A stretch of 42,645 bases of DNA from a virus, in IMG/VR virus record IMGVR_UViG_3300013133_000014, positions 1 through 42,645 of that record; one strand, written 5' to 3'. Position 1 is the stretch's first letter. The number at the start of each line of letters is the position of its first letter. This document shows positions 1-42,645 of the stretch, one piece after another. Below the pieces are notes generated by a model. That model ran no database searches. It was not told where the DNA came from and saw only the letters and a program-made list of their open reading frames with translations. A program made the translations under genes and the position numbers.

Positions 1-2227
1 AGTCAGCAATTATAGATAATGACCCAGTTGGTGCAATTGAAAGAGTTGCAACAGATAGTGGTGCATATTTTGATGATTTGTGTAAATGCTTCCCAATCTT
101 ATCTATGATACTCAACGTTTCATCAGAGTCATACAAAACATACATGTCCATTAACATGTCACCGAAGCCCATTACACCAAGTCCTGTACGGAAAAATCTA
201 TTTTGCATCTCATAACATTTTGAAATTTCTTGAGGATATTGTGTAGATTTATTCATACCCATAAGGAAATTTGTTCCTCTTTCAACTAAATAGTCGAGTT
301 TGTCATAATCAAAATCATTATCTGTTGTAACACAATGTGCCAAGTTTATACTGCCGAGACAGCAACTTTCATAAGGAAATAACGGCACTTCACCGCAATC
401 GCGTGTACTAATACCGTTACCCAGCAGAGATTTAGTTACCGGAACTAGGTAGTCATATACTTCTTCAACCCCAGCAGGCTCAATAGATACAATAGCTTCA
501 TAAAACTCTTCGCTTTTATATATTACTGGGTTGTACTGTTCTTGCATGTATTCCCTTAAAAAAGATACATATTGTTCAAATATTAATTTGCTCCTCCCCC
601 CAATTTGCAGACGATAAGAAGGTTTGTGTGTGTCATAAAATTTATAAACGGCATCACTTGAGTGTCCTTTTCGTGTTACAGTAAATATTTTAGACCTAAT
701 ACCAAAATTAGCTAATAGTATCTGTAATTCATTTATAAACTCTTTACTCTTATTTGTAAGAGCTATAGCCATAGAATGGCCGCATTCAATATGTCCATCG
801 CAAGCATATAATCCAGTTAAATACCCCCTCGCAAACTCTAAAGAGCCTTCAAATACTTTTTTTGGTATATGTTCTTTATTAATATTTGCAAACCAGCTAA
901 TAATTTCCTTTTTAGGCGTTTTAAGTTTATAGATTAAATTACCATTTGTGTTTGTTCTTTCTTGAATTTTTAATAAAATACCAAATTTAGATTTAATTAA
1001 TTGCTGAACAGTTTCAATCATTAATTTATTATCTGGGCCTGCTACGAACCCAATAGTATCCGATATCCATCCATCACCATGAATAAATCCAAGTAATAAT
1101 CCATCCCTGTAGTCTTCATCAGTGCCCCCGCAAAAATTCATCTTGTTTTGTATTGCCACCATATCACCGATTTTTAAATCTTTCAAATCTATCCAGTCGG
1201 AATTGCCTAATGAATAATTTTTAACCCAAAAGCCATGGTCGTCTGTTGCTTTGATTGACATGCCATTTGCAAGAGTTACTTTAAAGACAGGCCTCTTACC
1301 AATACTAAATATTTTTCCTGCCTTTTCATATGAAATTGATGTATGTATAACCCTATCATCTACAAGTATTTCGTCTCCCACTTTAACTTCTTTAATGGGC
1401 ACTATACCTCTTCTGGTAGGAATTAAAGTATCACCAGTCACACATGGATTTGTTGCTCTGATTGATTCGCCAGGATGTAGTGGATTGTCTTTATTTATTC
1501 TATCAAAGAATAATAATCCAGGACAACCGTTGGCCCAAGCATAGGTTACTGCCATCCAAAAAATATCACGCGCTTTTATTGTTCTAACAACTCTTTTTTT
1601 GTCGTATCGGGATGTTAAAGGAACCTCATCATCTGTTTCAACTAATTTCATAAATTTATCTGTTACTAATATAGATAAGTTAAAATTGGTAAGTTTATCA
1701 TATCTTGTTTTAATTTGAATAAAATCTAAAATTTCAGGATGGTCATATTCAAGAACACCCATACTTGCACCGCGCCTAAAACCGCCTTGCTTTACAGCTT
1801 CGGTCGATGCATCAAATAAATTCATGAACGAAAGAACACCAGAAGCCATTCCGCCTGCTTTTAAAATTGCACCTTTTTCTCTTATGTCGGAAAAATTATA
1901 CCCGCATCCACCGCCAGCCTTAAAAATTATTGCAGATTGGAGAAGCGCTCTATAAATTCCCGGAATTGAATCTTCAACAGGAAGTACAAAACATGCTTTA
2001 TTCATATTATTATATCCAGCATTTCTTATACATGGAGAGTTAGGAAGAAAATCTAAACTTTGCATCATCTCATTATATTCTTTTTCGAGCTGTGGTATAT
2101 TTCCATTGCCTCCGGGAGTGTGCTTTGCTATCTCTTTTGCAACACGCGGAAAAATATCAACTGGCTTTTCACCATGGCTACAATATCGCTTGCTTAATAA
2201 ATCGATTGCGTTCGCTGTTAATTGCAT
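1..2227 (-). CDS. nrdJ: Adenosylcobalamin-dependent (class II) ribonucleoside reductase, intein-containing, 3' end cut by the window
   Basis: Reduces ribonucleotides to deoxyribonucleotides, presumably feeding viral DNA synthesis. ATG at 2227 follows a strong GAGGTGAT site; 742 codons are visible before the left edge. Family landmarks in the host-protein parts: LPNSPCIRNAG with C66 (redox cysteine position), GGGCGYNFSDIR at 105-116, the split active-site motif NPC|CGE, then ESCCLGSINLA, FRTGLGVMGFGD and APTGSLSIIA near the edge. NPCGE supplies the thiyl-radical cysteine and catalytic Glu. No ATP-cone is seen at the N-terminus; the C-terminal part lies outside the window. After removing the 349-aa intein, 393 residues of the enzyme are visible. 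An oddity is Cys in GGGCG, where I would expect Thr or Ser. It is the last gene in the window and has its own 221-bp upstream gap. Family assignment is firm; class II rather than class I rests on overall motif style. Confidence 0.92.
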   Translation of the reverse strand, partial: MQLTANAIDLLSKRYCSHGEKPVDIFPRVAKEIAKHTPGGNGNIPQLEKEYNEMMQSLDFLPNSPCIRNAGYNNMNKACFVLPVEDSIPGIYRALLQSAIIFKAGGGCGYNFSDIREKGAILKAGGMASGVLSFMNLFDASTEAVKQGGFRRGASMGVLEYDHPEILDFIQIKTRYDKLTNFNLSILVTDKFMKLVETDDEVPLTSRYDKKRVVRTIKARDIFWMAVTYAWANGCPGLLFFDRINKDNPLHPGESIRATNPCVTGDTLIPTRRGIVPIKEVKVGDEILVDDRVIHTSISYEKAGKIFSIGKRPVFKVTLANGMSIKATDDHGFWVKNYSLGNSDWIDLKDLKIGDMVAIQNKMNFCGGTDEDYRDGLLLGFIHGDGWISDTIGFVAGPDNKLMIETVQQLIKSKFGILLKIQERTNTNGNLIYKLKTPKKEIISWFANINKEHIPKKVFEGSLEFARGYLTGLYACDGHIECGHSMAIALTNKSKEFINELQILLANFGIRSKIFTVTRKGHSSDAVYKFYDTHKPSYRLQIGGRSKLIFEQYVSFLREYMQEQYNPVIYKSEEFYEAIVSIEPAGVEEVYDYLVPVTKSLLGNGISTRDCGEVPLFPYESCCLGSINLAHCVTTDNDFDYDKLDYLVERGTNFLMGMNKSTQYPQEISKCYEMQNRFFRTGLGVMGFGDMLMDMYVLYDSDETLSIIDKIGKHLHKSSKYAPLSVATLSIAPTGSLSIIAD
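398..1444 (-). other. Intein with LAGLIDADG homing endonuclease inside the ribonucleotide reductase
   Basis: Residues 262-610 of the reductase frame (349 aa). Block A begins at Cys262 (CVTGDTLIPTRRG), block B contains ATDDH (the TxxH splicing histidine), and two endonuclease motifs are visible: LLLGFIHGDG (D385) and RGYLTGLYACDG (D477). The C-terminal blocks read VYDYLVPVTKSLL and then ISTRD|C. The usual block F histidine is Lys, the penultimate His is Arg, and the terminal Asn is Asp. The following Cys611 is both the +1 splicing nucleophile and the catalytic cysteine of the CGE motif. Insertion at this conserved site is typical of reductase (RIR1) inteins. Whether this one still splices efficiently cannot be told from sequence. 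Confidence 0.9.
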
Positions 2228-2260
2228 AATTTTATCACCTCAAAACAGTAAGATTAACTT

Positions 2261-2268
2261 AATAAATA
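2261..2268 (-). promoter_or_regulatory. Candidate TATA-like promoter element for the reductase gene
   Basis: The minus strand reads GTATTTATTAAG about 35 bases before the ATG at 2227, with the GAGGTGAT ribosome-binding site in between. Position fits an archaeal TATA box with a short leader, but the region is AT-rich and the match is weak. Confidence 0.3.
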
Positions 2269-2384
2269 CGACTATTTCAATACTGTGGGTTAAACTTGTT
2301 TTATTATGGCAAAATTACCAAAACTTTTTGGCTAAAATCTTACTTATATCATACCCCCGCGTTTTCTCATTAATCCTCATTATT

Positions 2385-2400
2385 TCGCGTTTTAACGCGA
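2385..2400. repeat. Palindrome TCGCGTT-TT-AACGCGA
   Basis: Two 7-base arms around a 2-base centre, 16 bases in all, notable for CGCG in AT-rich DNA. It lies about 50 bases past the stop at 2449 and 160 bases before the reductase start. It could be an operator for a dimeric regulator or part of a transcription terminator; no T-run follows directly on the minus strand. Confidence 0.5.
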
Positions 2401-2448
2401 TATCTCAGAAACACATGGTAATATATTAATAAGCATGAGTTCGTGTGT

Positions 2449-3039
2449 TTAAAGCGCGTTTCCGTGAAGATTTTTTGCAAGAGAGAGGAGGGTTTCACGG
2501 TGTTTCTTTGTTTTCAATGCATTTTCGCCAAATTTATACCACGGAAGCCCCTCAACGAAGACTGTATTATCATAAATCTGTGGTAAGTAGGACAACACGG
2601 CATCGCATTGCAATGTGTCATACAAATCCATTATAACTTGCCATAAATGGAGTTGGCGCCAAATGTAAAATGTTTCCTCCATTGTTATGTCATAAAAGCC
2701 TATATTGTCACCGAGCCACCCAACACCAAAAAATGGTGATATATAATAAACGGGAAATTGAGTCTTTAAGAGTGGTTTCCAAAATGTGTTTCTATGGTCT
2801 TTATACAAATCATCATTAAACACGAGATATGCTGGCTTGTTCAAAAAAATAAAATTTGCAGCAGGGGATAGCTGATGAACACCAACAGAAATAATTCTAA
2901 AAGAGGATTCCGTGTATTTACATGGTGGTAAATACTGTTTTCCTGAAAATACAGGATTCCGCTGAATTTGGGAATCAGGAACAAGAACAAGAGGTTTAGT
3001 GCAATATTTTGTAATTGAATCCGGTCTTAATTTCGCCAT
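2449..3039 (-). CDS. Protein of unknown function (196 aa)
   Basis: I do not recognise this family. ATG at 3039 has an AGGTG-type site a few bases upstream and the gene starts inside the end of the metallophosphoesterase gene (44-base overlap), so the two are probably translationally coupled. The protein is rich in aromatic residues (many Tyr, Phe, Trp) with alternating short beta-like stretches, and shows no signal peptide, membrane segment or cysteine cluster. Its end is followed by the 221-bp gap before the reductase. Coupling to the phosphoesterase suggests a shared role, perhaps nucleic-acid or nucleotide processing, but that is inference only. Confidence 0.75.
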   Translation of the reverse strand: MAKLRPDSITKYCTKPLVLVPDSQIQRNPVFSGKQYLPPCKYTESSFRIISVGVHQLSPAANFIFLNKPAYLVFNDDLYKDHRNTFWKPLLKTQFPVYYISPFFGVGWLGDNIGFYDITMEETFYIWRQLHLWQVIMDLYDTLQCDAVLSYLPQIYDNTVFVEGLPWYKFGENALKTKKHRETLLSLAKNLHGNAL

Positions 3040-3748
3040 CTCTTACACCTAGCCAGACAAAACCAACTGGTAGCGGGTCATATAATCCGCGCTCTCCATA
3101 TCCAATCGTATCTTCAACATAATTGCGTAAAAATGAACCCGAGGAAGCCATATGAATAATACGCGATTCTATGTCAGTGTTAAATGTTAAAACAGGAACA
3201 GGGCGCGCGAATAATTCATGTGTGTGGCCATAAACAACAAAATCAACGTGGGTTAGTTTGCCCTTAACTTCATCTAAACGGTTAATTTTACCACCAATCT
3301 TTCTACCGCCACCAGACCCATGCGCAATAAATCCAGTCAACTCGTTGCCGTTTGGAAATTCTAACCTAATAAAAGAAGCAAAACTTAAATATGGTATTTT
3401 TAACCGATAGCATATTTTTCTAATCTCATTCATTTCAGAGTATTGTATTAATTGCCATTCATGATTACCAATTAATAAACCACCTGATTTATTTCGTAGT
3501 TTTGCATATTGTTCCTCAAAATAAATAAATGCATCATCAACCGACTCAAAGTTATCGTCTCTATTAAACGGGTCGTATCGTTTATCTTTTGCAACAATAG
3601 AATCAACATAATCACCCATACCGAAATCGAAACCAATCGGGTCGTTTTGCACAAGTTGATTTGTTAATTTCCATGCATCAACATCAGATTGTTTACATCC
3701 TAGATGAACATCACCACGGAAATATAGATTAGCATCATTCTGCTTCAT
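2996..3748 (-). CDS. Calcineurin-like metallophosphoesterase
   Basis: A metal-dependent phosphoesterase of the calcineurin/Mre11 superfamily; it could act on DNA, RNA, nucleotides or phosphoproteins. The full five-motif signature is present in a 250-aa protein: GDVH (D13, H15), GDYVDS (D46), GNHE (N95, H96), AHG (H143) and GHTH (H175, H177). These residues form the two-metal site. I chose the ATG at 3748 because the superfamily core begins 12 residues later. A GTG at 3781 in the same frame would add 11 residues and overlap the previous gene, and has no clearly better ribosome-binding site. It precedes and overlaps the 196-aa unknown gene. Small phage phosphoesterases of this type are common; the substrate is not predictable here. 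Confidence 0.88.
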   Translation of the reverse strand: MKQNDANLYFRGDVHLGCKQSDVDAWKLTNQLVQNDPIGFDFGMGDYVDSIVAKDKRYDPFNRDDNFESVDDAFIYFEEQYAKLRNKSGGLLIGNHEWQLIQYSEMNEIRKICYRLKIPYLSFASFIRLEFPNGNELTGFIAHGSGGGRKIGGKINRLDEVKGKLTHVDFVVYGHTHELFARPVPVLTFNTDIESRIIHMASSGSFLRNYVEDTIGYGERGLYDPLPVGFVWLGVRDGEIKTGFNYKILH

Positions 3749-3773
3749 TTTTATATTCCAGACTTCTGTGATT

Positions 3774-3911
3774 TTAATCACCTACTTTTTTTGCTTCGAT
3801 GTTTATGAAAATTTCATCTTCAATATATTTAATTTCTATTTTTGTTTTCTCATTATTAAAATTAAATGTCTGACAAACAAAATCTTTTATAATTTGTCCG
3901 ATAGGTTCCAT
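3774..3911 (-). CDS. Small acidic protein, 45 aa, unknown function
   Basis: ATG at 3911 preceded by a perfect AGAGGTGA site, which itself contains the TGA stop of the upstream zinc-finger gene, so the two are tightly coupled. The product starts MEPIGQIIKDFVCQTF and ends KKVGD; it is mostly charged, with an alternating Ile/Glu/Lys beta-like pattern. The same frame is open further upstream (to about 4076), but that part overlaps the zinc-finger gene and lacks a start signal as good as this one. Function unknown. Confidence 0.6.
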   Translation of the reverse strand: MEPIGQIIKDFVCQTFNFNNEKTKIEIKYIEDEIFINIEAKKVGD

Positions 3912-3915
3912 ATTT

Positions 3916-4086
3916 TCACCTCTGATAAAAAACTTTTTCGCCTTTATATTCCAATTCCCACAACGCTTTATTTCGTCGTTTTTCTCGGGATGCTTTTGCG
4001 CGGCATGTTGATTTGGGATAACAAAAACGTCTGTTAGACCGCGCATCCTCGGGGATAATAGCTCCGCAAATTTCACATCTTCGCAT
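3916..4086 (-). CDS. Small zinc-finger protein (56 aa)
   Basis: Begins MRRCEICG and has four metal-type cysteines, C4, C7, C22 and C28 (CxxC ... FCYPKSTC), followed by a very basic stretch (RAKASREKRRNK). This resembles small viral and archaeal zinc-ribbon proteins whose FC...CR...A.R pattern is seen in putative nucleic-acid-binding or regulatory proteins. I prefer the ATG at 4086. The frame is open to a TTG at 4134, but a TATA-like element sits about 25 bases before 4086, placing the predicted transcript start almost on the ATG (leaderless). It ends in the ribosome-binding site of the 45-aa gene. It could be a viral transcription regulator; role not proven. Confidence 0.65.
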   Translation of the reverse strand: MRRCEICGAIIPEDARSNRRFCYPKSTCRAKASREKRRNKALWELEYKGEKVFYQR

Positions 4087-4108
4087 AGAAGTGAAAATAT
4101 GCCTTATA

Positions 4109-4116
4109 GATATAAA
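4109..4116 (-). promoter_or_regulatory. Candidate archaeal TATA box of a leaderless gene
   Basis: The minus strand reads AACATTTATATC, with the box ending 22 bases before the A of the ATG at 4086. In archaea transcription starts roughly 25 bases after the TATA centre, which would put the start at the ATG. It lies just past the stop codon (4125) of the upstream adhesin gene, so the four small genes at 2449-4086 may form a separate transcription unit. Confidence 0.45.
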
Positions 4117-4124
4117 TGTTTTTG

Positions 4125-6749
4125 TTAATGCCAACGGAAGTCATCAAAAAGGAATACGTGCTCTTCACCGTCGTAGGTGATGCGACCTTGAACGAGTGCA
4201 ACATATGCCCCGCCTGTACCTGTTTTTGTTACTTTGCAACCAAGCAAATAAAATGAACCAAACGTCCATAAATCCGGCATATCAGATACAGATGTTATAT
4301 TATTCCACGAGGTCCATGACAATTTATCAGGGGGGTCGGCTCCTGTTGTTGAAAGTGTGGCTGAAAAGGATGTGCCCCCCAAAACACCATTGTATATTGG
4401 TTGTAATGTCAATGTAGGTGTGAATGTTGTTTTTCCTGTGGCGTATGCACGTATTTCTACTTTTGATATATATCCCAAATCTAATGGCGGGCATGAATTG
4501 CCTGATATTGTTTGAATATCAGATGAACGCGTGGTATATGCATATGTTTGTAGATTATTGTATAACATCATTGGTGCACTCTGCATAAATTGGGTTGCAG
4601 GTGTTGTACCTGTAAAATAAAATGTTTTTGTATTAGTTCTCGAAGTGGCTGGATTTTCAGCTCTGACAAGATAGAAATCAAATAATCTGACGTTTGACCA
4701 ATCCATCGTTCCATGTGTAACGTCTGGGGACGAGAGGTCGATTTCAATATCATTCCATTCGTCTGCCGACCATGTAAATTCCCATGCAACATAATCCTGG
4801 TTGCTAGATTGTAGGAAAATCCAACGATTATCAAATTTATCAGCGGAGAGTAATGTATAAAATCGAAATGTTAGGTAGTTTGCGTCTAAAAGGCTAAATG
4901 ACCAACCCGGGTCATATGCAAGTTGTTCAATAAAATTACAAAACGCAACTCGTAAACACTGTCTTCCGTTTTTAATAGGTATCAATGACATATGTCCGCT
5001 AGACACCCAACCATTTAGAGAATCACATGAATTAATTTGATATGGGTCGATAGTACCAGAAATTGTTAATGATATCTCAGGTCCTTTGTCTTCATCAATA
5101 GTGAGGTCGGTTGGCGCAAGCCACACGTGCTGTGTGTTGCCATAGAGGTAGCGTGTACTTTCATTTGATGCAAAAGGTGGAGTTATAATATAACATTTTG
5201 GTGGTAAACACCAATGAATGCCACTCCCTGTAATTGTTCCATGATTGCAATAGCCAGAATCGTCTTGCACTGTTAAACCCTCTCCCTCATCCATTTCCCA
5301 ATGACCAACAAGGCCGGAGGTGGGCTGCCCTGACCTCTCGTAAAGAGTTAAAATTTCAGTGGCAGTTAACGCTCTGTTATAAATGCGCGCATCGCGCATA
5401 ATTCCTATAAAACTGTTCTTCTCGCCCGTGCCACTGCCTATACCTAATCTGACCGGGTTGCCGTCACTGGCTATAAGTGCACCAGTTGCAGTTGCACTAT
5501 CAGTTAGTACATTACTGCCATTTATATACAATTTTGCTGTGTGTGAAGTTTGGTCATATGACGCAGCAATATGAACCCACTCGCTGATAGGTAATTTTGT
5601 AGTTGTAAAACTCCAGCCATAACCAGAAGCTGTGGATATCATAAAACGGAAACATCTGTATTTGTTGCTAGCAGCGGTATGAAATATACAGAGACAGTAT
5701 GAAACACCTTGACTTGTGTCAGCAGTGCATTTTTTCCAAATAAATCCAGGATAAGCACTATATCCTGTCATCATTGTATCTGGCCGTATCCAACAGGAAA
5801 GCGTAACACCTGTTGTAAGCTGCAAGCTTGATGTTTCAGGAACGTTGACATAGCTGCCCCCTGTCCCATCAAATTGTAATCCACAATAATTTGTAATATT
5901 TGGGCAATATCCAGCGCCTTTATTCAGTTTATAATACCCAACAGGGTCGATTGGGATAGTTCCGTCGCTATAAATAGTTGTAATTTGTTCCGTGCTGAGA
6001 GTTGTGTCATATATTTTAATATAATCAATCGACCCTTTATACCATCTGTCACTACCACCTAAAGACCCAATAACAAAATCTCCACCCTCTTCGGTTGCAC
6101 CACAAGAAAAAGCAGTGTTTGTGCTAACACCAACGAGTGAACCATTAACATATCCTCGGCATGTATATCGGTCGGCTAAATTTGAATCATATGGACGAAT
6201 AATATGTGCTAATGTTATCCATTTATTGTCCCACGCAGAATTCCAATTGCATGTCGTGCTGGTGCTTTGTGCATTTGGATTATCATATCCATAAAATTCT
6301 ATAATAGATGGTGGTGTGGACGACACATACCTATATGGTGCGTTGAGCAAAAAGCTGTAGTAACGGCTATATACAGAGTTGTCGCTTGCTGCCCCTTGGT
6401 CGTATGTTTTAATTCGCGATATACCTGTAATACTATGCGAACCAGTCAGTCCAGAAATATATAATAAAGTGCCCGTTGTTGCCTCACCATCAAAAGAACT
6501 CACAACATCATTATATGTTATACAAATTCTTTTTGAGTTTTTTAAAGTTTCTTTTAAAGTTGTTAAATTGGCATATCTTGATGTTCCATAAAGGGAAAAA
6601 CCGAGCGTCACATCAGTGCTCGTTTGACCTGTTCTTTCGAGATATGGTATGCCTTCTGACGCCTGCTGAAAAATATTCCATTTATCCGCTGTATTTCGTG
6701 CATGCACTTGATACCCTGCAATCTCAAAATCATTTATACAATACGCCAT
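4125..6749 (-). CDS. Tail adhesin with LamG-type and carbohydrate-binding modules (874 aa)
   Basis: Probably a baseplate or tail-tip protein that binds host surface glycans. Residues 1-110 form a docking domain related to the start of the neighbouring 268-aa protein (CINDFEIAGYQV, later SLYGTSRYANL). Residues about 140-260 and 290-470 look like LamG/concanavalin-type beta-sandwich domains (typical LSCWIRPD, WVHIAASYD, AKLYINGS and DARIYNRALT stretches). Around 479-508 the start of a third LamG unit (GLVGHWEMDEGEG) breaks off, as if truncated. Residues about 570-695 resemble a CBM-like jelly roll, and 700-874 form another beta-rich domain ending FLFDDFRWH. The ATG at 6749 follows the previous stop by one base. 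Domain order is visible; sugar specificity is not. Confidence 0.8.
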   Translation of the reverse strand: MAYCINDFEIAGYQVHARNTADKWNIFQQASEGIPYLERTGQTSTDVTLGFSLYGTSRYANLTTLKETLKNSKRICITYNDVVSSFDGEATTGTLLYISGLTGSHSITGISRIKTYDQGAASDNSVYSRYYSFLLNAPYRYVSSTPPSIIEFYGYDNPNAQSTSTTCNWNSAWDNKWITLAHIIRPYDSNLADRYTCRGYVNGSLVGVSTNTAFSCGATEEGGDFVIGSLGGSDRWYKGSIDYIKIYDTTLSTEQITTIYSDGTIPIDPVGYYKLNKGAGYCPNITNYCGLQFDGTGGSYVNVPETSSLQLTTGVTLSCWIRPDTMMTGYSAYPGFIWKKCTADTSQGVSYCLCIFHTAASNKYRCFRFMISTASGYGWSFTTTKLPISEWVHIAASYDQTSHTAKLYINGSNVLTDSATATGALIASDGNPVRLGIGSGTGEKNSFIGIMRDARIYNRALTATEILTLYERSGQPTSGLVGHWEMDEGEGLTVQDDSGYCNHGTITGSGIHWCLPPKCYIITPPFASNESTRYLYGNTQHVWLAPTDLTIDEDKGPEISLTISGTIDPYQINSCDSLNGWVSSGHMSLIPIKNGRQCLRVAFCNFIEQLAYDPGWSFSLLDANYLTFRFYTLLSADKFDNRWIFLQSSNQDYVAWEFTWSADEWNDIEIDLSSPDVTHGTMDWSNVRLFDFYLVRAENPATSRTNTKTFYFTGTTPATQFMQSAPMMLYNNLQTYAYTTRSSDIQTISGNSCPPLDLGYISKVEIRAYATGKTTFTPTLTLQPIYNGVLGGTSFSATLSTTGADPPDKLSWTSWNNITSVSDMPDLWTFGSFYLLGCKVTKTGTGGAYVALVQGRITYDGEEHVFLFDDFRWH

Positions 6750-6750
6750 G

Positions 6751-7557
6751 TTACCACACCCTCATATCATCTATATATTGTGGGGTTGTTGTTGTAATAG
6801 ACGATATAATTCGTTTTGTGATTTTTGTTATATTTTCTAAGGAAGGGCTTCCCACAGTTCCTGCCGGCCCCTTCAATGTCAGATTTTCGTATGTCCATGT
6901 ATTTGCATTATATGTTGTATTCCAGTAAAAATAATTATTGGTAGCTGTTTCTAATATAACTCTAGATGCTGAGAAGGATGTTGATGGCAAAACACTTTGG
7001 AGCCAAAAGGACAAATATGTATTAACAGATAAGTCACATGGTTGTGTGGGCGTATAAGAGGCGTCAAATGTTGATGCGGACAATGTCATCGTTGTTTTTA
7101 TTGAATGCTGACCGTAATATGCCGTACTTAATGACAGACTAACACCAGTGGTGCCTGACCAATTTGTTAAAAAATCACAACTATGAATTATACGTTCATC
7201 AATTAACCCGCTTATACTACAGCGCAGTATATTATGTTCATCCTTAACGTTAAAACCAGTTGGCATAACCCACACAAATGTTTTATCCTCATCAACATAA
7301 GTATTTGAGCCTATACACGAAATCATTACAGTGTGTGAACTTTCGAGTTCTGCTCTAATACTCGATTCTAAATTAAAACGATTTGCACCGCGAAGAGACA
7401 TATCAACAACAATAGGTTGTGCACTACGAGCAGGTGAATTCACCACAGATTTTTTGTTATATATTTCATGTGCGGTGTTGACCCACGGCATGTTAATCTT
7501 CTCAGAGGATACAACCGTATTGGTTAGTTCAACATCATTTATATACCATCTTGACAT
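6751..7557 (-). CDS. Tail protein with docking domain and C-terminal carbohydrate-binding-like module (268 aa)
   Basis: Residues 1-115 are a paralogue of the first domain of the next (874-aa) protein: both start with an xINDxE motif and contain SLxGxxRxNL, suggesting a shared attachment fold, possibly distal-tail-like. Residues about 130-268 form a CBM-like beta-sandwich (HSIKTTMTL, YFYWNTT, ending YIDDMRVW). It is the shorter member of a pair encoded in tandem straight after the hub gene, with 2 bases between its ATG and the hub stop. Likely a baseplate component displaying a glycan-binding module; equally it could be the true distal tail protein. Confidence 0.7.
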   Translation of the reverse strand: MSRWYINDVELTNTVVSSEKINMPWVNTAHEIYNKKSVVNSPARSAQPIVVDMSLRGANRFNLESSIRAELESSHTVMISCIGSNTYVDEDKTFVWVMPTGFNVKDEHNILRCSISGLIDERIIHSCDFLTNWSGTTGVSLSLSTAYYGQHSIKTTMTLSASTFDASYTPTQPCDLSVNTYLSFWLQSVLPSTSFSASRVILETATNNYFYWNTTYNANTWTYENLTLKGPAGTVGSPSLENITKITKRIISSITTTTPQYIDDMRVW

Positions 7558-7559
7558 GA

Positions 7560-10500
7560 TTACACCGGAAGTGGATTTAAATCAACATTCGATGCTGTGT
7601 TTACAACAACAGAATGTGAAACGCTTATAATACCAAGGCCATATTCGTTTGGCGGAAAATCTTGAGACATAAAATATAATATATGTTGTCCTTCTACAAT
7701 TTTACCATTTGAATCCCGCAAATCATCTGTAATATCCAATTCAGTAACACTGCCAGATGTAGATGTTGTGCCTATAAATCCGAATTTCTCAATAATAGGA
7801 GAAGTTAAACTGTCAATTCTCATATGCACTCTTGCGGGATAATAATCATATTCATATATTCCGTAGTCTATATCATGTACATGGCCATCTTCCTTCCATA
7901 TCGTGTATGAATATGAAAAAATGGACGACGTGGAACCTGCCTTTTGAACAGTCATGCGAAGAGTTTTATTTGAAACATTATCCTGTGTTGTGATTGTAGC
8001 GTTCCTTGCTAATAAATACCCGTTTGATGTTGCAATTTCGTCGTAAGTAATCCACGAGTCTGTTAGCATTGTTCTCATTGAGTATGGATAAGTGCCTGAT
8101 AGGTGCTGCAACCTCGTTCTAATAATTAAACGTGGGGTGCCACTATATGCGTTAATAGTGATATCTTTATTATAGTCGCCTTCTGCACTGTATGTAAATG
8201 TGCCAGTTCCTGTCTGAAAAGACGTATAACCAGATGTAGTGCCGAGTGCGGCTTTTGAATATGCACGAAATAAATGTGTTGCGGCTGATATAAGTATACG
8301 TTGTGCATTTGCAGGAACATAAAATGTATATTCAGCTGCTCTTGTGCAATCAAACACCAACCCTGCTGCGAGTGTGTTGGTTGGGGAGCCAGTTCCTTGC
8401 GTAATGACTTCTTGGTTGTTAAACCTGTTCTGCATATTTTGAAAGAATCCACCAAGCGTGCCAGATTTGGTACCCAACTCAATATCAACCTCCTCCTCTG
8501 CATCCATCTTTTTTGTAATTTTTCGTGATAAAACCCTGTAATAATCATCAACATCTATATCATCGTCAGCAACTCTAATCCTATCACCAACATCCCAATT
8601 TAAAGCGGGGTCATTACAGATATTGATATTTAATGTTTCGCGCGGGTCTTTCATATATTTCAAGTATGCTTTTGCAGCTTTATATAAGGTAGGAGCATCC
8701 GGAATAGATTTATCAATAAAATAACCTGTTTTTTTACCATACGTTGCAATAGATGTTGCATCCTGCATTTCAGTTCCCACAAGAGTTACTGCGTACGGTT
8801 CCTCACCTTGACCTATTGCTATTATTGAATTCTTAATTTCGCCATCCAACTTCTTATTAATTAGTGTAACATTTCTATTTTGGAATGAAAATATTTTGTC
8901 AATATCCTCGCCACGAACAGTTGTAAAATTGAATTTTAAATCATTATCAATATAAGCATCCCAATTAACATCCCCATATGCTGTGCTTGTATTAGTTAAT
9001 TTTCTAACTTTTTCAAGTGCTTCTAACCGCGTCAAACCTGATAAATCAACCGCAATTGTGTCATCAGTTGTGTTCGGGTCATTATAAGCACTTATATTAC
9101 CAGCGGTAACGCTGGTATCTGAATTTGTGTTGCAATCAAACCTAGCATAATCTATTTCTGTCGTGTTATTACCGTCACTATTAAGTGAAATAGCATATCC
9201 GAATTGATTTTGTTGTGCTGAATAATCACTAAATATATATGTTCCTTCCCATATGGAATCGCCATCATATGTTAAGTCTGTTTGACGCCATGTTGGTGTT
9301 GATTCGCCAGCATTTCTGCACACGTATAAAATAGGGTGGAAGTAATTCCCGTATTCTTGAAATGTCAAGTCCTGAGATGTTCCAGGCACAAGCCATGCGT
9401 CGCCACTGTTTGTAGAGTACAACCACTCACCACCAGCATATGTAGTACTCCCGTATATTTTCCATTTAACTGCATTTAATACATTACCGCTTGGCGCTCT
9501 CGCAACAATAGCATATTTTGTTGAGTTATTAATTTTATACGGGTTTGAAAATAATATATTATACCACACACCCGCGGATGCTGTAGTAAGTAAGTTACCG
9601 CTGATACTTCCTGCTGTTAAGTCAGCGCCTGTAGGGAGTCCGCCGGATGTATTTTTTATAGAAACAGTAAACATTCCTGGTGTTCCGACCCTGAACAATC
9701 TGAGTCTAACACCAGTAATATAATGTGATGTATTGCTACCCACAGTACCAACTGTAAAAGTTTGGGTATTCCATGAGGTACTATACGTACTACATTCGCT
9801 ATTGTAAGTCGTTGAATATTCACCTAATGTCAATAGTCCATTATAATCGCCATACTCTTCAAATGCTAAGTCAACAGGTGATGATGCTCCCGGCCATGTT
9901 ACACCACCGTCGTTTGAATAATTATACCACCCGCCGCCATAAGTGCTGCCAGAATAGCCAAGCCAACTTATGTAGTTAGTTGCATCACCACCCGGTGCTC
10001 TACACAAAATTGCATATTGAGAGTCCGCATTCAATGTACAGCCACTAAGAGGTATTTCTATCCATTCTTGCTCAAGAGGGATTGTATTACCATCAATACT
10101 TCCAATGGTTAAATCAGTACCTATTGGGTCATAATCTGACACATTTCTCAAAGATACTACGAACGGACCTGGTGTGCCATATCTTCTTAGATATAATTTT
10201 ACACATACAGCGTGATGCTGTTCGCTTGCACCTGTATTACCAACAGTAAAAATTTGTGCAAGCCAGTTATTTCCATACATCGAATAAGCTGTATTTATTG
10301 GCGTATTGAATCGCTCGTATAATGTTTTTGTACCATCATACAACGTGCCTACCAATTTTATAGATACAGAAGAAATATCGCCCATTTCATCAACGTTTGG
10401 GTCACCATTACATAATGGTATAGATTTAATAAAACCAGATTTATTGAATGCCACATCAGATGATGTTGCTAATTGGGGTAATCTCAAACACCCATCATAT

Positions 10501-12650
10501 ACAGCTAGCGGAAGACTTGCGGGATACCCATATGTTCTAAAATACAAATCATAATAACAATCAACCCATGCATCTTTATATCCCGTTGCAATCATGCCCC
10601 ATGCTCTATCTAGCGCCTCGCCCCCATATGTGTTTGTGTAATCAGTTACCCACTCTATACGCTGCTCCCCATTCCCGTCTGGCCATGTTGCAACAATAGC
10701 ATAATGTTCGTCTTGTGCTACGTATATCGGCTGGGATAGTATCGCTTCATATAATGCAGTTGACGATGTTACGAGGGAGGCATCTATAGCAGCTGTTGCA
10801 AAACCTGTATTTGTTGGAAAAATTCCATCAACATTAGATATATAAATTTCTACATAGCCGGCAGATAAAGTACCAAATTTTTTCAATGCAATAGCTACCT
10901 TGTTCATCATATAAGTAGAAGACGGAGTAAATATTTGGGCAGCCCATTCAGTTGCGTCTAGAACTCCGCCACCAAGAGTTGACACGCCGATAAATTCTTG
11001 CTGTATGTCTGATACTGATGTTGTGACATCTGACATTATATAGTCATGATTGTCAAACCATTCTTGCCATATAAATTTCGTCCCTATTACACATTGCATT
11101 ATTTCGTCGGGGCGCAGCCCATCAACAAGTTCATTATTTGATGTTGATGTTAACCGACCAAACTGCCACGGATTGACATATGGAGCGTAGTCATTATTAT
11201 TTGCGCGGTAATAATCACATACGCGATTCTTCAAATAATGATACCCTTCATGTACACCACCAAACTTCATTTTGCTCCCAGAAGATGATTTTTCAAAACT
11301 GCGCGGTTCAATAATACCTTGAAACATCAACGCGCTATCCTTATATATTTGGCACTTTTTGCCCACACAGTATTTATTAATATTACGACCAGTAAGGTTG
11401 TCTGTTTCTATCTCGAACTCAGGCACATCCGTTAAAACAATACTTGGGTCATTATATGTAATTGAAAATATATTCGGTACCACCGTATAATTCGAACCCT
11501 CAACATATACAACCCAACCTTTCATGTAATAACCAGCTCCTTTATGGTGCGTAACACAGTTGTCATGTAGGGATGTGGCATCACCAAGTGTTATTTTTCT
11601 TTTTTTAATTGTAACTGTGTCATTTGTGCTAAATGACTCAGTAGGTTGTAAATTATACGAAGTTCCCCATATTTCAAATAATAAATCTACATCCGAATCA
11701 GACGTCCAGTTACTACCGCTGTTAGTTGAGGTGTTCCATTTTCCGCCCGAATATCCTGAATCTGTAGAAAACTTTGAAACCATATAATGGCTGGCGTCAC
11801 CACTTGTATATCTCATTACAATAGCATATACAGCGCTTGGTTGTAATGTAATTGTGTTTGTAAAAGTAAACTCAACAAAATTGCTAGTTGTAGGTATCGA
11901 ACTTCCTGTGATTGTTGATGAAGTAAGGTCACTACCTGTTGGAATATCACCAGACGCTGTTCTAATACCAACAACCACGTCGCCAGAACTGCTACCGACG
12001 CGATACAAATTAACGACTGCTGACCTTAAGGAAAATTTGTCATTTGGTCCTGTATTACCAATAGTAAAGGTTTGGGCTTGCCAATATACACCACGAAAAG
12101 CGTCTGTATTCCATGCAGTGTAAGTTGTGTGATTTTCAAAAAGCGAGGTATTTGATTCACCATATTCTATAAAACAAAGGTCTGATGTAGAGTCAATGGT
12201 CCACGAACTACCACTGTCGGCTGATGACACTGCAGTTCCTCCTCCATACGCACCATCAGCATAAGCTTCTCGCAATACAATAAAATGCGTGTCGTTACCA
12301 GATGGATATTTTATTACGATAGCATACATAGTACTTGCTGATAATGCAGCTGTGGCTGTAAATGTAAAAGTGTACCAAGCCGTAGAAGATGGGAGGTTGG
12401 CGGCAGAAATAACAACCGAGCATAGGTCAGCACCTGTCGGTTTGCCCGCTGATGTTGCTTTAATACTTACTGTGACATCGCCAGTACTGCTACCGAATCG
12501 GTAACACAAGAGCGCAACAGCGGTGATATTGTGCGCACGATTACGGGACGCATATCCCGATGTAAATGTTTGAGCTATCTGGTGGGTGCCAAACGCAAAA
12601 TCACCATCATTAACAACGTCATGGAATTCATAAGTATAAACTGTGGTCAC
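7560..12650 (-). CDS. Baseplate hub / tail-associated protein with five inserted beta-sandwich domains (1,696 aa)
   Basis: Starts at GTG directly after the tape-measure TAA stop, with GGTGGT upstream. Two separated hub-like regions are visible: about 365-520 (VGKKCQIYKDSALMFQGIIE...) and about 1210-1430 (LTRLEALEKV, later LNWDVGDRIRVADDDI), the pattern of tail hub proteins of the gp27/gp44 kind. Between and before them lie five copies of a roughly 160-residue beta-sandwich: about 10-165, 170-340, 545-720, 785-945 and 950-1110. The copies share a QTFTVG start, GDVTVSIK, PTGADL, YAIV and YGGGxW motifs and end in FEEYG. The same domain occurs twice more in the 2,082-aa fibre. The C-terminal 260 residues are another beta-rich region. 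Position after the tape measure supports a hub role. Confidence 0.75.
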   Translation of the reverse strand: MTTVYTYEFHDVVNDGDFAFGTHQIAQTFTSGYASRNRAHNITAVALLCYRFGSSTGDVTVSIKATSAGKPTGADLCSVVISAANLPSSTAWYTFTFTATAALSASTMYAIVIKYPSGNDTHFIVLREAYADGAYGGGTAVSSADSGSSWTIDSTSDLCFIEYGESNTSLFENHTTYTAWNTDAFRGVYWQAQTFTIGNTGPNDKFSLRSAVVNLYRVGSSSGDVVVGIRTASGDIPTGSDLTSSTITGSSIPTTSNFVEFTFTNTITLQPSAVYAIVMRYTSGDASHYMVSKFSTDSGYSGGKWNTSTNSGSNWTSDSDVDLLFEIWGTSYNLQPTESFSTNDTVTIKKRKITLGDATSLHDNCVTHHKGAGYYMKGWVVYVEGSNYTVVPNIFSITYNDPSIVLTDVPEFEIETDNLTGRNINKYCVGKKCQIYKDSALMFQGIIEPRSFEKSSSGSKMKFGGVHEGYHYLKNRVCDYYRANNNDYAPYVNPWQFGRLTSTSNNELVDGLRPDEIMQCVIGTKFIWQEWFDNHDYIMSDVTTSVSDIQQEFIGVSTLGGGVLDATEWAAQIFTPSSTYMMNKVAIALKKFGTLSAGYVEIYISNVDGIFPTNTGFATAAIDASLVTSSTALYEAILSQPIYVAQDEHYAIVATWPDGNGEQRIEWVTDYTNTYGGEALDRAWGMIATGYKDAWVDCYYDLYFRTYGYPASLPLAVYDGCLRLPQLATSSDVAFNKSGFIKSIPLCNGDPNVDEMGDISSVSIKLVGTLYDGTKTLYERFNTPINTAYSMYGNNWLAQIFTVGNTGASEQHHAVCVKLYLRRYGTPGPFVVSLRNVSDYDPIGTDLTIGSIDGNTIPLEQEWIEIPLSGCTLNADSQYAILCRAPGGDATNYISWLGYSGSTYGGGWYNYSNDGGVTWPGASSPVDLAFEEYGDYNGLLTLGEYSTTYNSECSTYSTSWNTQTFTVGTVGSNTSHYITGVRLRLFRVGTPGMFTVSIKNTSGGLPTGADLTAGSISGNLLTTASAGVWYNILFSNPYKINNSTKYAIVARAPSGNVLNAVKWKIYGSTTYAGGEWLYSTNSGDAWLVPGTSQDLTFQEYGNYFHPILYVCRNAGESTPTWRQTDLTYDGDSIWEGTYIFSDYSAQQNQFGYAISLNSDGNNTTEIDYARFDCNTNSDTSVTAGNISAYNDPNTTDDTIAVDLSGLTRLEALEKVRKLTNTSTAYGDVNWDAYIDNDLKFNFTTVRGEDIDKIFSFQNRNVTLINKKLDGEIKNSIIAIGQGEEPYAVTLVGTEMQDATSIATYGKKTGYFIDKSIPDAPTLYKAAKAYLKYMKDPRETLNINICNDPALNWDVGDRIRVADDDIDVDDYYRVLSRKITKKMDAEEEVDIELGTKSGTLGGFFQNMQNRFNNQEVITQGTGSPTNTLAAGLVFDCTRAAEYTFYVPANAQRILISAATHLFRAYSKAALGTTSGYTSFQTGTGTFTYSAEGDYNKDITINAYSGTPRLIIRTRLQHLSGTYPYSMRTMLTDSWITYDEIATSNGYLLARNATITTQDNVSNKTLRMTVQKAGSTSSIFSYSYTIWKEDGHVHDIDYGIYEYDYYPARVHMRIDSLTSPIIEKFGFIGTTSTSGSVTELDITDDLRDSNGKIVEGQHILYFMSQDFPPNEYGLGIISVSHSVVVNTASNVDLNPLPV

Positions 12651-15600
12651 TTAACCACCACCCCAAGTAAACCCAGCACGCTTTGCTTCAGAAACTAATG
12701 CATCATGTACTATGCTAACTACTTCTTGTGCATCCGCTCTTTCACTAATAACAATATATGGTGCTAAAACAATACTATTACTCTGTCTAATGTCAGCTTC
12801 AGCCATACCTTTTGCAAGTGCGTCCCAAAATCCTTCACTTCCTATATTTTCTAATAAATCATCGATAACGCCTTGAAAATCTGGCAAAACTCTGTAAGCC
12901 ATTAACTGCATAAGAGCAAACATATTCGATTCAAATTGCTCTGGCAATGTAACACCATATTCTCGCATCGCTTTTGCGGATTGGATGAATGAATTAATTA
13001 GTTCAGTCATTTTAAAATATGACTGTATGCGAGCCCATTCCTCACCAAGCATTTGCCAACCTTCTGCAACGTTCTTAAAGTAGAATCCAGCTGACTCTAA
13101 TTCGGTGCTGTGTTCAACAAACGTGCTAATTGCATCGCTGAATCCACTTGCACCGCTGAGTACATCACGGAAGTCATTAGCCATTTCTTCGATAGTTTTG
13201 ACCACCTGTTCTTCTGTATCTTCAAAAAGTGTATCCCAAAAGTTTGGATTGTTTAAATTACCTATAAATCCGCTTATAATACTCATTAATCCGCCTGTTG
13301 CACCGCCAGCCATCTGCTGGATAAATGGCAAGAGTGTATTATACAGCTGACTTTGCATATCTAATATTTGTTTTTTTGTCGCATCATCAAAAGCGGACCC
13401 CATAATGTCCTCAGTAGTATAACCAGAAACATATTGTTCAGTTTCTTTTGCTATTTTACTAAGAGATTTTTCTGCCTGCACCATATATTCATATGCCAAA
13501 TTATTTGTCAATCCCGCCTCTTCATGAAACTTAATGAAGTTTCTTACTGCAGGTAGTTGTTGCTGCGCAGATATTGCGCGCTCGGTAGCACGTGTATCAT
13601 ATATAGGGATTTGCCTCTCGCCGACTTTATATTCTTGTTGCGCAGCAGTGGCAAGATTGCCAACAACATCCATTATTGTGCCAATAATTTGCAACGCCAT
13701 CCACATTTTTTGTATTTTCTTCCAATTCTCCCCAAGAGTTTCCCACTGGCCGGCTACGCCGCCGAAATAGAAGCCCGCATCGTCCAAACGAACGCCCGCG
13801 GCAACTAGTTGGTCTATAAATTCGCTAAGACGGTCAAATCCTGTTACCGCGCTAATTAAGTCGCCTGCCATATCATTAATTGTTTTTACGGCTTCTTTAA
13901 CAGTTTCTACAACTTCATCAGATTGCAAAACTGTAGTCCAAAAGTCTTTGTTGCTAAGATTGCCCTGAAGACCGGTAAATACATCAGTTATATCCGTAAC
14001 CATACCGCTCATAAAAGGCGTGATAGCTTCGCCTATTTGCACCAAGCCATTTTCAGCAGCTGTATTTAAACCAGTTGTATCAACACCCTCAATTTGTAAG
14101 TCTTTCATCGTTGAAAATACATCAATAAAAGTTTTAATCATATCAAGTGCTGCCCACTTGGCTTGAATTTCGGCCCATTTATCGCCTAATGTCTTCCACT
14201 GGCCTGCAACACCATTAAATGTAAACCCGGCTTCATCTAATGACTCACCACGTGACACCATTTTAGTTATTGCGTCACTTATTTGGGTAATATCGCCTAT
14301 TTTTGACCATGATTCGACAGCATCGGCAACTACTTGGGCATCAGCGGCCAATTGTTCTTCTGCAGTTAGAGCGACCTTTTCATTACTATCCACCATCGCA
14401 ATAATTCCATCTTCTGCTACATTTTGCAAAGCTAGCCAGTCTTTATTTTGACTCAACGCTTGGTTTATAAGGTAATTTTTAAAATCTTCTGACATGGTGC
14501 CAGCTGTTGTACCCTCCGCAGTTTTAAATAATTTTCCCAAAATGGATGTATCTTTACTTCCTTCAAACATATTAGCTACTTTTTCATATCCTTCAACTGT
14601 TAAATTTACTGTCCATTTATCCTTTGTCCATTTTACAAGTCCTAAAGGACCTTTAACACCGGTTGTTGTTTGAATAGCTTGATATTGGCTCGCACTAAGG
14701 TTCTTCCGAATTTTTTGAAATTCATCCCATGTTACATTTGTTACTGTAACCATCCCTTCGTTAATTGAATCTCCAAGCCCTGCTACAACATCATCTCTAA
14801 TTTCACCACTGCGCTTTTCAACATAATCCATCACGCCTTTTGTTGTTTCTGCAGCGGACCCCATCTTCTTTCCTGCAGTATCCCATGATGCTATTAATGC
14901 ATTACCAAATTCCTGACCAAAAATCATGAGAGTCAAAGCATCACGCATTGCTCTATCTGATTCACCCATCAACTTGCTCTGTACATCCATTATTAGGGTT
15001 AAATCACCCTCATGTATTTTTGTAATTTCTTCTGATGTATATTTATACGACTTCAATGCCATTTCAAAATCAGTTGTTCCTGTTAATTTTTCTGGGAACC
15101 ACCTGGTTGGTGATTGAATAAATCCTTGTTCACCTACATTCATATAACCAGTTTTAATAAGTGCCATCGCTTGTGATACACCAAATTCGCTTGTGATACC
15201 CGCCATTTGTTCAACTTCTCTTCTAATTGTTTCAATTACTGTCCCCTCTTTTACTAATTCAGTAACGAGCTGGCGAACTTTGCTAGGCATATCATCCAAT
15301 GCAGAACCCATATCATCAAGACTGCCCGTAAAATCTGTAGATGCAGTGGTGGCTTCCTGTGTTGCACTTGTGAGCATAATCATAGCAGCGGTCATTGCAC
15401 CAACCATCACAGCAATACCAGCAGCAGCAGCATAAGCAGATATACCAGCAGTTGCACCAGCTTCAGCAACGGCTAATTGCATGGTCGCTGCCGTCTTCGC
15501 TTGTATAAGTGTTGTTACAATAGGCAAAATTGTAGCGAGTGTTTGTAATGTTGTTGAAACAAATATTAATGCAGCACCAACTTCTCTCTGGCCTGCTGAC

Positions 15601-17231
15601 AAAGCATACATAGCAGCCGTCATGCCCACTATTGCAAACACTTGTGTAGCCATCGTCCATTTTTGAAGCGTTAGTTGTTGTGTTACTCCCGCAAGTGCTA
15701 TTTGTTCTCTCTTTAGTCCATTAATTTCACCATCAATTGCGGCTTGCCGTAATAATAATGTATTAATACTCTTTAAAGCAACATAATCCTCCTTAATTCT
15801 CTCTGCCTTTGATTGGCTGATAGCAGCCCCTTGTGCAAATATAGCCATGATTTCTGAGTCTGTCATGGTAATATTATTTTTCAGCCTTAACATTCTCAAA
15901 TCAAGAGCAACTCCATTCCGTTCTAATTGTAAGTTTAATATAGAGTAAGCAATTTTTTCTTCTTGAAGGCTAAGAGCGACTTTTTGTTCTTGCATTGCTA
16001 ATATTCGAGATGAAGCCGCAGCTATAATGTATTTGGAAATGAGAAGAGAAAGAAATATAATAACAGGATAGATGTATTGGCCAAGTGATTGAAACATTTT
16101 TGATAGTGTATCTAATGCAGGGGCGAGACTTGAAACCATTCCTGTCATAGCGGCAGCAAATCTGTTTTGCATATTTATCATTGTGGTCGAAACGAGGTCA
16201 TCCATTTTGCTTGCTGCTTCTTCCATAGTGCCAGTTGCAAATATACTTTCCATTTGTGTTTGCTGCCAAATTTCTAATTGTCGTGATAATACTTCATAAC
16301 CTTGGGCGGACCTAATATTTGTAAATATAGACGCGATAGTTGCTTGTCGTTGTTCTTCTGTTTTCGATGCTAAAACACTCTGTAAATCTGCCACTATGTC
16401 AATAGCATTTCGCATTTTACCAAATGAATTAAAAACCGCAATACCCAACTCTTTTATTTTCCGCTGTGCAACAGGGTCTGTTAATTGTTGGAAGAAGTTA
16501 ACAACACGAGTTGAACCCTCCTCAAACGCTGGGCCACCAAAGCCGCCACGTGATACAGCAACTAATGCTGCAAATGCAGTTTCCATACCTTGCCCAGCAA
16601 GAGAAGCGGTTGCCACTACGCGACCCATAACTTGGTTTAATTGTTCATATTCAAAAATACCTAGCTTAACAGCGAGAAATTGAACATCATAAATATGTGT
16701 TAAATCCTCAAGTGTTTTACCGTAAGCATACATTGTACCTATGCCAGCTTGAACTGCTGTTCGTAAATCAGTTGCACCCGCTGTTGCTGCACGCGATGCA
16801 GCATTAAGAATGAATAATGCTTTTTCACCTTCAAATCCAGCTGAAACTATATCATACAAACCTGTCGCGAGTTGTCCTAACGTTAAAGGTGTTTTTTCAC
16901 CCAACCTGATAATAGCATCGGTATATCTTTGCAACTCTTGTTGACCCACGAGCAATAAACTATTAACACGCGCCATTTCCTTTTGAAATTCAATTGCGGC
17001 CCCGATACCTTCCCCAATTTGCTGGGTAAACATACCAAAACCACGATATAAAAGTAAACCTTTAAAAATAGCGAGCGTACGCAATGAGTGATGGCCCAAT
17101 TGCTGCATACTTGCGCCCATCTGATTTATATTTACTACACCAGATTGATACAACGATGTAATTTCAGACTGCGCGCGCGTAATGCCTATGGTATTCGCTC
17201 TTATAAGTAAATCATACTTTCCCTGGGCCAT
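12651..17231 (-). CDS. Tail tape measure protein (1,526 aa)
   Basis: Sets tail length and is carried inside the tail tube. The N-terminal 350 residues match the TP901-type tape-measure core (FQKEMARVN, GEKTPLTLGQLATGLYDIVSAG, AASRAATAGATDL, QAGIGTMYAYG). Hydrophobic segments near 385-405, 535-575 and 600-620 could insert in membrane at DNA entry. The C-terminal third holds three copies of a unit ending in (D/S)AGFxFxxVAxxWxxLGexWaxIQ, spaced by FW(T/D) motifs. Length implies a long tail, about 230 nm at 0.15 nm per residue (rule-of-thumb inference). The ATG at 17231 lies within the frameshifted end of the upstream chaperone gene and has no strong ribosome-binding site, so translation may be coupled. 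Confidence 0.93.
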   Translation of the reverse strand: MAQGKYDLLIRANTIGITRAQSEITSLYQSGVVNINQMGASMQQLGHHSLRTLAIFKGLLLYRGFGMFTQQIGEGIGAAIEFQKEMARVNSLLLVGQQELQRYTDAIIRLGEKTPLTLGQLATGLYDIVSAGFEGEKALFILNAASRAATAGATDLRTAVQAGIGTMYAYGKTLEDLTHIYDVQFLAVKLGIFEYEQLNQVMGRVVATASLAGQGMETAFAALVAVSRGGFGGPAFEEGSTRVVNFFQQLTDPVAQRKIKELGIAVFNSFGKMRNAIDIVADLQSVLASKTEEQRQATIASIFTNIRSAQGYEVLSRQLEIWQQTQMESIFATGTMEEAASKMDDLVSTTMINMQNRFAAAMTGMVSSLAPALDTLSKMFQSLGQYIYPVIIFLSLLISKYIIAAASSRILAMQEQKVALSLQEEKIAYSILNLQLERNGVALDLRMLRLKNNITMTDSEIMAIFAQGAAISQSKAERIKEDYVALKSINTLLLRQAAIDGEINGLKREQIALAGVTQQLTLQKWTMATQVFAIVGMTAAMYALSAGQREVGAALIFVSTTLQTLATILPIVTTLIQAKTAATMQLAVAEAGATAGISAYAAAAGIAVMVGAMTAAMIMLTSATQEATTASTDFTGSLDDMGSALDDMPSKVRQLVTELVKEGTVIETIRREVEQMAGITSEFGVSQAMALIKTGYMNVGEQGFIQSPTRWFPEKLTGTTDFEMALKSYKYTSEEITKIHEGDLTLIMDVQSKLMGESDRAMRDALTLMIFGQEFGNALIASWDTAGKKMGSAAETTKGVMDYVEKRSGEIRDDVVAGLGDSINEGMVTVTNVTWDEFQKIRKNLSASQYQAIQTTTGVKGPLGLVKWTKDKWTVNLTVEGYEKVANMFEGSKDTSILGKLFKTAEGTTAGTMSEDFKNYLINQALSQNKDWLALQNVAEDGIIAMVDSNEKVALTAEEQLAADAQVVADAVESWSKIGDITQISDAITKMVSRGESLDEAGFTFNGVAGQWKTLGDKWAEIQAKWAALDMIKTFIDVFSTMKDLQIEGVDTTGLNTAAENGLVQIGEAITPFMSGMVTDITDVFTGLQGNLSNKDFWTTVLQSDEVVETVKEAVKTINDMAGDLISAVTGFDRLSEFIDQLVAAGVRLDDAGFYFGGVAGQWETLGENWKKIQKMWMALQIIGTIMDVVGNLATAAQQEYKVGERQIPIYDTRATERAISAQQQLPAVRNFIKFHEEAGLTNNLAYEYMVQAEKSLSKIAKETEQYVSGYTTEDIMGSAFDDATKKQILDMQSQLYNTLLPFIQQMAGGATGGLMSIISGFIGNLNNPNFWDTLFEDTEEQVVKTIEEMANDFRDVLSGASGFSDAISTFVEHSTELESAGFYFKNVAEGWQMLGEEWARIQSYFKMTELINSFIQSAKAMREYGVTLPEQFESNMFALMQLMAYRVLPDFQGVIDDLLENIGSEGFWDALAKGMAEADIRQSNSIVLAPYIVISERADAQEVVSIVHDALVSEAKRAGFTWGGG

Positions 17232-18050
17232 CTTTTAACCACTGCTTACGTTTTTCTAACATTTCCTTTCTTATATTTTCTGGCACATCATCTGGTTCTT
17301 TTGATTTACTTATCCAAGGATTAAAAAGAAGTGCATCATCGATTAGTTGTCGCACGTATTCCATGTCAAACGAAATTAGTATGTATTCCAACGACCAATG
17401 ATAGTTATAAGCGACGCAATGAATAAGTGTCCTTATTTCATCAGGCCGCTTTGCTAGTTTTTTTTCAGGTCTTCTTGAGATGGAGGAGCTGTTTCTGGTA
17501 CAGCTGCTTGTTGCATTTTAGATATAGAGTGCTGCGTAAATTGAGCCAACTCAGCATCAGAAATTAACGACTTCAAATCATCAATTTCAAACGGCATCTT
17601 CGGCTTTTCATTTTTCCTGCGAGCTTCTTCATATATATATGCTTTTATCATATAATATGCTTCTAATATACTGCGTCGCAAGAAAAAAGGTGCGGTTTCA
17701 ATAGAAACTCTTGCTGTCTTTTCCACAGCTGCTAAAAGTTTTGTTGATAACTCGTCAACAAGTACTTTCACTTGCACTTTATCTATTTTGTCCCAATCTT
17801 TTTTATAAAAGGTCATCACTGTTAACACGCTAGTAACCTGCTGTTCGCTAGGTGTTGTAGTTGCTAAAAATTCGGAAAGAACATTAAGTTGTAAACGAAT
17901 TTGCGATTCTTCTTGAACTGATGTCAAGAATGGCACAAACTCATCTACATGTTCTTTCGTTAATTCAGCCACTGCTAGTGAGCCTTCTATCTTCATTTCA
18001 GGAAGCTCTACTTCTTTTCCGTCCAAGAACCATTGTGCTTTAAATTTCAT
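17212..18050 (-). CDS. Tail assembly chaperone, long form made by -1 frameshift (gpGT-like, about 279 aa)
   Basis: The stretch 17232-17453 would otherwise be an empty gap in a tightly packed operon. If ribosomes slip back one base on A AAA AAC (17463-17457), reading continues CTA GCA AAG CGG CCT and stays open for 81 codons to a TGA at 17214-17212. The extension begins LAKRPDEIRTLIHCVAYNYH and ends KRKQWLKDGPGKV. It overlaps the tape-measure start by 20 bases, exactly as in lambda-like G/GT systems. The extension is coding-like (balanced composition, no early stop). Frameshifting itself is inferred from position, slippery site and open frame, not demonstrated. Confidence 0.8.
17454..18050 (-). 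CDS. Tail assembly chaperone, short form (gpG-like, 198 aa)
   Basis: Sits between the tail tube and tape-measure genes, the standard place of the tail assembly chaperone that coats the tape measure during tail building. Helix-rich, with a conserved-looking FFLRRSILEAYYMIKAYIYEEA segment and a Gln/Pro-rich tail. It ends EDLKKN at a run of eight A followed by CTAG, which forms an A-AAA-AAC slippery heptamer immediately before the stop. Start ATG at 18050, 8 bases after the tail tube stop, with a weak AGG site. Confidence 0.75.
   Translation of the reverse strand: MKFKAQWFLDGKEVELPEMKIEGSLAVAELTKEHVDEFVPFLTSVQEESQIRLQLNVLSEFLATTTPSEQQVTSVLTVMTFYKKDWDKIDKVQVKVLVDELSTKLLAAVEKTARVSIETAPFFLRRSILEAYYMIKAYIYEEARRKNEKPKMPFEIDDLKSLISDAELAQFTQHSISKMQQAAVPETAPPSQEDLKKN
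17457..17463 (-). promoter_or_regulatory. -1 ribosomal frameshift slippery site A AAA AAC
   Basis: On the minus strand, eight consecutive A followed by C, with the zero-frame codons AAA AAA AAC TAG. The heptamer has the X XXY YYZ form with the stop directly after it. This is the classic arrangement for programmed -1 slippage in tail chaperone genes. Confidence 0.8.
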
Positions 18051-18058
18051 AAGCCTGA

Positions 18059-19258
18059 TTAAGCAGGTGCAGTAGTTGCGTCACAATATATAATTTGTGC
18101 TGTTTTTGATGCTGCTATTTTATATTTTGCTGTCCAAGTTAATGTTTCTTTAATTCTTCCCTCAGCGATAGGTTCTGATGAATCAGTCCAAACCACATCA
18201 TATGCATCTACTTCTAGATAACATGCTGTGTTTTGTGTACCGGTCCATTTATAGGTCAAATCAAACGCTGTCGGGTCGGATATTGCTGCTGTATCACCGC
18301 GCCATGCTGTTAACTCATCATCATTTTCAAACCACTGTACAACAGTACCAGTCATCCTGAACGTACCACTGCGTACATCTGCGGTATAATAATCACCGAG
18401 TCTACGGTCAGTAACAGGATTACGATTAATTGTAACATTACATGATTCTACAAACTTCTTTGGTACGGCTGCTTTTAAAACAACACAATGTCTGAAGTGC
18501 ATTCTCTTTGGGTCTGGTGACTGTGCTGGAGGATTCCAACATTCAGCTGTGAATGTTTTACTTGTTCCACCAATTTCTTGTATACCAAAACCACCAGTAA
18601 ATGTGACTCTTGAAGTCCCCATACCACCAGCGGGTTGGTCAAGTGTTAAACTATCAACAGACATTCCACCGTATACTTGTAATGATACACGGTTACCACG
18701 CATTATCATGACTGTTAATGTATCGACTGTTTCGCCTGGTGTCATTGTGTGTGTACCACCACCGACGGTTGTTGATGTAGAAACTCCCATTGCGGCGGCT
18801 AAAACTAAATGTAGAGCTGGTGAAGATTCACCAATAAATAACCCTAAATCCCCGCCCGTGTCAACTGTTAATGGCACATGTGATGTCTTTTCCCATTCTT
18901 GGAGACATTCTGTATCATTCCAGTTAACCGTTTCTTTTAAACTTTCTGACTCTAAGCATAAATAAGCTAACGGTTTGGGAATTATTGCAACTTGGTCATT
19001 TACTGCAGCACCAGCAACCGTTGAAGCAACAACATAAATATTTGATGTTGCATTAGATGAAGTAATTTTTAAAATACTCCCCTCTGCCGTGCCTGAGATT
19101 AATACAAGATTTCCGTTTGCATATACAGAATCTTTTATATAATCATCAGCATCCTCCATCGTATATGTTGTACCACTTATGGTTGTTATTTTATCTAAAT
19201 ACGCTCTTACAGTAGTTAAACCAATTTCAGAATATCTTCCCATACTTGCTGACGTCAT
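18059..19258 (-). CDS. Major tail tube protein (399 aa)
   Basis: Forms the hexameric rings of the tail tube. It starts MTSASMGRYSEIGLTT with a strong GAGGTGA site, and the C-terminal half has the beta-rich character of siphovirus tube proteins (FRMTGTVVQWFENDDELTAW, RIKETLTWTAKYKI). It is followed directly by the chaperone and tape-measure genes, which fixes the assignment. At 399 residues it is longer than simple tube proteins; residues about 35-95 (around GTAEGSILKITSS) look like an inserted small beta domain. It is preceded by its own promoter-like region with an inverted repeat, consistent with high expression. Confidence 0.82.
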   Translation of the reverse strand: MTSASMGRYSEIGLTTVRAYLDKITTISGTTYTMEDADDYIKDSVYANGNLVLISGTAEGSILKITSSNATSNIYVVASTVAGAAVNDQVAIIPKPLAYLCLESESLKETVNWNDTECLQEWEKTSHVPLTVDTGGDLGLFIGESSPALHLVLAAAMGVSTSTTVGGGTHTMTPGETVDTLTVMIMRGNRVSLQVYGGMSVDSLTLDQPAGGMGTSRVTFTGGFGIQEIGGTSKTFTAECWNPPAQSPDPKRMHFRHCVVLKAAVPKKFVESCNVTINRNPVTDRRLGDYYTADVRSGTFRMTGTVVQWFENDDELTAWRGDTAAISDPTAFDLTYKWTGTQNTACYLEVDAYDVVWTDSSEPIAEGRIKETLTWTAKYKIAASKTAQIIYCDATTAPA

Positions 19259-19287
19259 TTATTTTCACCTCAATGTTTAAACATCCT

Positions 19288-19303
19288 TTATATCTTTATA
19301 TAT
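19288..19303 (-). promoter_or_regulatory. TATA-rich promoter candidate for the tail tube gene
   Basis: The minus strand reads AAATATATAAAGATATAAAG, two overlapping TATA-like elements about 30-45 bases before the ATG at 19258, leaving room for a short leader with GAGGTGA. A bacterial -10 reading is possible but no convincing -35 box is seen at the right distance. Confidence 0.5.
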
Positions 19304-19305
19304 TT

Positions 19306-19334
19306 GAACCGTTGGTTGCATTACCAACCGGTTC
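19306..19334. repeat. Inverted repeat directly upstream of the tail tube TATA element
   Basis: Left arm 19306-19316 (GAACCGTTGGT), 6-base centre, right arm 19323-19334 (ACCAACCGGTTC). The arms are complementary except for one extra base. It lies on the upstream flank of the TATA element and has no T-run after it on the minus strand, so I favour an operator or activator site over a terminator, although it could end transcription of the genes upstream. Confidence 0.6.
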
Positions 19335-19399
19335 TCACATCATAGTTATTTATCCTCTCTTATCATTTATTAACTTTGCGTAACATTATATTATTTATT

Positions 19400-19897
19400 T
19401 CATGTACTTTGGGTGTGCATTCTTTCTATATCCGCATAAATATAGAATGTGGCAGAACACAACATTATAGATTGACCTCGTTCATTCCAATCTTGCGCAT
19501 AATCCGCACGCCCATATTTTATATCAGTTACAGTTCCATCTAAAGCCCAATCATCAGGTTTTTCTGTAAATATTTGTGTGATGCGGCTAAGGTAAAGTTC
19601 CGCGAGGTCATATTGCTTTGAAACATCATAAACATTAATTAAAACCCAGATAATAACACAAACACGGTATGTATAAAAGCTCGTTGATTCTTCGATAGGT
19701 TCTGCATATACGCGCTGATATTTTGCATGTATACCGGTAGGTGGTAAATGGTGCCAATCAAAACGACCCTCCCCCCATGTGTCAATCTTATATTCGCGCG
19801 CAAGACGCGCGTCAGTCATGAGGCGGTTGTAGAAGTCTTCGTGCATTCGTTTAAATGTATAATATGGTTCACCTGCATCGCGGTCAATTGCTGCCAT
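19400..19897 (-). CDS. Putative tail terminator / tail completion protein (165 aa)
   Basis: Follows the gp10-like gene through a TAATG stop/start overlap with a GGAGGT site. It lies immediately before the tail tube gene, the usual position of the tail terminator that caps the tube and docks it on the head. The alpha/beta layout (long helix at the start, then FYTYRVCVIIWVLINVYD and a C-terminal SIMLCSATFYIYADIE strand) suits that small fold. No diagnostic motif is visible, so the call rests on order and size. Confidence 0.55.
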   Translation of the reverse strand: MAAIDRDAGEPYYTFKRMHEDFYNRLMTDARLAREYKIDTWGEGRFDWHHLPPTGIHAKYQRVYAEPIEESTSFYTYRVCVIIWVLINVYDVSKQYDLAELYLSRITQIFTEKPDDWALDGTVTDIKYGRADYAQDWNERGQSIMLCSATFYIYADIERMHTQST

Positions 19898-20406
19898 TAA
19901 ATACCTCCTGTTTCAATTTCCATTAATTTGCGCTCGACATAGTCAGCCATCCGTCTTTCAACATCATCTTCAAAACTTTGTGATATTCCGAACCATTCAC
20001 GTGCTGGTACTCTGCCACGTGATGTTAGCCATCCGCCTCTGAGAAATTGATAGTGGTCGTGCTCATAAGCAGGATTTGGTATATATCTCAAAAAAGTTTT
20101 GCGCATTTCGATTATTGGCGCAATTACATATGCCATATATGCAGCAGAGCCAACAACCATTCGTGACCTATGAACCTTTGCACTATATGATTGGCTAAGT
20201 GGTGCCCACATAACACCTTCGGGGTCTACTCCTAAATCGAGATTTTGTTTGATGCTATTCTTCAAATCATCTACTACGCCACTTTCCATCCAAAAACTTT
20301 CCCAACTTTCTAATGCACGGAAAGTACCATCAGCATTTCTAAATTTTCTCGTTGCATCCGGAGACCACCGAATGTCAACCTCTGGAGTTGGAAACCCATC
20401 ACCCAT
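19897..20406 (-). CDS. HK97 gp10-like / virion morphogenesis head-tail joining protein (169 aa)
   Basis: The C-terminal segment VPAREWFGISQSFEDDVERRM is characteristic of phage neck/virion morphogenesis proteins, in which an arginine-proline rich motif precedes a final helix. The middle holds VDPEGVMWAPLSQSY, also common in this group. It begins at ATG 20406 overlapping the stop of the previous gene (TAATG) and ends overlapping the next start, so the cluster is translationally chained. It probably helps connect head and tail. Confidence 0.65.
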   Translation of the reverse strand: MGDGFPTPEVDIRWSPDATRKFRNADGTFRALESWESFWMESGVVDDLKNSIKQNLDLGVDPEGVMWAPLSQSYSAKVHRSRMVVGSAAYMAYVIAPIIEMRKTFLRYIPNPAYEHDHYQFLRGGWLTSRGRVPAREWFGISQSFEDDVERRMADYVERKLMEIETGGI

Positions 20407-21056
20407 TAGTATACCTCTTCATCTGTGTCTTCTGCCTTAAATGTGTAGATTTCAGATGGTTTTAGACCTTGTGCATAATCGAGTAAGGCATATTTGAACG
20501 CTAAATTCTCTTTACTTACGACAGTTGTATCTGTACTTCTTAATTGTTTTTCACCGTCTTTAATTTCTTGAATCCTTTTGTGAACCGTATCAATAAGATT
20601 ACGCCCGTAGTTCCAAAAGTCTTCGCCGCGGGTGTAGCCTTCCCAATATTTTAGAATAATATAGCCAGCGGCTAACTTTTCGTATAAATCTGCAACATAA
20701 GTCGAAGTTGTGAGGTTAGTTGATGTATAATATGTGCCTAATTCAGCATAAACTTCCTCTTTTGAGTAGTCTACAACATCACTAATTTCCGCATTTGTAA
20801 CTGTTGTTCCATATTCAACTTTAAAAACATCCGAATCAGCAGCCGCAGTTGTTAGTGTTATTGTTCTGTAATCGTCAAATGTATAATTTGTGTCTGCGGT
20901 TAAGGTTGTTGTTTTATTTTTTACAACTGAATAAACTGTTATAGGAGGTTGTTGTTTCAATAATTCTAATTTTGTACCATTATAGTTACTAAAGTATTCA
21001 TAGCCATAAATTCGCGCTTCTTGGCGCACTGTCTTTATTTGTGCATCTGTTGCCAT
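20406..21056 (-). CDS. Putative head-tail connector protein (216 aa)
   Basis: N-terminal beta-rich region (NKTTTLTADTNYTFDDYRTITLT, a small beta domain), followed by helical DVVDYSKEEVYAELG and LAAGYIILKYWEGY. The helices are reminiscent of connector/adaptor proteins that assemble below the portal. ATG at 21056 overlaps the upstream stop (TAATG) and follows a strong GGAGGTGA site. Assignment is by order and size; the added N-terminal beta domain is not typical of simple adaptors. Confidence 0.5.
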   Translation of the reverse strand: MATDAQIKTVRQEARIYGYEYFSNYNGTKLELLKQQPPITVYSVVKNKTTTLTADTNYTFDDYRTITLTTAAADSDVFKVEYGTTVTNAEISDVVDYSKEEVYAELGTYYTSTNLTTSTYVADLYEKLAAGYIILKYWEGYTRGEDFWNYGRNLIDTVHKRIQEIKDGEKQLRSTDTTVVSKENLAFKYALLDYAQGLKPSEIYTFKAEDTDEEVY

Positions 21057-21358
21057 TAGTCATTCACCTCCTCCACTTTAAACTTATCAGAGTTGAGAAT
21101 ACGTTTTGACCCGCCACCTATTGTATAAAATCCCCACACTTTAATAGTCCAATATCCTATATCTGCTGTCATTTCTAATTGAACATCAGCTCTGTAGCAG
21201 CCTAAACTAACGTATGTTAAATCCTGGTCGGCTAAGAAAGTTACGCCATCAGGTTTATAAACAGAATATCTTGGAGTTGATGGGTCGATTAAATCGCCTG
21301 CAGCATCTCTGAATGTTACATCTACTCTTACCGTATCGCCTCTTTCGTATTTATGCAT
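21056..21358 (-). CDS. Small beta-sandwich structural protein (100 aa)
   Basis: Starts MHKYERGDTVRVDVTFRD, a pattern seen in small Ig-like or baseplate-type beta domains that begin with a Y.RGDT-like strand, and ends SDKFKVEEVND. I take ATG 21358 over the TTG at 21367, because the GAGG site is properly spaced only for the ATG. First gene of the connector cluster, directly after the giant fibre gene. Probably a virion component; exact role unknown. Confidence 0.65.
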   Translation of the reverse strand: MHKYERGDTVRVDVTFRDAAGDLIDPSTPRYSVYKPDGVTFLADQDLTYVSLGCYRADVQLEMTADIGYWTIKVWGFYTIGGGSKRILNSDKFKVEEVND

Positions 21359-21410
21359 GTATATCAATCCTCTTTTTTTTAAGTTGTCCTATATTAATTT
21401 ACTTGATGAG

Positions 21411-24400
21411 TTATGAATACTTGATTTCATTACTTCCAATTCTTGTTGTTGCGCATACAATATCGCCTATGCGACCAAATGTAATATCGTTACTACCTAT
21501 TCTTGTAAATGTTGGATATATGCGGAACCATTGGGTTGCTGTCTTAAACGGCGCAATTGCATCATATAATGCGAATGAATCTGTAAATGATTTAATATAC
21601 CCAGCATTCGGGGCGACGGATGTTGTAATTATTGTTACATCTTCGAATAGACGGGTAAGTGCTCTTGTTATACTATCTGTTGGTTCAATTATCTCCCAAA
21701 GTAATAAGCCAGGTATTACATCTAAATTATCATACATAGCTAAATTATCGGTGAATATTTTACCGAAAATAACGGTAACACCATCAAATAGTTCAGCAAC
21801 ATTCTCCTCAACAACTACCAGCTCCGCTGTTAATTCCTCGTATAACGCAATTAAATCGCTGTAAACGCGCGATAATGCTCTTGTGAATGATAATATATCA
21901 ACTACACCCAAATCATCGTTTAAATCGCGTTTAAAGCGTTTTACCACTAACATTTGGTCATAAAGTGAGGTGTCATCATATAAATCATGAATATTTGCGG
22001 CGGAGGTGCTAAACATATCAACTAACGTGAGTTGTTCCATAAGACCGCGTGTAAATGTTTTTCTAAGTGCAATTTCATCTATTAATTGAATACTTTCAAT
22101 ATATGTTGAAGCACAATAAAGAATTGCATCAACAACATCGTCAAGAGTTACTACATCCACTAATAGGTGCCCGTGTGACCATACACGACCATAATTATCA
22201 AGTATTTCTACGTACTCTTTCAATATGCAACTAACTTTTGAAACGCGTTCATCTAATGGATATATTTGGTCTTCAAACACGCGTGACCAATGCCAAACCA
22301 TTGCATCATCCAAAGCAGTGGTATCTTTAAAGGTGCGTTCTAATGAAAATGTTAGCTCATCATATGGCACAATGCCCTCGTATAATTGTCTTATACCGAC
22401 TGTTACTAAATCTAATACATCTAATAATGTAAGTTGTCCATCAAATGCTCGTAACAAAGTTTGTTTAAGAGCAACAATATCAGTTAGTGCAACTGTTTCG
22501 AAGAATGTTGCAAACGATTTTGAAAGCGTTGTAAATGAATCAGCAATTAACACAGCATCTGTTAATGAATGTAGGTGAGTCCATATACGGTTATACTGGT
22601 CTAAAAGTTCTGTGTAATCTTTCAGAATATAAGCAACTTTTGAAACGCGTTCATCTACTGGGTATAATTGGTCTTCGAATGTACGCTTGGTATATTTTAT
22701 CAAAACATCATTCAATGTTGTTACATCTGCAATTGGACGACTTATAGCAGGCACTAACGTATCATAAATTGTAATATTGTCTTGTAGTATTCTAATATGG
22801 CGAATTACTCTATCAAATATATCAGATAAAGAAGTAGAATCGAGTAGTGTGAAATACTTAATTAAACCTCTTGATAGCGTATCATATAAAGTTGTAACAT
22901 CATGAAGAGTTATTAACTGTATTTTAATGGTTGAAATAACGTCTATTATTGATAGGTTGTCTACGTACACACGCAAACTTGCCCATGTATGTTTATAAGC
23001 ATCGAGTAATTGCGTGTATTCTTTTAATATGTAATCTATTTGTGTTACGCGTTCATCTAATGGATATATTTGGTCCTCAAATGCACGTTTGGTATATTTT
23101 GTTAAGATATCACTTAATGTCGTTACATCAACAATCGGTCGACTTACTGCGGGTGCTAACAAATCATTAAGTGTGGTGCTGTCTTGTAATGTTCTAACAT
23201 AACGAACTAATCTGCTAAATACATCAGATAATGAAGAGGAATCGAATAATGTAAGATATTTAGTTAAGCCTCTTGATAGACTATCATATAGCGTTGTAAC
23301 ATCGTAAAGGGCTATTAATTGCACCTTAAGAATCGAGATAATATCTGTTATTGATAAAACATCAGTGTATATTCGTAGGCTTGCCCATGCACGCCTATAT
23401 TCATCAAACAATTGTGTGTATTCTTTTAATATGTACTCTATCTTTGTTACACGTTCGTCAAACGGATATAATTGGTCTTCAAACGTACGGGAGTGTTTAC
23501 GTACTATTTTATCATTCAAGGTTGTCAATTCAATGAACGGACGCTCAACGGTCCGCATCAATGATTCTGTTAATGTTATATAGTCTTGTAATTTTCTCGT
23601 GCTATCAAACTTTACATTGAATATATCTGCTAAAGTTGTTTGGTCTGTGAATAAGCGTAATAATGTTAAGTTGCGTGTGAAGATATCACTCACTAAAACT
23701 ACTTCAGGCAACATGCGCAGTTGTACTTTAAGTATAGACATTAAATCTGTTAATGATAAATCATCAACAAACAGGTGTAGGTGAATCCATGCATGCTGAT
23801 ATGCACCAAACAATTCTGTATAATCTTTTAGTATGTATTCTATTTTTGCAACTCTTTCGTCAAGCGGATATAGTTGGTCTTCTAATATATATGAAATTTG
23901 TTTTACTAATGTGTCAGTTAATACAACCGCTTCAGTAGACACATGCCCAATTATTGGTTTAATATAATCGTGCAAAGTTAATATGTCTTCGAAAGCAATT
24001 GGGCGGTGTGTACCAGTATAAAATGCGTCTGTTAATCCACATACTTCATTGAAAACAGCTGATGTTACCCATATGCGCATAAATTCATCGTACAATATTG
24101 CACTATTATCTATACGCATTGTTCCATGCAATACAGCAATACAAGAATCATCTAACGATATCCCCTCATAGAAGTATCTCGCAAAATTCCATACTGTTTG
24201 TAGTCCGAATTCATCAAATAGTAATATACCACCAGGTTTTATGACATCTAATCTGTAGTAGAGTTTAAAGTCGTCGTACAATTCAATAGGATATATCATT
24301 CCACCGATGTGTCTATAATCAGTTAATGTAACATTTTCATACAGCCATTTATCATAAACATTTATTTTGCCATCCGTTACTAAAATACCATCCTCAAACG

Positions 24401-27400
24401 GAACTGCAAGAGATTTTGTTACAGTATCTGCTAAAATAAATAATTCGTAAACAGATTTCTGCAATGCTTTTACTATAATGTCGTAGGTAGAAATACTTTC
24501 GGCAAACACGGGTGCGCTCGCAAGATATGCACTACATATTAAAGATATACTTTCATTAAACAAACCCAATTTTGCTAACGACCGTAAAAACAAATCCGAT
24601 AATTGTATACTCTCTATTGGGGCACGGTTAATATTTAACTTTAAATTCAAAACATCAATACAACCTACATTATCTGCAAGATTTTTTGTTGTATGCCATA
24701 TTTTCGTGTATACATCATCGAGTAGATGTGCTTCATTAAATATCAAATCTGCTTTATAAATCTCGCCGTCACTTAAAACAACACAATCCCCGTGTACGCG
24801 CGCAACAGATTTAACTAATTGGTCGGATAACACAATAGATTCGGTTGTTATTTTTTGTAATAACTTACCAAATAAATCATATAATACTAAGGATTCAAAC
24901 AATGAAAATAATGTCATTTTTGACAATATATCTGATAATACGATATTTTCATCTGACTTAAGAACTTTTGTAAATAAACGAGTTACATTATCAGCCACCA
25001 CCACATTTTCATAGTATTGCCGCGCTAAAGCGCGAATTAATGAGTCGTATGATGCTATTTGTTCGGTAAAGATACGCAACAACAACGCAGTCCTTGTAGT
25101 TAAATCGTTTAAAGTCAGTTTGTCGTACAAATTACCTGCTGGTGCACCATATTCTTCATCCGTAGGCACAATATTTTCATATAATATACGCGTTGAAACA
25201 GACTTTCTTGATAATACATCAGCGCAAGCAACACTTTCTATTAATTGTTTGGTGTTATTCCATATTTTTGAATATGTGTCGCTTAGTAGGGGTATGTCGC
25301 TAAGAATAAAATTGATTTTATGTATTTTTACGTCATATAATGAAACACTTTCTGTTAGAGTAAGAATTTTTGTAAATGAACGAGCCACATTATCAGCGAG
25401 AGAAATGAATTCAATACACTGTCTTCTTAAAGACCTTGCTAAAGAGTCGGCGGGCGATGTTTGTTCACTAAAAGTACGAGTGAATAAAACATTTCTTGCA
25501 ATTAAATCACTGGGCGTTAATTGGTCGCAGAATATACCGGATGGTGCACTATATTCTTCATCGGTTGCAGTGAGGGAATCATTAAAGATGTGTCGTATTG
25601 ATTTTATTACAGCGTCAGAGGTTGATGTCTGTTCAATATATGCTCTTTGTATATATAACGTTAAATCATCAGAAAGTGTACATGATTCATACAATGACCG
25701 CACTTCATACTGGGTTTTTACATCAGTTACGTTAATTATATCTGATAATAATCGCGAAAATGTTACTTTTCTGCCTAAGATGCTATAACATGCAATATAA
25801 TCTTCAAACCAATATGTTAAAATGCCATATTCGCCATCTGTTAAATCGAATGAATCCTTTAATGTTCTCGACAAATTTAAAACAACGCTATCTGTTAACG
25901 TCGCAACATCACCAAATATTCGTGTTTGCGTTTTTATCAAACCGTCACTTAAAGTTGTCGCCTCTGCAAATATACAACTTAATTTATTTGTTCGCGAATC
26001 ATATAACGTCAGCGTTTCAGTATATACAAGCTTCACGGCAGTAACCAAATCATTTAACGTTGTTGCTTCTTGATAGTTTTTACTTATTACTGTTGTTAAT
26101 ACATCATTTAAAGCCGTGCTCTCATTGCATGCCCTCTTCGGCAGGAATGTTCTTGAAAGTGTGTCTGTGAGTGTTGGGTATTCATTAAATCCAGCGGTGA
26201 TTATGTCCTGTCTTCCATCTACTAATGCAATTGATTCTCTGATTATACGTGATATTGAATAAACAAACGTATCATTGAGTGTTGTTAAATCTTGAAATCC
26301 TCTATTCAAGCCATTTATTTCGTCATCAGTTGCTGCACATGAATCGCGGTAGGTGCGGTTTAAAGTGAATGTTAAATCGTCAGATAAAGCGGTTTCTTCA
26401 CTAAATAATCTTGAACTCAATTTGTTTGTACTACAAATATCAAACAATTCAATGATTTCGATATATGCTGGCTTAGTAGCCACAACTTTATCATCGAGTG
26501 AAAACGTTTCTCCTCCATTATAATTCAAATTTTTGCTCAATTGGATATTATCAATCAATTCTACTAATTCGGTTGCATTTAACGGACGCATTCCCGTAAC
26601 GGTATCGGATAAGGAGAGGTTGTTGTTAATATCGAGTCTGCTAAATCGGAATGATATATTATCATACAATGTGACACTTTCGTTTTGTGTATAATCCCCG
26701 CACAACTCGAACATCATGTCAACGTTTGTTGCATTGCTCCAAGTTGCAATAAACCAAGTTAATTGGTTGCCGCCCGAGTAAGATGGGAGAGTTTTATCCC
26801 CGCGCCATTTTAAATATCCTGTATTTTGTGCACTTAATGTAAGAGCATATTTTGTATCTGCTTTTAGCGTATATGGTGTAAGGTCAATTGCTTTCCACAC
26901 CGCTGTTGATGTGAGATTGGTTCCCATTGATGTTCCGGATGTTAAAGCAGAACCGGTTGGAAGGCCGCTACCATCCGTATCATATAATGTTGCAGTTATG
27001 GTTCCTGGGTCTCCGCTGGAGGTAGTAAGCAATTTAAGTCTTACTCTTGTTAATCTTGTCGTGAATGATGTGGTGAAAGATTGCCCGTATTTACGGAATG
27101 TATCAAACAAATATCCATCATCATCATTTGAAGTATAACTATCATACACCTCTGTGTGTTTGCCTTTTCCGTATATTTTAAACATAGCATCCGCAGTTGT
27201 TTCTGATGTCCATGAAGTACCACTGTTGGTGGAAACACACATGTTGCCACCGCTATAAGAGGGTGACGATTTATCATCTCTCCAATTAACATAATTAGCA
27301 GCACTTCCACTCGTTGCTTTCAGAATCAGCGCATATTTTGCATCAGCCTCAAGCGTAGCTGCTGACATTGTGAAATCATACCAACCTCCAGGAGAGATAA

Positions 27401-27659
27401 ATGAAAAATTATTTCCATTATATGTACCAGTAGATAAATCAGAACCAGTGGGCAGACCACTACCATCTGTTGATGTAATAACTGCTGTTACTGTGCCAGG
27501 CGACCCAAACCCACTTCTCCATGCTTTTATACTTATTCCTGTAATCGTTGTGGTTGCATCTAATCCAACATTACCTAGTGTGAATGTCTGTGCGCGCCAC
27601 TTCGTTCCATAGACATCTTTGTTATCATCATCATTAGAAGTGTAATATTCAAATAGCAC
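21411..27659 (-). CDS. Giant tail fibre B: two beta-sandwich domains plus repeat fibre (2,082 aa)
   Basis: GTG start shares its G with the stop of fibre A (TAGTG). Residues 1-165 and 170-330 are two copies of the same beta-sandwich found five times in the hub protein (AQTFTLGNVG, DGSGLPTGSDL, YALIL, YSGGN). From about 345 to 2035 the protein is built from degenerate 18-20 residue repeats of the form R-x-[FLY]-x-[ED]-x-x-x-L-x-D-x-[FLI]-x-[RK]. Five copies of a longer 134-residue unit, marked by a [FL]EDQ(L/I)YPxDERV motif, occur near its C-terminal half. The protein ends with a short non-repeat tail (TRIGSNDITFGRIG). Likely a long fibre for host attachment; the fold of the repeat is unknown to me. 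Confidence 0.8.
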   Translation of the reverse strand: MLFEYYTSNDDDNKDVYGTKWRAQTFTLGNVGLDATTTITGISIKAWRSGFGSPGTVTAVITSTDGSGLPTGSDLSTGTYNGNNFSFISPGGWYDFTMSAATLEADAKYALILKATSGSAANYVNWRDDKSSPSYSGGNMCVSTNSGTSWTSETTADAMFKIYGKGKHTEVYDSYTSNDDDGYLFDTFRKYGQSFTTSFTTRLTRVRLKLLTTSSGDPGTITATLYDTDGSGLPTGSALTSGTSMGTNLTSTAVWKAIDLTPYTLKADTKYALTLSAQNTGYLKWRGDKTLPSYSGGNQLTWFIATWSNATNVDMMFELCGDYTQNESVTLYDNISFRFSRLDINNNLSLSDTVTGMRPLNATELVELIDNIQLSKNLNYNGGETFSLDDKVVATKPAYIEIIELFDICSTNKLSSRLFSEETALSDDLTFTLNRTYRDSCAATDDEINGLNRGFQDLTTLNDTFVYSISRIIRESIALVDGRQDIITAGFNEYPTLTDTLSRTFLPKRACNESTALNDVLTTVISKNYQEATTLNDLVTAVKLVYTETLTLYDSRTNKLSCIFAEATTLSDGLIKTQTRIFGDVATLTDSVVLNLSRTLKDSFDLTDGEYGILTYWFEDYIACYSILGRKVTFSRLLSDIINVTDVKTQYEVRSLYESCTLSDDLTLYIQRAYIEQTSTSDAVIKSIRHIFNDSLTATDEEYSAPSGIFCDQLTPSDLIARNVLFTRTFSEQTSPADSLARSLRRQCIEFISLADNVARSFTKILTLTESVSLYDVKIHKINFILSDIPLLSDTYSKIWNNTKQLIESVACADVLSRKSVSTRILYENIVPTDEEYGAPAGNLYDKLTLNDLTTRTALLLRIFTEQIASYDSLIRALARQYYENVVVADNVTRLFTKVLKSDENIVLSDILSKMTLFSLFESLVLYDLFGKLLQKITTESIVLSDQLVKSVARVHGDCVVLSDGEIYKADLIFNEAHLLDDVYTKIWHTTKNLADNVGCIDVLNLKLNINRAPIESIQLSDLFLRSLAKLGLFNESISLICSAYLASAPVFAESISTYDIIVKALQKSVYELFILADTVTKSLAVPFEDGILVTDGKINVYDKWLYENVTLTDYRHIGGMIYPIELYDDFKLYYRLDVIKPGGILLFDEFGLQTVWNFARYFYEGISLDDSCIAVLHGTMRIDNSAILYDEFMRIWVTSAVFNEVCGLTDAFYTGTHRPIAFEDILTLHDYIKPIIGHVSTEAVVLTDTLVKQISYILEDQLYPLDERVAKIEYILKDYTELFGAYQHAWIHLHLFVDDLSLTDLMSILKVQLRMLPEVVLVSDIFTRNLTLLRLFTDQTTLADIFNVKFDSTRKLQDYITLTESLMRTVERPFIELTTLNDKIVRKHSRTFEDQLYPFDERVTKIEYILKEYTQLFDEYRRAWASLRIYTDVLSITDIISILKVQLIALYDVTTLYDSLSRGLTKYLTLFDSSSLSDVFSRLVRYVRTLQDSTTLNDLLAPAVSRPIVDVTTLSDILTKYTKRAFEDQIYPLDERVTQIDYILKEYTQLLDAYKHTWASLRVYVDNLSIIDVISTIKIQLITLHDVTTLYDTLSRGLIKYFTLLDSTSLSDIFDRVIRHIRILQDNITIYDTLVPAISRPIADVTTLNDVLIKYTKRTFEDQLYPVDERVSKVAYILKDYTELLDQYNRIWTHLHSLTDAVLIADSFTTLSKSFATFFETVALTDIVALKQTLLRAFDGQLTLLDVLDLVTVGIRQLYEGIVPYDELTFSLERTFKDTTALDDAMVWHWSRVFEDQIYPLDERVSKVSCILKEYVEILDNYGRVWSHGHLLVDVVTLDDVVDAILYCASTYIESIQLIDEIALRKTFTRGLMEQLTLVDMFSTSAANIHDLYDDTSLYDQMLVVKRFKRDLNDDLGVVDILSFTRALSRVYSDLIALYEELTAELVVVEENVAELFDGVTVIFGKIFTDNLAMYDNLDVIPGLLLWEIIEPTDSITRALTRLFEDVTIITTSVAPNAGYIKSFTDSFALYDAIAPFKTATQWFRIYPTFTRIGSNDITFGRIGDIVCATTRIGSNEIKYS
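21560..26630 (-). repeat. Coding tandem repeats (18-20 codons) in fibre B
   Basis: About 5 kb of diverged repeats with a period of roughly 54-60 bases. Each unit carries an Asp/Glu, a T/S/V-L-x-D core and a basic residue. Divergence between units is high, so the array is old or under diversifying selection. Confidence 0.85.
22240..23870 (-). repeat. Five-copy higher-order repeat with an exact 402-bp period
   Basis: The conserved DERV-encoding segment starts at plus-strand positions 22243, 22645, 23047, 23449 and 23851, each exactly 402 bases (134 codons) apart. The flanking units (ILK(E/D)YTxLxxxY, LYDxLxRGL, ISRPIxDVTTLxD) recur in register. Constant spacing indicates segmental duplication of a block of about seven basic units. 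Confidence 0.85.
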
Positions 27660-30600
27660 TAGCCCATCACCACCCTATATTCACCGAATTCATTCAACGT
27701 CAATGTTAATTTAGCTGCTGCCAACGGTTCGCATATGTCATATGCAGTAATATTTTCATCAAATGGTCTTGAAATAAGCCAAGCCAGCAAGTCGGATAAT
27801 GTTTGTGACTCAAGATATAATTGGGTGCCTTTTTTTGTATTGGTGTTGATATCGTATAAAGTAATAGGGTCGTCAAATGAAGTTAAGTGCAGCCAAGAGC
27901 GCGTATATATATCGCTTAACGATACGCTATCCACAAACAATTTTTGTGCATCTTTGCTGAATTTGTCACCCAAAATTATATTCTCTATATAATTCTTGTT
28001 TAAGCTCTTTAAATATGAAGAAGCATCTGAACAATCTGTGTTTTCTGCAAAGTTTCTAATAACCTGAATAATGCGGTTTACAACATCGTTTGGTGTTAAT
28101 AAATCATCATACACTCTGTTTAATGCCCATAAACGCTGGTATACATCAAGCAACTCAATCATTTCCTCTAAAGTAAGGTAATAATCAGATATGCGCTCAT
28201 CTGCTAATATTACTGAATCCTTCAATAGCTTCATAAACTGCAAAAATCGACCATCCGTAATTGTAACAACATCGTTATATATTCTATTCAGCAAACGAGC
28301 CAATTTATCTTCTAACAGTATTTGTTCCTCTTCAATGCGTGCAAATATCCATATCCGTGTTGCTGTATCTGTTAGTATTACAGATTCTGGCAAGTTGCGC
28401 GTAATATTAAATATTCTTGCAAATAAGTCATTAATATTGGTTATTTCATTCAATGTGCGGACGAAAGTAACTATCCGACCTATACTATCATTAAGAGTTG
28501 TATTTTCGGTATAGCTTCGTGTGAATTGCTTTAACCAACTCGCAACATCTGTGAGTGCTGTGTCATCCGTATAAAGTTTTGTTAGCGCCCACAACCTCGC
28601 AAACATGTCGTTTAATAATAATATTTCTGATTGCAGCAAAACTAACTTTCCAGATGTTGTAAATATATCAGTTAATGGGATATTTTCGCCATACTCGCGT
28701 CTGAAAATCCATTTTTTGTTTATTAAATCAATTAGCTCATTATAATCGCCAAGTATATAAGTTAGCGCGCCGTATTCACCATCAATAAGTGCTACTTGCT
28801 CTATTAAAGTGCGTGATAGCGTTCTTGACATTAAATCAGGTAAAGTAATGATTTCGGTATATACACGCAAGAATATGTACGTAAATATATCAGTTAGAGC
28901 GGCATTTTCATATAATATTCTGCTTACACTTTTAATAAACGAGTCAGTTAATGATGTGCTATCATAATAAATCTTAAAAGATGCAAAAAGTTTGCTAAAA
29001 ACATCATTTAGTGCGATTAATTCATAAAATCCGCGTATATTCGTTATTAACCTATTAAATGCATCATTTATAGTTATATTCTCATTTAAACCGCGCGAAA
29101 TTGCATTTAAACGCGCAAAATCATCAGAAAGCAATATATTATCTGTAAATCCTTTAATAAATGCTTTAAACGCAATTAAAATATCATTTAAAACGATGTT
29201 TTCAGTATATAACCGCGAAAATACCCACATTTTATTTATAATATCGCCCAAAATTGTGGTTTCGCCACCCTCAAACATTAATTTTCCTGATGTTGCGAGT
29301 GTATCATTTAGAGTTATAGTATCCGCAACAATTCTATTTAAGACCCAAGAACGGCTAAATAAATCATACAATCCAAGTGGTTCCGCAATTTGGATAATTA
29401 AACCTTCATATTCGCCATCATATAACGTCACCGTATCAGATAACGGTCTTTGTATTGTTTTTATAAATGCATCACTTAGTGTTAAGGAATTAAATAAAAC
29501 GCGATTAACATTCCTTACAAACATATCATAAGTGGTTGTTGCTTCAAATAATATCCTTGTTTCAATCTTTTGCATTGCGTCATACGTCGTTATTACTTCT
29601 TGAATTGAACGTAACGCTGTTGATATTCTATTGATTACATCAACCAACACTACGTTTTCAGTAAATAACCTCGCGCCCGCAACAGTGAGGGTATCACCAA
29701 ATGTCATACTATCATAATACGTTCGTATAAATGCAGGCAATCTCGTGTAACTATCAGAAAGCGTTATTTGGTCTGTAAATACAACTACCGGTAATTTATA
29801 TTCACCATCTGTTAACGTTGTTTGGTCCTGCAGTGTTCTGGTTATACTTCTTACCATCGCGTCATTAAACACAATTGTTTCACCGAACGGACGTTGCAAA
29901 ATCCATGTTAAAATATCATACGTAGTGAAGGTATCATATATCGAACGTTGTAATTGTTTAATAAACGTGTCGGACGAGGTAACACTATCAGTATATGCCC
30001 TACTCAATATAACAGACCGTATTAAACTATCGTATAATACAACGCTTTCATCAAGCCGCTTTGCACCCTTTGAAACATAATCCATTTGGTCGTATAAAAC
30101 TGATAAATCTATAAACAAATGCAAGTGTGTCCAGACCCGCACAAATAAATCAGCCGCAGAAATTTGGTCGGACAAACTTCTAACAAAATTAATAACTCTG
30201 CTACAAACATCCCAACCCGTAATTATGTCCGTAAAACTTCTAGTAAATAACTTTGATAAAATGATATTATCATATGTCGTTATGAAATCATTATACGTTC
30301 TGTTAAGAGGCCAAACACGGCTAAGCAAATCAATCAGGTTAAATGCTTCCTCCAACGTTAGATAATAATTGGTAATTTGTTCGTCAGTAAGAGTAACTGA
30401 TTCTTTTCTCACAACTACCATTTGTTTTGTTAAACCATCTGTAGTGCTCAACGACTCTGCAAATATTTTATTAACTACTAAAACTAAAATATCAACAGCA
30501 GATAAACTCTCCGTGTAAATGCGCGAGTATTGCCAAACACGACCAAATAAATCAGAAGTTGTTAAACTATTCTCATAGCTCCGCGTAAACAACCATTGCT

Positions 30601-33600
30601 TAAATATATTATCATACAACGACGCCCCTTCAACATTAAACCTAACAAACATCTTTTGTAAAGACATATTGTCTGTTAGGGATAAACTATCAGAATATAA
30701 TCGACTCGAGGTCCAAATGCGCTGCAATGTATCTGGAAGTGTAACATTATCCTGATATAAACGTGCGGATTGCAGCAAACGGCCAAAATTATCATTTAAT
30801 GCAACCACTTCCGCTAAACTTCGGATAAGCAACTTCAGTGAGACTAACGAGTCACTAAGCGTTAAACTATCAATACATGAACGTATAAACTGCTTAACCG
30901 CAACAACTACATCCACTAATGTTGTTGTTTCATTCAAATATCGATTGAAAGGAATGCTGCGCTGAAGCGCATCGTAAAGAGTGGTATTATCTGTTAACAA
31001 TCGTACAAACAATTTTTGGGCGGCAATTATATCAGCAAGAGATAGATTATTCGTAAATATGCGCGACAAAGCCCACAATCTACTATATGAATCGAGGAGT
31101 TCAACACCCTCCTCCATTGTTGCGTAGAAGGCATGCATTTCCTCATCATATATTGTTACTGCATCTCTAAATGTTCTTAATAATATCTTTGACTGAATAT
31201 CAGTGAGAGTGGTTGTTTCTAGTTTTGTTTGTGCTGTTTGTTTCATAAATACATCAGATAAAGTTGCAAGTTCTGTAAATATTCTACTGATTGATGCAAT
31301 TCGGCTGAATGTATCTGTTATTATAATTTGTTCAGCAAATAATCGGATATAATTTGCTAATCTAGTGTATGTATCCGCAAGAGTTACCGTTTCTGAAATT
31401 TGCCGCGTAAATATTTTTAAATATACTACCTGGTCATATAAAGCCACGCTTTCTGTATGTGAGCGTTTAAATAACGCGCTTCTGCTAAACGAATCAGCTA
31501 GGGTTGTATTATCCACAAATATTCTCGATACTACCCAGATACGCTGTAAAACATCTGCTGTTGTAGCGGTATCAATCAAAATAACAGATTTTAACAAAGT
31601 TCGTACGAAACTATCGGATAGTGTTGTTGTTTCTGTAAATATTTTTGTAAAAATTTTTAATATATTAAATCCATCGGTTAATGGTATTGTTTCAGTAAGA
31701 GAACGGGCAAACAATTTTGATGAAATGACAGTATCATATAATGTGGTTGTATCTGTGAATAACCTAGTTATTTGAAATATTCTGCTGATGGTGTCCGTTG
31801 TTGTTGTACTTTCTGTGAGCAATCTCGCAAATATTTTTGATGCAACTAGTTGGTCAGTAAGAGATAGATTATCTTGATATAGTTTTGCAGAAATCCAAAT
31901 TTTGGTAAATAAATCAGTTAAAGTTGGGTAGTCTTCTAGAGTTTGATAATATGTATGAATTTCATCTTCATATAAAATGATATTTTCATTAAAATTTCTC
32001 ACTAATGTTTTTGTTTGTGCATCCGACAATGATACAGCTTCAAAATACTGTCTCGCAAAAACTTTGCCAAATGCATCATTTAAACTTATATTGTCAAGGA
32101 AAATTCTATTAAACCTGATAACTCTAGCAAGCAAATCTGCTAATGTAGCAAGGTCTGTTAATAAACGTGTAAATTGCTTTATCACTACAAATGAATCATT
32201 TAATGTGGTTGTATCTGTTAATAACCTGACAAATAGTTTTAAAATAGTAGAAGCATCTGTTAGTGTTGCGGTATCAGTTAATTGGCGCCGTGCCATAAAA
32301 GTTCTTGCATAACTATCCGTTAACGCTGTTTGTTCTGGTAAAAGACGAACAGCTGAAAATTGTCTCGCTATCAAATCAGAAGGTGTAATTATTTCAATGA
32401 CAGCACGCGTTAGCACCCAAGTAAATGAATCGCTTAATGTAGTGGTATCATAACAATTCTGAATTTTCATCCCAGGAGTGTATACGTTGCTCTCTGCATC
32501 TGTCAATGAGATATTTTCAGTGAAGAGTCTTGTGAGTACAAAAATTAGGTCATCGTATAAAGTCGTTGTGTCAGTGTATATGCGCGAATATGCAGGAACT
32601 TTCGTTACACCATCAGTAAGGGATAAATTGTCAAACAGCGGGCGGGATAGCCCGTTAGCTTCGTCGTCTGTTAATGTTGTACTATCAAAATACGGCCTAG
32701 ACAATTTGTTAACTTCATCGTCGTATAGGCTGCATGATTCATAATAGGGGCGGGATAATTTATTAGTTTCATCATCATTTGTTGCTAATTCTTCAGTTCG
32801 TGTTGTTGCAAGTGCGGCAGATGATTTGTATGCAAAAACCATATCTCTATATGCAGGCATTACGGTCGCAGCTACTGTGGAGGCTTGCATATGCAATGTG
32901 TGTGTGTGTGCACCAGCAGCAATTTGAGAAAAACCGGCCGTGCCATAACGGGTAGTGGTGGCACCATCATTTTTACATGCTGCATTTACAGTATGCGTAT
33001 GACCGGCACCACCTGTCGATTCATCGCCGGAAGAAAATATTAATCGATGAAAAGGGTCATCACCAAACTCAGACAAACTTGTCCAACCTGAGGGCGGCTC
33101 CCCGTCAAAACCAGCAACAATACCAAGTGGTATTGTTGCATCTTCTTTCGCAATATAGAACTTTCGCGCACAATAGTTAGGTGACCACACGCCTCCATTT
33201 GAAGCACCATTACCTGTGTGTGTGTGTGATGCCGCAGCTATTGATACCGCACCTACTGTTGTAGTACCGGTACCTGTAACACCGCCTGTCGTACCAACAA
33301 TATTGTGGGAGTGACTTGATGCACCACCTAAATCTGCCGCACCACCTGTCCCTCTCAAATAACAATCAACAACTTTGTAAGCAGAAAAACCATCAGGAAT
33401 AATTGTTGTATTAAACCATGTTATCGCGCCTTGTGGAAATCTATCTGGTGTTAACGGGCTATTACTATAATAAATTACTTGAACCGTCTGGTAAGGTGGC
33501 AACGCGGAAACAGTCGTGCTGAGAGTTATCGACCCCTGTTTGTGGGTATGTTGTGTGGACGCAACAGTATAAGCAGTTCCTGATTTTTGATATGCTACAC

Positions 33601-33784
33601 TTGCTACACTACATGAATAACCAGCAGTAGAGTGTGTGTGTTCGTTTGAGCCACCGATACCAAGTACATCTGTTGAAGCTGCACCACGAATAAATTTATC
33701 ATTATAATTTGAATCAACAGCCCAGCCATCAGGTGTTTCTCCTGCAATAGATGGGTAAAAGAAATATAGCTTGGTTGCAGCCAT
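27659..33784 (-). CDS. Giant tail fibre A: tail-collar-like tip domain plus repeat fibre (2,041 aa)
   Basis: I use the ATG at 33784 (MAATKLYFFYPSIAGETPDGW); an in-frame TTG lies 9 bases upstream. The first 320 residues resemble phage tail-collar/tip regions: PDGWAVDS, DKFIRGAAS and six HxH motifs (EHTH, QHTH, HSH, SHTH, GHTH, AHTH) spread from about 50 to 300. Such histidine pairs coordinate metal in T4-type fibre tips. From about 330 to 2010 it consists of 18-20 residue repeats of the same kind as fibre B (e.g. RLLTDTTTLNDSFVVIKQFT, then RLLTDLATLADLLARVIRFN). Variant units with DE(x)2-5YYxTLEE occur four times at irregular spacing. It ends by sharing one base with fibre B. Confidence 0.8.
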   Translation of the reverse strand: MAATKLYFFYPSIAGETPDGWAVDSNYNDKFIRGAASTDVLGIGGSNEHTHSTAGYSCSVASVAYQKSGTAYTVASTQHTHKQGSITLSTTVSALPPYQTVQVIYYSNSPLTPDRFPQGAITWFNTTIIPDGFSAYKVVDCYLRGTGGAADLGGASSHSHNIVGTTGGVTGTGTTTVGAVSIAAASHTHTGNGASNGGVWSPNYCARKFYIAKEDATIPLGIVAGFDGEPPSGWTSLSEFGDDPFHRLIFSSGDESTGGAGHTHTVNAACKNDGATTTRYGTAGFSQIAAGAHTHTLHMQASTVAATVMPAYRDMVFAYKSSAALATTRTEELATNDDETNKLSRPYYESCSLYDDEVNKLSRPYFDSTTLTDDEANGLSRPLFDNLSLTDGVTKVPAYSRIYTDTTTLYDDLIFVLTRLFTENISLTDAESNVYTPGMKIQNCYDTTTLSDSFTWVLTRAVIEIITPSDLIARQFSAVRLLPEQTALTDSYARTFMARRQLTDTATLTDASTILKLFVRLLTDTTTLNDSFVVIKQFTRLLTDLATLADLLARVIRFNRIFLDNISLNDAFGKVFARQYFEAVSLSDAQTKTLVRNFNENIILYEDEIHTYYQTLEDYPTLTDLFTKIWISAKLYQDNLSLTDQLVASKIFARLLTESTTTTDTISRIFQITRLFTDTTTLYDTVISSKLFARSLTETIPLTDGFNILKIFTKIFTETTTLSDSFVRTLLKSVILIDTATTADVLQRIWVVSRIFVDNTTLADSFSRSALFKRSHTESVALYDQVVYLKIFTRQISETVTLADTYTRLANYIRLFAEQIIITDTFSRIASISRIFTELATLSDVFMKQTAQTKLETTTLTDIQSKILLRTFRDAVTIYDEEMHAFYATMEEGVELLDSYSRLWALSRIFTNNLSLADIIAAQKLFVRLLTDNTTLYDALQRSIPFNRYLNETTTLVDVVVAVKQFIRSCIDSLTLSDSLVSLKLLIRSLAEVVALNDNFGRLLQSARLYQDNVTLPDTLQRIWTSSRLYSDSLSLTDNMSLQKMFVRFNVEGASLYDNIFKQWLFTRSYENSLTTSDLFGRVWQYSRIYTESLSAVDILVLVVNKIFAESLSTTDGLTKQMVVVRKESVTLTDEQITNYYLTLEEAFNLIDLLSRVWPLNRTYNDFITTYDNIILSKLFTRSFTDIITGWDVCSRVINFVRSLSDQISAADLFVRVWTHLHLFIDLSVLYDQMDYVSKGAKRLDESVVLYDSLIRSVILSRAYTDSVTSSDTFIKQLQRSIYDTFTTYDILTWILQRPFGETIVFNDAMVRSITRTLQDQTTLTDGEYKLPVVVFTDQITLSDSYTRLPAFIRTYYDSMTFGDTLTVAGARLFTENVVLVDVINRISTALRSIQEVITTYDAMQKIETRILFEATTTYDMFVRNVNRVLFNSLTLSDAFIKTIQRPLSDTVTLYDGEYEGLIIQIAEPLGLYDLFSRSWVLNRIVADTITLNDTLATSGKLMFEGGETTILGDIINKMWVFSRLYTENIVLNDILIAFKAFIKGFTDNILLSDDFARLNAISRGLNENITINDAFNRLITNIRGFYELIALNDVFSKLFASFKIYYDSTSLTDSFIKSVSRILYENAALTDIFTYIFLRVYTEIITLPDLMSRTLSRTLIEQVALIDGEYGALTYILGDYNELIDLINKKWIFRREYGENIPLTDIFTTSGKLVLLQSEILLLNDMFARLWALTKLYTDDTALTDVASWLKQFTRSYTENTTLNDSIGRIVTFVRTLNEITNINDLFARIFNITRNLPESVILTDTATRIWIFARIEEEQILLEDKLARLLNRIYNDVVTITDGRFLQFMKLLKDSVILADERISDYYLTLEEMIELLDVYQRLWALNRVYDDLLTPNDVVNRIIQVIRNFAENTDCSDASSYLKSLNKNYIENIILGDKFSKDAQKLFVDSVSLSDIYTRSWLHLTSFDDPITLYDINTNTKKGTQLYLESQTLSDLLAWLISRPFDENITAYDICEPLAAAKLTLTLNEFGEYRVVMG
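27760..32800 (-). repeat. Coding tandem repeats (18-20 codons) in fibre A
   Basis: About 5 kb of the same degenerate repeat family as in fibre B, implying that the two fibre genes grew from one ancestor by unit amplification and gene duplication. No unit-perfect copies are seen, and there is no exact higher-order period like that of fibre B. Confidence 0.85.
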
Positions 33785-33803
33785 CCTTACCAATACCCCA
33801 CGT

Positions 33804-34055
33804 TTATGTTATATTATTATATACAGCTAAAGCATTTGCATATGACGAATATGAGTCACTTACAGCTAAACCAGTTTTAATATGCAGTATGTTAATAGAC
33901 CAAACATTTGCGACGGCACTATATAAAAGTTGAACTTCTATCGCTTCACCGCTTATAATAACTCCTTTCACCCGCTGGCTTGCAAGGTTATTGATAAAGT
34001 TAGTATACTGTGTCTGCAGTGCAACTAAAAGTTGGTTCGAAGTCGAGTCTGTCAT
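33804..34055 (-). CDS. Small protein of unknown function (83 aa)
   Basis: ATG at 34055 overlaps the TGA of the 53-aa gene (ATGA), with AAAGGGAG upstream, so the two are coupled. Sequence MTDSTSNQLLVALQTQYTNFINNL ... AVSDSYSSYANALAVYNNIT is helical, with a central beta-like stretch (GVIISGEAIEVQLLY). No motif recognised. Placed just before the giant fibres, it may be a fibre-associated or assembly factor; that is inference from position. Confidence 0.65.
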   Translation of the reverse strand: MTDSTSNQLLVALQTQYTNFINNLASQRVKGVIISGEAIEVQLLYSAVANVWSINILHIKTGLAVSDSYSSYANALAVYNNIT

Positions 34056-34213
34056 TTGTCACTCCCTTTCATCATATTTTGAATTAACTCCTTTCTCATC
34101 ATATCTATTTCTACTTCCATAAGACCGATAAGCTTATACCTATCGACTTTTCCATCATATAAAAATGAAACAGTCCCATCATCCTTCTCAGAAATAACAA
34201 CAGTCCATGTCAT
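34052..34213 (-). CDS. Small protein of unknown function (53 aa)
   Basis: ATG at 34213 with an AAAGGT site, own TATA-like promoter upstream, and a 4-base overlap (ATGA) with the following 83-aa gene. The product starts MTWTVVISEKDDGTVSFLYDG (two beta strands) and continues into a helix ending NMMKGSDK. It fills what would otherwise be a gap of more than 200 bases. No family recognised. Confidence 0.65.
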   Translation of the reverse strand: MTWTVVISEKDDGTVSFLYDGKVDRYKLIGLMEVEIDMMRKELIQNMMKGSDK

Positions 34214-34270
34214 AATATCTACCTTTCAAAAATAGAATATCTAAACAACTAATATAAATAAGTTTACCTT
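34214..34270 (-). promoter_or_regulatory. Promoter candidate with TATTTATATT element
   Basis: The minus-strand TATA-like element at 34251-34260 lies 38 bases before the ATG at 34213, with an AAAGGT site between. The decamer ACCTTTCAAA (plus strand) occurs twice, at 34221-34230 and 34266-34275, flanking the element. It is probably a start point for the fibre transcription unit. Confidence 0.45.
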
Positions 34271-34594
34271 TCAAAGACGGAGAAGATGTGTTAAAAGAAG
34301 CATAACGATACTAACAATAAGAGCAGTTGTGCCTGCAATTTCTGCAACTCTTATCTCGATTTTATCTATTCGTGTATCGACTGCTTTAAATTCTTGCATA
34401 ATAGCCATTTGGTTGACTTTGATTTCTGCTGTAACCTTCTCAAATTTGTCATCAACAGTGTGGCATCGCTCGGTGTATATATGTTCGAGGTCATCGAGTT
34501 GTTTAATAAGTGTGTCAGCAATTGCAACCATTTTACCCCGCCATTCAGAAACCATCATCCATCTATCAATGTTATTTTGTGTGTCGTCGGTCAT
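34271..34594 (-). CDS. Coiled-coil protein with C-terminal membrane anchor (XhlA/holin-like, 107 aa)
   Basis: From ATG 34594, preceded by GGGAG at good spacing (an in-frame TTG at 34609 is less likely). Residues about 20-80 are a long amphipathic helix (KQLDDLEHIYTERCHTVDDKFEKV ... VDTRIDKIEIRVAEI), followed by one hydrophobic segment (TTALIVSIVMLLLTHLL) and a short end. This build matches the XhlA-type accessory lysis proteins of phages, but the same layout occurs in other membrane-anchored phage proteins. It overlaps the PAS gene by 23 bases. No endolysin is seen nearby, so a lysis role is tentative. Confidence 0.5.
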   Translation of the reverse strand: MTDDTQNNIDRWMMVSEWRGKMVAIADTLIKQLDDLEHIYTERCHTVDDKFEKVTAEIKVNQMAIMQEFKAVDTRIDKIEIRVAEIAGTTALIVSIVMLLLTHLLRL

Positions 34595-35027
34595 ATGCAT
34601 CTCCCGCAATCAAAATAACTGCCGAAACTCCATCATATAATAGCGGAATACATACAAGAGTGCGTTGCTGTTTATCGTATGAGCTCTTTATAGGAGTGCT
34701 GGTAACGCGTCTTGTCGTTAGTACTTGTTTTACTGGACAAGACTCACAAACCATACCACCACATTTTTTTATTTCTGTGCAACTTTTCCCGATATATGAT
34801 GTAGCGTCCTCACCGCATTCCTTTGCGAGCTTAACAGAGGCGTCGTTAACAAATATCATTTTTTGGTGCTCATCAAGTATTGCTACACAATTATCGATTT
34901 TATTGAAAATAAATGTTATAAATGCGAATGCTGGCCCATACTCATGTGTATGTAACTCAGACGCAAGTGCATTTGTAATTTGTTTTAAATCCGCAATTTG
35001 ATTTTGCAGATTGTTATTACCTTGCAT
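34572..35027 (-). CDS. PAS-domain protein (151 aa)
   Basis: N-terminal helix (QNQIADLKQITNALASEL), then a PAS-like core from about 42 to 145: NCVAILDEHQKMIFVNDASVKL, a YIGKSCTEI turn, a cysteine cluster C83, C89, C94, C97 (GMVCESCPVKQ), and closing strands RTLVCIPLLYDGVSAVILIAGD. PAS domains sense ligands, redox state or light and mediate dimerisation. The C...C..CP pattern is familiar from microbial sensor kinases, yet no kinase or output domain is attached here. The start at 35027 has no ribosome-binding site and lies 11 bases after a strong hairpin. It is encoded between head genes and the fibre unit. It may be a moron-type regulator or a host-signalling interference protein; this is inference. 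Confidence 0.7.
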   Translation of the reverse strand: MQGNNNLQNQIADLKQITNALASELHTHEYGPAFAFITFIFNKIDNCVAILDEHQKMIFVNDASVKLAKECGEDATSYIGKSCTEIKKCGGMVCESCPVKQVLTTRRVTSTPIKSSYDKQQRTLVCIPLLYDGVSAVILIAGDAYDRRHTK

Positions 35028-35038
35028 AAAGTAACATA

Positions 35039-35060
35039 AGGTAGAGCAGTCGCCCTACCT
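35039..35060 (-). terminator. Strong hairpin between the small virion protein and the PAS gene
   Basis: The minus strand reads AGGTAGGGC, loop GACT, GCTCTACCT: a 9-bp stem with one G-T pair and a 4-base loop. It lies 18 bases past the stop at 35078 and is followed by TTATGTTACTTT. It may end capsid-unit transcription, or act at the RNA level on the PAS gene start, which lacks a normal ribosome-binding site. Confidence 0.5.
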
Positions 35061-35077
35061 ATAGCTCTTTTATGAGT

Positions 35078-35542
35078 TTAACCCACTCTGACTTGCCACG
35101 TCACAGTTAAAGAGTCGCCTGACCCAACGTTTAGAGCCGAGAATGTTTGTCTACACAACAGGTCACCGGTTGAGCTCGAGTTGAAAACTCCAGACTCAGT
35201 TACGGCGAAGGTTGCTGTGAAGTTATAGGTTGTTACAAATCTCGCGGTATCGTTAGTAACGGAATTGGTTAGTACATCTTTTGTACATGTTGTACGGGAC
35301 CCACCACCAGAGGCGACTTCAGACCCTAGGGTCGTATCACCTGCAGCTGGGGCAGCTGTACCAATACCAATAGCTATATGCGTAAACGCATCACCAGAAA
35401 CTGCACCGATTAAACGGGCAACTTCTTCCTTACCATCAGTAACAACGAGGTTTGGTCCATACCTCTCTTCTCTAATATTGCCGTCAACATCTCTCAAAAC
35501 CATGTGAACGCGACCGGTCAATCCTACGCCTTCTTTTGCCAT
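35078..35542 (-). CDS. Small beta-rich virion protein (154 aa), tail-fibre/head-decoration-like
   Basis: Contains NLVVTDGKEEVARLIG, AFTHIAIGIGTAAPAAGDTTLGSEV and VTESGVFNSSSTGDLLCRQTF, a pattern I know from small phage proteins annotated as fibre-like or decoration proteins (a beta domain of about 130 residues with an initial NLVT..GK motif). It directly follows the major capsid protein with a 12-base gap and a GGGAGG site. A surface decoration role is plausible; a short fibre is the alternative. Confidence 0.6.
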   Translation of the reverse strand: MAKEGVGLTGRVHMVLRDVDGNIREERYGPNLVVTDGKEEVARLIGAVSGDAFTHIAIGIGTAAPAAGDTTLGSEVASGGGSRTTCTKDVLTNSVTNDTARFVTTYNFTATFAVTESGVFNSSSTGDLLCRQTFSALNVGSGDSLTVTWQVRVG

Positions 35543-35554
35543 TCGATTTCCTCC

Positions 35555-36364
35555 CTAAATACCTGTGAGAACACGACAAGCGCTAGTATTTACGAACGAT
35601 GGTTCAATAAATTTAGCTAGTGCATAACCTTTGAAGAATCGCGGGTCGTCTTGACCATACTCGATTGCGAGTTCTGGCCCCTCACCAAGAATTATAGCTG
35701 GTGCGGCTGGGTCAATAACATATGCTTTGTTTGCTGTTACATTTTGGTCTATGATTATTTTCAAACCACAAACTGTTGGTAATTTTCCATCAACTACCCA
35801 TGTTCCTCTCTCAAGGAAACCAGCAAGCAAATCGTTGGTAATCAAACTAACATACTGAGTATGCTTCATAGCAAGATATTTAGCTTCGTAACCCGCATCA
35901 AATATCGGGTCAGCACCTGCCATAATATCATCAGTTGGATTGTTTGAACCAGTTGCCCACGCGGAACCAGACTTGGCTGTACTATCCGCTTCTATCTCGG
36001 TTGCAATTTGACTGTTCTCCATTCTCGCTAGTTCTTTGGCTGCAGACTTCACTTCGAGGCCCAACACATCGATATCTGATTTGAGTCCTGCTTCAGCGGA
36101 TATAGCTAAATGCACAACGTTCTTCCATAAGTCAAAAGACGTTTTGGAATATGCTTGCGATTTGATATCTGCTTCAACTAATTCTGGAACCTTTTCAGAA
36201 CCAGTATAATCAGTTGCAGTTCTTACATCAGCAACGAGGTGAGGCATTGCGATGACTTGACAAAGCTCTCTGAGTCTATATTGAACGCGGGCTAATCCCA
36301 ATACTTCCTGTATTACGACTTGCGCTTTTACATTCGCAATATCGCCTACCATCATCATTGGCAT
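35555..36364 (-). CDS. Major capsid protein, HK97-type (269 aa)
   Basis: The shell protein. Residues about 50-130 hold an extended arm and spine helix (KVPELVEADIKSQAYSKTSF, KSAAKELARMENSQIATEI), then a P-domain, a GLKIIIDQNVTANKAYVIDP strand pair and a C-terminal FFKGYALAKFIEPSFVNTSACRVLTGI, typical of HK97-fold capsid proteins. It is compact for the family. Starts MPMMMVGD with a GGGGTGGT site, right after the cement gene and downstream of scaffold and protease, giving the standard order. No long N-terminal delta domain is present; the scaffold function appears to be carried by the separate coiled-coil protein. Confidence 0.85.
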   Translation of the reverse strand: MPMMMVGDIANVKAQVVIQEVLGLARVQYRLRELCQVIAMPHLVADVRTATDYTGSEKVPELVEADIKSQAYSKTSFDLWKNVVHLAISAEAGLKSDIDVLGLEVKSAAKELARMENSQIATEIEADSTAKSGSAWATGSNNPTDDIMAGADPIFDAGYEAKYLAMKHTQYVSLITNDLLAGFLERGTWVVDGKLPTVCGLKIIIDQNVTANKAYVIDPAAPAIILGEGPELAIEYGQDDPRFFKGYALAKFIEPSFVNTSACRVLTGI

Positions 36365-36367
36365 TTT

Positions 36368-36763
36368 CTACCACCCCGCCAACATAATTTTTATCTCAGT
36401 TGAGGCAGTTGTCACATCCTCAAGTGCGTGTCCGACAATTTGGTGTTCTGCTGTTGCGGTTGTCCATGCGGCTGTAATTTTTCCAGCACCTGCAGCTAAA
36501 GGTGTTATTTTCTTTATTGCAGCACCTGGAGTTGCAGTCACTTCGACCACACCACGCCAACAAACTAAACCAGTTGCATCTGCAGAAGTTGTCTCTAATA
36601 CAACACCATAAGGCGGTGTATCAGTACCATCCCCATCACATAATCTAACCTTTGCGGTTGTTACGTCGGCGTGTACTAAATCACCCTTTGTTAAATTTTC
36701 TGCAGCAGTCTCTTTATCTACATAGAAGTCGTAGGTTTTTTGTATTCTACCTGTATCGGCCAT
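36368..36763 (-). CDS. Capsid cement / decoration protein (DUF2190-like, 131 aa)
   Basis: Small beta protein with the features of phage capsid cement proteins: an early KTYDFYVDKETAAENLTKGDLV, a central GVVLETTSADATGLVCWRGVVEV strand pair, and VGHALEDVTTASTEIKIML at the end. It lies between scaffold and major capsid genes, separated from the capsid start by 3 bases. Expected to bind the outside of the shell and stabilise it against internal DNA pressure. Confidence 0.75.
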   Translation of the reverse strand: MADTGRIQKTYDFYVDKETAAENLTKGDLVHADVTTAKVRLCDGDGTDTPPYGVVLETTSADATGLVCWRGVVEVTATPGAAIKKITPLAAGAGKITAAWTTATAEHQIVGHALEDVTTASTEIKIMLAGW

Positions 36764-36765
36764 AC

Positions 36766-37251
36766 TTAAAACCTCCCATTTTTCTTGTAGAACTCATAGG
36801 GGTCCTCTTTATGTCCAAACAGTTTCTGTCTCATTTCATCAACTTCATTCTGTTTTAATTGTGCAGGACTTAGCTGTGCTGGTTCCTGTGCTAGAGTCAC
36901 CAACGGTGTTGGATTCTCGCTCAGTTTAACCTTCACTTGTGAAAGTTCTTTCTGCAGCAATTCAAGGACACTAAAAGATAGCTTTGAAAGTTCGGCTGTT
37001 GCCTCTGCTCTCTTGCTTTCCTCTAAAAGACCTCTACTTATCTTTGTGTCGGCCACTTGTTCTGCCAGCTTCTTAACTTGCTCTTTCTCTATTTCGGCCA
37101 ACTTCTCTTTTAATGAGTTATTCTCCTTCTCTAGTTCCTTCATTTTGTTTTCAAGCTCCGCAAGCATAGCCTTTAACTTTGTGTCATCAGCTTGTGCAGG
37201 CGGGTATGCTTTATCCAAAGTGTTGGAAACATCCTTCCCTTGTTCTGGCAT
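36766..37251 (-). CDS. Scaffold-like coiled-coil protein (161 aa)
   Basis: A long coiled coil from about 25 to 115 (LKAMLAELENKMKELEKENN, LKEKLAEIEKEQ, LELLQKELSQVKVKL), a Pro-rich linker, and a basic C-terminus ending YEFYKKNGRF. Lys/Glu-rich helical proteins placed between protease and capsid genes normally act as internal scaffolds removed by the protease. The ATG at 37251 has a GAGGT site and its own TATA-like promoter. Scaffold role is inferred from composition and position. Confidence 0.7.
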   Translation of the reverse strand: MPEQGKDVSNTLDKAYPPAQADDTKLKAMLAELENKMKELEKENNSLKEKLAEIEKEQVKKLAEQVADTKISRGLLEESKRAEATAELSKLSFSVLELLQKELSQVKVKLSENPTPLVTLAQEPAQLSPAQLKQNEVDEMRQKLFGHKEDPYEFYKKNGRF

Positions 37252-37283
37252 TGTTTACCTCAAAATGATATGTCTTTGGTGCG

Positions 37284-37295
37284 GGTTTATAAAGG
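37284..37295 (-). promoter_or_regulatory. Promoter candidate for the scaffold-cement-capsid unit
   Basis: The minus strand reads CCTTTATAAACC with the TATA core about 36 bases before the ATG at 37251, then TTTTGAGGTAAAC as ribosome-binding site. The 82-base gap after the homing endonuclease gene contains nothing else. A bacterial reading (TTTACT, 18-base spacer, TATAAA) is also possible, so this site alone does not decide the host domain. Confidence 0.5.
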
Positions 37296-37333
37296 TTTGG
37301 TGCAAATCCAGTAAAAAATACTTGAAAGGGAAG

Positions 37334-38527
37334 TTATGCACCAATCAAAAAGAAATTACGAATATGCTGAATTAATAAATCTTCATGCTCAAAGTCATGC
37401 TCCCATATAACTAATGTTTCATATCCCTGTTCTGCAAAGTATCGGGCTCGATATTCGTATGTTAGTTCCTGTTTTATTTCACGCTCTGGAAAATGTATAG
37501 GACATGCATGCCAATAGCATCCAAAAACTTCAATTACCTTTTTTTGCTCCGGAAAAACAAAATCTGGTATTAATTTTCCAACTTGCTTTTTAATATAAAA
37601 ATACTCGGGAAACTCTTCATATAAAACGTAACTAATTATATCTTCCAGAACACTCTCGGGCCTGTATAAATGCCCACGCTCATACCATTCTGCACGGCAG
37701 TTAGTACATAATGATATGTTTTGACTATCATCCCCATCATCCTTGATGCCATATACATGACACGCCTTATATTGCCCACAAACTTCACACAATTCTTTTG
37801 GCTGAAGATGCTTTTTAATCAGCGCTTTATTATGCAAATGATAAATTTTTTTTCGTGTTTGTTCTACTACCGCTTTTGGAAAAGGCTTATCTAGTTTATC
37901 AAAACACTCATCACAAAGAAAGAAAGTATTATCTTTCCTCGGATATCTACCAACAAAATATATTTTTACACCTATTTTGCCGCACTGCATACATGATGTT
38001 TTTGCTACATCTACTTCGTTATATTGTTTATCAAATAATGGCAAGAGATGAAGTCGCCTTTCTTTTGCAAAAATCTTTTTTAATATTTCATTTAAATGTT
38101 TTTCCCGCGCGGCATCTACGATAGCACACACTTCTTCATATGATAATAATGATTTTTTACCGAATTTAATATGCAATTTTTTAATTCCGTCTGGCGTTAA
38201 ATGTTTACCATTCTTAAATTCTGCTTTTAGGGACTGCGACCACCCGTCATCCATCCCCAAAATATCACATAATGTTAAACAATTATCAATACCAACAACT
38301 TGCAAAGAGTTAAAATATTTATTCTCCATCAATGTTGAATTAATACCGTATTTGAAAAGTTGATTCTTTATTTCGTTTAAAATTTCTAAATCACCATCTA
38401 TCTCATAATACGGCATCGGCCGTATCCCGTATTTTACATCATTTCTCTTAGAAAATGTAACACCAGCAAAACCCTCGCTGCCTAAATCTAATGTCCAAGA
38501 AGCAGGCTTCTTTTCCTTTTCAGCCAT
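37334..38527 (-). CDS. Free-standing composite homing endonuclease: LAGLIDADG-like, two zinc fingers, Vsr-like nuclease (397 aa)
   Basis: ATG at 38527 lies one base after the protease stop (TGA-A-ATG); an in-frame TTG further upstream is less likely. Residues 10-90: a degenerate LAGLIDADG-type domain (WTLDLGSEGFAGV, then PMPYYEIDGD and LQVVGIDNC). Residues 179-208 and 247-277: two CxxC...CxxC zinc modules. Residues 319-385: a Vsr-like PD-(D/E)xK-type nuclease, with PDFVFPEQKKVIEVFGCYWH, CPIHF and YETLVIWEHD, resembling the EDxHD homing nucleases (I-Bth0305I group). It splits the usual protease-scaffold gene order, as expected for a selfish insertion. It would cut a related genome lacking the gene. 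Target site unknown. Confidence 0.8.
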   Translation of the reverse strand: MAEKEKKPASWTLDLGSEGFAGVTFSKRNDVKYGIRPMPYYEIDGDLEILNEIKNQLFKYGINSTLMENKYFNSLQVVGIDNCLTLCDILGMDDGWSQSLKAEFKNGKHLTPDGIKKLHIKFGKKSLLSYEEVCAIVDAAREKHLNEILKKIFAKERRLHLLPLFDKQYNEVDVAKTSCMQCGKIGVKIYFVGRYPRKDNTFFLCDECFDKLDKPFPKAVVEQTRKKIYHLHNKALIKKHLQPKELCEVCGQYKACHVYGIKDDGDDSQNISLCTNCRAEWYERGHLYRPESVLEDIISYVLYEEFPEYFYIKKQVGKLIPDFVFPEQKKVIEVFGCYWHACPIHFPEREIKQELTYEYRARYFAEQGYETLVIWEHDFEHEDLLIQHIRNFFLIGA

Positions 38528-38528
38528 T

Positions 38529-40148
38529 TCATTCACAATTTGTAGCGCCAATATAACACACTTTGCAAGCTGGATTCTTGCAAACTGTTAAACGCGTGTA
38601 TCTTTTTATACCTGTAACAACACGCCTAACAGGGTCCGCAGAAACTTTTGCGTCAATAGACAACCCCTTATACTCGCCATTTTTAATTTTCTCCATCGTT
38701 TCATAATCATGAACAATAAAATCGACATTTACATCAGGTCCTTTTACCTCTTTTTTAAGTATCACACCAGCTACTTTGCTTGTATCATGCTCAACATCAA
38801 TAATCATATTGTCGAATTCATTAAGCGGCGATTTTTCAATAACCTCAGGTGGCCAGTAAAATCCGTTCCACACACCAAAGGATAATGCTCTACCGTGAAC
38901 TTTTAATCCATCTGGTGTTTCTTCCCAAGCGCGTATTTCACCAGAAAGGAGGATATCAGAATCGAGCGGGTTTTGTTCACTTAATTGTGTTGTTTCTTTT
39001 AAAGCATGCCAAACGCGCGAAATATCGCTCGTGAGAGACCATCTACCTTCAATTTTACTACCAAAAAATTCAACACGCTTTAACCATGCACCATCTGCCT
39101 GTTGTGCATCTTCATATATTGCAACTTTACCCTTATCAATTTGTTGAATGCTGCATTCCATATTCTTTGACGGGTTTCCTGGATTATTAGGTGCTATTGT
39201 TTCTAATTTTTCACCACGCAACCAAAATTCCTCTGAATACGGTTCTCGTTGAATAACACGCATTTCTGTCTCGGAAAGTGGGTCTTTTTCTAGAACGAAA
39301 TGTTCTTTTCCGTCTATAAATAAATCCCAATGTCGGTATTGCCCATCCTGCCCCCACCAGTGTTTAATAAGTGTAAAATCAGCCATCTGATGTTCCTCAG
39401 CAATGCGGTCAAACGTATCTCGGTCCGCTAATGTATCTACTTCCATATCGATTTTTGATAACCCAATAAAGGTGCCCCCATCAAACGTATCTAATATACG
39501 ATATACGCGATTTCCAAATGATTCACGGACTCTGTATTGGCCAATTCCAGCGCTTTTTGCTGCTTTTTCTAATTCAGACCGTGCATGTGATATTGCAGCG
39601 TCTTTATTAGTATCAGAACAAATCGGTTTAATTTGATTAACACGCGCAAGCGCGTTTCTAAGATGCGGTAAGTCTATTTTTCCGCCTGCATCCTTATATG
39701 GTAAATGTCGCGCATTTTTATCCTCAGTTGTTTTTCCGTAGCAAGGCTCTACATAGGCAAATGATGAATTTGGTAAGTCATTAATAAAAGCACGTGTCCA
39801 GTGTGCCAATTGCTCGTCTTGTTCTTCCTGTTTCGCATCTACTGGTACTATTGGTTTTTCTTCTTTTTGTTCTACCACTATGCCTAACTCACGTGCCAGC
39901 GCCATAATGTCAGGCATCCACCCTGCATCCGGCTTTTCATACAAAAATTGAATTTTTAATGTTTGGTCTTTTGTAATTCCATTAATCTTAACATCAATAA
40001 TATCCCCCACATTTAATTTGGCGGTGTTGCTATAATCTGCTGTTACATACCCGCTTTGGCAATCAGGACATCTAAATCCAATAACATAAGCGTTATTTTC
40101 TTTTACTTCCATGACTTTTGCTTTTGCGGCTACATATTTTTCTTCCAT
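38529..40148 (-). CDS. Multidomain prohead maturation protease (539 aa)
   Basis: Starts at ATG 40148 with a GGAGGA site. Four parts can be seen. Residues 1-70: OB-like beta region with a C27xxC30 pair. 115-200: a domain with LPNSSFAYVEP, ARHLPYKDAGGKIDLPHLRNALARVNQ and AAISHARSELEKAAK. 255-370: FTLIKHWWG...YRHWDLFIDG...HFVLEKDP, resembling the phosphoesterase-type fold with an HWDL motif found beside some ligases (tentative). 400-520: an HK97/assemblin-type serine protease, with DVEHD (H454) and YKGLSID (S497) as likely catalytic pair. The end has four cysteines (C523, C528, C531, C538). Position between portal and scaffold/capsid fits. It is far longer than a minimal prohead protease (about 200 aa). 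Confidence 0.78.
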   Translation of the reverse strand: MEEKYVAAKAKVMEVKENNAYVIGFRCPDCQSGYVTADYSNTAKLNVGDIIDVKINGITKDQTLKIQFLYEKPDAGWMPDIMALARELGIVVEQKEEKPIVPVDAKQEEQDEQLAHWTRAFINDLPNSSFAYVEPCYGKTTEDKNARHLPYKDAGGKIDLPHLRNALARVNQIKPICSDTNKDAAISHARSELEKAAKSAGIGQYRVRESFGNRVYRILDTFDGGTFIGLSKIDMEVDTLADRDTFDRIAEEHQMADFTLIKHWWGQDGQYRHWDLFIDGKEHFVLEKDPLSETEMRVIQREPYSEEFWLRGEKLETIAPNNPGNPSKNMECSIQQIDKGKVAIYEDAQQADGAWLKRVEFFGSKIEGRWSLTSDISRVWHALKETTQLSEQNPLDSDILLSGEIRAWEETPDGLKVHGRALSFGVWNGFYWPPEVIEKSPLNEFDNMIIDVEHDTSKVAGVILKKEVKGPDVNVDFIVHDYETMEKIKNGEYKGLSIDAKVSADPVRRVVTGIKRYTRLTVCKNPACKVCYIGATNCE

Positions 40149-40180
40149 TAAACTTCCTCCATCTATTTATGTTAAATGTT

Positions 40181-41551
40181 TTATACCTTTTCCTCCGGTT
40201 TTTCATCCGGTACATCTTTTGTTTTATCAATAACCCTATCAAGCTCCCAACCGAGCCGTCTGAAAAATTCTTCTGCTGATACAACACCAGCCTCGAACGC
40301 TCTAACAAGAGCGGTTATTAAATCCGACTCTGGGTCGATAATTGGTCTCCATTCATGGCGTATACGAATTTTATCGTCATACCCCAACGCTTTAACTATT
40401 GGGTCATACCATTGCTTTTCAAGCTGTCGTTTAAAATAAATTTGCTCTCCTGCAACAGTTGATTCATAAAAAGAACGGATGCTATACTCCAATGTTGCGC
40501 GTGCTATCGTTTTTTCTCGACTCAGCAATGCTTTCGGGATTCCATAATTTCCAATTATTTCTTCGTCTTGTTTTTCAATAGCACGAATAAGATTATTCAA
40601 GTCAGGGTTGTATTGAATAACTTTAGGTGCAACTTGCATATTCGTTACAACAACTGCGCCCGGTTTTAATTCTGCTTTTAGTTCATTAAACAACGTCCCT
40701 TTCTCGTTAGGTGTCAATCCGCGCGTTTCAGCCTGATAAATAACAATCGGCGCCCACAAGCTACGGGAAGCATATAATAAGTCTCTCTCTAAATTCTTTT
40801 TTATGCGAATATTGCGGGCAACAGACCGACATGATGAAACGCCCATATAAGAGGATGTAGTTGCTTCGAATGTGTCAAGTGAAAAATATAATAATCGCTC
40901 TTTTGGTATAAAATTGTTCGAAGTTAATGCATATGAATACGTGATACCTGTTATTTCGCCTGTTTTTTCATCCACCCTTGGTGTCATATACGCGCTGTAT
41001 AACGGCATAAGTCCTGTTATTTGACCATTACTCGTAATCATAGTCCATCCACAATTACCATAGAGTTGACGTTTTATTACTGAAAGAAGAAGAACGTTAT
41101 CCATATTTACCGTACGATTTAAATCATCAACTTTTTGTTTTACTTTTTGATATTCTGGTTTGTTTGGGTCATCCTTCGGGTCTAAACATTTAACAGTCGT
41201 TTCAAATCCTGCATGTGTTGTAAAATTGCCTATTAAGTTGATACATTTACGCAAAACAGCAGTTGACTCAAAATAATTATACCATTGTGTCGTAGGGCCG
41301 TAACCTTGTTTTAAAGCGTTTTCAATCGAAGTACCGCTATAAACATTGCCAGCAGAAACAAGCTGAACTCTCTGTTCACGCTTTCCTGTAGTTGCATTTA
41401 CATCAATAATTGTTTCAAAACGTGGTGCGGGCGATAAATCAACTTCTTTTTCAAGTTCTTGACCTTGTACTACTTTAATCCATGGTTTGTCAATAACTTT
41501 TGGTTTTAATTTCACCGCTTTTTTTAACTTCTTATAATATTTCGTAATCAT
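40181..41551 (-). CDS. Portal protein (456 aa)
   Basis: Forms the dodecameric DNA gate of the head. Family features: STAVLRKCINLIGNFTTHAGFE near the N-terminus, RLLYFSLDTFEATTSSYMGVSSCRSV, and LLSREKTIARATLEYSIRSFYESTV near the C-terminus, a typical portal crown/clip pattern, then VRAFEAGVVSAEEFFRRLGWE. I take the ATG at 41551 (SD GAGGGAG) over an ATG 15 bases upstream; the gene overlaps the terminase end by 20 bases. Order terminase-portal-protease is standard for tailed viruses. Confidence 0.9.
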   Translation of the reverse strand: MITKYYKKLKKAVKLKPKVIDKPWIKVVQGQELEKEVDLSPAPRFETIIDVNATTGKREQRVQLVSAGNVYSGTSIENALKQGYGPTTQWYNYFESTAVLRKCINLIGNFTTHAGFETTVKCLDPKDDPNKPEYQKVKQKVDDLNRTVNMDNVLLLSVIKRQLYGNCGWTMITSNGQITGLMPLYSAYMTPRVDEKTGEITGITYSYALTSNNFIPKERLLYFSLDTFEATTSSYMGVSSCRSVARNIRIKKNLERDLLYASRSLWAPIVIYQAETRGLTPNEKGTLFNELKAELKPGAVVVTNMQVAPKVIQYNPDLNNLIRAIEKQDEEIIGNYGIPKALLSREKTIARATLEYSIRSFYESTVAGEQIYFKRQLEKQWYDPIVKALGYDDKIRIRHEWRPIIDPESDLITALVRAFEAGVVSAEEFFRRLGWELDRVIDKTKDVPDEKPEEKV

Positions 41552-42645
41552 GAAACTCCCTCTCATCTATAGGGTCGATACGTGGTAAAGGTTCAATACG
41601 TTTGTGGTATATGCCTTCCGCGGGGCGCCACAGCTCGGGTTTTTGTATATTCCCGCCAACACACTCCCAAACCGCATTTGCTAATGCATCAGCGATATCT
41701 TTTGACCCTGTACGTGGGTGGTCAATGCGGATTCCTCGTATTAATTCTAATGATTTGAGCTCATCTATTAATTTCTCATTTCCCGGTATTTTAATCTTGC
41801 CTGTATATATACGTTCTTTCAAACAATCATATTCTTGCTTCTTTACTATATTTTGTTTAACATAAATACCTGCTTGTGAAACCGCTTGTATTGTTTCAGG
41901 AAATTGCCATGTATCAACAACAAAAGTGCGGAGTGGATATCTATTTGCAACATCAATTATAAAATTTTTGACCTCCTCCGCATTTATTTCCGTTTCCTCC
42001 TGCTCAAACCTAAACGCAAAATCTGTAACAACAACCTCCCCCTCTAAATGAACGAGAGCCAAACCGAATGCATCATTTTTTACAGCCGGGTCTCCAGCGA
42101 GAAAATAAAAATTATTTGGCTTTGGTAATGCATGTGGCATAAGTTGATTATTTTCAATTAGAGTAGGAAGATTTGCGTCAATACATATATCAATTTTTTC
42201 CGGACTACGAAAATATACCTCAATCGATGCAGATGGTTTTGCGCCGAAATCACGCCAAAACGCTTCCGGGTTTAATCTCCGCTCTGGTTCAAGCATTTCA
42301 CGAGTAATACTAGGATTCATTTCCCATGTTGGCAGATGATAACACAAAAATTGTTTTAAGCGCTTACCTTGTTTATACAGTCGCATTTGAAAATCATCCA
42401 TGAATATAGGAGAAGACACAGAAAGTACTTTTCCTTCATCGCCAAATGTCTTAACAGCACGAGAAACTGTAAAATAAACAGCATCGCCAGAAAATTTTCC
42501 TTGGTTATCTTTAAACCGCGCTGTTTCATCCATCACCACACAATTATGAACACGTATATTATTTGCTGAAAAAATATGCGATGGGTCAACTTGAATATCA
42601 TACACTGCACCTGCATTAATTCGTTTTGTGTATTTAACGCGAATA
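41532..42645 (-). CDS. terL: Terminase large subunit, C-terminal part plus end of an intein; 5' part outside the window
   Basis: Motor and nuclease that packages DNA into the prohead. The frame is open to the right edge (no start inside the window is real; an in-frame GTG at 42605 lies inside the intein). After the intein end (N at 42545-42543) the protein resumes C-VVMDETARF, the Walker B strand with catalytic DE, then LSVSSPIF (ATPase coupling motif), and a nuclease half with LAGDPAVKND, FVVDTWQFPE and TGSKDIADALANAV, whose aspartates form the RNase H-like metal site. 336 residues of the mature protein are visible. The ATP-binding Walker A part and the intein body lie beyond the edge. Confidence 0.93.
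   Translation of the reverse strand, partial: IRVKYTKRINAGAVYDIQVDPSHIFSANNIRVHNCVVMDETARFKDNQGKFSGDAVYFTVSRAVKTFGDEGKVLSVSSPIFMDDFQMRLYKQGKRLKQFLCYHLPTWEMNPSITREMLEPERRLNPEAFWRDFGAKPSASIEVYFRSPEKIDICIDANLPTLIENNQLMPHALPKPNNFYFLAGDPAVKNDAFGLALVHLEGEVVVTDFAFRFEQEETEINAEEVKNFIIDVANRYPLRTFVVDTWQFPETIQAVSQAGIYVKQNIVKKQEYDCLKERIYTGKIKIPGNEKLIDELKSLELIRGIRIDHPRTGSKDIADALANAVWECVGGNIQKPELWRPAEGIYHKRIEPLPRIDPIDEREFHDYEIL
42543..42645 (-). other. C-terminal end of an intein in the terminase large subunit
   Basis: The last 34 residues visible end with a block F segment (AVYDIQVDPSHIF) and block G IRVHN|C: canonical penultimate His, terminal Asn and +1 Cys. The insertion point is the first residue before the Walker B VVMDE strand. 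The N-terminal part of the intein and any endonuclease domain lie outside the window. Confidence 0.88.

Follow-up and report, generated by a model that had tools for sequence, protein, structure and literature searches.

The window analyzed here is a 42,645-nt stretch of DNA that represents the entire IMG/VR record IMGVR_UViG_3300013133_000014. The record is a fragment, cut on the left within a ribonucleotide reductase gene and on the right within a terminase gene. Judged by its predicted terminase, portal, major head protein, tape measure and tail proteins, the window is a tailed dsDNA virus (Caudoviricetes). The following features were assigned.

1..2230, minus strand: ribonucleotide reductase large subunit, truncated by the window's left edge, containing an intein (Pfam Ribonuc_red_lgC 2e-69)
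within 1..2230, minus strand: intein of the ribonucleotide reductase with a LAGLIDADG endonuclease domain (Intein_splicing 2e-10, LAGLIDADG_3 2e-20)
12651..17231, minus strand: tape-measure protein (Pfam PhageMin_Tail 4.5e-28); 0 GATC, 8.5 expected
21411..33793, minus strand: a pair of very long, repeat-rich proteins (2082 and 2044 aa; open reading frames); 0 GATC, 36 expected jointly
35555..36364, minus strand: major capsid protein (PHROG major head protein 2e-11); 0 GATC, 4.1 expected
37334..38551, minus strand: Vsr/HNH endonuclease-like gene (PHROG endonuclease 1.7e-6)
40181..41566, minus strand: portal protein (Pfam Phage_portal 8.8e-10, slightly below the curated cut-off); GATC-free
41532..42605, minus strand: C-terminal part of the terminase large subunit, at the window edge (tblastn to phage TerL genes; PHROG terminase)

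The 2082- and 2044-aa proteins, encoded by adjacent genes, carry a degenerate repeat (e.g., ...TLTDSF.RL...) and are perhaps fibres. Read by eye, the first residues of the terminase resemble an intein terminus. The gene seems to contain an intein of which the final portion lies at the window's right edge (positions 42540-42645). The major capsid protein served as the basis of the family tree described below.

A first-pass annotation of the sequence had noted that the tetranucleotide GATC appears absent from the whole window, where a hundred or more occurrences would be expected, and exact counting confirmed both statements. GATC occurs 0 times in 42,645 nt and, being palindromic, is missing from either strand. 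The expectation for the whole window was 106.1 under a second-order Markov model and 144.7 under independent bases. For the coding part, we performed 300 synonymous-codon shuffles of the predicted genes, which preserve every protein and the codon usage. The shuffles yielded 111.1 ± 7.9 GATC with a minimum of 90, compared with 0 observed (z = −14). The remaining 15 palindromic tetramers reached 0.70-1.27 of the Markov expectation and 0.61-1.61 of the codon-shuffle expectation, so that GATC alone was lost; CTAG was mildly reduced (0.75 by Markov, 0.61 by codon shuffle). Words one mismatch away from GATC reached 0.71-1.64 of expectation, indicating that the exact word is the target. None of the 5-mers and 6-mers with more than 12 expected occurrences fell under a quarter of expectation. 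A longer recognition site was ruled out because every GATC is absent, which places the target at the 4-mer itself. Rusinov et al. (2018; PMC6286503) termed a ratio <0.1 'site elimination', and with a ratio <0.1, an expectation of at least 15 and the site alone affected, GATC in the window resembles an eliminated site in these respects.

Each gene large enough to be informative contained zero GATC. The ribonucleotide reductase gene lacked the word against 5.1 expected, with about 3.1 of these falling in the intein, for which approximately 1% of shuffles reach 0. The Vsr/HNH-like gene has counterparts of 51-63% identity in three relatives (G001-G003), with gene order kept; as these relatives are GATC-free and carry the gene in place, it is not a recent invader. 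These two observations bear on the earlier proposal that the homing elements have lived in one host range long enough to lose the site. The intein, GATC-free at its small expectation, tests the proposal only weakly.

GATC is avoided through synonymous codons. Asp preceding C was encoded by GAC in all 83 cases, whereas elsewhere 672 GAT and 188 GAC codons were used (78% GAT). Likewise, Ile following G was never encoded by ATC (0 of 100), a codon used 107 times elsewhere, and none of 16 Ser residues following -GA used TCN. This pattern is a signature of selection acting on the DNA word itself, and not of amino-acid or base composition.

We next placed the loss in the context of the virus family. 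The capsid tree located the window in the second of its clades, a supported one (95/90) composed of viral contigs only. G001, G002 and G003 contain 0 GATC in 9.2, 20.9 and 17.0 kb (expected 16, ~39 and 37), follow the same Asp codon rule, and share about 60% identity (about 58-64%) with the window in the terminase, portal and capsid proteins (58-62% for the terminase and 56-64% for the portal). Synonymous sites are presumably saturated at this divergence, which suggests that the GATC-free state is actively kept. Two contigs on branches separate from that of the window are nearly GATC-free, namely L037 (G264; 1 of 81 expected) and L043 (2 of 98), the latter branching beside L040, whose ratio is 0.41. 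Other members of the window's clade have ratios of 0.37-0.73; the median for the sister clade is 0.89. A scan with the portal profile found no additional members of the GATC-free group. Along one contig, G005 (L020-L022), the ratio varies from 0.51 through 0.34 to 0.08, perhaps owing to recombination or ongoing loss.

Several other features were observed among the relatives. L048 (IMGVR_UViG_3300033150_000898) has 0 GCGC against 19 expected, with a GATC ratio of 0.25; another site has thus been eliminated within the family. In the Bathyarchaeota-borne relatives L026, L032, L033 and L036, it is GTAC that is strongly depleted (L033, for instance, has 1 against 11 expected), so the sister clade may avoid a further site. 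The GATC-free relatives G002 and G003 carry arrays of 22 and 20 tRNA genes (L016:10792-14402 and L018:12420-15297) that span most amino acids, some of them matching Bathyarchaeial sequences at ≤84% over 68 bases. Sulfotransferase genes adjoin the terminase region in GATC-free relatives (L016:9516-10250 and L019:1878-2558).

If GATC is under attack, self-methylation should permit a virus to retain the word. Four relatives encode a D12 (Dam-superfamily) methyltransferase, and their GATC ratios are 1.04, 1.07, 1.10 and 1.31. Among the 16 palindromes, GATC alone separated relatives with D12 from those without it (sister clade p = 0.001, uncorrected), in a contrast that covers about three independent lineages and incomplete contigs. 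Relatives with a D12 methylase retain GATC, in line with the GATC/Dam dichotomy. In the genome G023, a provirus-like locus closely related to one of the D12-encoding contigs has the D12 gene ~6 kb from the capsid gene. The viral D12 proteins belong to the same superfamily as DpnM and Dam but score under the TIGR00571 cut-off. They do not carry the NGLxR...FNVPFG stretch common to Bathyarchaeal Dam-like proteins, a stretch that resembles E. coli Dam. These putative enzymes may modify GATC, a specificity we treat as unproven because the target-recognition stretch differs.

To identify the host, we searched the capsid profile against 84,980 bacterial and archaeal species and obtained 12 loci, all named Bathyarchaeota. 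These loci cluster in the sister clade together with other viral contigs, and their GATC content is near normal. The host of the window is probably an archaeon of or near Bathyarchaeia, an assignment that is indirect because the Bathyarchaeota loci lie in the sister clade and the window's own clade holds viral contigs only. Searches of ~250 genomes of the class with three 20-kb queries yielded only short imperfect DNA matches or matches to tRNA genes; the short matches showed no CRISPR repeats where inspected, and no convincing spacer match was found. A capsid-profile search of 398 genomes from the phylum likewise detected none that carried a member of the window's clade. Given this absence, the clade may be lytic; Rusinov et al. 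(PMC6286503) describe the avoidance of sites as a trait more typical of non-temperate phages.

The DpnII family and D12 methylases both occur in the Bathyarchaeal class, but DpnII-type endonucleases were found in just 2 of 251 genomes, one of them grouped with a Dam-type methylase and another methylase-like gene in an operon-like arrangement. D12 methylases above the family cut-off were found in 58 of the 251 genomes (about a fifth). Of three host D12 genes inspected, two share a neighbourhood of M42-type peptidase and DedA-like genes (by eye), and none has an evident adjoining nuclease, so that they look like orphan Dam genes. GATC is thus probably present in both methylated and unmethylated form in the host class, and a nuclease of either type could be behind the loss. 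The GATC ratio in chromosome regions sampled from the class (L138, L140-L144) is 0.56-0.95. Phosphorothioation at GATC was rejected as a candidate, with DndE present in only 3 of 251 genomes.

Taken together, these data make it very probable that the lineage purged GATC by selection, with hosts that repeatedly carry a GATC-attacking defence. Such a defence could be a DpnII/MboI/Sau3AI-like enzyme cutting unmethylated GATC or an Mrr/DpnI-like enzyme cutting methylated GATC, and in either case a nuclease would be the selective agent. Support for a GATC-targeted defence comes from the exact, codon-level and clade-wide nature of the loss, together with its absence in the relatives encoding D12. 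Against it stand the rarity of DpnII in the candidate class and the lack of a host match for the window's clade. The core of the first-pass annotation's reading, long selection by a GATC-attacking system, is supported in that the loss is exact, synonymous, present in all informative genes, common to relatives of ~60% identity and not seen where D12 is encoded; the proposed cutter may target GATC in either methylation state. One form of the same explanation, in which a methyl-directed Mrr- or DpnI-like nuclease acts in hosts with an orphan Dam and loss of GATC avoids the mark, appears rather unlikely to us. It is favored by the occurrence in Bathyarchaeia of Dam-type D12 genes that have no nuclease next to them and by the Mrr of Haloferax volcanii, which attacks dam-methylated GATC (PMC7230728). 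However, viral loci in Dam-bearing genomes (L025, L028, L029 and L035) keep near-expected GATC (0.73-1.03), indicating that Dam alone is not the agent. Moreover, keeping GATC would be suicidal for the relatives with their own D12 gene if this gene methylates the word and the host cuts it in methylated form.

Purging of GATC by a host defence also has to be weighed against causes within the viruses themselves. DpdA places 7-deazaguanine bases in phage DNA and protects it from restriction enzymes (PMC6884629). In a rival reading, this modification, and not a separate nuclease for GATC, would account for the loss. Near the terminase region, G001 and G002, both GATC-free, encode a DpdA-like transglycosylase bearing ParB-type domains; the corresponding region of the window would fall past its right end. 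Fusions of this kind are located at L016:14755-16200, L019:2-1378 and L098:1233-2825, carry HTH_ParB and in one case also ParB_N, and occur in contigs that are GATC-free or nearly so. The nearly GATC-free G264 encodes a similar DpdA along with FolE2, QueC and a radical-SAM QueE-like protein, and preQ0-synthesis genes are present in the partly depleted G005 and G267. Beyond the family, HVTV-1, which has deazaguanine DNA, and Salmonella phage 7-11, which encodes DpdA, have 0 GATC in 50 kb. On the other hand, the deazaguanine-DNA phages 9g (0.86) and CAjan (1.04) retain GATC, which makes a causal link improbable; HVTV-1 fits the general haloviral loss of GATC; L043 has no deazaguanine pathway gene in 28 kb; and phylogeny confounds the association, as all cases lie in one clade. 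We therefore regard a modification-driven loss as very unlikely. The same holds for a mechanistic coupling in which a ParB-fused DpdA would leave GATC as the sole exposed or harmful context, the word being lost wherever the pathway was acquired. Purging and deazaguanine genes are more likely parallel layers against restriction. It is scarcely credible that the virus encodes its own GATC-cutting nuclease to destroy host DNA and must itself lack the word. The clade does have candidate nucleases, including the Vsr/HNH-like protein (37334-38551), an SNase-like protein in G002 and a PD-(D/E)XK protein in G264, but none of its endonuclease-domain proteins looks like a restriction enzyme for GATC, enzymes of the SNase type lack sequence specificity, and the PD-(D/E)XK match is to the general PDDEXK_1 family. 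An artefact, whether from a library cut with a GATC enzyme or from misread modified bases, is a general possibility only and has a negligible chance of being correct: sample 3300028920 yielded GATC-free L002 as well as L052 with 214 GATC in 61 kb, the loss proceeds through synonymous codons and not misread protein changes, and three further contigs from two samples agree.

Both complete GATC loss and the alternative of purging the word or encoding a Dam methylase are already published for archaeal viruses, namely those of haloarchaea. In haloarchaeal tailed viruses, GATC is frequent with a Dam methylase and missing without one (Liu et al. 2021, PMC8651126). The present family resembles them in comprising tailed, probably archaeal viruses with a GATC/Dam dichotomy, some carrying deazaguanine pathway genes. 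It differs in being non-halophilic and from sediment, in having an uncultured host and graded intermediates, and in that its D12 specificity is putative, whereas that of the phiCh1-type methylase for GATC is known (PMC8651126). Elimination has also been described for GATC and CTAG in HF1-group haloviruses (PMC7230728) and for GATC in SH1, PH1 and HHIV-2 (PMC3622292). As in those viruses, where the loss was attributed to host defences, GATC is fully absent over a whole genome or long fragment; unlike in the HF1 group, GATC alone is lost in the window and CTAG is mildly reduced. Under-representation of GATC was found in 46 of 46 phages whose hosts encode corresponding Type IIM enzymes (PMC6286503). 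The window shares with those cases the near-total loss of one palindromic site, but there host and enzyme were known, whereas the host of the window is assigned indirectly. Among viruses of Bathyarchaeia, the head-tailed Fuxiviridae and Kunpengviridae, some of which carry stand-alone DNA methyltransferases, were reported in a paper that does not mention GATC (PMC10848311). Compared by description, they are tailed dsDNA viruses like the window, linked to Bathyarchaeia, whereas the window's own link is indirect.

Our analysis extends complete GATC elimination, documented for viruses of haloarchaea, to a clade of uncultured sediment viruses. It adds a second, probably archaeal, virus family, in which the loss is graded, contrasts with methylase carriage and co-occurs with genes for deazaguanine modification. 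Within this family, the series from zero through near zero and partial to normal GATC content lets the restriction explanation be tested. Finally, the finding predicts that GATC-directed defence would be widespread in a host lineage that is not yet cultivable.

Follow-up and report, generated by a model that had tools for sequence, protein, structure and literature searches.

Does the tail assembly chaperone gene of this virus end at its own stop codon, or do some ribosomes slip back by one base and continue into the gap before the tape measure gene? The question is raised by the 42,645 nucleotides of IMG/VR record IMGVR_UViG_3300013133_000014 (the window), in which a slippery heptamer directly precedes the chaperone stop codon. 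The answer we propose is that the locus very probably encodes a gpG/gpGT-type chaperone pair that relies on programmed -1 ribosomal frameshifting, because its position, the heptamer with its adjacent stop, the start-less coding ORF in the -1 frame and a strong predicted stem-loop all fit this reading.

The slip site and its stem-loop

The genes of the locus are all on the minus strand, in the order tail tube, chaperone pair, tape measure. The tail tube protein, encoded by the next gene upstream (18059..19258), was recognised by its match to Phage_tube_2 (PF18906, E 1.3e-13), and the tape measure protein (12651..17231) by its matches to PhageMin_Tail (PF10145, E 4.5e-28) and to phrog_991; between them stands the 0-frame, gpG-like chaperone of 198 amino acids (18050..17454). 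According to Xu, Hendrix and Duda 2004, as relayed by PMC5009743 and PMC7911831, this is where the frameshifted chaperone pair sits in tailed viruses. The 198-residue protein itself gave no family match in Pfam, PHROGs and NCBIfam and no match in a search against the sequences of solved structures, and its structure model was too poor for use (pLDDT 53); low sequence similarity is usual for tail assembly chaperones (PMC5009743).

The 3' end of the chaperone ORF reads CTG AAA AAA AAC TAG and contains a run of eight A's (window positions 17458-17465), at the 3' end of which is found the heptamer A_AAA_AAC (17463..17457, minus strand). The 0-frame stop TAG (17456..17454) adjoins the heptamer on its 3' side. 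This ending had been described in an earlier, sequence-only reading of the window, with the correct coordinates and counts. Among the 43 strong in-frame heptamers present in the genes of the window, that of the chaperone is the only one to adjoin a stop codon.

Downstream of the heptamer, RNA folding predicts a stem-loop of 18 bp closed by a 4-base loop (17451..17409, minus strand), separated from the heptamer by a spacer of 5 nt (UAGCA); the heptamer, the stop and the stem of this cassette all lie within about 55 nt. The energy of the structure is -18.1 kcal/mol, whereas dinucleotide shuffles average -7.2 (z -5.1), none of the 200 being as stable. When a frame of 44 bases was slid along the site, stability reached its maximum at the 5-nt spacing, and 44-base stretches of equal stability make up 0.06% of the whole minus strand, at three other places. 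The 43 strong in-frame heptamers offer a further comparison, since such a stem follows the chaperone heptamer alone (-17.8, against -12.0 for the next). At -1 frameshift sites, the stimulatory RNA structure is located 5-9 nt downstream of the heptamer (PMC8211752), a range into which the predicted stem falls. We therefore regard this stem-loop, missed by the sequence-only reading, as the predicted stimulator of the site.

The -1 frame beyond the stop

Between a TAA at 17520 and the TGA at 17214..17212, the -1 frame contains 101 codons free of stops, 81 of which follow the slip and form, with the TGA, the putative gpT-like extension (17212..17457, minus strand). This frame crosses the whole gap of 222 bases between the chaperone TAG and the ATG of the tape measure gene (17231), and overlaps the latter gene by 20 bases, which agrees with the 81 codons and the stop inside the tape measure start reported earlier. 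The first ATG, GTG or TTG of the frame is the TTG at 17391, located 22 codons after the slip; the possible starts, this TTG and the ATG at 17364, would leave 59 and 50 codons, respectively.

By two measures, the extension is more than a chance open frame. In the two wrong frames of the genome's other genes, stops occur at a frequency of 0.093 per codon (about one every 11 codons), so that an open run of 81 codons has a probability of about 4e-4, and among the 1546 wrong-frame runs 3 attained this length. On a codon-usage score trained on the other genes of the window, real genes span 0.9 to more than 27; over the gap, the -1 frame reached +5.6, near the lower limit of that span. The two other frames of the gap scored below 0, and the mean for wrong frames of real genes is strongly negative, at about -20. 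The -1 frame is the only frame of the gap to score positively against both background frames.

A single-sequence AF2 model of the extension (83 aa) predicts a helical segment made of five helices (pLDDT 72), and no meaningful match to it was found among viral models or the top-ranked PDB chains. The extension had no chaperone family match in Pfam, PHROGs and NCBIfam. Its alignment to gpT-type segments, suggested by the sequence-only reading as a check, brought no support, an unselected pairwise test against the other ORFs that precede tape measure genes being no better than chance. A profile built from five hand-picked segments had scored well (0 of 2000 shuffles); it was dropped because the segments had been chosen by eye and the unselected test remained at chance level.

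Proposed mechanism and its alternatives

The run of eight A's lends itself to another explanation, in which the fusion would arise from slippage of the RNA polymerase, yielding an mRNA with nine A's, a mechanism that some genes do use on A-runs of comparable length. Such slippage needs neither a stem-loop at the spacing of ribosomal frameshift sites nor the frame of the heptamer and its adjacent stop, all of which are found here and fit slippage of the ribosome, and we consider it improbable; the topic of polymerase slippage on A-runs is reviewed in PMC5009743. It is hardly credible that a single gene of about 280 codons was interrupted by an indel introduced into the same run during sequencing or assembly: the homopolymer of eight bases is known from a single metagenomic contig, but a random indel would predict neither a 0-frame stop placed exactly behind a canonical heptamer, as it is in the haloarchaeal virus HCTV-2, nor a stem at the canonical spacing.

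The -1 ORF could also be a separate gene translated from an internal start, be it the TTG at 17391, the ATG at 17364 or a non-standard codon. Candidate starts are indeed present and the tape measure start is close behind. However, neither the TTG nor the ATG is preceded by a clear Shine-Dalgarno-like motif, while GGTG or GAGG stands before many other genes of the window, and the first part of the ORF, devoid of a start, belongs to the frame that is coding-like over the gap, which makes this explanation very improbable.

For programmed ribosomal frameshifting, we infer the slippage, its rate and the roles of both products as follows. Most ribosomes would read AAA AAC and terminate at the adjacent UAG, thereby releasing the 198-aa protein. 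The stem-loop, positioned 5 nt downstream at the entry of the mRNA channel, would hold a minority of the ribosomes at the slip site, where re-pairing one base back would shift A_AAA_AAC to AAA_AAA and allow 81 more codons to be read. The resulting product would be a fusion of about 280 aa with the predicted junction peptide ...EDLKKKLAKRPDE... On the model of lambda (PMC5009743), the short form would coat the tape measure protein, the long form, made rarely, would recruit the tail-tube subunits, and both forms, again as in lambda, would be gone before the virion matures.

The candidate -1 site is well formed, and a frameshift of this kind is ordinary for a tailed virus; it is consistent with the view that the gpG/gpGT design is common to bacterial and archaeal tailed viruses. 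Its added value lies in the strong stem-loop and in the probable non-halophile host.

Known frameshift systems, host and relatives

The G/GT pair of lambda slips on G_GGA_AAG. The locus of the window resembles it by its position, by the -1 direction and by the predicted combination of a short product with a rare extended one, and differs from it by the heptamer A_AAA_AAC with an adjacent stop, which agrees with the earlier proposal of a lambda-like arrangement with a different heptamer; position, heptamer and stop, -1 ORF and stem-loop all support it. Among the systems compared, the closest in design is HCTV-2 (KC292028, genes 40/41), an archaeal tailed virus in which the order tube, chaperone, tape measure is the same, A_AAA_AAC is directly followed by the 0-frame stop (TGA instead of the TAG of the window) and a -1 extension is annotated in the record as a fused product. 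The same heptamer has been reported for HCTV-2 (PMC5009743). Its chaperone gene (24176-24652) has the heptamer and stop at its end, and some 8 bases further on a small hairpin (GCCGUUAGGAGCGGC) starts. HCTV-2 is, on the other hand, a GC-rich halophile virus whose extension counts about 164 codons instead of 81 and has no detectable sequence similarity to that of the window. HCTV-2, which shares the heptamer with its adjoining stop and has a hairpin as well as an annotated fusion, provides an archaeal precedent, and -1 frameshifting has been proposed earlier for HVTV-1, HCTV-1, -2 and -5 and Hardycor1 (PMC5009743, PMC7911831), the last being an archaeal siphovirus with a different heptamer, G_GGA_AAT (PMC7911831).

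The ORFs that precede the tape measure gene were also compared in TP901-1 and in 22 records with a distant tape measure, several of them near-duplicates. In TP901-1 (ORFs 43/44), for which two chaperone genes are annotated, the tape measure is distantly related (23% identity) and is likewise preceded by an ORF that overlaps in the -1 frame, but the heptamer is G_GGA_AAG, no strong stem occurs at the same spacing and the host is bacterial. In the distant tape-measure relative L024, A_AAA_AAA is accompanied by an overlapping -1 ORF that stops where the tape measure gene begins. In the remaining records, the overlap was in the -1 or the +1 frame, or no signal stood out clearly.

No close relatives of the chaperone, tube and tape measure were found in IMG/VR, nor of the chaperone, tube and portal among GenBank phages; a viral scan with a tape-measure alignment reached only distant loci (23-33% identity), and scans of genome contigs with the terminase and the ribonucleotide reductase gave no match. 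Searches with the portal, capsid and terminase led to three related contigs, L002 (the same as L004/L005), L003 and L006, about 57-63% identical to the window in these three proteins. All three end before the tail genes, and no relative locus covering the slip site was found.

These relatives provide an indirect indication of the host. The window carries no tRNA gene, but 20-22 tRNA genes are clustered upstream of the terminase in L005 (4565-8175) and L006 (1742-4619). In their tRNA-Tyr genes, which are 72-73 bases long, the variable arm is short and a C1-G72 pair is present; tRNA-Thr has U73 and tRNA-Gly A73, none of the 42 genes encodes CCA, and the anticodon loop of the L005 tRNA-Cys (6728-6880, minus strand) is interrupted by a 79-base intron. 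Such identity traits are archaeal, the bacterial tRNA-Tyr having a long variable arm. Since the related contigs carry archaeal-type tRNA clusters, the host of the virus is probably archaeal, a conclusion founded on the traits of the relatives' tRNAs. L005 and L006 come from IMG 3300002052, a sulfate-methane transition zone of White Oak River sediment, and in this type of sediment layer Archaea and Chloroflexi are dominant (PMC4411801). The GGTG or GAGG ribosome-binding motifs found before many genes of the window are compatible with an archaeal host without being decisive. No host genome or spacer match was obtained for the window, and its terminase, with a similarity of 27% to those of Streptomyces and other bacterial phages, is too distant to indicate a host.

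It is fairly likely that the window belongs to a lineage of tailed viruses, so far undescribed, that infects uncultured sediment archaea and whose chaperone -1 site (A_AAA_AAC, stop, 5-nt spacer, 18-bp stem) would work on non-halophilic archaeal ribosomes. Outside the halophiles, one cellular case of -1 frameshifting has been proven by experiment in Archaea (PMC8211752). If our reading is true, archaeal -1 frameshifting would extend beyond the haloviruses and this single proven Saccharolobus gene, and the locus would offer a clean, compact and testable -1 cassette from a virus that probably infects archaea other than halophiles. The sequence-only reading had seen in it a useful example should the host be archaeal: such a host is indeed probable, but the example is not the first, haloviruses having been proposed earlier.

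Several other features of the window and its relatives were recorded. Between the head and tail genes, two proteins of more than 2000 aa (21411-27659 and 27659-33793, minus strand), which consist of short repeats of the 'LTDSFSR' type, are likely fibre or surface proteins. Two probable inteins are located at 2-2227 and 41532-42644 (minus strand). One lies in a class II-like ribonucleotide reductase and combines LAGLIDADG and intein-splicing domains; the other, at the edge of the terminase large subunit, has a weak C-terminal intein match, and the terminases of the relatives are without it. A 405-aa protein (37334-38551, minus strand) has a weak match to Vsr-like endonucleases near its C-terminus and is found at the same place in the relatives, in some as a shorter ORF. 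In L003 (2-1378) and L002 (1182-2627), a ParB-type HTH is fused to a DpdA/TGT-like domain, as identified by a domain search with L003, which suggests 7-deazaguanine modification of the DNA in this virus lineage. A sulfotransferase-like gene, recognised by a Pfam match in L002, is present shortly upstream of the terminase in L002 (7132-7866), L003 (1878-2558) and L006 (5199-5900).
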